DNA of 55,935 bases from Clostridia bacterium (GTDB lineage Bacteria > Bacillota > Clostridia > Lachnospirales > Lachnospiraceae), in NCBI GenBank assembly GCA_021201905.1, contig JAJQEA010000390.1:1-55935 (forward strand). The letters are read 5' to 3'. Of the stretch, positions 1-55,935 are shown one piece after another; the stretch's first letter is position 1; each line of letters opens with the position of its first letter. The notes under the pieces are model-generated. The model was not told the origin of the DNA. It worked only from the letters and a program-made list of their open reading frames with translations, and made no database searches. Made by a program: the position numbers and the translations under genes.

Positions 1-467
1 TCCTCCAGTACCCTGGGCTGGAGGAGTCCGCTTCCAAGGACCCTGTCCTCCAGAAAACGGTTCAGCACCCGCTGCCCCATACGGCGTTCATCCTGCCAGA
101 CGTTTTCCCGAATCAGTATTTCCACCATCTTCTTCACAATTTGGCCATAGCCGGCCACTTCCTCATACCGGCCTGTGATGCCGATAACGCCGGCAATGCT
201 TCCGGCCTGGTACACAGGCAGGTTAAGCCCCGGACGGGAGGTGAAGGTAGCCTCCTCGTCCCTCACATACAGCTCATCCAGATGCTCCCTGACGACTTTC
301 CTGGCCCCCTCATGAAGCGTGCCGATTCGCTCCGGATCCGTACTGGCTATGACATAACCTTCCGGATCCATCATATTAATATGCTGGCCCACAATGGCCC
401 CCACTTCCTCCACAATGGCCTGGGCTCCCTGCCGTGAAAGCCTCAGCGCCTGCCCTGTCTGTTCCAT
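1..467 (-). CDS. CdaR-family sugar diacid regulator, 5' part (cut by window edge)
   Basis: An open frame of 155 codons runs off the left edge. It starts at the ATG at 465-467, with a GGTGG-type ribosome site a few bases upstream. The visible part matches the N-terminal sugar-diacid recognition domain of CdaR-type activators: it begins MEQTGQALRLS, and residues 30-45 carry the typical INMMDPEGYVIASTDPERIG stretch, followed by a VIGITGRYEEV segment. Family members sense glucarate, galactarate or glycerate and activate catabolic genes through a C-terminal HTH, which lies outside this window. A sugar-acid operon sits at the far right of the window, but nothing links the two. The domain is clear; the ligand is unknown. 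Confidence 0.8.
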   Translation of the reverse strand, partial: MEQTGQALRLSRQGAQAIVEEVGAIVGQHINMMDPEGYVIASTDPERIGTLHEGARKVVREHLDELYVRDEEATFTSRPGLNLPVYQAGSIAGVIGITGRYEEVAGYGQIVKKMVEILIRENVWQDERRMGQRVLNRFLEDRVLGSGLLQPRVLE

Positions 468-520
468 CCATTCCACCTGCCTTTATACCATCCTGCCTGT
501 TTTGCGGCCCTCTGTATGCC

Positions 521-567
521 AAAAGGGGGCTGCGGCACAGGGGACACCCCCATGGCCGCAGCTCCCC
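521..567 (-). terminator. Probable intrinsic terminator of glyA
   Basis: On the minus strand, GGGGAGCTGCGGC (567-555) pairs with GCCGCAGCCCCC (536-525), with one bulged A. Four Ts follow at 524-521. It begins 48 bases past the glyA stop. The U-run is short, so termination may be partial. Confidence 0.5.
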
Positions 568-614
568 ATATTCATTGCTGTTCCCTCATGTTTCTTTTAT
601 CACGTTCCCCGGAT

Positions 615-1862
615 CTACTGATAAATGGGGTATTTGTCACAGAGCTTTGTCACTTCTCCCCTGATATAATCCGCTTTATTCTCAAAATCCGTGGCAGCCA
701 GCCAAATGCACTCGGCAATCTTCGGCATGTCCTCTTCCTTAAGGCCCCTGGTGGTAATGGCCGGTGTCCCGATGCGCACGCCTGAAGTGACAAACGGGCT
801 TCTGGGATCGTTTGGAACCGTATTCTTGTTCAGGGTGATGTACACCTCATCGCAGCGGTTCTGCAGCTCCTTGCCCGACACTTCCATGCCGCGCAGATCA
901 ACCAGCATCAGATGGTTGTCCGTTCCGTCCGTAAGGAGCTTGAAGCCCTGTTTTTTAAGAGCCTGGGCAAGAGCCTTTGCATTGGCCGTCACCTGGCGCT
1001 GGTATGACTTGAATTCAGGCTTTAATGCCTCTCCAAAGCACACAGCTTTTCCCGCAATCACATGCTCCAGCGGACCGCCCTGGGTTCCCGGGAAAATGGC
1101 CTTGTTGAAATTAAATCTCTCAGCCGCCTCCTTGTTTGCCAGAATCATGCCGCCCCTTGGGCCCCTCAATGTCTTGTGGGTGGTGGTGGTCACCACGTCC
1201 GCATAAGGAATGGGGCTGGGATGTTCGCCCGCAGCCACCAGGCCCGCGATATGGGCCATATCAACCATGAGATAAGCGCCAACTTCGTCAGCGATTTCAC
1301 GAAACCGCTTGAAATCAATGGTCCGGGCATAGGCGCTGGCACCTGCTATGATAAGCTTTGGCCTAGCTTCCTTCGCAATCCGCTCCAGCTCATCGTAGTC
1401 GATGAACCCCTTGTCATTTACTCCATAAGGTACGATATGAAAGTAAAGGCCGGAAAAATTCACAGGGCTTCCGTGGGTGAGATGGCCGCCGTGGTCCAGG
1501 TTCATTCCCATGACCGTGTCTCCTGCTTTCAGCATGGCAACAAACACCGCCATATTGGCCTGGGCGCCTGAATGAGGCTGTACATTGGCGTAATCACAGC
1601 CGAACAGCTTCTTAGCACGTTCAATGGCAAGGGTTTCCACCACGTCCACGCACTGGCATCCGCCGTAATAACGTTTTCCCGAATATCCTTCCGCGTACTT
1701 ATTGGTAAGAACCGTCCCCATAGCCATCATGACAGGCTCTGACACGATATTCTCTGATGCGATAAGTTCCAGGTTGCGTCTCTGGCGCGCGCATTCGGCC
1801 TGAATGGCCTCGCCCACTTCCTTGTCATATCCGGTAATAAAATCCATTACTTCATTAACCAT
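615..1862 (-). CDS. glyA: Serine hydroxymethyltransferase
   Basis: GlyA is the cytoplasmic PLP enzyme that interconverts serine plus tetrahydrofolate with glycine plus 5,10-methylene-tetrahydrofolate, the main source of one-carbon units. The 415-residue protein is the usual bacterial length. It shows the N-terminal LIASENIVS motif (residues 33-41), [13 protein letters not shown] (56-68), and the PLP-lysine motif [14 protein letters not shown] with Lys230. The start ATG follows a GGAAGAGG ribosome site. A good promoter lies 43 bases upstream and a terminator-like hairpin follows, so the gene is probably monocistronic. Confidence 0.97.
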
Positions 1863-1904
1863 TATCTTACCTCTTCCTTTCGCAATGACAGCCTTTTTCT
1901 GCTG

Positions 1905-1933
1905 ATTATAGCCTATATAACAACAAATTGCAA
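1905..1933 (-). promoter_or_regulatory. Promoter of glyA
   Basis: On the minus strand, a -35 box TTGCAA (1933-1928) is followed by 17 bases and a perfect -10 box TATAAT (1910-1905). It faces glyA, leaving a leader of about 35 bases. Confidence 0.75.
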
Positions 1934-2030
1934 GACATATGGCAGAGCCCCTTTCTCTTTGTCTGTTAATTTTTTATCACTGTTTTTCTTAAGAATTCCA
2001 TAATAATTGTAGCACTTTCTTTAAACTTTA

Positions 2031-2062
2031 GACACAATTCGGACACAATTATAGGATATTAT
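2031..2062 (+). promoter_or_regulatory. Candidate activator site and -10 box for the small lipoprotein gene
   Basis: GACACAATT occurs twice, at 2031-2039 and 2042-2050, exactly 11 bp apart (one helical turn). Seven bases later comes a -10-like TATTAT (2057-2062). No recognisable -35 box exists, and the repeats cover that position. This is the layout of a promoter activated by a tandemly bound regulator. The regulator is unknown. Confidence 0.35.
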
Positions 2063-2131
2063 CAAACTCGTTCCATAAAAATTTGTGTTTGGAAAGTCTC
2101 ACTGGGAGGCTTTCAGAGGAGGAAAACTATT

Positions 2132-2491
2132 ATGAAGAAGACAATCGCAAAATCCATGACCGCTATTATGGCAGCAGCTATGATCGCAGGAAGCCTGACC
2201 GCTTGCGGCGGCAGCGACAACAAGGCTGAGACCACCACTGCTGTTGAGACCACAGTAGAGGCTACTGAGGCTGTTGAGGAGACCACTGCTGAGGCTGCTG
2301 ACGCTGAGGAGTCCACCGAGGCTGCTGACGCTGAGGAGTCCACTGAGGCTGCTGACGCTGAGGAGTCTACCGAGGCTGCTGACGCAGAAGAGTCCACCGA
2401 GGCTGATGAGACTGAGGCTTCCAAGGAAGAAGCTGCCAGCGAGGCTAATGCTGAGGTTGCAGAGGAAACAACTGAGGCAGCTCAGAACTAA
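2132..2491 (+). CDS. Small acidic repeat-containing lipoprotein
   Basis: This is a 119-residue predicted lipoprotein. The signal peptide (MKKTIAKS, then a hydrophobic core) ends in the lipobox LTAC with Cys25 as the lipidation site, so the mature chain should be tethered to the outer face of the membrane. The rest has no recognisable domain and is almost entirely Ala, Glu, Thr and Asp. It includes four copies of EAADAEEST (residues 54-89), encoded by four 27-bp repeats. It resembles the flexible linker that follows the lipid anchor in many Lachnospiraceae binding proteins, but with no binding domain attached. AGGAGG precedes the ATG, and the gene is flanked by its own terminator. Function is unknown. 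Confidence 0.8.
   Translation: MKKTIAKSMTAIMAAAMIAGSLTACGGSDNKAETTTAVETTVEATEAVEETTAEAADAEESTEAADAEESTEAADAEESTEAADAEESTEADETEASKEEAASEANAEVAEETTEAAQN
2291..2398 (+). repeat. Four tandem 27-bp coding repeats
   Basis: Units lie at 2291-2317, 2318-2344, 2345-2371 and 2372-2398. Each encodes EAADAEEST and they differ at only a few bases. A length that is a multiple of three lets copy number change without breaking the frame. Confidence 0.9.
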
Positions 2492-2505
2492 TCTTCTTTC
2501 ATGCC

Positions 2506-2543
2506 AAAAAGGGTGCTGTCCGCTGCGGCAGCACCCCTTTTTT
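2506..2543. terminator. Bidirectional intrinsic terminator
   Basis: GGGTGCTG (2511-2518) and CAGCACCC (2529-2536) form a perfect stem, flanked by a run of five As on the left and six Ts on the right. It can therefore stop transcripts of the lipoprotein gene (+) and of recJ (-). Confidence 0.9.
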
Positions 2544-2571
2544 ATCCTGATATTATGAAACTTCCTAAAAC

Positions 2572-4305
2572 TTACGAATGGAACTTCCAATTCTTCACCA
2601 CAATCTGCAAATTCCTGTTTCCGTTATACTCATTGATCCCCGGATAGTAGATAATATCCATGACGCGGCGGTCCCCCTTTTCCTCCATGAACAAATCCCC
2701 ATCCGTAAAAATCACGCCGTCCATGGCTGTTCCCTGTTCATTCACAAGGCTTACCCGCACCACATTCCGGTTCCGTCCCATGACCCTAGCACTGCGTATA
2801 AACATTCCCTTCTGGGCAAACTGGGGTTTCTCATTTCCCTGTCCATACGGTTCCAGCAGCTCCAGTTCCTCTATGAACGGTTCTGTTATGTATTCAAAGG
2901 GCATGGCCACATCGATCCACACCTTGGGTATAAAATCCTCTTCGGTCAGCCGCTCACAGGCGTTTTCGTTGAGACGGCGCCGGAATTCGTCCACATCCTT
3001 TTCCTCCAGTGAAAACCCGGCCGCCATGGGATGGCCCCCAAACTTTAACAGCAGGTCCTGCACCTCCACCAGGGACTGGAACATATGATATGCCTCTATG
3101 GAACGTCCCGAGCCCTTGACGCAGCCCTCGGCCCGCGTAAGCACATAGGAGGGCTTGTTGTACCGCTCCCTGAGACGCCCTGCCACAATGCCAGCCAATG
3201 ATTCGTGGCAGTCCGGTAGGAATACCACCAGCACCTTATCCTCCCGGTACAGCTCATCCACCATGGCTGCCGCCTGTTCAATTCCCTCCTGGGTCATATC
3301 CTTGCGCTGGTCGTTGAGAGCCTTTAATTCCTCTGCCATCCGGTCCGCCGCCGGCTCATCCTCACACAGAAGGAGTCCAAGGGCTATCTTGGCCGTCTGA
3401 AGCCGTCCGCTGGCATTCAGGCACGGTCCGATGACAAAGCCGATGTGATAGGCCGTGATGTTCCCTGCCTGGAGATTATTTTTCTCAATCAGCTTCTGAA
3501 GTCCCAGATTGGACGTATGTCCCAGCCTGGAGAGCCCCTCCTTTACAATGATGCGGTTCTCGCCCTGAAGCTTCATCACATCCCCCACCGTTGCAATGGC
3601 TGCGATTTCCAGCAGACTGAGCCATTCCTCCCTGGGTATATTATGGACCTCATAAAGCACCTGCACCAGCTTATAGGCCACCATGCCGCCGCATATATCG
3701 GGAAAGGGATAGAGGCTGTCCCTGCGCTTGGGATTGACCACGGCATCCGCGGGCGGCAGTATCTCCCTGCCCTCCGGCGTCTCACCGTCCTCGGTGAGTA
3801 TATCGTGATGATCCGTCACGATCACGGTCATCCCCAGCTCCTTGGCCCTGGCAATCTGGCTGATGGCGGCAATGCCGTTATCACAGGTAAGAATGGTGTC
3901 GATTCCGTCCTCTGCCGCTGCTTCTATAATCAATTCATTGATGCCGTATCCGTCCTTAATGCGGTCCGGAATCTCATAATCCACCTCAGCCCCAATCCTC
4001 TTTAATGCGCGGTAGAGAAGGTATGTGGAGCATACACCGTCTATATCGTAGTCTCCCACAATCCGTATACGCCTGCCTGCAGCCGCCTTCTGTCCGAGTA
4101 TCTCCACCGCCCGGTCCATGTCCGGCAGCAGGTGCGGATCGTGAAGCTGCTCCACGGAGCCGTGGAGATACCGTCCGATATCCTCCATATCCTCCAGACC
4201 GCGGTTTCGTATGATTCTGGCCGTTACCGGACTGATATGGTATTTTTCTGCAATTTTATTAAAGTCTGCCTTCTTGGCATACAGCATCCATCTTGCTTCT
4301 GTCAT
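2572..4305 (-). CDS. recJ: Single-stranded-DNA-specific exonuclease RecJ
   Basis: RecJ is a 5'-3' single-strand DNA exonuclease of recombination and mismatch/base-excision repair. The DHH phosphoesterase motifs are visible: RIVGDYDIDGVCS, VIVTDHHD and CLNASGR, followed by a DHHA1 domain containing KGSGRS. I place the start at the ATG at 4305 (MTEARWMLYAKK, 577 residues). The longer open frame would begin inside the preceding brnQ gene, whose stop is 19 bases upstream. The short gap suggests co-transcription with brnQ from the promoter at 5759-5787, ending at the bidirectional terminator. Confidence 0.95.
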   Translation of the reverse strand: MTEARWMLYAKKADFNKIAEKYHISPVTARIIRNRGLEDMEDIGRYLHGSVEQLHDPHLLPDMDRAVEILGQKAAAGRRIRIVGDYDIDGVCSTYLLYRALKRIGAEVDYEIPDRIKDGYGINELIIEAAAEDGIDTILTCDNGIAAISQIARAKELGMTVIVTDHHDILTEDGETPEGREILPPADAVVNPKRRDSLYPFPDICGGMVAYKLVQVLYEVHNIPREEWLSLLEIAAIATVGDVMKLQGENRIIVKEGLSRLGHTSNLGLQKLIEKNNLQAGNITAYHIGFVIGPCLNASGRLQTAKIALGLLLCEDEPAADRMAEELKALNDQRKDMTQEGIEQAAAMVDELYREDKVLVVFLPDCHESLAGIVAGRLRERYNKPSYVLTRAEGCVKGSGRSIEAYHMFQSLVEVQDLLLKFGGHPMAAGFSLEEKDVDEFRRRLNENACERLTEEDFIPKVWIDVAMPFEYITEPFIEELELLEPYGQGNEKPQFAQKGMFIRSARVMGRNRNVVRVSLVNEQGTAMDGVIFTDGDLFMEEKGDRRVMDIIYYPGINEYNGNRNLQIVVKNWKFHS

Positions 4306-4324
4306 TGTCTCATCCTGTCCTTGT

Positions 4325-5683
4325 CTATTCTTCCTGGTCTCCCATGACCGAGGAGTAAATGATACCGGCCGCCATCCCCGCAAATGCCGGCACAATCCAC
4401 CCCAATCCCGCTCCGTATCCGGGCAGGAACGTAGTTGCCTGGGTAAGGAAGGGAATCACGAATTTACTCTGCTCCAGGGCATATACCACACTGACTGCGC
4501 CCGTAAACAGAATGGCCGCCGGATACATGGCCGGCCACCTTCTTGTAAGCGGCCCTAAAAACGCCAGCACAATCAGCACAATGGCGATTGGGTAAATGGC
4601 GTTCAGAACCGGCACTGACACAGCCAGTATCTTATTAAGGCCTGCACTGGATATAATCAGGCTAATCAGGGCAAATAAAAACACCCATACTCTGTAGCCG
4701 ATTACAGGTATGATAGAATTGAAATACTGGCTGCAGCAGCTGAGAAGCCCCACGCATGTATTAAAACAGGCGATGAGAAAAATAAGTCCCAGTATCATCA
4801 TGCCGGCGTTTCCAAAAAGGTTTCCCGCAACATAGGTAAGTATCCTTGCCCCATTATCCATGCTGCCGGCCACGGCTCCCGCCGGCGCACCGATGTGGGC
4901 CAGAGCCGCATAAATAAGGGCCAGCAGAATACCTGCTATGATCCCCGCCTTAATAGTTTCCCTGACAATGGCACCCTCCTGGTCCACTCCCTTGGCCTGT
5001 ATATTGATGGCAATAATAATTCCAAAATTCAGGGCCGCAATGGTATCCATGGTCTGGTATCCCTCCAGGAAACCCGCCACAGCGGGGCCGGACTTATAGA
5101 TGGCCTCGGGGGCGCCGTAATGCCCCATGGGCCACACCAGGCATCCGATAAAGATAACACTGATAAGCACCAGCAATGTGGGGCACAATATCTTCCCCAG
5201 CCTGTCCGTCAGCTTATCCGGCCTGAATGCTACTGCCATGGCAGCCGCAAAGAACACCACGGAATATCCGAACTGTGCCATGGTCTGGACCGTAAAGCCG
5301 GTCCCGCTTACCGTGCTGTTCAGAGCAACGCCCATCTGCTCAAGAACCGGGAACACCGTCATCTCAAAGGAAGTGCTGGAGGTTCTGGGAATGGCCAGGC
5401 ACGGTCCTATGGAGAGATAGATAAGAAGGGTAAACAGGAATGCAAAGCCGGGGTGCACCCTGCCCGCCAGCTTGCCAATGCCGCCCGAAAGGGCAACCGC
5501 AGCCACTCCCAGGACAGGAAGCCCCACCGCGCTGAGCAGAAAACCCGACATGGCCTTCCAGGTCATCACTCCTGCCTGGGCACCAAGAAAAGGCGGGAAA
5601 ATCAAATTCCCCGCGCCAAAAAACATAGAAAACAACGTAAATCCCACAAGCAGAAGATTCTGCTTCGACAATTTCTGCTTCAT
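4325..5683 (-). CDS. brnQ: Branched-chain amino acid:cation symporter, BrnQ/LIVCS family
   Basis: This 452-residue multi-pass membrane protein should import leucine, isoleucine and valine with Na+ or H+. The family signature FFGAGNLIFPPFLG sits in the first membrane segment, and about twelve hydrophobic segments follow. The start ATG at 5683 (MKQKLSKQN) has a GGGGA ribosome site; the longer open frame begins upstream of any ribosome site. It is first in a two-gene unit with recJ. Confidence 0.93.
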   Translation of the reverse strand: MKQKLSKQNLLLVGFTLFSMFFGAGNLIFPPFLGAQAGVMTWKAMSGFLLSAVGLPVLGVAAVALSGGIGKLAGRVHPGFAFLFTLLIYLSIGPCLAIPRTSSTSFEMTVFPVLEQMGVALNSTVSGTGFTVQTMAQFGYSVVFFAAAMAVAFRPDKLTDRLGKILCPTLLVLISVIFIGCLVWPMGHYGAPEAIYKSGPAVAGFLEGYQTMDTIAALNFGIIIAINIQAKGVDQEGAIVRETIKAGIIAGILLALIYAALAHIGAPAGAVAGSMDNGARILTYVAGNLFGNAGMMILGLIFLIACFNTCVGLLSCCSQYFNSIIPVIGYRVWVFLFALISLIISSAGLNKILAVSVPVLNAIYPIAIVLIVLAFLGPLTRRWPAMYPAAILFTGAVSVVYALEQSKFVIPFLTQATTFLPGYGAGLGWIVPAFAGMAAGIIYSSVMGDQEE

Positions 5684-5758
5684 ATTTTTATCCCCGCTCA
5701 ATACAAAATAAGAGATAAGAATCAAACTTCCCCGCTCTTTCTTACCTCTGCTCGTAAC

Positions 5759-5787
5759 ATAATACCACAAAATACGACATCTTTCAA
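5759..5787 (-). promoter_or_regulatory. Promoter of brnQ-recJ
   Basis: On the minus strand, TTGAAA (5787-5782) and TATTAT (5764-5759) are separated by 17 bases, about 75 bases before the brnQ start. Confidence 0.6.
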
Positions 5788-5873
5788 GAAGGTTGCATCA
5801 TTGTGGCAGTTTGCGGTGATGGCGGTGATGTTGGCATTGATGTTGGCATTTTAAAATTTTTTTCAAAAACCCA

Positions 5874-5902
5874 TTGACATTTCTCCCCAGACAGGCTATA
5901 AT
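5874..5902 (+). promoter_or_regulatory. Promoter of tRNA-Arg(ACG)
   Basis: This is a full-consensus sigma-A promoter: TTGACA (5874-5879), a 17-base spacer, and TATAAT (5897-5902), 40 bases before the tRNA. Confidence 0.9.
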
Positions 5903-5942
5903 AATTTTTACGCTGTTAGAGATAGAAATCAAACAGCAGCAT

Positions 5943-6016
5943 GCGTCAGTAGCTCAGCTGGATAGAGCATACGGCTACGGACCGTAGTGTCGGGAGTTCG
6001 AATCTTCTCTGGCGCA
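5943..6016 (+). tRNA. tRNA-Arg (anticodon ACG)
   Basis: A complete cloverleaf is visible. The acceptor stem pairs GCGTCAG with CTGGCGC, the anticodon stem is TACGG/CCGTA with loop CTACGGA (anticodon ACG, reading CGN with inosine), and the T-loop is TTCGAAT. The discriminator base is A and no CCA is encoded. Confidence 0.96.
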
Positions 6017-6021
6017 TGAAG

Positions 6022-6060
6022 AAAACCTCGCAGGTGTAAGCCTTGCGGGGTTTTTGTTTT
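6022..6060. terminator. Terminator of tRNA-Arg, probably bidirectional
   Basis: AACCTCGCAGG (6024-6034) pairs with CCTTGCGGGGTT (6041-6052), with one mismatch or bulge. TTTTTGTTTT follows on the plus strand. Read the other way, the stem ends in TTTTC and could also stop transcripts of the gene at 6086-6397. Confidence 0.8.
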
Positions 6061-6085
6061 CAGTGAACCAAAAAGAGGGCAGCCA

Positions 6086-6397
6086 TTACTGGTTGTCCTC
6101 CATCACCTCTCTCACCTTCTCCAGCATCACCGGTGTCAGCTTAAGAATCCGCTGTTTTTTAGACACCTTCCCCACGGCTTCCTCAAAGCTCATACCATTA
6201 CCAGCCGTCATGGCATCCTTCACCAGGATATAGTAAAGCATAACCGCCTTTTTATCTTCCTTGGGAAGCTTTTCCCTGAGCTGCTGCTCCACAGCCGCCT
6301 TCTGGGCCGTGCCCCCCGGAAAAATGCGGTGCAGATATTCCCTCTCCTCCTGCTCCCGCTCCTCCTTGCTCTTGATCTCAAATCCGAATATATTCAT
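6086..6397 (-). CDS. Small conserved protein of unknown function
   Basis: This is a 103-residue, highly charged, probably cytoplasmic protein that I do not recognise. The true start is the ATG at 6397 (MNIFGFEIKSKEERE): it follows AGGAGGGG at ideal spacing, and a promoter lies only 44 bases upstream, so the longer open frame is not used. The N-terminal third is rich in Glu, Lys and Arg and could be a coiled coil. The remainder is predicted helical (KKAVMLYYILVKDAM, then SFEEAVGKVSKKQR). It is transcribed alone. Confidence 0.7.
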   Translation of the reverse strand: MNIFGFEIKSKEEREQEEREYLHRIFPGGTAQKAAVEQQLREKLPKEDKKAVMLYYILVKDAMTAGNGMSFEEAVGKVSKKQRILKLTPVMLEKVREVMEDNQ

Positions 6398-6440
6398 ATT
6401 CCCCTCCTGCGCACTCACACCAATCACTAAATATAGTACA

Positions 6441-6469
6441 AGTATAAAATCCAGAGAGAAGTACGTCAA
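6441..6469 (-). promoter_or_regulatory. Promoter of the gene at 6086-6397
   Basis: On the minus strand, TTGACG (6469-6464), a 17-base spacer and TATACT (6446-6441). Confidence 0.7.
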
Positions 6470-6525
6470 GAAGTTTCTCAGTGTTATCCGCTGCCCGTTA
6501 CCCACTGTTTATTATCCGCTGCCAA

Positions 6526-7818
6526 TTATCCCTCCCGCCCCGCTTCCATATTTTCAAATACAGCCCTGTCCACGCCGCCGTCCTGGAATGCCACCACAGT
6601 GGTGCACACTGCATCCCCGGTAATGTTGACAGCCGTCCTGCTCATATCCAATATGCGGTCAATTCCCATAATCAGGGCTATGGCCTCCACCGGCAGGCCC
6701 ACTGATGCAAATACCATGGAAAGGGTAATCAGTCCCACCCCCGGAACACCGGCCGTTCCCACGGAAGCCAGGGTGGCGGTCAGTATCACGGTCAGATAAT
6801 CTGCCACGGACAGGTGGATTCCAAATGCCTGGGACGCGAACACCACAGCCACCCCCTGCATGATGGCTGTGCTGTCCATGTTGATCGTGGCCCCCAGGGG
6901 TATGGTAAAGGAAGAAATATGCCGCGGCACCCCCATCTTCCTGTGCAGGGTATCGATGGACATGGGAATGGTTGCGTTGGACGTCGCGGTGGAAAACGCA
7001 AAGCCCATTACCGGAAGGAATTTCCTGAGAAATTTTACAGGACTCAGCCCTGTAAACCCCTTAAGGATCGCCATGTAGACCACCAGCCCCTGTATAGCCA
7101 GTGCAATCATGACCCCTGCCATGTATTTAAGCAGGGGCAGAAACGCGTCAAAACCAATGCCGGAAAACGTCCTGGCAGTCAGGCAGAACACGCCGTAGGG
7201 AGCCAGCTTCATGACCATGACTGTCATCTGCATCATCACATCATTAAACTGGCTGAATAAATTCCCCACCGTCTGGACCCCTTCCCCCAGACCGGCCAGA
7301 ATAATTCCCACAATCAGCGCAAAAAGGATGATGGACAGCATATCCCCGTCTGCCAGCGCCCTCACCGGATTGACCGGAATGATAGCCAAAAGCGTGTCCG
7401 CCAGCCCTTCCTTTTCTCCGATATTGACCTGGGCTGTTTCCAGAACAGTAAGATCTAACCCGGCTCCCGGATTAATCACTTGGGCAGTCAGTATGGCCGC
7501 GGTGATGGCCAGCGCAGTGGTTGCAAGATAAAATCCCAGTGTCTTTACTCCTATTTTTCCCAGTTTCTTCGTATCCCCCATGGACATGCTGCCGCACACC
7601 AGGGAGCAGAATACCAATGGCACCACCAGCATCTGCATCAGACGCAGGAATCCGTTTCCTATCAGATAAAATATTCCGTCTATGAGCAGTGCGTCCCGGA
7701 CCCTCCCTTCCGGAACAGCGTAATGAAGAAGGATGCCCGCGGCAGCTCCCAGCGCAAGCCCAATGAAGATAGCGGTGGTAAGTCCCGGCCTTTTCCTATT
7801 TTCCATAGCCGATACCAT
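6526..7818 (-). CDS. Dicarboxylate/amino acid:cation symporter (SDF/DAACS family)
   Basis: This 430-residue membrane protein of the glutamate-transporter fold imports C4-dicarboxylates or acidic/neutral amino acids with Na+ or H+. Visible marks are the N-terminal hydrophobic segments, the serine-rich re-entrant region FAFSTATSNATIPMS, and the substrate-binding helix region NMDSTAIMQG with a later DRILDMSRTAVNITGD. The start is uncertain: ATG at 7818 has GAGG at good spacing, while ATG at 7806 is also possible. It overlaps the end of the upstream reductase gene, so the two are probably co-transcribed. The substrate cannot be read from sequence alone. Confidence 0.9.
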   Translation of the reverse strand: MVSAMENRKRPGLTTAIFIGLALGAAAGILLHYAVPEGRVRDALLIDGIFYLIGNGFLRLMQMLVVPLVFCSLVCGSMSMGDTKKLGKIGVKTLGFYLATTALAITAAILTAQVINPGAGLDLTVLETAQVNIGEKEGLADTLLAIIPVNPVRALADGDMLSIILFALIVGIILAGLGEGVQTVGNLFSQFNDVMMQMTVMVMKLAPYGVFCLTARTFSGIGFDAFLPLLKYMAGVMIALAIQGLVVYMAILKGFTGLSPVKFLRKFLPVMGFAFSTATSNATIPMSIDTLHRKMGVPRHISSFTIPLGATINMDSTAIMQGVAVVFASQAFGIHLSVADYLTVILTATLASVGTAGVPGVGLITLSMVFASVGLPVEAIALIMGIDRILDMSRTAVNITGDAVCTTVVAFQDGGVDRAVFENMEAGREG

Positions 7819-8689
7819 CCTTTCCCTCAGCCCGTCTCCGGCTTCCGGTTCGCCATTCCTCCATATACGCCTCCAGCATCTCCTTCCAATGGGGCAGGAG
7901 ATGCATGCCGGATATGCGCAGCATCATATTGTCCAGCACGCTGTAGGAAGGCCTCATGGAGCTTAAGGTGTCCTCAGAGGCCTTCACTGGTTCCACCGGG
8001 ACCTGATAACCCGCCAGCCGGACAGCCTCCTTTGCCAGCTCATACCGGCTGCAGAAGCCCTGGCCCGTCACATGGTACAATCCGTCCTCGCCGTGCTCCA
8101 TCAGCTCTATGACCTTGGCGGCCAGTCCGTCAGCCCCCGTGGGGGATGCCATCTGGTCCGAGGCAGCCCTGATGGTCTTGCCCTGGCCGGCCATCTCCAG
8201 AATACGCCCCAGGTATGGGCTTCCATCCCCGAATATCCAGGAACTGCGCACAATGATATGGCGGTTGCAGAACTCCCTTACAAAATTTTCACCTGCCATC
8301 TTGGACTTGCCGTACACGGTCCGCGGCGAGACAGGGTCAAATTCCGTATAAGGCACCTGGCTTTCCCCGTCAAACACATCGTCTGTGGACATCTGGACCA
8401 GCCTGGACTTCCCCATTCTGGCGGCAACACTCAGATTCCTGGCCCCCAGTGCATTTACCCGGTATGCCTCCTCCGGCCGGTCCTCACAGGCAGACACATC
8501 GGTCAGGCCGGCGCAGTTCACAATATAATGGGGTCTGTTGATATGGGCGTATTCCATCACAGTCTCTGAATCCGTGATATCCACCGAATCCACATCCGTC
8601 AAAAGCAGCTCCACCGGCCTGGACGCCAGAATATCTGTCATTTTTCTGCCAACCCGTCCTCCGGCCCCGCATATCCATATTTTCAGCAT
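7796..8689 (-). CDS. RmlD-like NAD(P)-dependent sugar-nucleotide reductase (SDR)
   Basis: This 297-residue extended short-chain dehydrogenase has the RmlD (dTDP-4-dehydrorhamnose reductase) layout: an N-terminal dinucleotide-binding GAGGRVG, the VNCAGLTDVSACE segment, STDDVFDG, and the catalytic YGKSK. RmlD makes dTDP-rhamnose. No other rml genes are nearby, so the substrate here may differ. The ATG at 8689 follows GGAG at five bases and is preferred over an upstream in-frame ATG. The gene overlaps the start of the downstream symporter. Confidence 0.8.
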   Translation of the reverse strand: MLKIWICGAGGRVGRKMTDILASRPVELLLTDVDSVDITDSETVMEYAHINRPHYIVNCAGLTDVSACEDRPEEAYRVNALGARNLSVAARMGKSRLVQMSTDDVFDGESQVPYTEFDPVSPRTVYGKSKMAGENFVREFCNRHIIVRSSWIFGDGSPYLGRILEMAGQGKTIRAASDQMASPTGADGLAAKVIELMEHGEDGLYHVTGQGFCSRYELAKEAVRLAGYQVPVEPVKASEDTLSSMRPSYSVLDNMMLRISGMHLLPHWKEMLEAYMEEWRTGSRRRAEGKDGIGYGK

Positions 8690-8812
8690 CCCGCTCCATC
8701 CTTCCATATATAACTGAATTGCTATACTTTTTCCATAAATACATCAGGTAGTATCTGCAATTGCACGTTCTTCATACACCCGGCGGAGCAGAAGTCAGGA
8801 ATTCAGCGCTGC

Positions 8813-8840
8813 AAAAAAGCCCGGGCATAAAACGCCCGGA
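8813..8840 (-). terminator. Intrinsic terminator of the peptide/amide module
   Basis: On the minus strand, CCGGGC and GCCCGG form a GC-only stem around a 7-base loop, followed by GC and six Ts. It lies about 80 bases past the acetamidase/formamidase stop. Confidence 0.85.
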
Positions 8841-8921
8841 CCTCTTGGCAGCTCTAATCAGAGACTATTATAAAAGACTGTTATAAAAAAACAATATAAA
8901 AGGCCGGTATGTGGGCCAATA

Positions 8922-9929
8922 TTAAAATAACTTCTTAAGCACTGTCTTTTTCATCTCCATGCGGACTGTGCGTTTTGGGTCCACCACCTGGCAGAACTGG
9001 AGATTGCCCATGGCGGAAAGAAGCATCCCGGCCTCTTCCAGACTCATATCCAGCTCTCTCACGAGGATTTCTGTCATGGCCTTAACCGCCGTATATATGG
9101 CAGTCTCCACGTTCTCATGGGACGCGATGGTATAGCAGGCCACACTGTCCTCCAGCATAGGGTTATGGATGGAAACGCCCTTTAAAACCTCCAGGGTCAC
9201 GGTCACCTCTGCCGGAATCTCCAGCCCGGTTACCATAATTTCCCCATCGCCCATGCAGGCGTGGACGTCTCCCATAGCCAGAAGAGCTCCCTCATGGAAC
9301 ACCGGCAGATACAGGGTGGCGCCAGCCTTGATTTTGGTGTTGTCCATGTTCCCCCCGTGGCTGCCCGGCTCCCCGCAGGGGATTTCCCCTGTTTCAGGGG
9401 CCACGCCGATTACCCCAATCATGGGAGCGCATGGTATTCCTATGTCCCGGTTAAACCAGGCCACACCGCCCCTGACCGGAATCCGCTTCACCGTTCCCCT
9501 GGATACGCAGTCCCCCAGGACCCCGTTGTCAGGTATGGCAGCCATGGTTCCCCAGGATGCCACCCGTATATCCTCAATCCTGACCTTCAGCACATCCCCG
9601 GGCATGGCCCCTTCCACATAGACAGGCCCGGTGGCCGGGTTGATGCAGTTCCAGTTCAGGCTGTCCAGGACGTCCCCCTCCTCGGTGAACTGGTTGTTGA
9701 AGCAATTCTTTGTGACAAATGTGACTGTCTCATGGCTGCATACCCTGCATACCGGAACGGCTGCGGACGACATGGCGAATATGGTCTTCCCCTCAACCCG
9801 TTTCCCCTCTGCCCGCCTTACATCTGCCCGCCTTACATCTGTCTGCTTGACATCCGTCCGTGTCTCCTTGGCCGGATTCATCTCCGGCCGCTGCTCCGCC
9901 GTTTTAACCGCACCCTTCCTAACCTCCAT
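8922..9929 (-). CDS. Acetamidase/formamidase family protein with repeat-bearing N-terminal extension
   Basis: Residues from about 48 to 335 match the FmdA/AmdA family, cytoplasmic metal-dependent amidases that release ammonia from short-chain amides. The match includes the NCFNNQF segment, VYVEGAMPGDVLKV, PCGEPGSHGGNMDN and FHEGALLAMGDVHACMGDGE. The first 48 residues are an unusual Arg/Lys/Glu-rich extension containing DVRRADVRRAEG, encoded by three 15-bp repeats. The start ATG at 9929 follows GGAGAGGG and overlaps the end of the alarmone synthetase gene by 11 bases, implying coupled translation. The amidase call is firm; the substrate is open. Confidence 0.87.
   Translation of the reverse strand: MEVRKGAVKTAEQRPEMNPAKETRTDVKQTDVRRADVRRAEGKRVEGKTIFAMSSAAVPVCRVCSHETVTFVTKNCFNNQFTEEGDVLDSLNWNCINPATGPVYVEGAMPGDVLKVRIEDIRVASWGTMAAIPDNGVLGDCVSRGTVKRIPVRGGVAWFNRDIGIPCAPMIGVIGVAPETGEIPCGEPGSHGGNMDNTKIKAGATLYLPVFHEGALLAMGDVHACMGDGEIMVTGLEIPAEVTVTLEVLKGVSIHNPMLEDSVACYTIASHENVETAIYTAVKAMTEILVRELDMSLEEAGMLLSAMGNLQFCQVVDPKRTVRMEMKKTVLKKLF
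9808..9852 (-). repeat. Three 15-bp tandem repeats in the amidase N-terminal extension
   Basis: Plus-strand units are TCTGCCCGCCTTACA at 9808-9822 and 9823-9837 (identical) and a diverged copy at 9838-9852. They encode repeated DVRRA-like pentads. Confidence 0.8.
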
Positions 9930-10533
9930 CTGTCCCTCTCCTCTCATTATGCGTCTCAAATTCCCCTTCAATCTCCTCCAGTATCCTGGCATAGCGGCAG
10001 AAATCCTGTTCCAGCCGTTCCCGGTTCCTGGGCTGTTTCTTATAGCATACCCGGTGTTCCATGCTGGCCCAGAAATCCATGGCCATGGTCCGAAGCTGTA
10101 CCTCCACCGGAAAATATTCCATGGCGTCCAGAAAATACACCGGTATTCCCAGCACAATGTGATAGCTCCTGTATCTGTTGGGCTTGGCATTTCGGATGTA
10201 GTCCTTTTCCTTGATTATCACCAGGTCCGACTGTTTTTTAAGCGCGCCCGCCAGATTGTAAATGTCCTCCACAAAATAACAGATAATCCTCAGTCCCGCT
10301 ATGTCCTGGAGATGGTTCCTGGCATTGGCCACTCCCGCCGTAAATCCCAGACGAGCCAGCTTTGATTCCATGCTCTTCTTTTCTTTTATCCGGCCCTGGA
10401 TATTGTGTATGGGGCCGGCAACAGACCTGTCCCCGTAAAGACTGTGGTTGAGGATTTCCAGCCGGGTACTAAGTACCCGGCTGGCATCCTCGTAGGGCTT
10501 TATCAATTCATAATACTGCTCATTTGTCATCAC
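9919..10533 (-). CDS. Small alarmone synthetase (RelA/SpoT synthetase domain only)
   Basis: This 204-residue cytoplasmic protein contains only the (p)ppGpp synthetase domain: RIKEKKSMESKL (pyrophosphate-binding basic helix), DIAGLRIICYF, KDYIRNAKPNRYRSYH (the G-loop region with the conserved Tyr) and EVQLRTMAMDFWASMEH. No HD hydrolase, TGS or ACT domain is present, so it fits the RelQ/RelP-like small synthetases that answer transcriptional rather than ribosomal cues. It starts 107 bases after the C26 hydrolase gene and overlaps the amidase gene, so it may be expressed with the peptide module. A GGCAGC/GCTGCC hairpin lies in the gap before it. Confidence 0.9.
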   Translation of the reverse strand: MMTNEQYYELIKPYEDASRVLSTRLEILNHSLYGDRSVAGPIHNIQGRIKEKKSMESKLARLGFTAGVANARNHLQDIAGLRIICYFVEDIYNLAGALKKQSDLVIIKEKDYIRNAKPNRYRSYHIVLGIPVYFLDAMEYFPVEVQLRTMAMDFWASMEHRVCYKKQPRNRERLEQDFCRYARILEEIEGEFETHNERRGTDGG

Positions 10534-10640
10534 ACGGACCCCCGCATTCTATCTCAGGCAGGCTGCCGAAAATGGCAGCTTCCATTTCTATCCAGCATAC
10601 AGATAAATTGTGAGCATTCTGTGATGGTTTTCTATAGAAA

Positions 10641-11384
10641 TTATAAACTCCCTGCTTTTCTCTCCATGGCCCTGCCGCACAGATCCGAGAACAGATGATT
10701 CATGGCGGGGGCTGACTCAAGAAGGCTTTCGGGATGCCACTGTACGCCTACTATCAGGCCATCCCGGTCCTCAATGGCCTCAATAACCCCGTCATTTGCA
10801 TATGCCGAGGCCCTGAGCCCCCTTCCCAGCTCCTTCACTGACTGATGGTGCATGGAATTGGTCATGCAGACGCCGCTACCCAGAAGTCTTGACAGCCGGG
10901 TCCCCTCTTCCACCCGTATCTGGTGGGTAAGGTAATCCCGCCTGCCAAACTGCAGATGCCTGATGCAGTCCGGCCCCTTCAGGGAAAGGTCCTGATACAG
11001 GGAACCTCCCATGAGTACGTTAAGCAGCTGGTTTCCCTTACAGATGCCCAACATGGGCTTCCCATGCTCCAGGGCGTAGCGGCCCGCCCTCATCAGGGCT
11101 TCGTCAATATCCGGCTTAAATACCTGGATGGCCGGATGGGGGTCCTCCCCATAGTAGGAAGGCGTCATGTCCTCCCCTCCCGGAAACAGGACTCCGTCAC
11201 AGATACCCATAATTTCCTCTGTCTGCTCCATAACGGCAGACGCCGGTAAAATCACAGGGATTCCCCCGTTCTTCATAACCGCATCCACATAGTAGCTGTT
11301 CTGATAGGCCCTTTCCATGCTGTCAAACATGCCTGGCTGGGTCATGTATGTATTTCCCATAATACCGATAATCGGACGCTCCAT
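10641..11384 (-). CDS. Gamma-glutamyl-gamma-aminobutyrate hydrolase family (C26) protein
   Basis: This 247-residue class I glutamine-amidotransferase-like hydrolase resembles PuuD. It should cleave gamma-glutamyl amide bonds. The nucleophile is the Cys in LGICKGNQLLN, with the His and Glu of VQWHPESL completing the triad. FPGGEDMTPSYYGE is typical of the family. The ATG at 11384 follows GGGAGGTGGAG and lies 13 bases after the M42 peptidase stop, whereas the longer open frame would overlap that gene. In this operon it probably trims imported gamma-glutamyl peptides. Confidence 0.88.
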   Translation of the reverse strand: MERPIIGIMGNTYMTQPGMFDSMERAYQNSYYVDAVMKNGGIPVILPASAVMEQTEEIMGICDGVLFPGGEDMTPSYYGEDPHPAIQVFKPDIDEALMRAGRYALEHGKPMLGICKGNQLLNVLMGGSLYQDLSLKGPDCIRHLQFGRRDYLTHQIRVEEGTRLSRLLGSGVCMTNSMHHQSVKELGRGLRASAYANDGVIEAIEDRDGLIVGVQWHPESLLESAPAMNHLFSDLCGRAMERKAGSL

Positions 11385-11397
11385 CTTCTCCACCTCC

Positions 11398-12486
11398 CTA
11401 CAGTATATCCTGGCGCAGGATGTGGCGTATGCGTTCCGGATCCAGCCCCCTGATGACCTGGGCCGCCAGCTCCGTGGCCGCCTCCAGGTCCTCCTTTGCG
11501 CAGAAATTATAATGGGAATGTACATATCTGGAAGGCACTCCCAGCACAAGGACAGGAACCGCCTTTCCTATGAGGCTGATTCTGCCCGCATTGGTGCTGC
11601 CTCCCCGCCTTATGGCCTCCTGGTACCGGATACCGAATTTGCCGGCCAGCTCCATGGCGTATTCCATGAACACCGGATTGGATATATAGCTCTTGTCCAT
11701 GCGGCGGATCTGAACGCCGTTTTTCATCCTTCCCTGGGCCTGGGTGGCGGAAAAAAAGAAGTCGTCTGACGGGGACCCCTCAAACAGGATGGCCAGATCC
11801 GGCTTCACCACCTGGGTGGTGATGGTGGCGCCTCTCATGCCCACTTCCTCCTGGGCCGCAAACGCTCCCACCACATCCACTGCCAGCTCATTCCTGCCGT
11901 CATATATCTTATCCATGGTATCCACGATGCAGGCACAGCCTGCCCTGTTGTCAAATGCCTTGCCGAAACAGAGCCCGTGCTCCTCATCATAGGAAAAGGA
12001 CACCTCCGGGACCATGGGGTCTCCGATGGATACGCCAAAGTCCTCCTCCACCTCCCTGCGGCTGGTGGCGCCGATGTCCACATACAGATTTTCAATGCAC
12101 AGCTCCAGGGAAGCCCTCTCCTTGTCATTCATGAAATGCACGGGCTTTGACATGATGATTCCCCTGATTTTCCTGCCGGCCCTTGTCTTTATGATGACCG
12201 TGTGGGCCGGAAGGCTGGTCAGGTGAAAGCCTCCCAGCATGAGGATTCCCAGGCAGCCGTTGTCGTGGATGCACTGCACCATGAAGCCGCACTCGTCCAG
12301 ATGGGCGTCCAGCTGCACCACCGGCTTGTCCCCGGCGCTGTCCGGCATGCGCACATACAGGTTGTTCATGGCGTCATTTTCCACCTGGTACTTACCGCAG
12401 TACCCCGCCACGGTGCGCACCACCTCTTCCTCAAACCCGCTGGGGCCAAAGGCATCCGATATCTTTCCAAACATCTCTATATCCAT
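11398..12486 (-). CDS. M42 family metallo-aminopeptidase
   Basis: This 362-residue cytoplasmic aminopeptidase belongs to the M42 (glutamyl aminopeptidase / endoglucanase-like) family, which forms large dodecamers and uses two metal ions. The metal-site motifs are visible in order: QLDAHLDECGFMV, the bridging Asp in FDNRAGC, AAQEEVGMRG (catalytic Glu and ligand) and PSRYVHSHYN. The ATG at 12486 follows AAGGAG at good spacing. It lies between the M55 and C26 genes downstream of the importer, so it likely digests imported peptides. Confidence 0.93.
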   Translation of the reverse strand: MDIEMFGKISDAFGPSGFEEEVVRTVAGYCGKYQVENDAMNNLYVRMPDSAGDKPVVQLDAHLDECGFMVQCIHDNGCLGILMLGGFHLTSLPAHTVIIKTRAGRKIRGIIMSKPVHFMNDKERASLELCIENLYVDIGATSRREVEEDFGVSIGDPMVPEVSFSYDEEHGLCFGKAFDNRAGCACIVDTMDKIYDGRNELAVDVVGAFAAQEEVGMRGATITTQVVKPDLAILFEGSPSDDFFFSATQAQGRMKNGVQIRRMDKSYISNPVFMEYAMELAGKFGIRYQEAIRRGGSTNAGRISLIGKAVPVLVLGVPSRYVHSHYNFCAKEDLEAATELAAQVIRGLDPERIRHILRQDIL

Positions 12487-12514
12487 TGCTGTTATCTCCT
12501 TATTCAAACGCGCT

Positions 12515-13315
12515 TTAATACACCACAAAGCAATGGGCCGTCACCACATCCATCCACCTGGATGTCTCCAGCCTGTTGGTAAATGTGTCCACTGCCCTCA
12601 TTCCCGGATAAAAGGACATCTGATATGCCTTCTTCCAGTCTTTGTAGGTCACTTCATATGTAAATGTCTCCGGAAGCTCCACCCTGCACCGGGAAAGATT
12701 CCCTGTCAGCGCCTTCTTCACTCCCTGGCGGATGGATTCCTCCACCTGCCCGGGCGCCTTGCAGTAAGTGGATGCACCCAGGCCGGTCTTTGTGACGGCC
12801 GTGGTGATATCCGGCACCATTTCCCTGGCCAGGCCGCAGATGGTGCTGTCCCCGGACAGGAACAGCACCGGAACCTTGTGGGAAGCTGCGGTGTAGCTGT
12901 TCAGCATGAATTCGCTCATGCAGCTGCCGTTTAAGCGGATGTACAGGCTGTTTCCCGTGGATGTGTGGCTGATGGCAAAGCCCGGATTTCCTGCCGGGGC
13001 ATGGTATCCTATGTACATGACCCCGTCAAAGGAATCGTCCAGGCCGGACATCATATTATAGGGGTGACCGCTCTTGCCCCGGATCAGGGTCACGTAGTCC
13101 GGCATGCAGAGAGGATCAATGTTAGTGGCATCCCCGTGGCCGTCCTTTACCACTATCTCGTCGGCTCCCCCTTCATGGGCAGCCTCGCAGGCAGCCACCA
13201 CTTCCTTTGTCATCTGCTCCGCAAATTCCCTGTACGCAGCTTCATTCTTATGGGTCTCATATGCCAGGGCCACTCCCGCGCACCCTTCTATATCCGCACT
13301 GATAAAGAGTTTCAT
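12515..13315 (-). CDS. M55 family D-aminopeptidase (DppA-like), first copy
   Basis: This 266-residue zinc peptidase resembles Bacillus DppA, a decameric D-aminopeptidase that releases D-Ala from peptides. Metal ligands are visible in SADIEG (Asp8, Glu10), VKDGHGDATN and YIGYHAPAG. The start ATG overlaps the stop of the preceding ATPase gene (ATGA), so translation is coupled. A second M55 gene lies at 51983-52777. The pairing of M55 with a peptide importer points to use of D-amino-acid peptides. Confidence 0.93.
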   Translation of the reverse strand: MKLFISADIEGCAGVALAYETHKNEAAYREFAEQMTKEVVAACEAAHEGGADEIVVKDGHGDATNIDPLCMPDYVTLIRGKSGHPYNMMSGLDDSFDGVMYIGYHAPAGNPGFAISHTSTGNSLYIRLNGSCMSEFMLNSYTAASHKVPVLFLSGDSTICGLAREMVPDITTAVTKTGLGASTYCKAPGQVEESIRQGVKKALTGNLSRCRVELPETFTYEVTYKDWKKAYQMSFYPGMRAVDTFTNRLETSRWMDVVTAHCFVVY

Positions 13316-14304
13316 CCCTTGTTCTCCTTGATTTTGTCATCATAGAGATGGCAGTATACATAATGGTCGTCCGTTACCTGGTAGCGCTCCGGCGCCTTTT
13401 CCTTACAGATGTCCATGCACTTGGGACACCTGGTGTGGAACTTGCAGCCCCTTGGCGGATTTAAGGCCGACGGAATGCTTCCTTCCAGGATAATGCGGTC
13501 CTTTTTTGCCGTTGGGTCCGGTACCGGTACGGCTGACAGCAGGGCCTGGGTGTAAGGATGCAGCGGGTTGCTGTACAGCTTGCGCTTGTCGCCCACCTCC
13601 ACAAAATTTCCCAGATACATGACGCCCACCCGGTCGCTGATGTGCTCCACCACGCTCAGGTCATGGGCCACGAATATATAGGTCAGGTTAAACTCCTTCT
13701 GAAGCTGGTGCAGCAGGTTTAACACCTGGGCCTGGATGGACACGTCCAACGCCGATACAGGCTCGTCCGCGATAATCAGCTCCGGCTCAACCGCCAGGGC
13801 CCTGGCGATTCCGATACGCTGGCGCTGGCCGCCTGAAAATTCATGGGGATACCGGTTGGCGTGGTAATCATCCAGTCCAACCTTTCTCAGAAGCTCCATG
13901 ACGCGGTCTTCCAGTTCCTTCTTGCTCTTTGTCAGGCCGTGTATGATTAACGGCTCCGCGATGATGTCAAATATAGACATCCTGGGATTCAATGACGCAT
14001 ACGGGTCCTGGAATACCATCTGGACCTTTTTGCGAACGGAGCGCATCTGCTTTCTGCCATAGGAGGAGATATCTTCCCCTGACAGGACAATTTTTCCTGC
14101 CGTGGGGGTCTCCAGCTTGCAGATTCCCCTTCCCAGCGTGGACTTTCCGCAGCCGGACTCTCCTACGATGCCGAACACCTCGCCCTTTCGCACCTCAAAG
14201 GAAACGCCGTCCACCGCCTTGACGAATTCACGCCCTTTGCCAAAATCCCCCTTTACAGGATAATACACTTTCATACCTTCAACATTCAGCAGGATATCTG
14301 CCAT
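13312..14304 (-). CDS. dppF: Peptide ABC importer, ATP-binding subunit (DppF/OppF type)
   Basis: This 330-residue ATPase belongs to the oligo/dipeptide importer class. It has Walker [10 protein letters not shown], signature [13 protein letters not shown], Walker [14 protein letters not shown], the H-loop VAHDLSVV, and the C-terminal cysteine cluster [14 protein letters not shown] that binds a cofactor in this class. The ATG at 14304 shares one base with the stop of the preceding gene (TGATG) and is preferred over a GTG three bases earlier. It works as a heterodimer with the next ATPase. Confidence 0.93.
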
Positions 14305-15299
14305 CACGCGTCACCGCCTTTCTTTTCACAGAGCCAGCAGCGGCTCATATGGCCTCCTCCCACGTCGTAGAAGCCGGGTTCTTCCTCCCTGCACTTATCA
14401 AAGGCACAGGAACATCTGGGAGCGAATTTACATCCCTGAGGCATGTATTTCGGATTGGGGACATTGCCCGGTATGGATTCCAGCTCCTCGGCACACTCTC
14501 CCAGCTTGGGAATGGATGCCAGAAGGCCTCTTATATAGGGATGGGACGGATTGGCGAAAATGGACTTCACATCGCCCTTCTCCACTACCCGGCCGCTGTA
14601 CATGACCACCACATCGTCGCATATCTCCGCCACCACGCCAAGGTCATGGGTGATAAACAGGATGGAGGTTCCTGTTTTCTGCTTCAGGTTCTCCATCAAA
14701 TCCAGAATCTGGGCCTGGATGGTAACGTCCAGCGCTGTGGTGGGCTCATCCGCTATGAGGATTTTGGGCTTGCACACCAGCGCCATGGCTATCATGACTC
14801 TCTGGCGCTGTCCTCCGGAAAGCTGGAAGGGATATTCCTTCATCATGCGCTCCACCCTGGGAACGCCTGTCAGCTTCAGCATCTCCACAGCCATGTCCCA
14901 GGCCTCCTGCTTGCTTATGTTGTTGTGCATCAGGATACATTCCGTAATCTGGTCCCCAATCTTCATAACAGGGTTCAGGCTGGTCATGGGTTCCTGGAAA
15001 ATCATGGAAATCTTTTCCCCGCGCATCTTCCTGCGCTCCTCGTCGTCCAGCTTCGTCAAATCGCGGCCCTCAAACAGGATCTCCCCTTCGGCCACCTTTC
15101 CCGTGGTTCCCATCAGAAGTCCCATGACGGACAGGGCGGTCACGCTCTTGCCGCTGCCTGACTCTCCCACGATTCCGAGGGTGCTTCCCTCTCTCAGTTC
15201 AATATCCACACCGTCTACCGATTTAATCACACCGCTGTCCGTGTAGAAGTAGGTGTGCAGATTCTTAATCTCTAAAATATTGTTTTTCGTATTCTCCAT
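14304..15299 (-). CDS. dppD: Peptide ABC importer, ATP-binding subunit (DppD/OppD type)
   Basis: This 331-residue ATPase has Walker A GESGSGKSV, Q-loop FQEPMTSLNP, signature SGGQRQRVMIAMA, Walker B ILIADEPTTALD, and the C-terminal CKFAPRCSCAFDKC cluster of the DppD/OppD class. The ATG at 15299 follows AGGAG at eight bases. It is partner of the DppF subunit and energises transport through the DppB/DppC channel. Confidence 0.93.
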   Translation of the reverse strand: MENTKNNILEIKNLHTYFYTDSGVIKSVDGVDIELREGSTLGIVGESGSGKSVTALSVMGLLMGTTGKVAEGEILFEGRDLTKLDDEERRKMRGEKISMIFQEPMTSLNPVMKIGDQITECILMHNNISKQEAWDMAVEMLKLTGVPRVERMMKEYPFQLSGGQRQRVMIAMALVCKPKILIADEPTTALDVTIQAQILDLMENLKQKTGTSILFITHDLGVVAEICDDVVVMYSGRVVEKGDVKSIFANPSHPYIRGLLASIPKLGECAEELESIPGNVPNPKYMPQGCKFAPRCSCAFDKCREEEPGFYDVGGGHMSRCWLCEKKGGDA

Positions 15300-15310
15300 A
15301 AGTCCCACTC

Positions 15311-16189
15311 CTAATCAGTCAGTTTTGGATCCAGCGCGTCTCTCAGGCCGTCGCCCAGCAGATTGAAGCAGAGCACGGTAAAGAAGATTGCAAGACCCGG
15401 AAACAGGGTGATATGCCAGCTTGTCAGCATGTAGTTACGTCCGTTGCTCAGGAGCAGTCCCCACTCCGGCGTGGGAGGCTGTGCGCCCATGCCCAGGAAA
15501 CTGAGGCTGGAAGTAGTGATGATGGAGGTTCCGATGGACATGGTGTACTGCACAATGATATTGGGAATGGCGCTGGGCAGAATATGTTTGAACAGGATGC
15601 GCATGTCGCCGGCTCCGATGTTGCGGGCGGCCTGGACAAACACGCTGTTCTTTGTCTCCAGCGTATTGCCCCTCACCAGACGGGCAAACTTGGGGATGTT
15701 GAACACCGCAACCGCGATTACCACGTTATAAAGGCCGCTTCCCAGGATGGCCACAATGGCAATTGCCAGGATAAGGCCCGGGAAGGCCAGCAGCACGTCG
15801 CAGATACGCATGATGATGGAATCAACGATACCGCCGTAATATCCGGCCAGAAGTCCCATAATGGTTCCCACAAGCATTCCCACGGTCACGGCAAACAGAC
15901 CCACGCTGAGGGATATCCTGGTTCCGCAGATTACCCTGGAAAACAAATCCCTGCCGAATTCATCGGTGCCAAAGAGATGGGCGGCCGTGGGCGGCTGCAT
16001 AATGGCGGAGTAATCATATTCATTGATGCCGTAAGGGGTAATCTTATAGCTGATAAACGCCAGCACTACAAGGAAAATCAGAAATACCATGGCAACCATG
16101 GCTGTCTTCTGTTTTTTGAACTTTCTTACAAACTCTGAAAACGGGGTATTGATGTCCGTCTTTTCAGTTAACACTTTATTCTTAGCCAT
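15311..16189 (-). CDS. dppC: Peptide ABC importer, permease (DppC type)
   Basis: This 292-residue inner-membrane permease carries the HLFGTDEFGRDLFSRVICG motif typical of DppC/OppC, several hydrophobic segments, and the cytoplasmic EAA-type loop around AARNIGAGDMRILFKHILP. It is 16 bases downstream of the DppB gene, with AAAGGGGG before its ATG. Confidence 0.93.
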   Translation of the reverse strand: MAKNKVLTEKTDINTPFSEFVRKFKKQKTAMVAMVFLIFLVVLAFISYKITPYGINEYDYSAIMQPPTAAHLFGTDEFGRDLFSRVICGTRISLSVGLFAVTVGMLVGTIMGLLAGYYGGIVDSIIMRICDVLLAFPGLILAIAIVAILGSGLYNVVIAVAVFNIPKFARLVRGNTLETKNSVFVQAARNIGAGDMRILFKHILPSAIPNIIVQYTMSIGTSIITTSSLSFLGMGAQPPTPEWGLLLSNGRNYMLTSWHITLFPGLAIFFTVLCFNLLGDGLRDALDPKLTD

Positions 16190-16205
16190 CTTTTGTCGCC
16201 CCCTT

Positions 16206-17126
16206 TTAGCTCAATTGAATTTCAGGATTCAGCACTGCATACAGTACGTCCACCACCAGGTTAATCAGTACGAAATGCAGGGAAAATATAAGAATCAGCG
16301 ACTGGATTGCAGGATAATCCCTGTAGTTCACGGATTCAATCAGAAGGGAACCAAGTCCCGGAAACGCGAACACAGTTTCCGTCACAACAGAACCGCCCAG
16401 AAGAAAGCCGAACTGCAGTCCCACAACCGTCACAACGGATATCATACAGTTACGGAACACATGCTTCCAGATAACCGTCTTTTCCCGCAGGCCCTTGGCC
16501 CTGGCCGTACGCACGTAATCCTCCTTCATCACCTCGATGACCGAGGAACGGGTAAAGCGGGCGATAATAGCCGCGATGCTGACTCCCAGCGTGATGGACG
16601 GCAGAATCAGGTTCTTAAAGGAGCCGGCCCCCGTGGTGGGCAGCAGCCTGTACTTGACCGCAAAGACCATGATAAGCATGAACCCAATCCAGAAGGAGGG
16701 CATGGATATACCTGAGACAGCCACGGTCATTCCTGTGTAGTCCTGCCACTTGCTCCTGTTTCTTCCTGACCAGACGCCGATAAGAACCCCCGCAATCACG
16801 CTCCAGGTCAGGCTTAAAAGGGTAAGCTGCACCGTATTCATGTACCGCCCCTGAACCTCAGTGAGCACCGGGCGCTTGGTTCTCAGGGATGTGCCCAGAT
16901 CTCCCTTCACAAGTCCTGTCACGTAGCTGACATACTGCTGGGGAAGGGGCTTGTTAAGGCCAAGCTGTTCCCTAATCAGCTCCACATCCTCTTTGGTTGC
17001 CTGGGGTCCCGCCACCTGCCTGGCCGGATCTCCGGGAATCAGGCGCACAAAGAAGAATACAAACGTAACTACGATAATCAGGGTTGGTATAACTCCAACA
17101 ACTCTTTTACATATGTATCTCAGCAT
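16206..17126 (-). CDS. dppB: Peptide ABC importer, permease (DppB type)
   Basis: This 306-residue permease has an N-terminal membrane helix followed by FVRLIPGDPA and the conserved GLNKPLPQQYV segment, then the EAA-type loop DYVRTARAKGLREKTVIWKH. The ATG at 17126 has GAGGTGAG at seven bases; the GTG four codons earlier lies too close to that site. It pairs with DppC. Confidence 0.93.
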   Translation of the reverse strand: MLRYICKRVVGVIPTLIIVVTFVFFFVRLIPGDPARQVAGPQATKEDVELIREQLGLNKPLPQQYVSYVTGLVKGDLGTSLRTKRPVLTEVQGRYMNTVQLTLLSLTWSVIAGVLIGVWSGRNRSKWQDYTGMTVAVSGISMPSFWIGFMLIMVFAVKYRLLPTTGAGSFKNLILPSITLGVSIAAIIARFTRSSVIEVMKEDYVRTARAKGLREKTVIWKHVFRNCMISVVTVVGLQFGFLLGGSVVTETVFAFPGLGSLLIESVNYRDYPAIQSLILIFSLHFVLINLVVDVLYAVLNPEIQLS

Positions 17127-17179
17127 ATAAACTCTCACCTCTCATATCATTATTGGGTATACACCCTGTATTTTATCTC

Positions 17180-17215
17180 AAAAAGGTCTGGCAGAGAATC
17201 CCCCTCCGCCAGACC
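17180..17215 (-). terminator. Attenuating terminator between the binding-protein and permease genes
   Basis: On the minus strand, GGTCTGGC and GCCAGACC pair across a 15-base loop and are followed by five Ts (17184-17180). It lies just past the binding-protein stop. Partial read-through here would give more binding protein than permease, a common arrangement in ABC importers. Confidence 0.8.
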
Positions 17216-17225
17216 CTTAAGCCTT

Positions 17226-18911
17226 TTATTTCGTCATCTTACCATTTCTGATATTAAGGCAGTTATCTGGGAACATCTTTACATTTACCATCTTATTGGA
17301 AGTTGCCCAGGAGTTGAAGTCAGTTGCCAGACATACCAGGGGACTCTCTTCCCAAATCAGGTCCTGAGCCTTGGCATATGCTTCTGCTCTCTTGTCACGG
17401 TCAGCCGTGTTCAGGCCGTCCTTCAGATATCCGTCTAATTCATCGTTCTCAAAATAGCAGATATTGTAGCTCATAGGAGGCTCAGACTCTTTTGCCAGCA
17501 GCGGACGGATACCCCAGTCAGCGTCGCCGGTAGAGGATGACCAGCCGGTGATATACATATCAACTTCTGCCTCTGCGCCGGGAGCGTCCGTATCCTGGAC
17601 CTTCTCGTTCACGATTGCGCTCTCCAGGCTGATAAGCTCAACATCGATACCCACCTCGGCAAGCTGCTGCTTTAAGAACTCGCCCTGCTTCATATTTGCA
17701 GATGTGTTGGCAAATATCAGGGTTGTCTTAAAGCCATCCGGATAGCCTGCCTCTGCAAGCAGTGATTTTGCCTTCTCAATATCGTATGGATAAGGATCAT
17801 TTCCCTTGTAGTACTGAAGCTTGGGAGCAATGACAGAGGTTCCCGGCTCGGAGTTGCCGTTCTTGACAACCGCCACATAGGCATCCTTGTTGATAGCGTA
17901 GTTGATGGCCTGACGGACCTTCTTGTCATTAAATGGTTTCTTCTGGTTGTTCATCATCAGGTAGCGGACAACCAGACCCTGGTCCTGTCCCACGATTACG
18001 TTGGAATCGGATTTAAGTCCTGCCAGGTTTTCATCCGGTACAGGCCAGATAAGCTGGGCGTCGCCGGACTGAATCATGGCAACCCTGGTTGCGGACTCAG
18101 GTACAGGCTTTAATGTGATGCTCTTGAAACCGGCATCCTTGTCAGCCAGAGGAGTGCCGCCGCAGATGTCTGCGTCATATCCCCACCAGTCCTTGTTCAG
18201 TTCAACCGTAAGGTGGTCGCCCTGAATCCATTCCTTAAATGTATACTGTCCCGTGCCGATGGGGGACTCTGCACATGCCGTGGAGCCCTGCTCGATCACC
18301 TTTGGGCTCATGACCACGCAGGCCGGATGGGCCAGAGTCTCGATGAACGCTCCAAAAGGTGAGGACAGCTTTACTACAATCGTATAATCATCCTGAACCG
18401 TAGTAGTGTCCAGTATATTACATAACAATGTGGTTCTCTTAAGTCTCAGGGACTTGTCCGCCCAACGGTCAAAGTTGGCTTTGGCTGCCTCTGCGTTCCA
18501 TGGGGTTCCGTCAGAGAAAGTGATGCCCTCTCTCAGCTTGATGGCGAACTCCGTGGCGCTGTCATTGGCCGTATACTCGGTTGCCAGCATGGGAATGATT
18601 TTCATTTCGTCATCAAACCCAAACAATCCGTCCATGATAAGACGCTGAACGCCTCCTGAGAGGGTGTCGCTGGTATCCAACGGATCCAGCGTGGTAAAGT
18701 CCACATTGACTGCTCCAATGATATCCGTTTCCTGGGAAACAGACTCTCCCTCCGCAACAGCTGCCGCTGCTGTCGTCTCTTCCGTGGCTGACGCCCCGCC
18801 TGCAGCTGCCGTGGTCGCGCCAGTGGTGCCTGATGATGAACCACATGCTGTCAATCCCAGCATGGCAGCAGCCAGTGCCAGGGCATACAGCTTCTTTCCG
18901 CCTTTCTTCAT
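17226..18911 (-). CDS. Peptide ABC importer, substrate-binding lipoprotein (SBP_bac_5)
   Basis: This 561-residue secreted lipoprotein has a signal peptide ending at LTAC (lipidated Cys23), then a Ser/Thr/Ala-rich linker to about residue 60, then the DppA/OppA/GsiB-like binding fold. The latter shows the LDPLDTSDT segment, the LREGITFSDGTPWNAEAAKANFD region of the family signature, and PIGTGQYTFKEWI. It captures peptides for the DppBCDF complex. AGGAGG precedes the ATG. It is first in the operon, behind the promoter at 18999-19028 and a dyad over the predicted transcript start. Confidence 0.94.
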   Translation of the reverse strand: MKKGGKKLYALALAAAMLGLTACGSSSGTTGATTAAAGGASATEETTAAAAVAEGESVSQETDIIGAVNVDFTTLDPLDTSDTLSGGVQRLIMDGLFGFDDEMKIIPMLATEYTANDSATEFAIKLREGITFSDGTPWNAEAAKANFDRWADKSLRLKRTTLLCNILDTTTVQDDYTIVVKLSSPFGAFIETLAHPACVVMSPKVIEQGSTACAESPIGTGQYTFKEWIQGDHLTVELNKDWWGYDADICGGTPLADKDAGFKSITLKPVPESATRVAMIQSGDAQLIWPVPDENLAGLKSDSNVIVGQDQGLVVRYLMMNNQKKPFNDKKVRQAINYAINKDAYVAVVKNGNSEPGTSVIAPKLQYYKGNDPYPYDIEKAKSLLAEAGYPDGFKTTLIFANTSANMKQGEFLKQQLAEVGIDVELISLESAIVNEKVQDTDAPGAEAEVDMYITGWSSSTGDADWGIRPLLAKESEPPMSYNICYFENDELDGYLKDGLNTADRDKRAEAYAKAQDLIWEESPLVCLATDFNSWATSNKMVNVKMFPDNCLNIRNGKMTK

Positions 18912-18976
18912 AGCATATCCTCCTTTTTGTGATGATACAAAAAAGCCTGGAAACCTACAACTCTCACGCTCATTTC

Positions 18977-18994
18977 GTAAGCATCCTTGCTTAC
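18977..18994. promoter_or_regulatory. Candidate operator dyad at the importer transcript start
   Basis: GTAAGCA (18977-18983) and TGCTTAC (18988-18994) form a perfect 7-bp inverted repeat with a 4-base centre. It covers the predicted start of the minus-strand transcript, a position suited to repression. The divergent regulator at 19146 is the obvious candidate to bind it. Confidence 0.45.
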
Positions 18995-18998
18995 AATA

Positions 18999-19028
18999 AT
19001 TTTACACGTTTCTGAGCTGCCTTGTCAA
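18999..19028 (-). promoter_or_regulatory. Promoter of the dpp-type operon
   Basis: On the minus strand, TTGACA (19028-19023), an 18-base spacer and TAAAAT (19004-18999). This is sigma-A type. No -24/-12 sigma-54 element is visible. Confidence 0.75.
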
Positions 19029-19081
19029 ATAAATTATTCTTTTTTCCGTAAAGCATTCGTTACAATTTAAAATTTAAAGTC

Positions 19082-19125
19082 ATTAGGTTGTTATATCCTA
19101 ATCTTTTTGTTATAATTAACCTAAT
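19082..19125 (+). promoter_or_regulatory. Promoter and candidate autoregulatory sites of the divergent regulator
   Basis: TTGTTA (19088-19093), 17 bases, then TATAAT (19111-19116). ATTAGG (19082-19087) and CCTAAT (19097-19102) form a dyad around the -35 box. CCTAAT recurs at 19120-19125, just past the -10 box. The spacing suggests bound repressor, perhaps autoregulation. Confidence 0.55.
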
Positions 19126-19145
19126 ATTGCACAGGAGGACGGACC

Positions 19146-21311
19146 ATGGACAGAAGCCAGCCAAAATACCATGTACTCATAGTCAGCATCAATTCCAACA
19201 TACGCCTGGAATTTCAGAGCTATCTCCACAAGATATTGGGAGCCCATATTGCCTTTGACGCAATTGGGCTGGACCAGGTCCAGCAGCCGGAGCAGATCAA
19301 GGGATACCAGTGCATTCTTTTTTCCAGCCCCCTGGTCCAGTCCGAATTTCCCATCCCCATCCCAAAGGATGTCATGGAGATTATCTGTACCAGGACCTTC
19401 AACCATGCCTGTCTGGACCAAATCATCCGCATACCGCCCGGCGAGCGCGTCTACATCGTAAATGACACCTATGACTCCATTGTCACCATCATGGACCAGC
19501 TGAAGGAGGCAGGGGTGGTGCAGTACCGGTTTGAGCCCTTTTATCCGGGATGCATCCAGGCTGACGAGTCCATCCACTATGCCATCACCGTAGGCGAGCC
19601 CCAGCTGGTTCCCGGCCATATTACCAATGTCATTGATATCGGCAACCGCATCATCGACATCTCCACGGTCAATGAGCTGTGCGAGTATTTCCATCTTCCC
19701 GCCAGCCTGTCCAACCAGATTACCAAGTCCTATGTGAACAGCATCATGCAGATTGCCAAGCTGACCAGCGCTTATTACCAGGATTACATCTATTCCCGCC
19801 AGCTGCTCCAGACCGTTATCAGCAATCTTCCCATAGGTTTGTGCCTTCTGTCTGTCCGCGGGGAGATCAACATGGTAAACCGCAGATTCTCCATGGACCT
19901 GGAGCTGCCGGAGACAGGCACCACGGGCCGGAATCTGTCACAGTTCCTGCCCCATCCCTGTAAGGGTATGGATTTCTGTCACAGCGCGGATTACAAGGTA
20001 ATGAACCGCAGCGGAAAGCATCTCCTGCTCAGCTCCCTTGAACTGCTGCTGCCCAACCATGAGCCCCTGTACCTGCTCAACAGCACGCTGTGTCCTGTGC
20101 TGGCTGACGGGACCGCGGATTACCCTCCCCTTCCGGACCCTGTATTTTCAGACTCCAGATATGCTGACAGCATGTTCACCAATTTCACCACTGCCTCGGA
20201 GCCCATGAAAAACATCCTGGAATATGCCCGCCGGCTCTCCCTCTATGACTTCCCTGTGCTGATTCAGGGCGAGAGCGGAACCCAGAAAAAGCTCCTGGCC
20301 AGGGCCATACACAGGACATCCTCCAGGAGGCAGCACCCCTTTGTCTGTCTGAATATGCCCATGGGACTTAATGTGGCCGCAAGGATAAACGGAACATCCG
20401 GACACGGCGGCGGTTACGGGACAGGCGGCGGTTACGGACCAGCCGGCGGTTACGGGCCAGGCGGTACTCCCGGACCGGACAGCGCTTCCGGGCCGGACGT
20501 TTTATCCGATCCGGGCGGTGCCTCCGGCCGGCCGGGAGCAGCCCTGATTGTCTCGGATCCGCTCTCCCAGATGCTGGAACTGTTCAAAGAGGCCAACCAC
20601 GGAACCCTGCTCATTGACAGCGCCGAATACCTGTCTCCCGAGATTCAGGGACTCCTGATTCACATTCTCCAGGACAACCGGACCGGAAATGTCTTCGGAA
20701 CCCGCTTCTCCCCCTTTGATGTGCGCATCATCGCCACAGCCGGGCAGGACCTGTACGGGATGGTACAGCAGGGCACCTTCCGGGAAGAATTGTTCTTCCT
20801 TCTGAATGCGGCCTCCATCGACACCCTGCCCCTCAGGAAACGGAGGGAGGACATACCTCTGCTCATGGACCAGTTCTTCCGCGAGCTGTTCCACAACAAG
20901 AGCCTGATGGCCAAGGACGTCCTGTCCTCCAGTCTCTTTGACTTCCTGATGGACTATGATTATCCGGGCAATGTCCAGGAGCTCTACAACCTGACTCGCT
21001 ATTTCTTCTCCCACTACGCGGCCCATCCCCTGATACTGGCACAGCTTCCCTCCTACATCAGGAACCAGATGCGAAAGTCCGGCCAGGACCACAGCCCGGT
21101 CCGGCTCAGGGTGCTGGCTGCCATAGCCGCCTCCCCCCGCATCGGCCGTGGAGCCATAAAAAATGCCCTGGCAGAGGTCGGCGTGGAAGTAAGCGACGGC
21201 CGCCTGCGGGGGCTGCTAAAAGAATTATCCGAAGAAGGTCTGATCCGCGTAAACCGCACCAGGGGAGGCTGCGAGATAACAGAGCAGGGACTTATGTCCC
21301 TCCACCATTAA
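19146..21311 (+). CDS. Large regulator with degenerate sigma-54-activator-like AAA+ domain
   Basis: The 721 residues show four parts. Residues 1-210 are a sensor-like region reminiscent of PrpR-type N-termini (AITVGEPQLVPGH, VIDIGNRIIDIST). Residues about 220-330 are a PAS-like region (LLQTVISNLPIGLCLL, GEINMVNRRFS). Residues 345-640 are an AAA+ domain, and the C-terminal 75 residues are winged-helix-like. The AAA+ domain is defective: Walker A reads GESGTQKK (375-382), Walker B reads LLIDSAEYL with Ser for the catalytic Glu, and the GAFTGA sigma-54 contact is missing. A Gly/Pro-rich insert (about 417-465) takes its place. It is divergent from the peptide importer, so it probably regulates it through sigma-A promoters. 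AGGAGG precedes the ATG. Confidence 0.75.
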   Translation: MDRSQPKYHVLIVSINSNIRLEFQSYLHKILGAHIAFDAIGLDQVQQPEQIKGYQCILFSSPLVQSEFPIPIPKDVMEIICTRTFNHACLDQIIRIPPGERVYIVNDTYDSIVTIMDQLKEAGVVQYRFEPFYPGCIQADESIHYAITVGEPQLVPGHITNVIDIGNRIIDISTVNELCEYFHLPASLSNQITKSYVNSIMQIAKLTSAYYQDYIYSRQLLQTVISNLPIGLCLLSVRGEINMVNRRFSMDLELPETGTTGRNLSQFLPHPCKGMDFCHSADYKVMNRSGKHLLLSSLELLLPNHEPLYLLNSTLCPVLADGTADYPPLPDPVFSDSRYADSMFTNFTTASEPMKNILEYARRLSLYDFPVLIQGESGTQKKLLARAIHRTSSRRQHPFVCLNMPMGLNVAARINGTSGHGGGYGTGGGYGPAGGYGPGGTPGPDSASGPDVLSDPGGASGRPGAALIVSDPLSQMLELFKEANHGTLLIDSAEYLSPEIQGLLIHILQDNRTGNVFGTRFSPFDVRIIATAGQDLYGMVQQGTFREELFFLLNAASIDTLPLRKRREDIPLLMDQFFRELFHNKSLMAKDVLSSSLFDFLMDYDYPGNVQELYNLTRYFFSHYAAHPLILAQLPSYIRNQMRKSGQDHSPVRLRVLAAIAASPRIGRGAIKNALAEVGVEVSDGRLRGLLKELSEEGLIRVNRTRGGCEITEQGLMSLHH
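20404..20470 (+). repeat. Gly-rich coding repeats in the AAA+ domain
   Basis: Three imperfect 18-bp copies of a GGCGGTTACGGRCCAGGC-like unit encode GGGYGT, GGGYGP and AGGYGP. They sit inside the insert that replaces the sigma-54 contact loop. Confidence 0.75.
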
Positions 21312-22375
21312 TGTTCAAGAATCTGCGGAAGGAACTCCGACAGGCTGTAATACACCTCCCCTGCCAGTCCCCCGGTGCGCCCGGCTGCTGTCATGGAATT
21401 CAGGATGGCTTCATGAACAGCTTCCGCTGCCGCCTTGAAGGCCACGTTAATCAGGTCCTCCCTGATGCATGTGCTTGTCATGATTTCCGGACTATCCTTT
21501 CCCTGCAGACGGCCTGCGGTGGTGAATCCAATCATCACCTCGCCGCTGCCATGGCCGGTGTAGGCGCCTGTCCTGGCAATGCCCACACCCGCCCTGCGGA
21601 TGATGCGCTTTAACTGACGGTCGCTGACAGGCAGGTCCGTGGCGATGATGGTCATGATGGATCCCTGGTCCTGTTCCGCGGTGGCCATCTTTCTGCGCCT
21701 TTCCTTTTCCTCCAGAATCCGCGCTCCGGCCCGTATGCCGTCAATGACCAGATCCTCTGTTGCCCCGAAGTTGGACTGTACTAGAACTCCCAGCGTGTAA
21801 TTTTTACCGCCGATTCTCATGATTCTGGAGGCGGAGCCGATTCCTCCCTTCAGGCCATAGCACACGGTTCCCGCGCCTGCGCCCACATCCCCCTCCTCAA
21901 AGTCCTCGCCTGCCTGTGAAAATGCTTCCATCACATCTTCCATGGACACGGCCCTGTGCTGAATGCGGTTAATTTTGCAGTCATTGCACTCCCCCACCAC
22001 TGGGCTTACGGACGTGACCTCCACCTGGTCCTTTGCGCACTGCCTGATGGTATACTCCACCAGGGCGTCGGCTGCCAGACCCACGTTCAGGGTATTGGTC
22101 AGGGCAATGGGTGTCTCCAGGGTTCCCAGCTCCTCCACCTGGACCAGTCCGCAGGTCTTGCCGAATCCATTGTGCACGTATCCCGCAGCTATGAACTTGC
22201 GGTCAAATACATTTCCCGGTCCCGGTACAATCACCGTGACGCCGGTCCTGTTGTCTCCACTCCTCACTGTCTTATGGCCTACCAGCACGCCCGGCACGTC
22301 TGTAATCTTATTTTTAGGCCCGGTTTTCATAACCCCCGGCGCAATACCAAAATCCCTGATTCTTTTTCTCTCCAT
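21308..22375 (-). CDS. P1 family (S58) peptidase, DmpA/BapA-like
   Basis: This 355-residue N-terminal-nucleophile hydrolase belongs to the S58 family, which includes the L-aminopeptidase D-Ala-esterase/amidase DmpA and beta-peptidyl aminopeptidases. It is made as a precursor that cleaves itself before a serine. Visible marks are KITDVPGVLVGHKT, TGVTVIVPGP, ALTNTLNVG, AGAGTVCYGLKGGIGSAS and GHGSGEVMIGF near the expected nucleophile. The true start is the ATG at 22375, after GGAGGAGG. It converges with the regulator gene, the two stop codons sharing the TTAA at 21308-21311. Its presence beside M55 and a peptide importer again suggests D- or unusual peptides. Confidence 0.9.
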   Translation of the reverse strand: MERKRIRDFGIAPGVMKTGPKNKITDVPGVLVGHKTVRSGDNRTGVTVIVPGPGNVFDRKFIAAGYVHNGFGKTCGLVQVEELGTLETPIALTNTLNVGLAADALVEYTIRQCAKDQVEVTSVSPVVGECNDCKINRIQHRAVSMEDVMEAFSQAGEDFEEGDVGAGAGTVCYGLKGGIGSASRIMRIGGKNYTLGVLVQSNFGATEDLVIDGIRAGARILEEKERRRKMATAEQDQGSIMTIIATDLPVSDRQLKRIIRRAGVGIARTGAYTGHGSGEVMIGFTTAGRLQGKDSPEIMTSTCIREDLINVAFKAAAEAVHEAILNSMTAAGRTGGLAGEVYYSLSEFLPQILEH

Positions 22376-22450
22376 CTTCTTTCCTCCTCCCACAGCCTCC
22401 GGCCTTTATGTGGATTATAGTATTATGTACAGCAACATTGTTGATAGAAG

Positions 22451-22492
22451 AAAAGCCCGCAGAAACGCCTTGAAACTGGCGTCCCTGCGGAC
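22451..22492 (-). terminator. Terminator of tRNA-Gln
   Basis: On the minus strand, GTCCGCAG pairs with CTGCGGGC and ACGCC with GGCGT across a 2-base internal loop. TTTT follows. Confidence 0.85.
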
Positions 22493-22506
22493 TTTCCCCC
22501 ATTGTA

Positions 22507-22578
22507 CTGGGCCGGCGGGATTCGAACCCTCGAGTGCAGGAGTCAAAGTCCTGTGCCTTACCGCTTGGCGACGGCCCA
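22507..22578 (-). tRNA. tRNA-Gln (anticodon TTG)
   Basis: The acceptor TGGGCCG pairs with CGGCCCA, the anticodon stem CAGGA/TCCTG holds loop CTTTGAC (anticodon TTG), and the T-loop is TTCGAAT. The discriminator is G and no CCA is encoded. Confidence 0.96.
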
Positions 22579-22610
22579 ACAAGCCATATAGTAATCCGGC
22601 ATGCCAAATT

Positions 22611-22639
22611 ATAATACCATAGAATTTACCGGTTTGCAA
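22611..22639 (-). promoter_or_regulatory. Promoter of tRNA-Gln
   Basis: On the minus strand, TTGCAA (22639-22634), 17 bases, TATTAT (22616-22611), 32 bases before the tRNA. Confidence 0.75.
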
Positions 22640-22681
22640 GTTTTTGAAACCCACTTTTGCAGAATTCCTGTGTTGGGGCCG

Positions 22682-24055
22682 TCACACCTGCCCCGCCATC
22701 TGCCTTCGGATATGTTTCCACCATATCCATGCCATCAATGCCGCCATTGCCTCGGAAACAGGAAAGCACCACCACAGCGCATCCAGCCCAAACAGAGCCG
22801 CCAGTATATAGGCGGCCGGCAGCAGTACAATCAGCTGGCGGAAAAAGGAGATAACCAGGCTTTCCATTCCTCTTCCCAGAGCCTGAAATACGGCGCTGTA
22901 AATAACGGAAACAGAGGCGCACAGGTAACCGAAGCTGATTACCCTGAGCGCAGTCACCCCAATGGACATCATGTGCTCCGAGGCATTAAACATTGCCATT
23001 ATCTCCACTGCGAATACCTGGGACAGGGCAAACCCGGCCAGCATGATGGCTGTGGCATAGCCCAAGCTGTAATGAATGGCCTTTCGTATCCGCTCAGGCC
23101 TTCCCGCCCCCAGATTATAACCGATAATGGGTATCATGCCGTTGTTGAGGCCAAATACGGGCATGAAGATAAAACTCTGGATCTTAAAATAGACTCCCAT
23201 CACCGCCGCGGCTGTGGCCGTGTAGGAAATCAGTATCTGGTTCAGTCCAAAGGTCATCACAGATGCGATGGACTGCATGACAATGGCCGGGATTCCCACC
23301 TTATAAATCTGCTTAATGATTCCCATATCCGGCCGAAACCCGCGAAATATAAACTGCACCTCATGGTTGACGTGCTTATTAAAATAAACGTTCATCCCCA
23401 TGCCGGCCAGCTGCCCTGTCACAGTGGCTATGGCTGCCCCGCTGATACCCATTCTGGGAAAGCCGAATAATCCGAAAATCAGAATAGGGTCGAGAATGAT
23501 ATTAATAACAGCTCCCGCCCCCTGTGTAATCATGGTATAAAATGTTTTTCCAGTTCCCTGCAATATCCGCTCCAGCACAACCTGTTCCAGCACGCCCACT
23601 GAAAAAACCAGGCAAATGGACAGGTACTGCACCCCCAGCTCTATGATTTCCTCTGAATCTGTCTACCATTTGAAAAAAGTCCTGGTAAAAAACAATCCAA
23701 ATACCAGGAAGAACAGATAGGTAAGCAGCATAATGAAAATCCCGTTGACAGCCGTCCTGTTGACGCCGTCACGGTTTCGTTCCCCCAGATATCGGGACAG
23801 CAGGGAATTGACACCTACTCCGGTCCCCACCGCCACGCCAATCAGCAGATTCTGAACCGAATATGCCAGTGAAACCGCGGTCAGCGCCTGTTCGCTGATT
23901 CTGGCAACGAACAGGCTGTCCACAATATTGTACATGGCCTGGATGATCATGGATATTATAATTGGAAGCGCCATGGTCACCAGCAGACGGTTGACCGGCA
24001 TAACTCCCATCTTATTCTCCCCGTCTGTCCGGGGCTGTCTTTCTATTTGCCTCAT
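22682..24055 (-). pseudogene. MATE family efflux protein interrupted by an in-frame TAG
   Basis: The two halves are one MATE (multidrug/toxin or cation-coupled metabolite exporter) gene of 458 codons, the normal length. Residues 1-130 run from MRQIERQPRTDGE through LPIIISMIIQAMYNIVD to FTRTFFKW. Next is TAG at 23665-23663, and the same frame resumes at TDSEEIIELGVQYLSICLVFS and continues to the natural end. No frameshift exists; a single base change would restore the protein. GAGGAG precedes the ATG. It is the last gene of the catabolic operon, 11 bases after pduL, where it might export a product. It could be a true nonsense mutation, a sequencing error or a suppressed codon. Confidence 0.85.
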
Positions 24056-24066
24056 GTTCTCCTCGT

Positions 24067-24705
24067 TTATGCGATGGACGAATCCGTCAAATCGGAGTCT
24101 GTCAAACCAGAATCCGCCAAACCATTTCCCCGCAGCTTTACTATGGTTCCATAAACCGTGCCGGACATGGCCACCGCGTTTGCCTCGTCCGTGTCAATAT
24201 GGGCCGCCGTGGAATAATGTTCGCTGACCCGAACCACCATGTCCTTGAATATCAATGACCGGTCATTGATATTCACCTCAAAGGCAACCGTTTCACGGTC
24301 AGTCACTCCCAGCCTTTTGGCATCCTCCGGCGTGGTGTGTATGTGGCGCTTTGCCGCAATGACCCCTTCCTTCAGAATAACCGTTCCCCTGGGGCCTTCC
24401 AGTACACAGCTGCCGCTTCCCTCCACATCGCCGGATTCCCGTATGGGTGCGCTGACCCCGATGGTTCTGGCATCTGTCAGTGAGATTTCCACCTGGGTGC
24501 GCTCTCTCACAGGTCCCAGCACGGACATGGAAAACTTACCCTTAGGTCCAATCACGCTCACCCGTTCCTCACATGCAAACTGTCCTGGCTGGCTTAACAT
24601 TTTCTTCACCGTCAGTTCATAGCCTTCCCCAAAAAGTATTTCTAAATGCTTTTTTGATAAATGAATGTGTCTTGCTGATATTTCAATCAATATATTCTGC
24701 CCCAC
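24067..24705 (-). CDS. pduL: Phosphate propanoyltransferase (phosphotransacylase) PduL
   Basis: PduL converts an acyl-CoA plus phosphate to an acyl phosphate and CoA, allowing a kinase to make ATP. The 212-residue protein shows both zinc-binding histidine motifs, ISARHIHLS near residue 10 and AAKRHIHTTPEDAKRLG, plus VLGPVRERTQVE. It lacks an evident encapsulation peptide, and no microcompartment shell genes are in view, so it probably acts in the cytosol. The start is GTG, eight bases after AGGAGG. The last 17 residues are a loose LTDSDLTDSS repeat. It follows the MBL hydrolase gene by 20 bases and likely handles the acyl-CoA made by the E1/E2/E3 complex of the same operon. Confidence 0.93.
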   Translation of the reverse strand: MGQNILIEISARHIHLSKKHLEILFGEGYELTVKKMLSQPGQFACEERVSVIGPKGKFSMSVLGPVRERTQVEISLTDARTIGVSAPIRESGDVEGSGSCVLEGPRGTVILKEGVIAAKRHIHTTPEDAKRLGVTDRETVAFEVNINDRSLIFKDMVVRVSEHYSTAAHIDTDEANAVAMSGTVYGTIVKLRGNGLADSGLTDSDLTDSSIA

Positions 24706-24725
24706 AATTATATCCTCCTGACATA

Positions 24726-25487
24726 CTAAATGCTCACTTTTTGAAGCGGATCCGTAAGCGCCTTCATGGGTGGCAGTATTGTTTCATATTGTCTCATGTC
24801 TTCTGACATCATATTCCGGAAATGAATCTGGTCATCCTCCGCAAAGGGAAGGTGACAAAAAATAATCTCTTTTGTCCGTATGGACTGTGTAAGTACCCTG
24901 CGTCCCCTGGGAAGATGCAGAAAAAGCGGGTTGGCAATCACAGCGTCAAATTCCAGCGCTCCTGCCATCTGTTTGAAAAACACGCCGTCATAATCAGAGT
25001 CTCCCAGGATCAATACCTTTTTTTCATCAGCCTCCAGCACATAGCAAAGGTGGCTGACCTTCTCATACTCCCTGCCCGCATGCCTCGAAGGAAAGGCTGT
25101 CAGGCTTCCCGTCTCCCACAGCCGTATGCTCCGGCACTGGCCCATGGGCAGATCAATGGACTCTGTGCTGCAAGCGCCTGCCTTAAGCTTTGAGGATACG
25201 CCATCCTGTGTATCCTCAGGCACCACCAGCATCTCAGGTTCTGCCTCCTGCAAGTACCGGTTCACCAGGTCCAAATCAAAGTGGTCCTCATGAAAATGGG
25301 TGAATGCCATCCATCTGATTCCGTCAAAGGGAGGATGCCTTTTCATGATCTGTTCCCGCATATAGGGGGGCACCGGACTGAACATCCCATTCTTCCGGCT
25401 GTGCAGACCGTCCAGCAGCAGTTTCTGGCCGCTGCACTCCAGCAACAGGCCCGCATTGGCCACCAGGGTAACATGGATCGTTCCCAT
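24726..25487 (-). CDS. MBL-fold metallo-hydrolase
   Basis: This 253-residue protein of the metallo-beta-lactamase fold has its metal-binding motif THFHEDHFD at about residues 63-71, then ILGDSDYDG as the later Asp ligand. The substrate class is not recognisable; family members hydrolyse lactones, thioesters, phosphodiesters and other bonds. Its ATG shares one base with the stop of the preceding gene (TGATG), so it is translationally coupled to the alpha-beta barrel protein. A lactonase or thioesterase role in the pathway is only a guess. Confidence 0.75.
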   Translation of the reverse strand: MGTIHVTLVANAGLLLECSGQKLLLDGLHSRKNGMFSPVPPYMREQIMKRHPPFDGIRWMAFTHFHEDHFDLDLVNRYLQEAEPEMLVVPEDTQDGVSSKLKAGACSTESIDLPMGQCRSIRLWETGSLTAFPSRHAGREYEKVSHLCYVLEADEKKVLILGDSDYDGVFFKQMAGALEFDAVIANPLFLHLPRGRRVLTQSIRTKEIIFCHLPFAEDDQIHFRNMMSEDMRQYETILPPMKALTDPLQKVSI

Positions 25488-25834
25488 CAAACAAGACTGC
25501 GCATCTGGTATCTGCGGTCTGTTTCATGGCCTGCCCTCACAAAAGTCATGTTTTCCGCCCCAAATACCCGTGAAATCTCATCCTTTTTCCCGGAAAGCCA
25601 TTCCTGGTCAATACTCCGGTACGAGGCATGGTCCCTCCAGAAATAAAGAGATGTCACACGGCCGGGACTGGTTTCGCTCACCCAAATCTGCCATCCGCAA
25701 AAGCCATCCAGACCGGCCAGCTCTTTTGCCATAATCTCATATTCCAATTCCACATACCTCTTTACCAGCTCCGGCCTGATTTGGAATACCAGTTCTTCGA
25801 TAAAAAGGCCTGGTTCGTTTACTCTCAGTTCCAT
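25487..25834 (-). CDS. Dimeric alpha-beta barrel (ABM-like) protein
   Basis: This 115-residue protein resembles small ferredoxin-like-fold proteins of the antibiotic-biosynthesis-monooxygenase group (IEELVFQIRPELVKRYVELEYEI, then GFCGWQIWVS and SLYFWRDHASYRSID). Such proteins dimerise and act as small oxygenases, isomerases or accessory subunits. Cofactor residues cannot be assigned. GGAGGTG precedes the ATG. It lies 21 bases after lpdA and overlaps the MBL gene by one base. Confidence 0.6.
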   Translation of the reverse strand: MELRVNEPGLFIEELVFQIRPELVKRYVELEYEIMAKELAGLDGFCGWQIWVSETSPGRVTSLYFWRDHASYRSIDQEWLSGKKDEISRVFGAENMTFVRAGHETDRRYQMRSLV

Positions 25835-25855
25835 GTGCGCACCTCCATATCCCGT

Positions 25856-27262
25856 TTACCTGTTTTTGACCGGCGGCATATGAATGGCTTTTCCCAGAAG
25901 ATTGGATACCGCCTCGTCAAATGCCTCTGACAGCGTGGGATGCCCGTGCATAACACCGGCCGCCTCCTCCACCGTAAACATTCCGTTCATTGCAATGGCT
26001 GCCTCCGCTATGAGGTCGCTTGCGTTAGGGCCGATGATATGCACCCCTAACAGCCTGGATTTATCTTTGGCGGCAATCACCTTCACCATGCCCTGGGCAT
26101 CCCCCATGGTGAGAGCCTTGCCGTTGCCGGAAAACTGGTATTTGCTGGTAATATAATCGATTCCCTGCTCCTTTGCCTGTTCCTCCGATAAGCCGATGCT
26201 GGACACATCCGGAAACGTAAAGATGGAATTGGGAATCAGGCTGTAATCCACCTGGGTCTTCTCTCCTGCCATGCGCTCAACCGCCGCCTTGCCTTCCTCC
26301 GATGCCACATGGGCCAGCATGACCCGTCCCGTCACATCTCCGATGGCGTAGATTCCCGGCACATTTGTCTCATAATTTTCGTCTACCTTGATTCCTTTGC
26401 GGTCATAAAGCACTCCCGCACCGTCCAGATTCAGGCCTTCCACGTCCATTTCACGTCCGGTTGACACAAGAACCTGCCGGCAGGAAAGGACCTGCTTTTT
26501 GCCTCCCGCATCCACCTGTACGGACAGATTGTTTCCTTTTTTCTCAATCTTCTCAACCTTAGAGCCTGTCATGATTGAAATACCGCGCTTTTCCAGCAGG
26601 CTCTTTAATCTGGTTGTGATTTCCACATCCACATTGGGGATGATGTGGGGCATAAACTCCACCACGGTTACCTTTGCGCCAAAGGACTGGTAAATACCGG
26701 CAAACTCAATGCCAATCACCCCGCCTCCGATGATCACGATTTCCTCCGGCACATTCTTCATATCCAGCGCCTCTTTGCTGGTGATGACGCCCTCCAGGTC
26801 CATCCCCTCAATGGGAAGCCTGGATGATTTGGAGCCGGACGCAATGAGAATCCGCTTTGTCTCCAGTCTCTTTACAGCGCCGTCTTTGCCGGTCACTTCC
26901 ACCAGTCCGGCTTTTATGATTTTAGCGCAGCCCTTCTCAATGGTCACCTTGTTGGACTTCAGCAAATATTCCACTCCGCCAGTCAGCGTCTTTACAATGC
27001 TGTTCTTGCGGGCCTGCACCTGCTCCATATTGAGCCTGTATCCCTCAAGCTCAATTCCAAATTCCCTGCTGTGGTCCATATAACTGACTACCTGGGCATT
27101 TTTATAAAGTGCTTTTGTGGGAATACATCCATAATTCAGACAGGTCCCGCCGCACGCGTCCTTTTCTGCAATCACTACCTTCATTCCCAGCTGCGCAGCC
27201 CTGATTGCGGCCACATATCCGCCCGGGCCTGCGCCGATTACCACCAAATCTGTACCTGCCAT
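25856..27262 (-). CDS. lpdA: Dihydrolipoyl dehydrogenase (E3)
   Basis: This 468-residue flavoprotein re-oxidises dihydrolipoyl groups of the E2 subunit and passes electrons to NAD+. Visible marks are FAD-binding VIGAGPGGYVAAI, redox disulfide GGTCLNYGCIPTKAL, NAD-binding IIGGGVIGIEFA, YAIGDVTGRVMLAHVASEEG, and the C-terminal interface AMNGMFTVEEAAGVMHGHPTLSE split across the dimer. The ATG at 27262 follows GGGAGG; the upstream ATG lacks a site. It belongs to the dehydrogenase complex in this operon, although three genes separate it from E2. Confidence 0.95.
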   Translation of the reverse strand: MAGTDLVVIGAGPGGYVAAIRAAQLGMKVVIAEKDACGGTCLNYGCIPTKALYKNAQVVSYMDHSREFGIELEGYRLNMEQVQARKNSIVKTLTGGVEYLLKSNKVTIEKGCAKIIKAGLVEVTGKDGAVKRLETKRILIASGSKSSRLPIEGMDLEGVITSKEALDMKNVPEEIVIIGGGVIGIEFAGIYQSFGAKVTVVEFMPHIIPNVDVEITTRLKSLLEKRGISIMTGSKVEKIEKKGNNLSVQVDAGGKKQVLSCRQVLVSTGREMDVEGLNLDGAGVLYDRKGIKVDENYETNVPGIYAIGDVTGRVMLAHVASEEGKAAVERMAGEKTQVDYSLIPNSIFTFPDVSSIGLSEEQAKEQGIDYITSKYQFSGNGKALTMGDAQGMVKVIAAKDKSRLLGVHIIGPNASDLIAEAAIAMNGMFTVEEAAGVMHGHPTLSEAFDEAVSNLLGKAIHMPPVKNR

Positions 27263-27291
27263 AGTTCCTCCCATCTGACATTCACTCCATA

Positions 27292-28299
27292 TCAGTACTT
27301 ATATCCCGACAAATCCATTTCATTTGTAACACCGTAACGAATTTTCTGGCGGGTAAATATAAAGTTGCTTTCATGAATTCCCAGCGTCAGAAAATCTGCG
27401 TGGGGATGATCCAAGTGCCCGAATTCCGCCCCATAGCCCGGCGTTTTTTGTCCGCCCACAAATACCATGGAATAATTGATAAAATATTCGTCCAGCATTC
27501 CCTGCTGCAGCAAATGGGTGCAGTAGGACGGCGCCTCGATGCAGAGCTTCTCCAGCCCCCATTTCTTAAGGGCATACATGAGCACCTTTGTATCCGGGTT
27601 CTCTCCCTCGCCTGTCACTATGACCGGAAATTCAGTAAAGTCTGCGTAAAGCTCACCCAAATCCACATGATCCACATCCTCTGTTGTCTTAAAGGATCCA
27701 ATCACGGGATGCTTTAGCGGGGAATTGGCCCTTATGTAATCAGCGCCCCTGGGGGACGTGGCAATCACCAGCTTGTATTCCTCCTTTGGATTTACATTGA
27801 AAATATAGTGGTCAAAGGGAATATCCGTGCCGTCCAGTGATACAATGACGCCGCAGGGCTGGTACTTCTTTCCAAGCACTTCCTTCCTCTGCCTGGTCAG
27901 ACGCTCCTCATATACATGGCAGGTAATGCCCGGTTCACTGAGCAGGGTGCGGGCGCCTATGATGATTCCGTCCGCATAGGCCCGCAGTACATTCAGCACC
28001 CAGAAATCCCCCAGTGATCCGTCCGGGTCCAGAAAGTTATTCTTGGCGATGAGCGGTCCGGAAGGATTATCCCCGTAGGCCATTTTACCGTCGGAAGAAA
28101 GCACGATGGAGGAAAAGGTATAGGGCCTGTGTGCGGGCGCCTTCGGGAAATATATATCCGTGTAGTACTCAGCCACATCCGGCATCACCGCTGTCTCGGC
28201 AGACTCCCTCTTTATCTGGTCCAATATCTCATCACATTTTTTGACCATTTGAATCTTTAAATTCTGTTTCGGTATTTCAAAGAACACTAACTCGTTCAT
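27292..28299 (-). CDS. RibD C-terminal / dihydrofolate-reductase-like reductase
   Basis: This 335-residue protein contains a RibD_C (DHFR-fold) domain: RPYTFSSIVLSSDGKMAYGD, ADGIIIGARTLLSE, and TEFPVIVTGEGE. The last quarter (HLLQQGMLDEYFINYSMVFVGG) is also typical. Relatives reduce pyrimidine, pterin or related ring intermediates with NADPH. About 45 extra residues precede the domain. No deaminase domain and no other riboflavin genes are nearby, so riboflavin synthesis is unlikely. AGGAGG precedes the ATG and the gene is 10 bases after the amidohydrolase gene, suggesting consecutive steps. Confidence 0.8.
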   Translation of the reverse strand: MNELVFFEIPKQNLKIQMVKKCDEILDQIKRESAETAVMPDVAEYYTDIYFPKAPAHRPYTFSSIVLSSDGKMAYGDNPSGPLIAKNNFLDPDGSLGDFWVLNVLRAYADGIIIGARTLLSEPGITCHVYEERLTRQRKEVLGKKYQPCGVIVSLDGTDIPFDHYIFNVNPKEEYKLVIATSPRGADYIRANSPLKHPVIGSFKTTEDVDHVDLGELYADFTEFPVIVTGEGENPDTKVLMYALKKWGLEKLCIEAPSYCTHLLQQGMLDEYFINYSMVFVGGQKTPGYGAEFGHLDHPHADFLTLGIHESNFIFTRQKIRYGVTNEMDLSGYKY

Positions 28300-28309
28300 C
28301 CGTTTCCTC

Positions 28310-29710
28310 CTATAGCCCCAGATTTCCAATCTTTCTGCCCCACTGCGTGTTTCCCAGACCCACTTCCGATATCAGCTTTTCAGCCGCCTTCTGGGTGGCA
28401 TACAATACTTTTTCTTCGTCAATCATGGTCATGTGCTTCTGCTCCATCACAAACACGCCGTCCACCATGACAGACTCGATATTTACCTGTCCGGAAGAAT
28501 ATACAATCGCGCTGACCGGGTCATGAACCGGTATGGAACGGCCGTGGAAGGGGTCGTAAATTACCAAATCCGCCTTCATGCCCGGCGCGATTGCCCCCAG
28601 ATCCCCTTCCCGCATAACTGCCTTTGCGCCTCCCAGGGTTGCCAGCTCCAGAACCTTGGAGGCCGGCATTGCGGCCGCGTCTTTTAAATGTACCTTTTGG
28701 AGCAGGGCGGTTGTCTTTAACACCTCCATCATATCCTGGGTATCGTTGCTGGCTGAACTGTCGCAGGCAAGGCTGACTGTCAGTCCCTCCCTGACCATCC
28801 TCTCAACCGGCGCCACGCCGGAGGCTAGAATCATGTTGGACACAGGATTGTGGCTGACCTTCACATCATACTGCTTGAAGATATCAAAGTCCTCCTCCTC
28901 CATGCAGACACAGTGTACCGCGATAAAATCAGGTCCGATGAATCCGAGGCGTTCCAGATGAGGTATTGTCCTGCCGCCTCTTACCTGCGTACAGTATTTA
29001 TCATCATCCTCTGATTCCAGCACATGCATGGTAAGGGGAATATGCATCTCATTGGCCATCTTGCGCATCTCCCGGTATCCGTCGTCTGTATTATCCCAGA
29101 TAATGCCCGGCGCCAGGGCCACGCTCATTCTGCTGTGCCCCTGGTACTTCCTGTACAGACGCCTCACATCGTCAAACATATCCTGTTCCGTATCGTGATG
29201 GGCCACCTTGAATTCCGGCGGGAAGTTTGCGGTATTGGTGAACCCCCGGCCGTATATGCCGCGTATTCCGATATCCTCCATGGCCTGGGTCACATAATCG
29301 CTGAGCCCCGGACTGGTATGGCAGTACATATAGTCCAATATGGTGGTGGTGCCGGACTGAATGGCCTCCATGCATCCCGTCAGGGCAGCGTAATAACACA
29401 TTTCCCCGTCAAATCTGTGGAGAGCCGTACGCACGGAGCTGTCCAGCCAGTCAAATAAAAGCTTATCCCTGCCCAGACCCTTTAGCATGGTCTGGAACAA
29501 ATGGGAATGGGTGCTTATCATGCCCGGAAATACGAACTTTCCTTTTGCGTCTACCACCCTGGAGGCTTCGTAACAGGATGCCAGTTCCCCGCCTCCAACT
29601 GTTGTAATCTTGTCTTTATCAATCACAATGCATCCATTGCTGATTATATTTCTGTCCTTATCCATTGTTATGATATATGCGTTCTTAATCATAACGTCTG
29701 CTTTCTTCAT
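28310..29710 (-). CDS. Amidohydrolase/deaminase family protein (COG0402, SsnA/TrzN-like)
   Basis: This 466-residue metal-dependent hydrolase belongs to the group that deaminates or hydrolyses purine-, triazine- and pterin-like rings. The metal ligands are visible: FPGMISTHSHLFQTML (HxH), LTMHVLES, IAVHCVCM and SLACDSSASND (catalytic Asp). The ATG at 29710 follows AGGAGG, and the longer frame has no site. It lies 53 bases after the E2 gene. In this operon it may remove an amino group from, or open, the heterocyclic substrate. The exact substrate cannot be deduced. Confidence 0.85.
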   Translation of the reverse strand: MKKADVMIKNAYIITMDKDRNIISNGCIVIDKDKITTVGGGELASCYEASRVVDAKGKFVFPGMISTHSHLFQTMLKGLGRDKLLFDWLDSSVRTALHRFDGEMCYYAALTGCMEAIQSGTTTILDYMYCHTSPGLSDYVTQAMEDIGIRGIYGRGFTNTANFPPEFKVAHHDTEQDMFDDVRRLYRKYQGHSRMSVALAPGIIWDNTDDGYREMRKMANEMHIPLTMHVLESEDDDKYCTQVRGGRTIPHLERLGFIGPDFIAVHCVCMEEEDFDIFKQYDVKVSHNPVSNMILASGVAPVERMVREGLTVSLACDSSASNDTQDMMEVLKTTALLQKVHLKDAAAMPASKVLELATLGGAKAVMREGDLGAIAPGMKADLVIYDPFHGRSIPVHDPVSAIVYSSGQVNIESVMVDGVFVMEQKHMTMIDEEKVLYATQKAAEKLISEVGLGNTQWGRKIGNLGL

Positions 29711-29763
29711 ATGGCTTTCCTCCTGTTGGCGCGCAGATGGCGGGGATGAGTGTTTACGGGCTT

Positions 29764-31113
29764 TTAAACCCATCTAAAATCCTGCAGGCTGTCCGTCACT
29801 TCTTTTAAGAATCTTGCCGCCGGCGCCCCGTTGACGATATGGTGGTCATGGGTAAGGCCGAAGTTCATGACGGAAGCGGGATAGAAACCGCCGTCCTTTA
29901 CCATCAGCTTCTCGATAATGGATCCCACGCCTAAAATGGCTGATTCCGGAACATTTAACACAGGGGTAAAATAGGTGATTCCAAACATACCTAGGTTGGT
30001 GATGGTAATGGTTGCACCGCCCAGCTGGTCGCTTGTCAGCTTATTGCTCTTTGCCTGCTGGGTAAGGTCTGATAACTCCAGGCAGATTGTGCGCAGATCC
30101 TTCATATTCGCATCCCGGATCACAGGCACAATCAGTCCGTCAGGGATATCCACCGCAACGCCGATGTGGATACGGCTGCTGATTTTAATATGATTCTCGT
30201 CCGCCATGGTGCTTCTCAAAGCCTTATGGTTCTCCAATGCCATGGCCACTGCCTTTATCAGCATTGCCGTGTAGCTCAGCTTCACGCCTGCATTGGTATA
30301 TTTTCCCTTTAACTGTCTGTACACCCTGACCAGCTCTGTTATTTCCGCCTCTGTGGCTATGGTGGTCTGGGCGGTTGTCTGCAGGCTGTTCTGCATTGCT
30401 TTGGCAATGGTGGTCTCCATGGTGCTCATCTTGACAATAACATCCTCACCCTCACACGGACGTGTGTCAAAGACGGCCTTAGGTGCTGCAGCGGCCGGGG
30501 CGGATGGGGAGCCGGCACCGGGTGCGGATGCCGGAGCAGAAGCGGCACCAGGCGCGGATGCCAAAGCAGATGCGGCACCGGGCGCGGATGCCGGAGCAGC
30601 GGATACAGATGCGGCGCCTTCCTGGTCCTTCCTGGGGATTCCATGTTTCTTCAAATCTGAAATCGTGATTGCGCCTAACAGTCCGGTTCCCTGGATGTGG
30701 GAATATTCCAGCCCCTGCTCCTCTGCTACCTTTTTGGCCCGGGGCGTGATTTTTATGTCGGCTGCTGCGGCCTGCTGCGGGGCAGGGGATGTTTCAGCCG
30801 CCGGTTCCCCGCTGTTCACGAAAGTCCCGTCATCGTCCCGGCTTCCCCCGCACTCCGCCGATATATCCTCGTCCGCCGTGTCCGCCAGAATCGCGATGGC
30901 TTCCCCGCAGGCAGCCTCCTCCCCTTCGGGAAGCAGGATCTTGCGGAGGATCCCGTCTTTGGGTGCTTCGCATGTATTGGTAATTTTATCTGTTGTTATT
31001 TCCGCCAGGGCGCTTCCCTTTGTGACAGAAGCCCCTTCCTCCACCAGCCAGGAGCCCAGGACTCCTGTCTCCATGGACAAACCGAATTTGGGCATAATTA
31101 CTTTTGTAACCAT
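29764..31113 (-). CDS. 2-oxoacid/acetoin-type dehydrogenase E2 (lipoyl acyltransferase)
   Basis: The 449-residue E2 core protein has one lipoyl domain (lipoylated Lys43 in EITTDKITN), a peripheral-subunit-binding domain (ITPRAKKVAEEQGLEYSHIQGTG cut at about 122-143), an Ala/Pro-rich linker built on three 30-bp repeats, and the catalytic domain. The active-site motif reads DHHIVNG (423-429): the catalytic His is kept, but the usual Asp of DHRxxDG is Asn428. It transfers the acyl group made by E1 to CoA. GAGAGGAAA precedes the ATG. Its lipoate is probably attached by the LplA encoded in the same operon. Confidence 0.92.
   Translation of the reverse strand: MVTKVIMPKFGLSMETGVLGSWLVEEGASVTKGSALAEITTDKITNTCEAPKDGILRKILLPEGEEAACGEAIAILADTADEDISAECGGSRDDDGTFVNSGEPAAETSPAPQQAAAADIKITPRAKKVAEEQGLEYSHIQGTGLLGAITISDLKKHGIPRKDQEGAASVSAAPASAPGAASALASAPGAASAPASAPGAGSPSAPAAAAPKAVFDTRPCEGEDVIVKMSTMETTIAKAMQNSLQTTAQTTIATEAEITELVRVYRQLKGKYTNAGVKLSYTAMLIKAVAMALENHKALRSTMADENHIKISSRIHIGVAVDIPDGLIVPVIRDANMKDLRTICLELSDLTQQAKSNKLTSDQLGGATITITNLGMFGITYFTPVLNVPESAILGVGSIIEKLMVKDGGFYPASVMNFGLTHDHHIVNGAPAARFLKEVTDSLQDFRWV
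30515..30604 (-). repeat. Three 30-bp repeats in the E2 linker
   Basis: Period-30 units at 30515-30544, 30545-30574 and 30575-30604 encode ASAPGAASAx decapeptides, a typical flexible linker letting the lipoyl domain swing. Confidence 0.8.
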
Positions 31114-31148
31114 ATGTATTTCCTCTCAATCTCCACTCATGGCTTTCT

Positions 31149-32126
31149 TTAATATTCCATCAATTCCCGGCAGGTCTTTACCAGGTCATCCAGCTGCGGC
31201 AGTACGTAATCCTCCAGCACCGGCGCGTATGGTACCGGTGAATCCAGAGAGATAACGCGTTTAATAGGCGCGCGTAAGTACTCAAATACGTCCTCGCTTA
31301 TCATCGCGGAGAGTTCGGCTCCCCAGCCCCCGCATTTGGGACCTTCCTGCGCCAGAATGATGCGGCCTGTTTTTGCCACGGATTTCCGGATCGTGTCCTT
31401 GTCGTAAGGATAAATGGTTCTCGGGTCTATGATTTCCACGCTGACCCCTTCTTTTGCCATGATATCCGCCGCCTTGTGGGCTTTGTCGAGCATGATTTGG
31501 GTTGCCACGATTGTAATGTCGCTTCCCTCCCTCTCCACCTCGGCCTCATACAAAGGAATCTCATACATCTCTTGAGGCACCTCGCCCTTTACATTATAAA
31601 GAGTCTTGTGCTCTAAAAAGAGAACCGGGTTATCACTTTTAATCGCGGAAATCAGCATTCCCTTTGCCTCGTAAGGGGTGGTGGGGCATACCACCACCAG
31701 TCCGGGGGTGTTCATGAACCAGGATTCCACACATGCGGAGTGATGGTAAGCACACCGGATGCCTCCGCCCTGTACGGCACGTACCGTTATGCCGCAGTGC
31801 GCCTTTCCCTGATACATGAAATTTAATTTTGCGGCATTGTTTGTCAGCTGGTCAAAGCAAACCCCTAAAAAGTCCGCAAACATGATTTCCGGTACTGGTT
31901 TTAACCCGCATACGGCGGCGCCGCAGGACAAACCCAGAATTGCGGACTCGGATAATGCCGTATCCTTGATGCGGTTCGGCCATTTCTCCCAGATTCCCTT
32001 TGTGATTCCGAAATCTCCGCCCATCTTTGCCACATCTTCGCCTAATATAAATACTCTTTCATCTGCTCCCATCATCTGATGCAGCGCTTCATTGATTGCC
32101 ATTCCATAAGAAAGTTTTCTGCCCAT
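31149..32126 (-). CDS. 2-oxoacid/acetoin-type dehydrogenase E1 beta subunit
   Basis: This 325-residue transketolase-like beta chain has LSYGMAINEALHQMM, VFILGEDVAKMGGDFG, TALSESAILGLSCGAA and IIDPRTIYPYDKDTI. It forms an alpha2beta2 TPP-dependent decarboxylase/dehydrogenase with the alpha subunit, whose stop codon overlaps its ATG (TAATG). Family resemblance is to pyruvate, branched-chain oxoacid and acetoin dehydrogenases. The substrate cannot be fixed from sequence. Confidence 0.93.
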   Translation of the reverse strand: MGRKLSYGMAINEALHQMMGADERVFILGEDVAKMGGDFGITKGIWEKWPNRIKDTALSESAILGLSCGAAVCGLKPVPEIMFADFLGVCFDQLTNNAAKLNFMYQGKAHCGITVRAVQGGGIRCAYHHSACVESWFMNTPGLVVVCPTTPYEAKGMLISAIKSDNPVLFLEHKTLYNVKGEVPQEMYEIPLYEAEVEREGSDITIVATQIMLDKAHKAADIMAKEGVSVEIIDPRTIYPYDKDTIRKSVAKTGRIILAQEGPKCGGWGAELSAMISEDVFEYLRAPIKRVISLDSPVPYAPVLEDYVLPQLDDLVKTCRELMEY

Positions 32127-33109
32127 TATCTTAATTCCACCTCTCTGTCAGCATATGTATATGTTGTTGCAGTCTCAATTCCCGGATACTCACTCTCCAG
32201 GGAGAATTTAAGCATCTCCTGCACATGTTTTTCTTCTTCCTCTTCAATCGCCTGGAGCACGGACGAATCAACCTGCTCCCGCTCAAGGAGAATGGCCTTT
32301 GTCAGCTTCAGCGGATCTCTGTCATTGACCCAGTAGGATACCTCTTCCTCCGGCCGGTACGCGGCGGGATCCCCTGCGAAATGTCCCTGCCAGCGGTATG
32401 TCATGAATTCCAGCACAGTGGGTCCCTCGCCCTTTCTGGCCCGGTCCGCGGCCTTTTCCACTGCCTCAATGACCGCCTCAATGTCATTTCCGTCCAGGCG
32501 GAAGCTGGGTACTTCGTATCCCTCGCCCCATGTTTTTAACTCCTTCTGGGGGTGGGCTTCCTCGTAGCGCGTGGATATGGCGTATCCGTTGTTTACAAGA
32601 CAGTAGATAATGGGAAGTTTCCAGGTGGCAGCCATATTCATGCTCTCATGGCAGGTTCCCTCTCCCAGTGTTCCGTCTCCGAGAAATACTGCCGTCACAT
32701 CATCCGTCCCGTTATACACAGAGGCAAATGCGGTTCCCAGACAGGTGACCATGGTGGAGCCCTGTATTCCGTTAAATCCCATGTTCCTGCACTCCAGATC
32801 ATTGACATGCATGGAACCGCCCCGTCCATGGTTGATTCCTGTCTCCTTTGCAAATATTTCAGCCATCACCAGCTTCGGGTCTGTTCCGCAGAGAGCAATG
32901 GCTCCGTGTCCTCTGTGATCCGGGAATTTATAATCTGTTTTCTTCAGGGCGTCCACCACCCCTGCCTGACACGCTTCCTGGCCAATGGACAGATGTACAA
33001 ATCCGGGAATCGTCCCGTTTGCAGCATACTCCTCAATTACCTCCTCAAACCTGCGGATCATTACCATGTCCCGGTATACCTTCAGAAGCCGTTCTTTACT
33101 TAGTGCCAT
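32126..33109 (-). CDS. 2-oxoacid/acetoin-type dehydrogenase E1 alpha subunit
   Basis: The 327-residue alpha chain carries the TPP-Mg motif GDGTLGEGTCHESMNMA...NN and DHRGHGAIALCG, plus GRGGSMHV. It decarboxylates or cleaves the carbonyl substrate and passes the acyl group to E2 lipoate. AGGAGG precedes the ATG. It is 42 bases downstream of the mch-like gene and overlaps the E1 beta gene by one base. Confidence 0.93.
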   Translation of the reverse strand: MALSKERLLKVYRDMVMIRRFEEVIEEYAANGTIPGFVHLSIGQEACQAGVVDALKKTDYKFPDHRGHGAIALCGTDPKLVMAEIFAKETGINHGRGGSMHVNDLECRNMGFNGIQGSTMVTCLGTAFASVYNGTDDVTAVFLGDGTLGEGTCHESMNMAATWKLPIIYCLVNNGYAISTRYEEAHPQKELKTWGEGYEVPSFRLDGNDIEAVIEAVEKAADRARKGEGPTVLEFMTYRWQGHFAGDPAAYRPEEEVSYWVNDRDPLKLTKAILLEREQVDSSVLQAIEEEEEKHVQEMLKFSLESEYPGIETATTYTYADREVELR

Positions 33110-33151
33110 TTCATTTCCTCCTAATCCTCTTCTTCGCCGCCGCGTATTTAA

Positions 33152-34111
33152 TTAATTTAAAAATGACTTTTCCAATACCTTGTAATTTATCTCTCCCCCG
33201 CAGAATGCCTTTCCCGTATTAATATTGTGAATCTGCACCCTTCCCAGGGAATGTACATCGTGATCAACATAGAAGAAGTCTCTTCCCGCTTTCTCAAACA
33301 CATCCTCAAATAATTGTCCGTAACAGGGAGACGACGTCTTGCCCACCAGCCCCGGAATCACCTTTTCAATGGCCTCGTCCGATGCATCCACCCAGATTTC
33401 CACGCTGCTGCCGTAGATAAGGGCGTCATTGATCCGGCCCATTGACTTCATTTCATCCCTGACAATGGGAGCTATGGGGGCGGTTCCCCGGATCATTACA
33501 ATCTGTCCCGCGTCAAATCCCTTTTCAAACATCTTATGGCAGGTCTGTTCCAGCATTCTGCCCGATACCTGGATGGATGCAACCACGCAGGTGCTGTCGG
33601 AGATAAGGATATATGTATCCTCCGGCTTTACATTACAGGCCTTTGCCACTTCCATGGCCATCTGGTCCGTGGGATACTTTACATCCTGCAGACACAGCAC
33701 TGCCTCGTTATTTTCTTCCTTATAGTCTGTCATTTCAAAATACCAGTCTGAATCCACATGGGCGATGGACCTGGCAGGGCCGGACCCGATGGTGGCAAAT
33801 TCCCCGTCCCCCAGTTTCCACCCGGCTATCTGGGATGCCATGCAGGCAATGAGCGGCTTATTGACCAGCACTTCAACCGAGGCAAAGGTATAATCCTGGT
33901 TGAGCCTGAATTCCCCAAGGGTAACCGTGCTCATATCTCCCATGGAGGCCCTTGTAAACAGAACTCCCGCCTTCCAGCTTCCCTCACAGTTAATTCCCAT
34001 GTCAATCAGAGTTGCCCCGCAGTCCATTTTCATAACCTTGCATCCAAGGGCGTCCGCGTCCTCTATGATTTCCCGTACTACTTTCATTGCTTTTGCATTA
34101 ATATTCAGCAT
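33152..34111 (-). CDS. mch: Methenyltetrahydromethanopterin cyclohydrolase homologue
   Basis: This 319-residue protein aligns by eye with Mch, which hydrolyses 5,10-methenyl-tetrahydromethanopterin to the 5-formyl form in methanogens and methylotrophs. Shared marks are LNINAKAMKVV, CGATLIDMGINCEGS, the SWKAGVLFTRASMG segment, LIACMASQIAGW, ATIGSGPARS, GTAPIAPIV and MGRINDALIYG. No other methanopterin-pathway gene is in the window, and the pathway is not expected in this lineage. I infer a repurposed enzyme that opens a cyclic amidine or imidazoline ring of the pathway intermediate. GGAGG precedes the ATG at 34111, chosen over an upstream open frame that would overlap the SDR gene. Confidence 0.85.
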   Translation of the reverse strand: MLNINAKAMKVVREIIEDADALGCKVMKMDCGATLIDMGINCEGSWKAGVLFTRASMGDMSTVTLGEFRLNQDYTFASVEVLVNKPLIACMASQIAGWKLGDGEFATIGSGPARSIAHVDSDWYFEMTDYKEENNEAVLCLQDVKYPTDQMAMEVAKACNVKPEDTYILISDSTCVVASIQVSGRMLEQTCHKMFEKGFDAGQIVMIRGTAPIAPIVRDEMKSMGRINDALIYGSSVEIWVDASDEAIEKVIPGLVGKTSSPCYGQLFEDVFEKAGRDFFYVDHDVHSLGRVQIHNINTGKAFCGGEINYKVLEKSFLN

Positions 34112-34142
34112 GTATGATCCTCCGTGTTTTATTTCATCCTGC

Positions 34143-34871
34143 TTATGATTTCTTTCCAAACACATCAATGGCCGCGCCCATAATCGGGGCCGCTGCGTCC
34201 GATGCCAGGAATGTCACCACTTCCGCCACGTCCTCCACCTGGAGCATGGAATCCAAATCAATGGTCACCGCCTGGTCGCTGTCCATCCGTTCCCTTGTAT
34301 GCTCCGTATTGGTCATCCCCAGGTATATGGCGTTCACATTGATTCCGTATTGCTTGACTTCCTCGGACAGCGTATGGGTGAAGCTGACGATTCCTCCTTT
34401 TGACGCTGCGTACGCGCCAAATCCGGGAAAGAAGTGTTTGGCTGCCGAGGAACTGATGTTGATGATTTTTCCGTACCGCCTCTGTATCATGGCCGGCAGG
34501 ACTGCCTTTGTACAGAAAAAGGTTCCGCTCAGATTAATGGAAATCTGGTTCAACCACTCCTCATTTGATGTCTCAACCACGGGAACGGACTTGTGATAAG
34601 CCGCGTTATTGACAAGCACATCCACATTTCCCGCTTCCCCCTCAATTTCCCGGAAGCATTGCTCCACCTGTTCAGGCACCGCGATGTCGCAGACTTTCAC
34701 AAGAGCCCTGCTCCCCTCTTTCCTGATTTCCTCTGCAACCACCTGCAGCTTGCCCTCTGTTCTTCCTATCAGCGCCACAGCCGCGCCCTCTTTGGCAAAT
34801 GCCCTTGCAAAGCCTGCGCCCAGCCCCTGTCCGGCGCCTGTGACTGCCACTACTTTATTTTCAAATCTCAT
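34143..34871 (-). CDS. Short-chain dehydrogenase/reductase (SDR)
   Basis: This 242-residue classical SDR has the cofactor motif TGAGQGLGAG, VNNAAYHK, catalytic Ser in NISSSAAKH, and YAASK (Tyr and Lys). It should oxidise or reduce an alcohol/carbonyl or ring C=N of the pathway intermediate with NAD(P). Its ATG shares one base with the stop of the molybdenum-hydroxylase gene (TGATG). Confidence 0.9.
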   Translation of the reverse strand: MRFENKVVAVTGAGQGLGAGFARAFAKEGAAVALIGRTEGKLQVVAEEIRKEGSRALVKVCDIAVPEQVEQCFREIEGEAGNVDVLVNNAAYHKSVPVVETSNEEWLNQISINLSGTFFCTKAVLPAMIQRRYGKIINISSSAAKHFFPGFGAYAASKGGIVSFTHTLSEEVKQYGINVNAIYLGMTNTEHTRERMDSDQAVTIDLDSMLQVEDVAEVVTFLASDAAAPIMGAAIDVFGKKS

Positions 34872-37150
34872 CAAGCCAATCCATCCCTTCTTTCAAATGT
34901 CCCTTTTTTCCGGGCCAGGAGTTTAAGCACTGCATCCGGTTTTAACGGCAGATGGTGTACCTCATATCCGATTGCATTTGCAACGGCATTTGCAACTGCC
35001 CCGGCCGAGGGTACCACCGAACACTCCCCGATGCTCTTTGCCCCATACGGCCCGGTGGGCTCCGTCTCCTCCACCAGTCCCACCTTGATGGGCGGCATTT
35101 CATTGGCATTCATAATATGGTACTGCTTGAAGGTAGTGTTTTTTACCTTACCCCCGCCGTCAATTATGATTCCCTCTGAGAGCGCATACCCAAGCCCCAT
35201 CTGCACCGCTCCCTCGATCTGGCCTTCCACGGACATGGGATTGAGGGCCTTTCCCACATCGTGCACCGCCGTATATTCCAGGACCTTTACCCCGCCGGTC
35301 TCAGTGTCCACCGATACCTTTACAAAATGTGCGCCGTAGGACATTGCCAATGCATAGGAGGCAAAGGTGTCCGCACAGCATATATCCCTCTGGTTGACTT
35401 TCCTTGCGTGTGTGATGACTTCCTCCAGGGAAGCCTTCTTTTCGGGATTATTCCTTACACAGACCATGTTGTCCTTCAGCTCCAGGTTCTGCTGCTCCTC
35501 CTCCAGAAGCTGGGCTGCCTCTGTCAGCAATTCCTGCCTGATATGGCATGCCGCCTTAACAGCGGCATTGCAGCTCACATACGTGCCTCTGCTGGAATAA
35601 TTTCCCAAATCATACATGGTTGCATCTGTATCCGCCTGTATGCATTCAATCCGGTCCAAGCTGATTCCCAGCTCCTGGGCCACTGCCTGGGCCTGGGTTG
35701 TCACGGAGCCGTTGCCCATATCGCTGACTCCGGTAAACATGACAACGGAACCATCCTCGTTCATTTTAAGTATCACCCCTGTTGTGTCGGGGCACGCGCC
35801 ATACACTCCGTTTCCATGGGTGGCCGCTGCCATTCCCACTCCAATCCGGTACCTGCCCTTTGCCGCCCGGGATTCCTCCTGTTCCTTTACCGCCGCTTCC
35901 CAGCCGAACAGCTCCATCCCCTTTTTCACACAGTCAATGGGTCTTGGGTTTCCATGCCTCTGCCCGTTTCTCTGGTCAAACCCGTCCGGTTCAACCAGGT
36001 TCTTTAACTGCATGTCAATGATGCTTATATGTAAGTCCCTGGCAATCTTATTCATCTGGCACTGCTGTGCAAAAAACTCCTGCGGAGAGCCAAAGCCTCT
36101 CATTGCCCCTGCAATGGGAGTGTTGGTATAGACCGGAGTGGCCCTGAACCGGATATTGGGCGTCTTATGGTTTTTAAAAAACTTACCGCTCATAGCCCAT
36201 ACAATACTCATGGTCCCGCCCGCATACGCCCCGGCGTTGATGATGACCTGCATATCCTGGGATAGTATCGTCCCATCCTTTTTGACGCCGGTCTTAATCT
36301 TTATTTCCATTCCGTGGCGCGTTCTGGATGACACAATATCCTCCCGCCTGTTGTAAACCAGCTTCACCGGCCGTCCTGTTTTCATGGCCAGCAGGGCTGT
36401 CACAGGCTCTGTCACCGTATCGATTTTCCCTCCGAATCCGCCGCCCATACCGGGATTCACCACGCGCACTCTGCTCATGGGCAGTCCGAAAATCCGGCTG
36501 AGATTCTTCCTGTATCCGAACACATCCTGGCTGGGCGTATAGACCGTCAGCTTGCCGCTGCTGTCATAGACCGCAATGGACGCGTGTGTCTCAATGGCGC
36601 TGTGGTGGATGGCAGGCGTGGAATAGGTATCTTCATATATATAATTCGCTGCCCTAAAGCCTTCTTCCACATCGCCGGCCCCCATATCCACCGGAAAAAT
36701 GATATTGTTTTCCCCGTGAATGGGATATGCACCTTCCTTCAGGGCCTCCTTTGGGTCAGTGTAAAAAGGCAGTTCTTCATATTCCACCTGGATTAACTTC
36801 ACTGCCTGTTCCGTAATCTTCACCGTATCCGCCGCCACGGCCGCCACCTTGTCTCCCACATAGCGCACCGTATCATCAAATACCCGTTCCGTCTTGTGGC
36901 CGTCAATCTCCTCCCCGCAGCTGTTGTATAATGTGTCCGGGGCGTTTAAATAGCACACCACCCCACGGACGCCCTCCAGCGCCTCTGCCTTGCTTGTATC
37001 AATCCTCTTTATTCTGGCATGGGGCACAGGGCTGAACAATATTTTAGCGTGGAGCATTCCCGGAAATTCCAGGTCAGCCGTATATTTCAACTGCCCGGTT
37101 ACCTTCATGGCCGCATCGCGGACCGGGATGCTCTGTCCTATGATTCCCAT
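34871..37150 (-). CDS. Molybdenum hydroxylase, large subunit (xanthine dehydrogenase family)
   Basis: This 759-residue molybdopterin-binding subunit belongs to the xanthine dehydrogenase/aldehyde oxidoreductase family, which hydroxylates carbon atoms next to ring nitrogens with water as oxygen source. Visible marks are GMGGGFGGK, RGFGSPQ, and the catalytic Glu in GAKSIGE (about residue 709). The ATG directly follows the stop of the [2Fe-2S] subunit gene, so the two form one enzyme. No FAD subunit gene is next to them. Its first place in the operon after lplA suggests it carries out the first oxidation of the imported substrate. Confidence 0.93.
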   Translation of the reverse strand: MGIIGQSIPVRDAAMKVTGQLKYTADLEFPGMLHAKILFSPVPHARIKRIDTSKAEALEGVRGVVCYLNAPDTLYNSCGEEIDGHKTERVFDDTVRYVGDKVAAVAADTVKITEQAVKLIQVEYEELPFYTDPKEALKEGAYPIHGENNIIFPVDMGAGDVEEGFRAANYIYEDTYSTPAIHHSAIETHASIAVYDSSGKLTVYTPSQDVFGYRKNLSRIFGLPMSRVRVVNPGMGGGFGGKIDTVTEPVTALLAMKTGRPVKLVYNRREDIVSSRTRHGMEIKIKTGVKKDGTILSQDMQVIINAGAYAGGTMSIVWAMSGKFFKNHKTPNIRFRATPVYTNTPIAGAMRGFGSPQEFFAQQCQMNKIARDLHISIIDMQLKNLVEPDGFDQRNGQRHGNPRPIDCVKKGMELFGWEAAVKEQEESRAAKGRYRIGVGMAAATHGNGVYGACPDTTGVILKMNEDGSVVMFTGVSDMGNGSVTTQAQAVAQELGISLDRIECIQADTDATMYDLGNYSSRGTYVSCNAAVKAACHIRQELLTEAAQLLEEEQQNLELKDNMVCVRNNPEKKASLEEVITHARKVNQRDICCADTFASYALAMSYGAHFVKVSVDTETGGVKVLEYTAVHDVGKALNPMSVEGQIEGAVQMGLGYALSEGIIIDGGGKVKNTTFKQYHIMNANEMPPIKVGLVEETEPTGPYGAKSIGECSVVPSAGAVANAVANAIGYEVHHLPLKPDAVLKLLARKKGTFERRDGLA

Positions 37151-37651
37151 TCAGCTCTCCTCCTTCTTTTCCCCGGCCTTTGCCTCCATCATCCGCTTTG
37201 CGGCCAGTTTGATTGCCTCCACAATCTTTACGTACCCCGTGCATCTGCACAGGTTATTGGAGATACCGTTGTTCCTGATTTCCTCCTCCGTGGGATTCTC
37301 AATCCGGTCCAAAAGCGCCTTGGCTGACATCACCATTCCCGGCGTGCAGTACCCGCATTGCACTGCCCCGGCGTCGATGAACGCCTGCTGGATGGGATGC
37401 AGCTCAGTTCCCCTTGAAAGACCTTCTATGGTCTCGATCTTCTTTCCTTCCGCGTTTCTCGCAAGCACCAGACAGGAGTTCACTGCTTCCCCGTCAATGA
37501 TGACCTTACAGGCGCCGCAGTCCCCTGTGCTGCATCCGCACTTTGCCCCTGTCAGACCCAGAACCTCCCGCAGCACAAATAGCAAGGTCCAGTTTTTTTC
37601 TACTCCGACTTGTGTTATGGCTCCGTTTATATCCAGACTTATCTGCTCCAT
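37151..37651 (-). CDS. Molybdenum hydroxylase, [2Fe-2S] subunit
   Basis: The 166-residue electron-transfer subunit has a plant-type [2Fe-2S] cluster (CGCSTGDCGAC with a later Cys in NSC) and the family-specific second cluster (QCGYCTPGM, CRCTGY). It passes electrons from the molybdenum site to the acceptor. It is 35 bases downstream of lplA, and its stop abuts the start of the large-subunit gene. Confidence 0.95.
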   Translation of the reverse strand: MEQISLDINGAITQVGVEKNWTLLFVLREVLGLTGAKCGCSTGDCGACKVIIDGEAVNSCLVLARNAEGKKIETIEGLSRGTELHPIQQAFIDAGAVQCGYCTPGMVMSAKALLDRIENPTEEEIRNNGISNNLCRCTGYVKIVEAIKLAAKRMMEAKAGEKKEES

Positions 37652-37686
37652 TGTCTCACTCCCATCCTTGTCTCATTCCCATGCGT

Positions 37687-38685
37687 TTATGTTATGTCTT
37701 CTCCCATGATGCAGCTGACCACCTCTTCCTTTGTTATGGTTCCGAAGTATGGTCTTATATCTAATGTTTCAAAAACACGGCTGACAGCGTCCCTTTCATA
37801 AACCACGCCGCTCAGCAGCTGTTCTATCTCTTTCATCTCCATACATCCCAGAAAGTCACCCTCAAACCGGATCTGTTCAATCCGGGAATTCTTTAAAGCT
37901 GCTTTTACCGTTATGCCGCCTCCTGCAAACCGTTGGCTGTATACCAGATCTGCCGGCGGATTCTTTCCATAGGTCCAGAGGAAGGATTCATATTTGTCAC
38001 GGGCCAGGTTCATAATCTCCATGCGCTCCTCCTGTGACAATCCATATACCTTTCTCTCTGTTCCCTCAAAAAGGGCCTGCAACAGTTTTTCCCTGAATTC
38101 CATAACCCCCATGTCACCAGAAAGATGCTCCGCTATGGTGGTGACTCTTGAGCGCACCGACTTAATTCCCTTTGATACAAGCTTATCCTGCTTTACCCGC
38201 AATGCCCTGCTTAATATTTCCAAGTCTGAACTAAATAACAGTGTTCCGTGAAACAATACCCGGTTCTTATAGATCCTCACCGCGCTTCCGGATATCTTGG
38301 CGTCTCCCAGCACCAGATCATTGCGCCCGTTAATCCCTGCCTGGATTCCCATTCCCCGCAGCGCTTTTACAACGGGATTTAAAAAAATGCTGTAATCTGT
38401 GTTTGTAAAATCTTCCTGCTCCATGATAAAGCTGAAGCACAGGTTTCCCAAATCATGGTACACCGCGCCGCCGCCGCTGGTTCTTCTCACCACATCGATT
38501 CCGCGGGCTTTGACGAATTCCTCACATATCTCTTCATGGGTATTTTGAAAAGCGCCTACCACAATGGTGGGGCGGTTTCTCCACAGCATGAGTACGAGCT
38601 CGTTCATGTCCTCTTTCTTTAAGAAATATTCTTCATATGCCAGGTTTTCTGAACCAATGATGCTGTTCGTCTCCACGTATATCAT
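37687..38685 (-). CDS. lplA: Lipoate-protein ligase A
   Basis: The 332-residue enzyme activates free lipoate with ATP and attaches it to the E2 lipoyl lysine. Conserved parts are RRTSGGGAVYHDLGN, NGRNDLVLGDAKISGSA and the C-terminal accessory domain (RFAGGGITVKAALK onward). The ATG at 38685 follows GGAAGAGGA. A dedicated ligase at the head of the operon that encodes E2 implies the complex is made functional from scavenged lipoate. A strong hairpin (38719-38760) separates it from the permease gene upstream, so an unseen promoter or read-through must supply transcripts. Confidence 0.93.
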   Translation of the reverse strand: MIYVETNSIIGSENLAYEEYFLKKEDMNELVLMLWRNRPTIVVGAFQNTHEEICEEFVKARGIDVVRRTSGGGAVYHDLGNLCFSFIMEQEDFTNTDYSIFLNPVVKALRGMGIQAGINGRNDLVLGDAKISGSAVRIYKNRVLFHGTLLFSSDLEILSRALRVKQDKLVSKGIKSVRSRVTTIAEHLSGDMGVMEFREKLLQALFEGTERKVYGLSQEERMEIMNLARDKYESFLWTYGKNPPADLVYSQRFAGGGITVKAALKNSRIEQIRFEGDFLGCMEMKEIEQLLSGVVYERDAVSRVFETLDIRPYFGTITKEEVVSCIMGEDIT

Positions 38686-38718
38686 AGTAAAGGTCCTCTT
38701 CCTTCCAGCTCTTTTCCT

Positions 38719-38760
38719 AAAAAATATCCACATGGTGCAAGGCGCTCCATGTGGATATCC
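38719..38760 (-). terminator. Strong intrinsic terminator between permease and catabolic operon
   Basis: On the minus strand, ATATCCACATGG (38758-38747) and CCATGTGGATAT (38735-38724) form a perfect 12-bp stem with an 11-base loop, ending in six Ts. It follows the permease stop by 24 bases and precedes lplA by 33. Confidence 0.9.
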
Positions 38761-38784
38761 TTTCAAACGAATCCTTATGCTTTT

Positions 38785-40119
38785 TTACTGCACGGCCGGT
38801 ATTTCCTCTTCCAGCTTCACGCTGGCCACCTCATCCTCTGTCGTCTTTGGAAGAATCATGTTTAATACAAGAGCAACCAGCGCTGTACCGGGAATGCCGG
38901 TAAAAATAGTTGTAACGGTTGACGGCAGAAATGCCAGGTTAGCCAGTCCGAAATTGCCGCCAATGCCAATGGCCAGCGCAATGGCCAGTATGGTTGTGTT
39001 TCTCTCCGTAAAATCACTCATGCTGATAACCCGAAGCCCGGACGCTGATATCTGGCCGCACATTACAAGGACCGCCCCTGCCATAACACAGTTTGGAATC
39101 AGCGCAAGCAGCTGTGCCAGCTTTGGAAATACCGCAAAGGCGAGGAAGATGATTCCTCCCAGGCCTGTGACAAAGCGGCTTCCCACGCCAGTCATTGCAA
39201 CTATACCCACATTGGCGCTTCCCGTAATAACCGGTGCGCCGTTAAAGGCAGATGCGAATATTCCCGTGATACCGCCTCCGCGGATGGTCCTGGATAATTC
39301 CTCCGACGTGGGAAGCCGGTTGGATACCGCGGTGACCAGTCCGGTGGTATCCCCCACCATTTCCATCAGTGTGCCGATGTGAACCGCACAGATTGTCAGG
39401 ATTGCTCCCACATTGAAGTTCACTCCCCAGGCAAAGGGTTTGACCATGGAAAACCAGGAAGCCTCCCCTATACTTGAAAAATCCACCATGCCAAGGGCCG
39501 CGGCAACCACGTATCCGATTACCATGCCGATTAATATACAGCACTGCTTAACCAGGCCTCTTCCGAAAAAGTTCAGAAGAACAATCACCACAACGACCAT
39601 CACAGCAACCGCCAGTTCCGTCATCGCGGTTTCGCTTTCCACATTAAAGTTTCCGAATGCAGTTGCTCCGATACAGATACCCACGGTCAACACCACTGCT
39701 CCCGTGACGGTGGGGCTGAAATACTTATGTAAGTACCTGATTGCAATGGGACCAAATATAAACAGTACGCCGCTTCCAACCAGGGCAGCCCCAAAGGCGC
39801 CGTCGATTCCGATATTTGGATTATTGGCCGCCACCACCATTGGCGTAATCAGAGTAAAGCTGCCTCCTGATACAATGGGGAGCCTGGTGCCAATATGCTT
39901 TCCGATTCCAAAGGACTGGATAATGGTAGCAATACCGGTGATAAATAACGCGCACTGAATTAATAAAGCAGTTTCTTTGACACTGAGCCCAAATCCCATA
40001 GCAAGCAGCATACCTACCGCAATCTGTCCTGTAAATGCCGATAGTACATGCTGGAATGCCAATGGAAACGCTACTGCCAATCGGGGTTTGTCTTCGATAC
40101 CATAACTCATCATTCTCAT
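38785..40119 (-). CDS. NCS2 family nucleobase permease (xanthine/uracil type)
   Basis: The 444-residue membrane protein has about 14 hydrophobic segments. NCS2 marks are AFQHVLSAFTGQ near the N-terminus, the GSGVLFIFGPIAIRYLHKYFSPTVTGAVVL region and AFNGAPVITGSANVGIVAMTGVGSRFV with the conserved Asn. Family members import xanthine, uric acid, uracil or related rings with H+ or Na+. The ATG at 40119 follows AGGAG at six bases. The upstream leader is unusually structured. It is probably the importer for the substrate of the downstream catabolic operon. Confidence 0.9.
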   Translation of the reverse strand: MRMMSYGIEDKPRLAVAFPLAFQHVLSAFTGQIAVGMLLAMGFGLSVKETALLIQCALFITGIATIIQSFGIGKHIGTRLPIVSGGSFTLITPMVVAANNPNIGIDGAFGAALVGSGVLFIFGPIAIRYLHKYFSPTVTGAVVLTVGICIGATAFGNFNVESETAMTELAVAVMVVVVIVLLNFFGRGLVKQCCILIGMVIGYVVAAALGMVDFSSIGEASWFSMVKPFAWGVNFNVGAILTICAVHIGTLMEMVGDTTGLVTAVSNRLPTSEELSRTIRGGGITGIFASAFNGAPVITGSANVGIVAMTGVGSRFVTGLGGIIFLAFAVFPKLAQLLALIPNCVMAGAVLVMCGQISASGLRVISMSDFTERNTTILAIALAIGIGGNFGLANLAFLPSTVTTIFTGIPGTALVALVLNMILPKTTEDEVASVKLEEEIPAVQ

Positions 40120-40240
40120 AACTAACTCCTGTTTCTGATACTCCCGCCATTTCTGCCTAATGTATGAAGTTCTCCTTTTATTTTTTATATTCAAAACTTT
40201 ACCTGACGAATCGGCGCCATACTTTGTCAGGAATTGGCAG

Positions 40241-40324
40241 GGTTTCCATAATGTACTTGTCTGTTTATTTGAAAAAGACAAACACAAGGGCAAATAAACA
40301 TCATTCTGTATCCTTATGGAAACC
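40241..40324 (-). promoter_or_regulatory. Structured leader of the NCS2 permease gene
   Basis: In the minus-strand RNA, GGTTTCCATAA (40324-40314) pairs perfectly with TTATGGAAACC (40251-40241). Inside this 11-bp stem, GTTTATTTG (40300-40292 region) pairs with CAAATAAAC. TTGTCT in its loop can instead pair with AGACAA just downstream. A further CCTGAC/GTCAGG hairpin lies between the element and the ribosome site. It does not match the purine riboswitch core or any class I know. Confidence 0.45.
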
Positions 40325-40331
40325 GGTAGTT
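40320..40331. promoter_or_regulatory. Candidate LacI-type operator upstream of the permease gene
   Basis: AAACCGGTAGTTT carries an ACCGGT core with a central CG step, typical of LacI-family operators. A matching ATACCGGTAT is in the regulator's own promoter region (42194-42203). Confidence 0.3.
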
Positions 40332-40346
40332 TGAATCCTTGCCAGC

Positions 40347-40961
40347 TTAGTTATCCAAATTGAGTCGTTTTGTCAAATCAGCCATCTTGACACCCAGTGC
40401 CCTGGCCCGCTTTAATCCTTCCGGGTCATTCATTTCCCCTGACCCGTCCCCCGGATTCCAGAGACTGGCACCTGCATAAGTTCCTGCTCCCCCGTTACAG
40501 ACAACCATACCCTGTGTATGGTAAAATCCAAGGATTGCGTTCAGTGCCCCTTCCTGTCCTCCGTTTCTTGTTCCACCTACTGCAATTGCAGCGCCCACCT
40601 TCCTGTTAAAAAATGTGGGATCCTTTTTTATAATATTCCACGTGGGGCGGAACCGGTTGAAAAAGGCCGCCAGCTGTGCCGTAATATTCATCTCATATAC
40701 CGGTGAGGCAATAATCATCCCGTCAGCCTGATATACTTTTTCATAGAGAGGCGTCATATCGTCATCGTATACAGTGCACAGGACCGCGTCGTCCCTCAGG
40801 CACTTATTGCAGTGAATGCAGAAGTTCAGCTTCCTTGCCCGCAGTTCAATCAGCTCCACCTCCACGTCCCCTGTTTCCAGCGCGCCGTCCAGAGCTTCCC
40901 GCAATGCGGCATAGGATGATTTCCTTCTTGGGCTTCCACATATTCCGATAATTTTTACCAT
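40347..40961 (-). CDS. Iron-sulfur flavoprotein (flavodoxin-like, Isf type)
   Basis: The 204-residue protein has an N-terminal FMN-binding GICGSPRRKSSYA and the compact cysteine motif CIHCNKCLRDDAVLC (CX2CX2CX7C), the arrangement that ligates a [4Fe-4S] cluster in archaeal and clostridial iron-sulfur flavoproteins. SPVYEMNITAQLAAFFNRF completes the flavodoxin fold. It could shuttle electrons between ferredoxin and the molybdenum hydroxylase, which lacks an adjacent FAD subunit. AAGGAG precedes the ATG. Confidence 0.88.
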   Translation of the reverse strand: MVKIIGICGSPRRKSSYAALREALDGALETGDVEVELIELRARKLNFCIHCNKCLRDDAVLCTVYDDDMTPLYEKVYQADGMIIASPVYEMNITAQLAAFFNRFRPTWNIIKKDPTFFNRKVGAAIAVGGTRNGGQEGALNAILGFYHTQGMVVCNGGAGTYAGASLWNPGDGSGEMNDPEGLKRARALGVKMADLTKRLNLDN

Positions 40962-41042
40962 GCCGCCTACTCCTTCCGGGTCAGAACATTCCTCTGTTTA
41001 TACTCTATTTTTACATGTAACTTTTTTAACGCGCAAATATCT

Positions 41043-41127
41043 CTTGTGCAATATACACAATTTTGTTATGTGTTTTTGTTTATTATTATGCGTTTTTCTT
41101 AATTATATCAAAAAAACGGATTGTCAA
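41043..41127 (-). promoter_or_regulatory. AT-rich promoter region of the iron-sulfur flavoprotein gene
   Basis: The minus strand has TTGACA (41127-41122) and TATAAT (41107-41102), but only 14 bases apart, which is short. A TTGTG/CACAA dyad (41044-41060) lies downstream. The region is clearly regulatory, but the exact promoter is unresolved. Confidence 0.35.
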
Positions 41128-41135
41128 CGAATCCA

Positions 41136-41160
41136 AACCAGTTTCCGGATGAAACTGGTT
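41136..41160. promoter_or_regulatory. Perfect 10-bp inverted repeat after the LacI gene
   Basis: AACCAGTTTC (41136-41145) and GAAACTGGTT (41151-41160) pair around a 5-base loop, three bases past the LacI stop. No T-run follows directly in either direction. It may be a weak terminator or an operator upstream of the next gene. Confidence 0.45.
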
Positions 41161-41163
41161 ACA

Positions 41164-42153
41164 TCAGGCATTGTTTCTGGTGGTTTCCCTCAGCTTTAAT
41201 TCCACCGGAAACAGCACGCTTTTACTCTCTGTATTGCCCCTCAGCTTCTCCAGCAGCAGCCTGGCCGCACTTTCTCCCAGCTGGTAATTGGGCGCAACCA
41301 CGGTAGACAGGGAGGGAAGCACAAAGCTGGCAACCGGATTGTCGTCAAATCCCATGATCTCCACATCCTCCGGCACACGTATGCCGTGGAGCACCAGATA
41401 TCTCAACGCTGCAATTGCCATCATATCGTTAAACGCGAAAATAGCGGTTGGCCTCTCCTCCAGACGCATCAAATGCCCGCACGTGTCATGGGCATCCTGC
41501 AAATCCGCGTAATGGGCTTTCACCATGCAAAGGCGGCAGTCCTTTTTTTCCAGAAAAAAGTCATATACCGCCTTGCGGCGCCTCTCGGTCACCAAATAGG
41601 TGTCCGAGGTGCTGATTACCCCGAATATGCGGTTTCCTTCCTGGTACAGATATTCCAGCGCCATCTGGACCCCTTTATAATCATCGCTGTACACATATGT
41701 CGCATCCTTGGGGGTATCCGACTGCTCCATATTCTCGATCAGTACATAGGGCGCCTGGATCTTGGCCATGCGCAGCTCCTCGCTGTTAATAAAACCGGAA
41801 CCGGATATGATCATTCCGTCCACACTTCTCTGGTCCACCCTCCGCCAGAAATCCTCTATGCTGTCCGTTGAGAATACAAGGACCTTATAATCCGCCTCTC
41901 TCAATACAGCCTGGCTCCCCTCCACCAGCTGGTTGAAAAATTCATTGCAAAGGGTTGGGATTACACATAATATGGTCTTTGTATAACCGGTTGACAGGCT
42001 TTTGGCGGACGGGTTAGGTATGTAGTCCACCCGCTTCATGACCCCTATGATATGATTGCGTGTTTCTTCCGATACCTTCTCCGGCTGGTTAATACACCGG
42101 GAAACCGTTGCAACCGAAACCCCCGCCAGATACGCAATTTGTCTGATATTCAA
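41164..42153 (-). CDS. LacI family transcriptional regulator
   Basis: The 329-residue repressor has the LacI headpiece (IRQIAYLAGVSVATVSRCIN, hinge region PNPSAKSLSTG) and a periplasmic-binding-protein-like effector domain ending LRETTRNNA. The start is TTG, seven bases after AAGGAGG. It is encoded directly upstream of, and in the same direction as, the iron-sulfur flavoprotein, the permease and the catabolic operon, and is the likely local regulator. The effector is unknown; the family mostly senses sugars but also purines (PurR). Confidence 0.9.
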   Translation of the reverse strand: MNIRQIAYLAGVSVATVSRCINQPEKVSEETRNHIIGVMKRVDYIPNPSAKSLSTGYTKTILCVIPTLCNEFFNQLVEGSQAVLREADYKVLVFSTDSIEDFWRRVDQRSVDGMIISGSGFINSEELRMAKIQAPYVLIENMEQSDTPKDATYVYSDDYKGVQMALEYLYQEGNRIFGVISTSDTYLVTERRRKAVYDFFLEKKDCRLCMVKAHYADLQDAHDTCGHLMRLEERPTAIFAFNDMMAIAALRYLVLHGIRVPEDVEIMGFDDNPVASFVLPSLSTVVAPNYQLGESAARLLLEKLRGNTESKSVLFPVELKLRETTRNNA

Positions 42154-42182
42154 AATATAACCTCCTTCTCATGCATTCGCTA

Positions 42183-42203
42183 TACAGTATTATATACCGG
42201 TAT
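42183..42203 (-). promoter_or_regulatory. Promoter region with palindromic site of the LacI gene
   Basis: A TATAAT -10 box (42192-42187) on the minus strand directly follows the perfect palindrome ATACCGGTAT (42194-42203). A central CG step and position against the -10 box fit LacI-family autoregulation. No -35 box is clear. Confidence 0.4.
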
Positions 42204-42210
42204 CTCAAAT

Positions 42211-42243
42211 AAAAAAATCCCCTTTCCGTACCCGGAAAGGGGA
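42211..42243 (-). terminator. Terminator of the tRNA-Arg/tRNA-His unit
   Basis: On the minus strand, CCCCTTTCC and GGAAAGGGG pair around a short loop. An A and seven Ts follow. Confidence 0.9.
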
Positions 42244-42247
42244 AAAG

Positions 42248-42322
42248 GGTGAGTAGAGGGATTCGAACCCTCGGCCTCCAGAGCCACAATCTGGCGCGAT
42301 AACCAACTTCGCCATACCCACC
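42248..42322 (-). tRNA. tRNA-His (anticodon GTG)
   Basis: The acceptor GTGGGTA pairs with TACTCAC with the extra 5' G (42322) opposite discriminator C, the hallmark of tRNA-His. The anticodon stem CCAGA/TCTGG holds loop TTGTGGC. CCA is not encoded. Confidence 0.96.
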
Positions 42323-42357
42323 ATATTAAGTTATGAAACATCAGAGCTTACGCTCAA

Positions 42358-42431
<74 letters not shown>

Positions 42432-42493
42432 ACAACTTCTGACAGCCTTGATGTGACTCTGCACTTTCATGCCGACTGCTGTCAACGAGCTAT

Positions 42494-42522
42494 AGTTTAT
42501 CATATGTCTGTAGAGATTGCAA
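42494..42522 (-). promoter_or_regulatory. Promoter of the tRNA-Arg/tRNA-His unit
   Basis: On the minus strand, TTGCAA (42522-42517), 17 bases, TAAACT (42499-42494). The -10 match is only four of six. Confidence 0.5.
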
Positions 42523-42564
42523 GCACTTTTTTAAAATTTTTTGTCCTTTTTTGCAGTCTTTTCC

Positions 42565-42609
42565 GCAGCCTTTTCCAAATACCGGTTTCCGGCGCCTGAA
42601 AAAGGCTGC
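42565..42609. repeat. Inverted repeat after the LD-carboxypeptidase gene
   Basis: GCAGCCTTTTCC (42565-42576) and GAAAAAGGCTGC (42598-42609) pair over about 11 bases, 27 bases past the stop. No T-run follows on the minus strand, so termination, if any, would be factor-dependent or weak. Confidence 0.5.
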
Positions 42610-42635
42610 GCCAAAGCCATCCTTTGCCACAAACT

Positions 42636-43571
42636 CTACCGTTGCTGCCGGTAAAACTGAAGCCGTTTATTGTCCCCGTCCATGCGGCACATGGTGCCAA
42701 AGGGAAGGGTTCCCATGGGCTTATCGTGGCCTGACCTGATATGGTACATCACAGGCAAGCCAAAGGTTCCCAATCGGTCATGAAGGAACTCCTCAATCTG
42801 ATAGGATCCGTCATACCGGTCATTGGTACAGTCCGTAAAATCTCCCAGAAGAATGCCCGCCGCGTGTTCAAACAGCCCCGCGTATTCCATCTGTGTGATA
42901 TACATGTCAAGGGAGGCAATTCCTTCCTCCACATCCTCCAGAAACAGAATCTTATCCCTGGTGTCCAGCTGGTAGAAGGTGCCGCAGGCTCTGGCCAGCA
43001 CGGATATATTTCCGCCTGCCAGAATGCCCTCTGCCGTTCCTCCCCGGATGGTCTTAAAGCCTTCCTCCCCGGGCGGGTTCTGAAACTCCAGCTCATCCTC
43101 CATATTGAGGGTCTCATACAGGCTGGTCCTGGTGTAAACGTCAAAATCCTTCAGCATGTTGGAGCACACCATGGGACCGTGGAAGGTAACCAGATTCCCA
43201 AACATCTGGAATGCGGAGTGAAGATTTGTTATGTCGCTGTATCCAACGAAAATCTTGGGATTTTGCTTCACCAGGTCAAAATCCAGGTATTTCATGATTT
43301 GGGAACTGCCGTAGCCTCCCCGCACACAGAAAACCGCCTTCACCTGTGAATCCGCAAACATGCTGTTTATATCCTCTGCCCGGACACGGGCATCCCCTGC
43401 CAGATAATTATGGAAATTATACATGTTCTTTAGGCATGTACCCAGTTTTACCCGGTACCCCATGTCCTCCAGCAGCTTTACGCAGCCGTCCCTCTCCTCT
43501 TCCTTTACAGGAAATGCGGGGGCCACCAGCCCCACCGTGTCCCCTTCCCTCAATCTCTCCGGAAATACCAT
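42636..43571 (-). CDS. LD-carboxypeptidase (S66 family)
   Basis: The 311-residue cytoplasmic serine peptidase removes the terminal D-Ala from L-Lys/meso-DAP-D-Ala ends of muropeptides (LdcA), or cleaves related peptides (MccF). The nucleophile lies in RGGYGSSQIMKYL, the Glu in FLEDVEEG and the His in RSGHDKPMGTLPFG. The start is ambiguous: ATG at 43571, or TTG at 43580 closer to AAAGGA. It lies after the second peptide importer and near alanine racemase, fitting peptidoglycan-peptide recycling. Confidence 0.9.
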   Translation of the reverse strand: MVFPERLREGDTVGLVAPAFPVKEEERDGCVKLLEDMGYRVKLGTCLKNMYNFHNYLAGDARVRAEDINSMFADSQVKAVFCVRGGYGSSQIMKYLDFDLVKQNPKIFVGYSDITNLHSAFQMFGNLVTFHGPMVCSNMLKDFDVYTRTSLYETLNMEDELEFQNPPGEEGFKTIRGGTAEGILAGGNISVLARACGTFYQLDTRDKILFLEDVEEGIASLDMYITQMEYAGLFEHAAGILLGDFTDCTNDRYDGSYQIEEFLHDRLGTFGLPVMYHIRSGHDKPMGTLPFGTMCRMDGDNKRLQFYRQQR

Positions 43572-43607
43572 CTGTCTCAATCCGTCCTTTCATCCTTAAT
43601 CCACAGA

Positions 43608-43632
43608 GTGCCGGAAAGCAACGCTCCGGCAC
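43608..43632. repeat. Second hairpin between oppA and the LD-carboxypeptidase gene
   Basis: GTGCCGGA (43608-43615) and TCCGGCAC (43625-43632) pair perfectly. It follows the terminator below without its own T-run. Confidence 0.5.
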
Positions 43633-43641
43633 GCTCCAGCC

Positions 43642-43679
43642 AAAAAGCTGCCCACGCTCCGGTTTTTCGGGCGTGGGCA
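43642..43679 (-). terminator. Intrinsic terminator of the opp operon
   Basis: On the minus strand, TGCCCACGC and GCGTGGGCA pair around a 13-base loop. GC and five Ts follow. It is 45 bases past the binding-protein stop. Confidence 0.88.
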
Positions 43680-43723
43680 ATCCTGCTTTGCTCAATCACG
43701 ACGGCCTGGCTCAGCCGCCATGC

Positions 43724-45406
43724 CTACTGCTTATCAGCATACTTAAATATCGTATGTCCAATATAAGTCTTGATGACGCCCTCACATCCCGGCTTCACCA
43801 GAAGCTGTGCATTGCGGTAATACAGAGGCAGTATGGGCATCTCCTCCATCAAAAGCTTCTCCCCTGTCTCAAACAGTTCCATGCGCTTCTTGTTGTCTGT
43901 AAGGCTCCTGGCCTCTTTCATCATGCTGTCGTATTCCTGGGCCTTATCGTTCAGCCAGCGGCACTGGGTTTCATTTCTCTGGAGAAGGAAGCAGTCCAGA
44001 TTGGTGCTGGGGTCAGGATAATCGCCGGTCCAGCCGTCATAGCAGATATCGAAATTGCCGGCTGTCTGCTCATTCCAGTATACCTTTGACTCAAAGGTGA
44101 CAATCTCCACATTCACTCCCAGATTTTCCTTCCACATAGCCTGCATGGCCTGGGCCACGTCCTTTTTCTCCTGGTCATTCTGGGTAATCAGAGTCAGCGT
44201 CGGGTATCCCTCTCCGCCCGGATATCCGGCTTCTTCCATAAGGGCCTTTGCCCCATCCACATCCTCTGTAAACAGGTTCCCCACCGTGGTGCGGTAATCG
44301 TCGCCGGATCCCTCATAGGGAATGCCGTGAGGCACAAAGGCATAGGAGGATTCCGGCCTGGAGGCAACGATGGACTGGTTGATGACATCCCTGTTAAGAG
44401 ACATGGCCAATGCCTTCCTCACCCGCGCATCCGACAGGTAGTCTTTTTCGCAGTTAAAGTCATAATAGCAGGTTCCTATGAGATCGTAGGACTTGAGCTC
44501 GTCACTTCCACCGTACTGGGACTGTGCCTGGGTCTGGATGATGGTGTTGTCCACCACGTCCACCTCTCCTGCGTTGTAAGCGGAAAGAGCTGCCTCTGCG
44601 GACTCGATAAACACAATATTCACGCCGTCCAGCTTCACCGAATCAGCGTCAATGTATTCCGGATTCTTCTCCAGCACATAGCTGGCCTGGGGATTGATTT
44701 CCTTCAGGCGGAAGGCTCCGTTGCTCACATAGGTGTCCGCTGACTTGGTCCAGGCCTCAGGACCTTCCACCACATCCTTCTTCACCGGGAAATAGGCTGT
44801 GACGGCTGTAAGGTCGATGAAATAAGCGGTGGGGTTCTCCAGGGTGACCTTCAGGGTCTTGTCGTCCTCGGCCTTGACGCCCACATCCTCGGCAGATGCC
44901 GTTCCCTCATTATATGCCTCGCCGTTCTTCAGATAGAACAGATACCATGCGCCGGGAGATGCCGTATCCTTCGCCAGGGTACGCTTCCAGGCATACTCAA
45001 AGTCGCCGGCCGTCAGAGGGGATCCGTCTGACCATTTCAGGCCGTCCCTCAGGGTAAAGGTGTATTCCAGTCCGTCCTCGCTCATCTCGTACTTCTCGGC
45101 GCATCCATTGATCAGGCCGCCGTCCGGGCCAATCTGCATCAGGCCGGTGAACAGGTTCTGAAGAACAATGGATGATGTGGCATAGTTGTTCATGGTGGGG
45201 TCCAGTGTCTCAGGCTCCTTCTGCATGGCGTAGGTCATAACCTTTCCTTCCCCGCTGCCGCTGCTGTCTTCCTTCCCGCCCGAAGCCTGGGTTGTCTGCC
45301 CCGCAGCCCCGCTCTCAGCCGGCTTTTCAGTTTTCTGTCCGCCGCACCCTGCCAGCATGGAAGCAGCCATCACAAGACTCAATAATACCTTCAGGTTCTT
45401 TCTCAT
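43724..45406 (-). CDS. oppA: Oligopeptide ABC importer, substrate-binding lipoprotein (OppA/MppA-like)
   Basis: The 560-residue secreted lipoprotein has lipobox MLAGC (Cys21), a linker, and an OppA-type binding domain with KEPETLDPTMNN, FTLRDGLKWSDGSPLTAGDFEYAWKR as the family signature region, and VSNGAFRLKEINP. The MppA subgroup binds murein tripeptide. The D-peptide enzymes next door make that plausible here. The ATG at 45406 is used, since AGGAGG lies inside the longer frame. It is last in its operon. Confidence 0.93.
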   Translation of the reverse strand: MRKNLKVLLSLVMAASMLAGCGGQKTEKPAESGAAGQTTQASGGKEDSSGSGEGKVMTYAMQKEPETLDPTMNNYATSSIVLQNLFTGLMQIGPDGGLINGCAEKYEMSEDGLEYTFTLRDGLKWSDGSPLTAGDFEYAWKRTLAKDTASPGAWYLFYLKNGEAYNEGTASAEDVGVKAEDDKTLKVTLENPTAYFIDLTAVTAYFPVKKDVVEGPEAWTKSADTYVSNGAFRLKEINPQASYVLEKNPEYIDADSVKLDGVNIVFIESAEAALSAYNAGEVDVVDNTIIQTQAQSQYGGSDELKSYDLIGTCYYDFNCEKDYLSDARVRKALAMSLNRDVINQSIVASRPESSYAFVPHGIPYEGSGDDYRTTVGNLFTEDVDGAKALMEEAGYPGGEGYPTLTLITQNDQEKKDVAQAMQAMWKENLGVNVEIVTFESKVYWNEQTAGNFDICYDGWTGDYPDPSTNLDCFLLQRNETQCRWLNDKAQEYDSMMKEARSLTDNKKRMELFETGEKLLMEEMPILPLYYRNAQLLVKPGCEGVIKTYIGHTIFKYADKQ

Positions 45407-45431
45407 TTTCTTCCTCCTCATTCACATAATT

Positions 45432-46418
45432 TTAATCAAAAAGATGGCAAGCCACCTTATGTTTTTCATTAACTGCTTTCAACTCTGGCTTTACCTGGGA
45501 GCAGATATCCTTCGCGTAACGGCACCTGCTTCTGAAGGGACAGCCGGGAGCCGGATTAATGGGCGAGGGCACATCCCCTTCCAGAATGATTCTTTTGTTC
45601 TCCTTAGCCAGCTTTGGGTCCGCCACAGGCACCGCGGAAATCAGGGACTGGGTGTAGGGATGGAGCATGTTGTCATACAGCTCATCCACCTGTGCGTACT
45701 CAATCAGGTTGCCCAGGTACATGACGCCCACCTCCGACGAGATATGGCGCACCATGGACAGGTCATGGGAAATGAACAGATAGGTGAAATGAAACTTATC
45801 CTGCAGTTCCTCCAGAATATTGATGACCTGGGCCTGTATGGATACATCCAGGGCCGATATGGGCTCATCGCACACAATGAACTCCGGCTCCGCGGCCAAT
45901 GCCCTGGCTATGCCGATTCTCTGTCTCTGTCCGCCTGAAAACTCATGGGGATACCGGTTGATATGATCCGGTTTCAGACCCACCATCTCGATTAACTCCC
46001 TGACGCGGTCATTTTTATCCTTCCCCGTGTGCAGCTTCATGGCCCATATGGGCTCGGCTATAATGTCGCCTATGTTCTTCCTTGGGTCCAGGGAGGTGTA
46101 GGGGTCCTGGAATATCATCTGCATCTTCTTCCTGTAGGGAACCATCTGGCTGTCGCTCAGTCCGGTGATGTCTGTTCCCTGATACAGAATCTGGCCCGCG
46201 GTTGCCTGGTACAGCTTAAGAATGGTGCGGCCCACCGTGGTTTTACCGCAGCCGGATTCCCCCACCAATCCCATGGTGCGGCCCTTCTCAATGGAAAAGA
46301 AGACTCCGTCCACTGCCTTTAGCACCTTTGGCTTGGAAAAAAGACCGCTTTTCAGGATAAAATGCATCTTCAAATCATTTACTTCGATACAGCTATTGGT
46401 TTCAGCACATTGAGCCAT
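45432..46418 (-). CDS. oppF: Oligopeptide ABC importer, ATP-binding subunit OppF
   Basis: The 328-residue ATPase has Walker [11 protein letters not shown]-loop [10 protein letters not shown], signature [13 protein letters not shown], Walker [13 protein letters not shown] and C-terminal [14 protein letters not shown]. The ATG shares one base with the oppD stop (TGATG) after GGAGGTG. Confidence 0.93.
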
Positions 46419-47416
46419 CACAGCTTCACCTCCCCCATCCGGGCTTTCACCGATTCATTGTGAAGCCAGCAGGCGCTGATATGTCCGTTTCCCAGGTCGC
46501 AAAAGGGCGGCTGGTGGGCCGCGCAGAGCTTCATGGCGCGGGAGCACCGTGCCGCAAAGGGACATCCCTTTGGCGGGTCCAAAAGATCAGACGGCGTGCC
46601 GAAGATTGGCACCAGCTTCTCCTTTGTCTTCTTTGGAATGGAGGCCAGAAGTCCCGCCGTGTAGGGATGGCCGGTCCTATAGAAGATATCCTCGATATTC
46701 CCTTCCTCCATGATTAATCCCCCATACATGACAATAACCCTGGTACACAGGCTGGATATAACGCCCAGGTCATGTGTAATCAGTATGACGGAGGTGTTAA
46801 ACTCATCCTTCATATGGGCCATCAGTTCCAGAATCTGGGCCTGTATGGTCACGTCCAATGCCGTGGTTGGCTCGTCTGCTATGAGAAGCTCCGGCTTACA
46901 GCACATGGCTATGGCTATCATCACCCTCTGGCGCATACCGCCTGAAAGCTCATGGGGATACTGCTTCAGCCTGCGCTCCGGGCTGGGAAGCCCTACTGCT
47001 TCCAGCATGGCCAGGGCCTTTGCCTCGGCTTCCTTTCTGGAAAGCTTCTGATGGCGCATCAGGGGCCCCCGAATCTGCTCCCCTACAGTGAACAGGGGAT
47101 TCAGACTGGTCATGGGGTCCTGGAATATCATGCCAATCCTGTTTCCCTGAATCTTCCTCATTTCCCTGGGAGACTTCTTAAGCAGATCCTCACCGTCAAA
47201 GAGCAGTGCGTCCGCCTGCCGGGAGGCGTTGTCCTCCAGCAGTCCCATGATTGACAGCATGGTCACACTTTTTCCGCAGCCGGATTCCCCCACGATTCCC
47301 AGGCTCTCTCCCTTCCCCACATGGAAGGTGATGCCCCTAACGGACTGCACGCTGCCTGCGTCTGTGGCAAAACTGGTGCGCAGGTTCTTAACCTCTAATA
47401 TTGTATCTTCCATCAT
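46418..47416 (-). CDS. oppD: Oligopeptide ABC importer, ATP-binding subunit OppD
   Basis: The ATPase of about 332 residues has Walker [20 protein letters not shown], signature SGGMRQRVMIAIA, Walker B LLIADEPTTALD and C-terminal CPFAARCSRAMKLC. Several ATGs lie close together; the one at 47416 has AGGTGG at six bases and follows the oppC stop by 10. Confidence 0.92.
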   Translation of the reverse strand: MMEDTILEVKNLRTSFATDAGSVQSVRGITFHVGKGESLGIVGESGCGKSVTMLSIMGLLEDNASRQADALLFDGEDLLKKSPREMRKIQGNRIGMIFQDPMTSLNPLFTVGEQIRGPLMRHQKLSRKEAEAKALAMLEAVGLPSPERRLKQYPHELSGGMRQRVMIAIAMCCKPELLIADEPTTALDVTIQAQILELMAHMKDEFNTSVILITHDLGVISSLCTRVIVMYGGLIMEEGNIEDIFYRTGHPYTAGLLASIPKKTKEKLVPIFGTPSDLLDPPKGCPFAARCSRAMKLCAAHQPPFCDLGNGHISACWLHNESVKARMGEVKL

Positions 47417-47426
47417 GTTCATCCAC

Positions 47427-48371
47427 CTATTTCTTAAGTCTTGGGTCCAGAGCATCCCGCAGCCCGTCACCGATAAAGTTCAGGGCAAATATGGTGATGC
47501 TGATTGCCAGCGCCGGAAACAGCATCTGGTACGGATATGAAAACAGATATTCTATGGCGTCATTGGCCAGGGTTCCCCAGCTGGCCTTTGGCACCTGGAT
47601 GCCGATGCCCAGAAAGCTTAAAAACGCCTCCTGGAATATGGCTGAGGGGATCAGGAACGTGACCGTCACGATGATGGAACCCATGCTGTTGGGTATCAGA
47701 TGATGAATCAGTATCTGCCATTTGCTCAGTCCGCTGGCCTTGGCTGCCAGGGCAAAGTCCTGCTCCCTCAGGGTCAGTATCTGGGCCCGGACCATCCTGG
47801 CCGTGGTAATCCAGTAGGTAAGGCACATGGCAATCAGGATGCTCTGGATGGTGTTTCCCAGAAACATCATAATCAAAATCATATAAATCAGGCTGGGAAT
47901 GCCGGTCAGGATATCCACCACACGCATCATGATAATATCCGTGGTCCCACCCACATAGCCTGATATGCCGCCGTAGAGCACGCCTATAACCATGTTGATG
48001 GCCGCTGCCGCAAATCCGATGGACAGGCTGATACGGGCCCCGTACATGGTCCTGACGAAAATGTCACGCCCCATTTTGTCTGTTCCGAACAAGTGGGCGC
48101 TGTTAGGCCACTGGAGGGCATTTCCAAAATCCGTCTGGTCATATGTATAAGGAGAAAACATGGGTACAAATATAGCCGCCAATGTCATAATAATCACAAT
48201 GGCAATGCCCAGCATGGCCAGCTTATCCTTCCTGAGCCGTATGAAACAGTTCCTCCAGTAGGAGATGCTGGGGCGGTTAATGGATTCCATCTCCCGCTCT
48301 GTGTCGGAAAGCCCCGCCAGCAGTTCCTCCGGAATCACATCCGACATGGTAAATTCAACTCTCTCTTCCAT
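47427..48371 (-). CDS. oppC: Oligopeptide ABC importer, permease OppC
   Basis: The 314-residue permease has a longer N-terminal cytoplasmic part, then AHLFGTDKMGRDIFVRTMYG and the EAA-type loop ALAAKASGLSKWQILIHHLIP. The ATG at 48371 has AGGTG upstream, nine bases after the oppB stop. Confidence 0.93.
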   Translation of the reverse strand: MEERVEFTMSDVIPEELLAGLSDTEREMESINRPSISYWRNCFIRLRKDKLAMLGIAIVIIMTLAAIFVPMFSPYTYDQTDFGNALQWPNSAHLFGTDKMGRDIFVRTMYGARISLSIGFAAAAINMVIGVLYGGISGYVGGTTDIIMMRVVDILTGIPSLIYMILIMMFLGNTIQSILIAMCLTYWITTARMVRAQILTLREQDFALAAKASGLSKWQILIHHLIPNSMGSIIVTVTFLIPSAIFQEAFLSFLGIGIQVPKASWGTLANDAIEYLFSYPYQMLFPALAISITIFALNFIGDGLRDALDPRLKK

Positions 48372-48380
48372 CCTATTCAC

Positions 48381-49307
48381 CTACTCCGTTATCTTTACTC
48401 TTGGGTCAATCACCGCGTACATGATGTCAACAATCAGATTGCAGCCAATAATCATCACGCCTAAGAACACGGTAAGTCCCAGTGTGACAGAATAATCCCT
48501 GTCCGTGATGGCGGATATGAAATAGCGTCCCAGTCCCGGGATGCTGAACAGCTTCTCAATGATGAACGTACCGGTGAGCAGCGTGGCCACCAGCGGTCCC
48601 ACATAGGTCACCACCGGAAGAACCGAATTTTTAAGGGCATACTTTCCTATGACCTCCCATTCCGGCACCCCCTTGGAGCGCTCTGTCCGTATGTAATCCT
48701 GGCGCATGGTCTCCAGCATGCTGGATCGCATGAGACGGGTGATATAGGCCACCTGGGAGAATGCCATGCAGAACACCGGCAGCACATAATGCTTCCACGA
48801 AGTCAGTCCATAGGAGGGGAATATCTTCCACTTTTCGCAGAATACATACATCATCAGCACGCAGAGCACAAAGCTGGGCACCGACACGCCGATGGTGGCC
48901 AGCACCATGGAAGCGCCGTCCGCCAGCTTTCCCTGCTTCACAGCGGCCACGATTCCCAGCGGAATTCCCGCCGCAAGGGCCACCGCGATTCCAAGCGCCC
49001 CCACCTTTGCCGATACCGGAAAGCCGTTGGCTATAAGCTCATTGACCGTGGTGTCCTGCTTTTTAAAGGAAGTCCCCATGTCCCCGTGAAGAAGGTTGCC
49101 AAGATACCTGACATACTGGGCCGGAAGCGGATCATTGAGACCATATTTTTCGGATATCTGCTCCAGGATTTTTTCCGGCACATTCCTTTGCTCAGACGGA
49201 CTGAAAGGACCTCCCGGAATGACATGCATCAGAAAGAATGTAATGGTAATAAGAATAAATAGAGATAACACGCCTGCTACCAACCGCTTGATTATGTATT
49301 TTGCCAT
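48381..49307 (-). CDS. oppB: Oligopeptide ABC importer, permease OppB
   Basis: The permease of about 308 residues starts with one membrane helix and HVIPGGPFSPSEQ, then LNDPLPAQYVRYLGNLLHGD and the EAA-type loop DYIRTERSKGVPEWEVIGKYA. ATG at 49307 has AGGTGG at seven bases; an ATG six bases earlier is too close. It is first in the operon, behind a leader with a terminator-like hairpin. Confidence 0.92.
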   Translation of the reverse strand: MAKYIIKRLVAGVLSLFILITITFFLMHVIPGGPFSPSEQRNVPEKILEQISEKYGLNDPLPAQYVRYLGNLLHGDMGTSFKKQDTTVNELIANGFPVSAKVGALGIAVALAAGIPLGIVAAVKQGKLADGASMVLATIGVSVPSFVLCVLMMYVFCEKWKIFPSYGLTSWKHYVLPVFCMAFSQVAYITRLMRSSMLETMRQDYIRTERSKGVPEWEVIGKYALKNSVLPVVTYVGPLVATLLTGTFIIEKLFSIPGLGRYFISAITDRDYSVTLGLTVFLGVMIIGCNLIVDIMYAVIDPRVKITE

Positions 49308-49363
49308 TGCCATACCACCTTTATCTTAGATAAGCTGAGATCGGGCTGAACCGCCCTGTGTAT

Positions 49364-49404
49364 AAAAAAAGGCGACTTAAAGAACAGTAAGCTCACTGCG
49401 CCTT
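49364..49404 (-). terminator. Candidate attenuator in the opp leader
   Basis: In the minus-strand leader RNA, AAGGCG (49404-49399) pairs with CGCCTT (49374-49369), with an inner CAGT/ACTG stem. Seven Ts follow. It lies between the opp promoter and oppB, so it could abort transcription early unless counteracted. A palindrome TTATCTTAGATAA (49321-49333) sits beside the oppB ribosome site. Confidence 0.5.
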
Positions 49405-49426
49405 CGCCCGACGTACTTAATTAAAA

Positions 49427-49455
49427 ATTATACCTACTGGCAGGTTAAAAGTCAA
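49427..49455 (-). promoter_or_regulatory. Promoter of the opp operon
   Basis: On the minus strand, TTGACT (49455-49450), 17 bases, TATAAT (49432-49427). It is divergent from, and 21 bases away from, the alr promoter. Confidence 0.85.
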
Positions 49456-49476
49456 TAAAAAGGGCTCAGTTTCACA

Positions 49477-49505
49477 TTGCATTTTCTGGCAGAAATACCT
49501 ATAAT
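49477..49505 (+). promoter_or_regulatory. Promoter of the alr-M20-M55 operon
   Basis: TTGCAT (49477-49482), 17 bases, TATAAT (49500-49505). The predicted start near 49512 excludes the upstream part of the long open frame from translation. Confidence 0.8.
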
Positions 49506-49590
49506 TAAATTTGCGGCTGCCGGACGACCGGTCCGGATGAGATTTTTATCCCTGTTTTTAGCCGCGAGATGGAAAGAAGGTATGAATCAC

Positions 49591-50766
49591 ATGGAAATCC
49601 CTGTTCAGAATGAGATATTGCGAGATACGGTGGTGGAGGTGGATCTGGACCGCATCGCCTTCAATGTGAGGCAGATTAAGGCCATGGCCGGCCCGAACAC
49701 CCAGGTTGCGGCAGTGGTGAAGGCGGACGGCTATGGCCACGGCGCCCTGGGTATTGCGCCCGCCATCATGGAAAACGGAGCCAGCCTGCTGGCAGTGGCC
49801 ACCCTCTCCGAGGCTGTGGAGCTAAAGCAGGCCTATCCCGGCTATCCCGTGTTAATCATGGGGCTGACACCGGACCAGCTGCTGCCCTATGTGCTGGAAT
49901 ACGGCATCATCCAGACCATTGACACACTGGCCCAGGCAAGGCTCCTTAACTGCCTGGCCTCGGAAAAAAGGCAGCAGGCTGTCATACATATCAAATACGA
50001 TACCGGCTTTCACCGCATCGGTTTCCCTGACCGCCCGGAAAGCCTGGACGAAATCCGCCAGATCTGCTCCATGCCCTGGCTGAAGCCGGAGGGCATTTAC
50101 TCCCACCTGGCCTTAAAGGACGACCAGTCCAACCAGGTCCAGTTCCGGTGTTTTATGGACGCTGTCACTGAACTGGAGCGCGGGGGCTGCCATTTCCCAT
50201 ATAAACACATTGCCGACAGCATTGCCGCCGTTGATTTCCCTGAATACAGGCTGGACATGATACGGGCCGGAGCCATTGTGTACGGGTTAAAGGGCTTCCA
50301 CAAGGGACAGCTTGACATCCGCCAGGCCCTGACCTTTAAGACCCGTATCAGCCACATTACCCCGGTTTTGAAAGGCCAGGGGGTAAGTTACGATTACCTG
50401 TGGACCGCGCCGCGGGACACCAGGGTGGCTGCCCTGCCCTTTGGCTACGCGGACGGCTATCCCCGGAACCTGCATGGCAAAGCCACGGTAACCCTCAGGG
50501 GAAAACAGGTCCCGGTGATCGGAGTCATATGCATGGACCAGTGCATGATAGACCTGACCGATGTGCCTGACGCACAGATAGGGGATGAGGTTATCATATA
50601 CGGCGACGGCGCGGGAAACACGCTGGACATAGACGCGGTCAGCCGCCTGGCAGGCACCAATAAAAACGAAATCGTGTCACGGCTTACCAGACGGCCTCCA
50701 AGAATCTATGTGGGCGGAAAAAATGCAGGGACAGCAGACTATTTTCCGGAAAGGACGACACCATGA
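49591..50766 (+). CDS. alr: Alanine racemase
   Basis: The 391-residue PLP enzyme interconverts L- and D-alanine. PLP-Lys44 lies in AAVVKADGYGHG, GFHRIG and the HIADSIAAVDFPEYRLDMIR region follow, and VICMDQCMIDLT holds the second-site segment. I choose ATG at 49591; ATG at 49582 is possible but its ribosome site is too close. The gene overlaps the M20 peptidase gene by four bases (ATGA). Its neighbours suggest a catabolic role, converting D-Ala released from peptides. Confidence 0.93.
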   Translation: MEIPVQNEILRDTVVEVDLDRIAFNVRQIKAMAGPNTQVAAVVKADGYGHGALGIAPAIMENGASLLAVATLSEAVELKQAYPGYPVLIMGLTPDQLLPYVLEYGIIQTIDTLAQARLLNCLASEKRQQAVIHIKYDTGFHRIGFPDRPESLDEIRQICSMPWLKPEGIYSHLALKDDQSNQVQFRCFMDAVTELERGGCHFPYKHIADSIAAVDFPEYRLDMIRAGAIVYGLKGFHKGQLDIRQALTFKTRISHITPVLKGQGVSYDYLWTAPRDTRVAALPFGYADGYPRNLHGKATVTLRGKQVPVIGVICMDQCMIDLTDVPDAQIGDEVIIYGDGAGNTLDIDAVSRLAGTNKNEIVSRLTRRPPRIYVGGKNAGTADYFPERTTP

Positions 50767-51953
50767 ATATAAAACAACGGACAGAAGAATTATACCCGCA
50801 GCTGGTACAGATTCGCAGGGATCTGCACCGGCATCCCGAACCGGGTTTCAAGGAGCACTGGACCAGCGCCCATATCCGCGGCCTTCTGGATGAATGGGGC
50901 ATTTCCTACCGATTCCCTGTGGCCGGCACAGGAATCGTGGCCATGATCCAGGGCGGGAAGCCCGGCTCCGGCAATACGGTGGCGCTCCGCGCCGACATGG
51001 ATGCCCTGCCCCTGACAGAGGACGCCTCCCGTCCCTGCTGCTCCTTAAATCCCGGCCATATGCACGCCTGCGGCCATGACGCCCATGTGGCCATTGCCCT
51101 GGGTACGGCCCGCATATTGATGGAATCCCGGAGCGAATGGTCCGGGTGCGTAAAGTTCTTCTTCCAGCCCGCGGAGGAGACCACGGGCGGAGCCCTTCCC
51201 ATGGTGGAGGCGGGCTGTATGGAACACCCCCGCGTGGACTACGTCACCGGACTCCATGTGATGCCCACCCATGAGACAGGAGAAATTGAAATCCGCTACG
51301 GTGACTTAAATGCCTCCTCAGATGAGATTCACATAAAGGTCCATGGAAGGAGCTGCCACGGCGCCTATCCTGATACGGGAGTGGATGCCATTGTCATGGC
51401 CGCCGCTGTCATAAACAGCCTGCAGACCCTGGTAAGCCGTTTCATTTCTCCCCTGGACAGCGCCGTCCTCACGCTGGGGACCATACACGGCGGGACCGCC
51501 GGCAATATTGTGGCAGGCGAGGCAGAGATGACCGGCACCCTGCGCACCACGGACCCTGCCGTGAGACAGAACATCATTGACGCCATGACACGGCAGGTAA
51601 GCTGCATCTGCCAGGCCATGGGAGGCAGCGGGGAGGTTGTCATTGTCCCGGGTTATGCCGCCCTCATAAACTCAGACGAAATCGTGGATGTGCTGGTGGA
51701 GACAGCCACAGAGGTCCTTGGGGGCGAACACATCCATCCAAAGAAATTCCCAAGCCTGGGAGTGGAGGACTTTTCATTTTTCCTTGAAAAAGCAAAGGGA
51801 GTCTTCTATCATCTGGGATGCGCCAACAAAGAAAAAGGCATTACATCCCCCCTTCACAGCCAGAACTTCGATATCGACGAAGCCTGCCTGAAGCTGGGGG
51901 TGGAGCTGCAGGCCAAACTGGCCTTAAGGCTGTTAAAGAGGAATATTACTTAG
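50763..51953 (+). CDS. M20 family amidohydrolase/peptidase
   Basis: The 396-residue dimetal hydrolase resembles hippurate hydrolase and N-acyl-amino-acid amidohydrolases. Metal-site motifs are RRDLHRHPEPGF, LRADMDALPL, MHACGHDAHVA, FQPAEETTGGA and GLHVMPTH, with a dimerisation domain around GRSCHGAYPDTGVDAI. It starts at the ATGA overlap with alr and should release amino acids from N-acyl or dipeptide substrates. Confidence 0.93.
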   Translation: MNIKQRTEELYPQLVQIRRDLHRHPEPGFKEHWTSAHIRGLLDEWGISYRFPVAGTGIVAMIQGGKPGSGNTVALRADMDALPLTEDASRPCCSLNPGHMHACGHDAHVAIALGTARILMESRSEWSGCVKFFFQPAEETTGGALPMVEAGCMEHPRVDYVTGLHVMPTHETGEIEIRYGDLNASSDEIHIKVHGRSCHGAYPDTGVDAIVMAAAVINSLQTLVSRFISPLDSAVLTLGTIHGGTAGNIVAGEAEMTGTLRTTDPAVRQNIIDAMTRQVSCICQAMGGSGEVVIVPGYAALINSDEIVDVLVETATEVLGGEHIHPKKFPSLGVEDFSFFLEKAKGVFYHLGCANKEKGITSPLHSQNFDIDEACLKLGVELQAKLALRLLKRNIT

Positions 51954-51982
51954 AATAACCAGAATACAGGAGGAACGACATT

Positions 51983-52777
51983 ATGAAGGTTTATATCAGT
52001 GTGGACTTTGAGGGGGTGGCCGGCTCCACTTCCTGGAGTTCAACCAATTTAGGCGATTTGGAACACGGGCCCATGGCCAGGGAGATGACCCTGGAGGCAG
52101 CCGCGGCATGCAGGGGAGCCCTGGCAGCCGGTGCAACGGAAATCTACATAAAGGATGCCCATGAATCCGGCCGGAACATGGACATCTCCCTTCTGCCCAG
52201 GGAGGCCAAAATCATACTGGGCTGGAAATACTCCCCGGATTCCATGGTCTGCGGTCTGGACGGGAGCTTTGACGCCCTCATGTTCGTGGGATACCACTCG
52301 CCTGCCGGTACCAACGGCAGCCCCCTGGCCCACACCATGAACCGCAAAACCAATTACATTAAATTCAACGGCAGGCTGGCTTCGGAATTTCTCATGCACG
52401 CCTATGTGGGCGCATCCTTGGGCGTACCATCTGTGTTCATCAGCGGCGACAAGAATCTCTGCAGCCATGTCCATGAGTACGATCCCCGCATCACGGCAGT
52501 GGCAGTGAAGGAGGGAATGGGCGCGGCCACCATCAACCTGGCGCCGGAGATGGCCCAGGAGCTCATCGAGGAAGGCGCAAAGAACGCCCTTCTCACAAAG
52601 GATGCCTACCATCTGAAGGTGCCTGAAACCATTGTCATGGAAATCAACTTCAAAGACCATTTCCAGGCGCTGAGGGCCTCCTATTATCCCGGAATGGTGA
52701 TGACGGATGATTTTACGGTGTCCTATACCGCACACTCCATCAATGAGTTGATGACAGCCAGGATGTTTGTGCTGTAA
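51983..52777 (+). CDS. M55 family D-aminopeptidase (DppA-like), second copy
   Basis: The 264-residue zinc peptidase is paralogous to the gene at 12515-13315. Ligands are visible in SVDFEGVAG, IKDAHESGRNM and VGYHSPAGT. Its M20-alr neighbours and the divergent importer imply release of D-Ala from imported peptides, followed by racemisation. AGGAGG precedes the ATG. A hairpin follows at 52844. Confidence 0.93.
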   Translation: MKVYISVDFEGVAGSTSWSSTNLGDLEHGPMAREMTLEAAAACRGALAAGATEIYIKDAHESGRNMDISLLPREAKIILGWKYSPDSMVCGLDGSFDALMFVGYHSPAGTNGSPLAHTMNRKTNYIKFNGRLASEFLMHAYVGASLGVPSVFISGDKNLCSHVHEYDPRITAVAVKEGMGAATINLAPEMAQELIEEGAKNALLTKDAYHLKVPETIVMEINFKDHFQALRASYYPGMVMTDDFTVSYTAHSINELMTARMFVL

Positions 52778-52843
52778 GCTAAGATAACTTGGAATACTAA
52801 GAGTTACAGGGACAGGAATGAGGTTTCCGTAGACCGGGGATAA

Positions 52844-52877
52844 GGTGCTCTCCCTCTATGCCAGGGGGATGAGCACC
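52844..52877 (+). terminator. Hairpin, possible terminator of the alr operon
   Basis: GGTGCTC (52844-52850) pairs with GAGCACC (52871-52877), with an inner CCCTC/GGGGG stem. No clear T-run follows, so it may only be an RNA 3'-end stabiliser. The rest of 52778-52924 shows nothing recognisable. Confidence 0.4.
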
Positions 52878-52924
52878 GGGAATATCCTTATCATTGCAGG
52901 CAGGATATTCTGTATTTCTGTTCT

Positions 52925-53500
52925 TTACTTCCCTTTATACATATAATTTTCTAAACTAACCATATCTTTCATTTTATCTGGCAATATAAGGTTATTTAAG
53001 TTTAACCCTTTTGCTACATGCCTTACAATCGTATATATTTTCTTCTGCTTTTCTTTTTCCAGTATAGCCAGAACCTGTGATGGGACATTAGTCAATTTTT
53101 TATATTCTCAAGTAATGCAGATGATGGAACGTATATGTCATCTTCTTTACTTAAGCCAAGGCAGAAATTCACACCACCCACCACTTTATCCACAAAAAGA
53201 TATGGACGCACGTGATTATAATCTCCTGTAATTTTTGTAATCTTCGTAATATCCATTAAAACAGGCAATGCAGATAACTTCAACTGAGTGGTTCCTCAGC
53301 ACATTTCCTTTACAATCAATTAACTCTAAACCTGTCAGGTGTTGATAGTTCCGTTCATAAAACACCACTTCTATGTATCGGATTGAATTATCCCGCTTTT
53401 CGCGGTAAATAATAAGAAACTTTTTATTCAGAAGTTTCTTCTGATACTGTTTTGCACAGTTCAATACATTTCTTCTCGTTTCTTCTTTCGTGAATTTCAT
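52925..53500 (-). pseudogene. Decayed PBECR4-like (BECR nuclease fold) gene in three frames
   Basis: Three frame segments make up one gene. Segment 1 (from ATG at 53500, after AGGGGG) reads MKFTKEETRRNV to HLTGLELIDCKGNVL. Segment 2 resumes in another frame near 53292 with GTTQLKLSALPVLMDITKI to SALLENIK. Segment 3 resumes near 53100 after a one-base loss in a run of six As, as KLTNVPSQVLAILEKEKQK, ending at TAA 52927-52925. From memory, PBECR4-domain proteins share HLTG, DGTTQLKL and VPSQVLAIL-like stretches. About 30 residues seem missing between the first two segments. PBECR4 is a computed BECR-fold nuclease family often linked to phage. AT content is higher than in the neighbours. The family call is by memory and moderate. 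Confidence 0.65.
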
Positions 53501-53532
53501 TCAACCCCCTGCAATTCTCTATAAACTATAAA

Positions 53533-53580
53533 TTTAAAGAGAGAGCAATAACACCACTGTGCTACATACTCTCTCTTTTT
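53533..53580 (-). terminator. Terminator-like hairpin between the repeat RNA and the PBECR4-like gene
   Basis: On the minus strand, AAAGAGAGAG (53578-53569) pairs perfectly with CTCTCTCTTT (53545-53536) over a 23-base loop. AAATTT follows. The weak U-run suggests partial read-through into the downstream gene. Confidence 0.6.
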
Positions 53581-53726
53581 GGCTAATTTTAGTGTTGTCT
53601 GCCAACGACCAGCCACAGGCTGGTAAGCATATCGGATTTTAGTGTTGTCCGCCAACGGTCAATCACATGATTGACAAGCATATCAGATTTTAGTGTTAGC
53701 CCACTAGAAAAGCACGCTTTTCTTCT
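53579..53726 (-). ncRNA. Predicted repeat RNA upstream of the PBECR4-like gene
   Basis: The consensus promoter at 53733-53761 predicts a transcript starting near 53726. It would begin with a perfect 8-bp hairpin (AGAAAAGC/GCTTTTCT, 53723-53706), run through both repeat units, and reach the terminator-like hairpin. No open frame fits inside. The layout of promoter, repeats, hairpin and nuclease-like gene is that of a type III antitoxin RNA. Confidence 0.55.
53586..53697 (-). repeat. Two 50-51 bp tandem repeats with covarying hairpins plus a partial third
   Basis: Read on the plus strand, unit A is 53586-53635, unit B 53636-53686, and the first 11 bases recur at 53687-53697. Flanks are nearly identical (one change in 22 on the left, one in 11 on the right). 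The hairpins ACCAGCC/GGCTGGT and GTCAATC/GATTGAC differ at four stem positions, all compensated. GGCTAA (53581-53586) and TTAGCC (53696-53701) enclose the array. Confidence 0.88.
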
Positions 53727-53732
53727 ACTATT

Positions 53733-53761
53733 ATTATATGCAAATACAATTTTTATGTCAA
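53733..53761 (-). promoter_or_regulatory. Perfect consensus promoter of the repeat RNA
   Basis: On the minus strand, TTGACA (53761-53756), exactly 17 bases, TATAAT (53738-53733). Confidence 0.9.
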
Positions 53762-53820
53762 TAGACTATCTTTTAATAAGTCACTGCCCTGAGTCACGAC
53801 ATATAGAACTATACACCATA

Positions 53821-54855
53821 CTACTTCCTGTTCCTGGCAAACATGACTGCGTACTCAAGGGAATTCTTCAGGCTCAGCTCGCTGGCTGTTCCTGTTCCCG
53901 CCTGGTCAAAGGCCGTACCATGGTCCACGGACACACGGATGATGGGAAGCCCCAGGGTAATGTTGACGCCGGCCACCGCGTCCCAGGCCTGCTTCTCCTG
54001 GTTATATACAAATCCCACCACCTTAAGGGGGATGTGTCCCTGGTCATGATACATGGCCACCACGATGTCATACCAGCCGCCTCTGGCCTTGGAGAACACG
54101 GTATCCGGGGGCACGGGGCCCTCAGCCTGGATTCCCTCTGCTCTGGCAGCCTCAATGGCAGGGATAATCTCCTGGATTTCTTCCTGCCCGAACAGGCCGT
54201 GCTCCCCGCTGTGGGGATTCAGACCGGCGACTGCAATCCTGGGGTTCTCAATCCCCATCTCCCTGCACGCCCTGTCTCCAATCCGGATCACATCCAGCAC
54301 TCGCTGCTTCTTAACCCGGTCGCAGGCCTCCCGCAGGGACACATGGGTGGACACATGGACCACCCGCATGTTCTCATGGGCCAGCATCATAGTATAATTT
54401 TTGGTTCCGGTCAAATCAGCATAAATCTCCGTGTGGCCGGAATAGTGGTGTCCTGCCAGATTCACAGCCTCCTTATTGAAGGCATTGGTGGCAGTGGCGT
54501 CCACCTGTCCGTCCATGGCAAGTTCAATTACCTTCTTCACATACTGGAACGCGGCGTCCCCGCACATGGCGGACACCTGCCCCCGCACCAGTTGATCCAT
54601 GGATACCAGGCCCATGTCCAGTACGTCTATGGTCCCATGGGTAAAAACAGCATCCCTCACATCCTTCACTGCCCGGACAGTTATTTCCTCATGCCCCACG
54701 ATTTTCAGCGCGGCTTCCAGGACACAGGCATCTCCCACAACGATGGGCCTGCATGCTTCGTATATGGACTGGTCGGCCAGGGCCTTCACGGTAATCTCAG
54801 GACCTATGCTGGCGGGGTCGCCCATGGTAATACCTATTATTTTTCTATTTTCCAC
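53821..54855 (-). CDS. PdxA2-like 4-phospho-sugar-acid dehydrogenase (4-hydroxythreonine-4-phosphate dehydrogenase family)
   Basis: The 344-residue NAD-dependent, metal-dependent dehydrogenase has GITMGDPASIGPEI at the start, TATNAFNKEAVNLAG, the metal-binding His in GHTEIYADLTG, VAGLNPHSGEHG and MYHDQGHIPLK. Paralogues beside sugar-acid transporters (PdxA2/DenD type) act on 4-phospho-erythronate or threonate rather than in vitamin B6 synthesis. The start is GTG, overlapping the end of the permease gene by 11 bases. It likely acts on the sugar acid imported by that permease. Confidence 0.87.
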   Translation of the reverse strand: MENRKIIGITMGDPASIGPEITVKALADQSIYEACRPIVVGDACVLEAALKIVGHEEITVRAVKDVRDAVFTHGTIDVLDMGLVSMDQLVRGQVSAMCGDAAFQYVKKVIELAMDGQVDATATNAFNKEAVNLAGHHYSGHTEIYADLTGTKNYTMMLAHENMRVVHVSTHVSLREACDRVKKQRVLDVIRIGDRACREMGIENPRIAVAGLNPHSGEHGLFGQEEIQEIIPAIEAARAEGIQAEGPVPPDTVFSKARGGWYDIVVAMYHDQGHIPLKVVGFVYNQEKQAWDAVAGVNITLGLPIIRVSVDHGTAFDQAGTGTASELSLKNSLEYAVMFARNRK

Positions 54856-55798
54856 GCTTACGCACCTCTACTTTATGCAGATAAGAAACAAATATGGGAC
54901 AAAGGATAGCTGTCACAATGATGGCAGCGGTAATCTGTGCCGTGGCGGCTTCCGCTACCGCCAGAAGCGTGGCGTCCACAGCTGCCACCGACGCCGGCGT
55001 GGCAGCCGCGTTGCCGGCTGTGGTTCCAATGGCTCCGCCCACTTCCGGGTGATCCATGCGCAGCAGCTTATAAACCAGATATCCCACCATACCGGTAATC
55101 AGGGTACAGGCAACGCCCAGAAGGATTCCGGGGCCTCCTGCCTTTAACAGGTTCATGATGTTCAGTCCCGCCCCCAGAGGAAATGCGAAGAAGGGAATCA
55201 GCATGGTTGCGCCCGGTTCGCAGAACTTGCGGATATCCTCGTCCAGGTTGCCCAGTATGCATCCCACGATAACAGGGACAATACAGCCTATCAGGATAGA
55301 CATGGGTATCTTGGCAACACCGGCGGCTCCCAGGGCAACCATGGTAAAGAAGGGGCCGTCATTGATGGAAAGAATGGAAACAGCGCCTACGTCGGTCGCA
55401 TCTCCGTACTCTCCGGCCAGAGCCGCGTACAGTCCGCCGTTGGAGTTAGCCAGAGCGCCTACAATGGCCAGGGTGGAAAGACCCAGGAACCCCTTTTCTC
55501 CAAAAAGAGTACCGCAGATCAGTCCGATGATAATACCCACTCCAACCTTTACCGCCGTGATAAGCACGCCTTTATATATGGTGACGCCGGCCTTCTTAAA
55601 ATTAATGGTAGTGGCGTTACAGAAAATAAAAACAGCCAGAATGGGCATGGCCCCTGATTTCCACAGATATGTAGTGAAGGTGCCGTCAAAGGCGCTCCAC
55701 AAAACATTTCCGAAAAAGGTGTTGACAATTGCTCCCAGAAGAAGCGGTACTACCATCAATCCTCCCGGAATCTTTTTAACTGCCTGTAAAATCTTCAT
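54845..55798 (-). CDS. kdgT: 2-keto-3-deoxygluconate permease family (KdgT) transporter
   Basis: The 317-residue membrane protein has about ten hydrophobic segments, starting MKILQAVKKIPGGLMVVPLL. The family stretches GALANSNGGLYAALAGEYGD and FFAFPLGAGLNIMNLL are present. KdgT imports 2-keto-3-deoxygluconate. Pairing with a PdxA2-like enzyme suggests a related C4 or C6 sugar acid. GGGGGA precedes the ATG. Confidence 0.88.
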   Translation of the reverse strand: MKILQAVKKIPGGLMVVPLLLGAIVNTFFGNVLWSAFDGTFTTYLWKSGAMPILAVFIFCNATTINFKKAGVTIYKGVLITAVKVGVGIIIGLICGTLFGEKGFLGLSTLAIVGALANSNGGLYAALAGEYGDATDVGAVSILSINDGPFFTMVALGAAGVAKIPMSILIGCIVPVIVGCILGNLDEDIRKFCEPGATMLIPFFAFPLGAGLNIMNLLKAGGPGILLGVACTLITGMVGYLVYKLLRMDHPEVGGAIGTTAGNAAATPASVAAVDATLLAVAEAATAQITAAIIVTAILCPIFVSYLHKVEVRKRGK

Positions 55799-55800
55799 AC

Positions 55801-55935
55801 TTAATGTTCCCCCTGTCCGGCTTTTATAAGCCTGATAATATTATCTCCCTTTAAGCCAAGGTAGACCCGGATCCGTGCCAGCAGGCCGAAAAAACCATCG
55901 GAAAGCGGGTTAAGGGGTACCCGGGAGTGCCGGCC
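55801..55935 (-). CDS. 3' end of an unidentified gene (cut by window edge)
   Basis: An uninterrupted 44-codon frame runs in from the right edge and ends in TAA two bases before the kdgT ATG, so it is probably part of the same operon. The visible residues include LSDGFFGLLARIRVYLG and GDNIIRLIKAG. I do not recognise them. PdxA2/KdgT neighbours are often a four-carbon acid sugar kinase, but the residues seen do not confirm that. Confidence 0.5.
   Translation of the reverse strand, partial: GRHSRVPLNPLSDGFFGLLARIRVYLGLKGDNIIRLIKAGQGEH

Follow-up and report, generated by a model that had tools for sequence, protein, structure and literature searches.

The window, i.e., the whole 55,935-nucleotide stretch of Clostridia bacterium DNA analyzed here, contains a cluster of 18 genes between positions 22682 and 42153, all on the minus strand. 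Profile searches confirmed the 18 genes, and 17 of the proteins reached the Pfam cut-off, the exception being a small ABM-like protein. Sixteen of the 17 intergenic gaps fall between -26 and +53 bases, in agreement with a preliminary description that reported 18 genes on one strand with gaps mostly under 55 bases. The one exception, 202 bases, separates the LacI-type and FMN_red-type genes. The strongest terminator-like hairpin on the minus strand (42243-42218) lies ahead of the LacI-type gene; overall, terminator-like sites were not enriched (17, versus a shuffle mean of 18.4). The cluster is flanked on both sides by tRNA genes.

The cluster starts with a LacI-family regulator (41164..42153; PF00356 and Peripla_BP_3), followed by an FMN_red iron-sulfur-flavoprotein-like protein with cysteines at positions 48, 51, 54 and 62, presumably an electron carrier (40347..40961; PF03358), and an NCS2 nucleobase-type permease (38785..40293; PF00860), for which the nearest NCBIfam model, pbuX, scored 315.9, below its cut-off of 414.15. 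Then come a lipoate-protein ligase (37687..38766; TIGR00545, 380.4 for a cut-off of 280) and two subunits of a Mo-hydroxylase, an XdhC-like [2Fe-2S] subunit (37151..37651; PF01799, PF00111) and an XdhA-like Mo-binding subunit (34871..37150; PF02738, PF20256; NCBIfam XdhA 650.7, below the cut-off of 780); the cluster contains no gene for a FAD subunit of this hydroxylase. A short-chain dehydrogenase (SDR; 34143..34874; PF00106) precedes an Mch-like cyclohydrolase (33152..34168; PF02289; TIGR03120 298.3, above the cut-off of 228.8), whose true start is probably about 19 codons downstream of the called one; most of its relatives are 319 residues long.

The next genes code for E1 alpha (32126..33109; PF00676, 260.5) and E1 beta (31149..32126; PF02779, PF02780) of a 2-oxoacid/acetoin-type dehydrogenase and for an E2 with lipoyl, E3-binding and acyltransferase domains (29764..31113; PF00364, PF02817, PF00198) and the TDK motif of the lipoyl site at residue 41. 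With the E3 dihydrolipoyl dehydrogenase (25856..27274; TIGR01350, 546 for a cut-off of 408.8), all components of a lipoyl 2-oxoacid dehydrogenase complex are present. Between E2 and E3 are an amidohydrolase (28310..29773; PF01979; motifs HSH, HVLE, HC and CDSS), a presumed pterin deaminase whose closest solved structures in a PDB search are 8-oxoguanine and other deaminases, and a RibD/DHFR-fold reductase-like protein (27292..28329; PF01872, 31.9 for a cut-off of 24.1). The distal part encodes the ABM-like protein (25487..25834; PF03992 20.8, below 23.1; TIGR03792 38.7, below 45.75), a metallo-beta-lactamase-fold hydrolase (24726..25490; PF12706, 29.0 for a cut-off of 27), a PduL-type phosphate acyltransferase (24067..24705; PF06130, 253.5) and a MATE-family transporter (22682..24055). 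PDB searches with the ABM-like protein and the hydrolase returned no match. The MATE gene had been listed as one gene; the earlier listing missed an in-frame stop that splits it into two open frames (24055-23663 and 23632-22682), both of which match MatE. Its counterpart in the relative L003 is open.

We located 76 loci with Mch as the sole query and then counted the neighboring genes. These were called with a home-made ORF picker, such that genes may be missed or mis-started in GC-rich loci, and many of the fetched loci stop at contig ends. E1 was found in 52 of the 76 loci and E1 or E2 in 57; SDR was also present in 57, directly 5′ of Mch in 45. The association of Mch with E1, E2 and SDR spans Bacillota, Chloroflexota and Actinomycetota; besides other Clostridia, relatives of the operon occur in Chloroflexi and in actinobacteria of marine origin. 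Within the starred 23-row group of the tree that includes the window Mch, 22 loci have E1 and the remaining one E2.

The full E1/E2/E3 set and the lipoate ligase would suit an operon for acetoin or 2-oxoacid dehydrogenase with unrelated neighbors, whose E1 alpha, E1 beta, E2 and E3 the window shares. We regard this explanation as very improbable, because Mch, SDR and E1/E2 are linked across three phyla and the order SDR-Mch-E1-E2 is recurrent. Unlike those of acetoin and pyruvate complexes, the window E1 belongs to a clade tied to Mch and is the sole E1 of its genome: only E1 alpha gave a full-length E1_dh match, the four others being partial, at 34 bits or less. Plasmid neighbors were discarded as a guide to an acetoin identity of E1, since all 652 plasmid matches had less than 60% identity and generic annotations.

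Six loci (L003 to L006, L009 and L010), three of them from C. difficile strains, keep the order NCS2-XdhC-XdhA-SDR-Mch-E1a-E1b-E2-AmH-RibD-E3-ABM, into which LplA is inserted in L003 and the window. In L003, the nearest relative, the order from LacI to MATE is that of the window, with protein identities of 84 to 98%. The neighborhood proposed for a search in other gut Firmicutes was recovered as an ordered 12-gene core. This core does not break up in relatives, whereas such a break-up had been named beforehand as a refutation. PduL and MATE of the window type were seen in L003 alone among the loci that the Mch scan retrieved, and neither ATP recovery through PduL nor the transporter can be retained as core. 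The same applies to LacI, whose close kin elsewhere sit in other Mch or FolB operons: a LacI with 53% identity heads an Mch operon in L092, and kin of the L003 copy (41 to 47% identity) adjoin FolB operons. Kin of the RibD-like protein likewise adjoin Mch (in L090) or FolB (in L112). Mch in L090 is also flanked by unnamed 500-residue proteins; of the two, the one searched had no Pfam match.

The Mch-like protein shares the fold family and the presumed catalytic Arg/Glu pair of archaeal and methylotroph methenyl-H4MPT cyclohydrolases. Arg204 and Glu207, three positions apart, align with this pair in 1qlm; in A. fulgidus Mch the pair is Arg183/Glu186. Arg204 is invariant in 96 aligned Mch rows, and position 207 is Glu in 91 rows and Asp in the other 5. 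In contrast, position 161 is Glu in all nine C1-type or archaeal Mch and Gln in 84 of the 87 other rows (L002, L025 and L059 retain Glu), and position 306 is Phe in the nine and His in 75 of the 87. A later test of the residue-161 split came from G413 and G415, where the Mch copy adjoining Ftr is of the Glu161/Phe306 type and the other copies (four and one, respectively) are Gln161/His306. Residue 161 would act at the pterin ring.

The TIGR03120 score could denote a functional H4MPT one-carbon pathway, an already disfavored reading that we find hardly credible and have set aside. In addition to the changes at positions 161 and 306 and the catabolic neighbors, the genome of the window has no match to the H4MPT marker Ftr (PF01913), which is missing in 24 of 28 Mch genomes, this one included. 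RFAP synthase was not found in it either, nor in G392, G401 or G413 (19 bits in G415); among the genomes searched, only the archaeal G416 scored highly (303 bits). As it was not found even in G413, it discriminates weakly and was dropped.

The preliminary description proposed a single catabolic cluster for an N-heterocycle. This is supported, and the evidence from relatives points to a deaminated pterin. We propose, with a probability of roughly 0.55, that the operon of this gut clostridium serves to import a pterin and to degrade it once it has been deaminated to a 2,4-dioxopteridine of lumazine type. In the order that we infer, NCS2 would bring the pterin ring in and the amidohydrolase would remove its 2-amino group. 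Exchanging electrons with the Fe-S flavoprotein, XdhA/XdhC would hydroxylate or dehydroxylate the pyrazine ring beside a nitrogen, the RibD-like enzyme would reduce the ring, and the Mch-like enzyme would open it by hydrolysis of a C=N bond. SDR and an E1/E2/E3 complex that receives its lipoyl groups from the ligase of the cluster may then oxidize and thiolytically cleave the freed two- or three-carbon 2-oxo or hydroxyketo unit, giving an acyl-CoA that PduL would convert to an acyl phosphate. The amidohydrolase could instead be the ring opener, by analogy with SsnA. Counting against the pterin reading, three Mch rows keep Glu161, and G401 has three Ftr matches, yet every one of its five full-length Mch copies is of the Gln type. 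Also against it, a Gln at an anchor position is compatible with 2,4-dioxo rings of the xanthine or flavin kind as well.

A further anaerobic purine pathway, for xanthine, uric acid or methylated purines, in which the Mch-like enzyme opens the imidazole ring, would account for that Gln, the xanthine-type permease and the kinship of XdhA. SsnA scored above its cut-off in 18 of 21 Mch genomes versus 19 of 196 genomes of the order, in sets unmatched for kinship, and YgeY lies beside the Mch cluster in L053 and a FolB-amidohydrolase pair in L111. The reductive uric acid pathway, for which passages of PMC12507026 name XdhD, YgfK/UacX, SsnA, HyuA, YgeW/UacY, YgeY and YgeX, has further likenesses: in Clostridia its XdhA/XdhC also lacks FAD, it has an amidohydrolase of PF01979, it co-occurs with the Mch clusters in genomes, and in Chloroflexota there are F420 luciferase-family enzymes. 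However, none of the 18 proteins was assigned by Pfam or NCBIfam to YgeX, YgeY, HyuA, YgeW/UacY or YgfK/UacX, bearing out the earlier remark that marker genes of known purine routes are lacking, and the window amidohydrolase scores 196.5 bits against an SsnA cut-off of 455.5. The window adds the Mch-like and RibD-like proteins, SDR, E1/E2/E3 and lipoate ligase. Moreover, an SsnA-type gene already exists on a different contig of the genome, and the FolB-type enzymes, polyol kinase, aldolase and dehydrogenase of sister clusters have no obvious purine role. We thus consider a purine substrate unlikely.

A 2,4-dioxopyrimidine is natural in flavins, ribityl-lumazines and deazaflavins. Certain riboflavin transporters are of the BMP type, and BMP-type transporters occur in 25 of the 76 loci, with polyol enzymes in some clusters. 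Yet these rings have no removable amino group, whereas an amidohydrolase is present in 28 of the 76 loci and in the window, and FolB works on pterin C6 side chains; catabolism of such compounds appears improbable.

Besides the neighborhoods of Mch, the lack of Ftr and the residue-161 split, the pterin reading draws on transporter binding proteins of related clusters, which are nearest to BMP proteins of the nucleobase/triazine type, and on FolB (dihydroneopterin aldolase) homologues that several genomes with Mch carry in catabolic operons. In G407, the genes Pyr_redox-XdhCA-SDR-Mch-E1-E2-E3-ABM-BMP transporter have a GntR-FeADH-ALDH-FolB operon 1.2 kb upstream; G403 has XdhA-FAD-XdhC-FMN_red-(unnamed)-RibD-AmH-FolB-FolB; and in G414 FolB is flanked by amidohydrolases downstream of Mch-E1. 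For 3 of 15 FolB-like proteins, no catabolic neighbors were found in the fetched stretch. Single-domain proteins of G402:C10, G403, G407 and G412 keep Lys100 and Tyr54 of the family. Unlike the folate-synthesis enzyme, the sister-cluster proteins belong to uptake and breakdown operons, and the Glu74 position is Gln in 18 of 21 catabolic-type domains versus Glu in 38 of 38 ordinary FolB. Glu74 is described in sections of PMC2713229 and PMC11328599 as a substrate-affinity residue, hydrogen-bonded to the pterin product. The window, its genome and G392 have no catabolic Gln-type FolB, the two genomes each having one Glu-type FolB, and this evidence therefore touches the window solely through shared gene families.

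The pterin ring is the one found in folate and biopterin. Pterins are released by bacteria, plants and animals alike, as folate, neopterin, biopterin and the pigments of insects, and deaminases acting on them are known from bacteria. According to portions of PMC9513972, Variovorax sp. F1 degrades folate by carboxypeptidase G and a pterin deaminase; an amidohydrolase-type deaminase acting on pterin is predicted here as well. That enzyme-level study, in the same portions, ends at deaminated pteroate and leaves the breakdown of the lumazine ring open (PMC9513972). The cluster looks undescribed, as first suggested, searches of the open-access literature having found no description of it. If the proposal is correct, the cluster would provide gene markers for the lumazine-ring step, both in Clostridia associated with the human gut and in bacteria from marine and sediment habitats, the Glu-to-Gln rule would tell catabolic from biosynthetic or C1 copies, and databases could cease labeling such proteins as one-carbon enzymes.

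More tentatively, at somewhat less than even odds, dedicated pteridine-ring catabolism may exist in at least three phyla, built from recruited enzymes of C1 and folate metabolism: Mch and FolB, joined by Mer in actinobacteria and Chloroflexi. All of these would have had the acidic residue that presumably holds the pterin 2-amino group replaced, for work downstream of the deaminase, and carbon would exit via a private lipoyl dehydrogenase complex. Position C of Mer was set aside, its numbering not being mappable onto the chain. The MTHFR counterpart of Mer Asp96 binds N3 and the 2-amino group, according to excerpts of PMC11094777, and in the Mer-like protein of the actinobacterial and Chloroflexi variants Asp96 aligns with Gly, a change that also speaks for the pterin reading of the operon itself.

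All 18 genes that the preliminary description placed at 22682..42153 are present on a single strand (minus) and in the order claimed, from a LacI regulator to a MATE transporter. Adjacent genes overlap or lie at most 53 bases apart at 16 of the 17 junctions; the sole wider gap, 202 bases, separates LacI from FMN_red, and the strongest of the minus-strand terminator-like hairpins precedes LacI. Pfam cut-offs were passed by 17 of the 18 proteins, all except the ABM-like protein, and tRNA genes flank both ends of the cluster. A single in-frame stop splits the MATE gene (22682-24055), at a position where the nearest relative, locus L003, has an open frame. Contamination of the window's own assembly is estimated at 8%, but in L003 this cluster recurs on a contig of 250 kb. 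A search of the open-access literature found no description of this cluster among the papers listed.

With a profile of the methenyl-H4MPT cyclohydrolase homologue (Mch) alone, we retrieved 76 loci from the GTDB collection. The closest of them, L003, repeats the cluster from LacI through MATE, and 12 genes (NCS2, XdhC, XdhA, SDR, Mch, E1a, E1b, E2, amidohydrolase, RibD, E3 and ABM) keep their order in six loci, namely L003, three of C. difficile (L004-L006) and two of Pseudoflavonifractor (L009, L010). The three C. difficile strains with this core, CD10-165, CD160 and HC132, are each GTDB species representatives. E1 occurs in 52 of the 76 loci and E1 or E2 in 57; SDR is likewise found in 57, directly 5′ of Mch in 45, and an amidohydrolase and a BMP-type transporter in 28 and 25, respectively. 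In the Mch tree the window protein belongs to a supported group of 23 rows, all with E1 except one, which has E2. Only two of 392 genomes of the order carry Mch, including the window's own, which has one full-length E1 alpha. Since this copy is single, chance adjacency is a poor explanation for the pairing of Mch and E1. In Mch clusters at L025:14547-15206 and L072:8998-9882, the lipoate ligase of the window gives way to LipB and to a radical SAM gene resembling lipoyl synthase.

Of 28 Mch-bearing genomes, 24, including the window's own, lack Ftr, which serves as a marker for the H4MPT pathway. We compared Mch residues, numbered on the window protein, with nine references, three from archaea and six from plasmid C1-type operons recognised by neighbours such as methylene-H4MPT dehydrogenase, RFAP synthase, Fae or ATP-grasp and RimK ligases. 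The pair that we take to be catalytic, after the mechanism of A. fulgidus Mch, is retained across 96 rows: Arg204 in all, and at position 207 Glu in 91, with Asp in the other five. At position 161, 9/9 references carry Glu, and 84 of the 87 other rows, including the window, carry Gln; position 306 is Phe in 9/9 and His in 75 of 87. Gln161 also occurs in all 120 protein-database relatives among the matches listed, which were retrieved by similarity to the window protein. Three bacterial genomes of the set have Ftr. In G413, the Mch some 1.3 kb from Ftr is Glu161/Phe306 and the other four copies are Gln161/His306; likewise, in G415 the Ftr-linked copy is Glu161/Phe306 and the second Gln161/His306. 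Against this pairing stands G401, with three matches to Ftr; its five full-length Mch copies are all Gln161, and none lies on an Ftr contig. Either the C1 Mch is missing from that assembly, or its Ftr-like proteins act otherwise, or Gln161 is compatible with C1 use. This 2.5-Mb Clostridia genome gave no RFAP synthase match. Among the non-reference rows, Glu161 persists in L002 and in the second Mch of each of L025 and L059. The latter two (L025:17325-18323 and L059) adjoin an amidohydrolase and share their cluster with a Gln161 copy, placed as if acting ahead of deamination.

FolB (dihydroneopterin aldolase) was present in 15 of the 24 Mch-bearing genomes searched. In genome G407 (SUG1684), an operon of GntR, iron alcohol dehydrogenase, aldehyde dehydrogenase and FolB lies 1.2 kb upstream of a gene run comprising an FAD-NAD oxidoreductase, XdhCA-SDR-Mch-E1-E2-E3-ABM and a BMP transporter. 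Of 15 FolB-like proteins whose neighbourhoods we examined in nine genomes, 12 neighbour BMP transporters, XdhA, RibD-like, amidohydrolase or Mch genes; the other three (G401:C198, G404:C2, G402:C5) have no such catabolic neighbours in the stretch examined. The order in G403 is XdhA, FAD subunit, XdhC, FMN_red, an unnamed gene, RibD-like (52% identical to the L003 copy), amidohydrolase, tandem FolB and FolB. Glu74 of S. aureus FolB is described as influencing substrate affinity, and the same-numbered MtFolB residue as hydrogen-bonding the pterin product (PMC2713229, PMC11328599). This position is Glu in 38/38 ordinary FolB proteins, eight from Mch-bearing genomes (the window's included) and the best 30 of 41 matches in the order. 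It is Gln in 18 of 21 FolB-like domains of Mch-bearing genomes (16 of 19 aligned, plus two read by eye); the three others each form the C-terminal half of a protein of a single tandem type and also lack Lys100. The sole FolB of the window's genome is ordinary and of the Glu type, so that the pterin side chain would be either absent or removed by other means.

A luciferase-family protein lies near Mch in actinobacterial and Chloroflexi clusters (34 members, 25 loci). Its closest NCBIfam model is Mer (182 bits, under the cut-off of 276), as are its closest solved structures. In the 16 of 34 members picked for proximity to Mch, Gln aligns with the catalytic Glu6 of Mer and Gly with Asp96, each in at least 90%. 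The MTHFR counterpart of Asp96 contacts N3 and the 2-amino group (PMC11094777). The Glu-to-Gln changes in FolB and Mch and the loss of the acidic contact in Mer would be expected if the ring had no 2-amino group, and the operon also encodes a deaminase-like amidohydrolase. We therefore favour a deaminated, lumazine-type pterin as substrate, with a probability of roughly 55%. The same Gln would suit a 2,4-dioxo purine or a flavin. That Mch genomes are purine degraders fits a purine substrate as well: SsnA scored over the cut-off in 18 of 21 Mch genomes versus 19 of 196 genomes of the order, a comparison not matched for kinship. However, the window's own genome has SsnA on another contig, which already provides a route for uric acid, and we consider a further purine pathway rather unlikely. 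The reductive uric acid route is described in PMC12507026. For the deaminated pterin, we infer the following order of steps and products: pterin would be imported via the window operon and deaminated, the ring would be hydroxylated and reduced and then opened by the Mch-like enzyme, and a carbon fragment would pass to the operon's own E1/E2/E3 complex. Bacterial pterin deamination is described in PMC9513972, which, as far as its accessible text goes, leaves later breakdown open.

Several other arrangements were observed. The 58-kb contig G407:C65 (L106, L021, L033, L071) carries three Mch, two FolB-like, two XdhA and two BMP transporter genes together with LacI kin, and is a candidate pteridine super-locus. 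An FGGY kinase and a Zn-dehydrogenase adjoin Mch or FolB in L092, L106, L108 and L078, with a DeoC/LacD-type aldolase too in L092, L108 and L078, a grouping that suggests how a polyol side chain could be processed. The tandem FolB-like protein of L109, L112 and L113 (~239 aa) has a C-terminal half without catalytic residues, and in two genomes it has no catabolic neighbours. Two related proteins of ~500 aa (L090:7954-9483 and 10684-12156) lie on either side of the Mch of G060, and the one examined had no Pfam match. Finally, a protein of 207-240 aa with partial similarity to Mch (L012:16606-17328, L011, L070, L071, L092, L093) commonly comes after a full-length Mch belonging to a distinct clade, with which it possibly forms a two-subunit relative.
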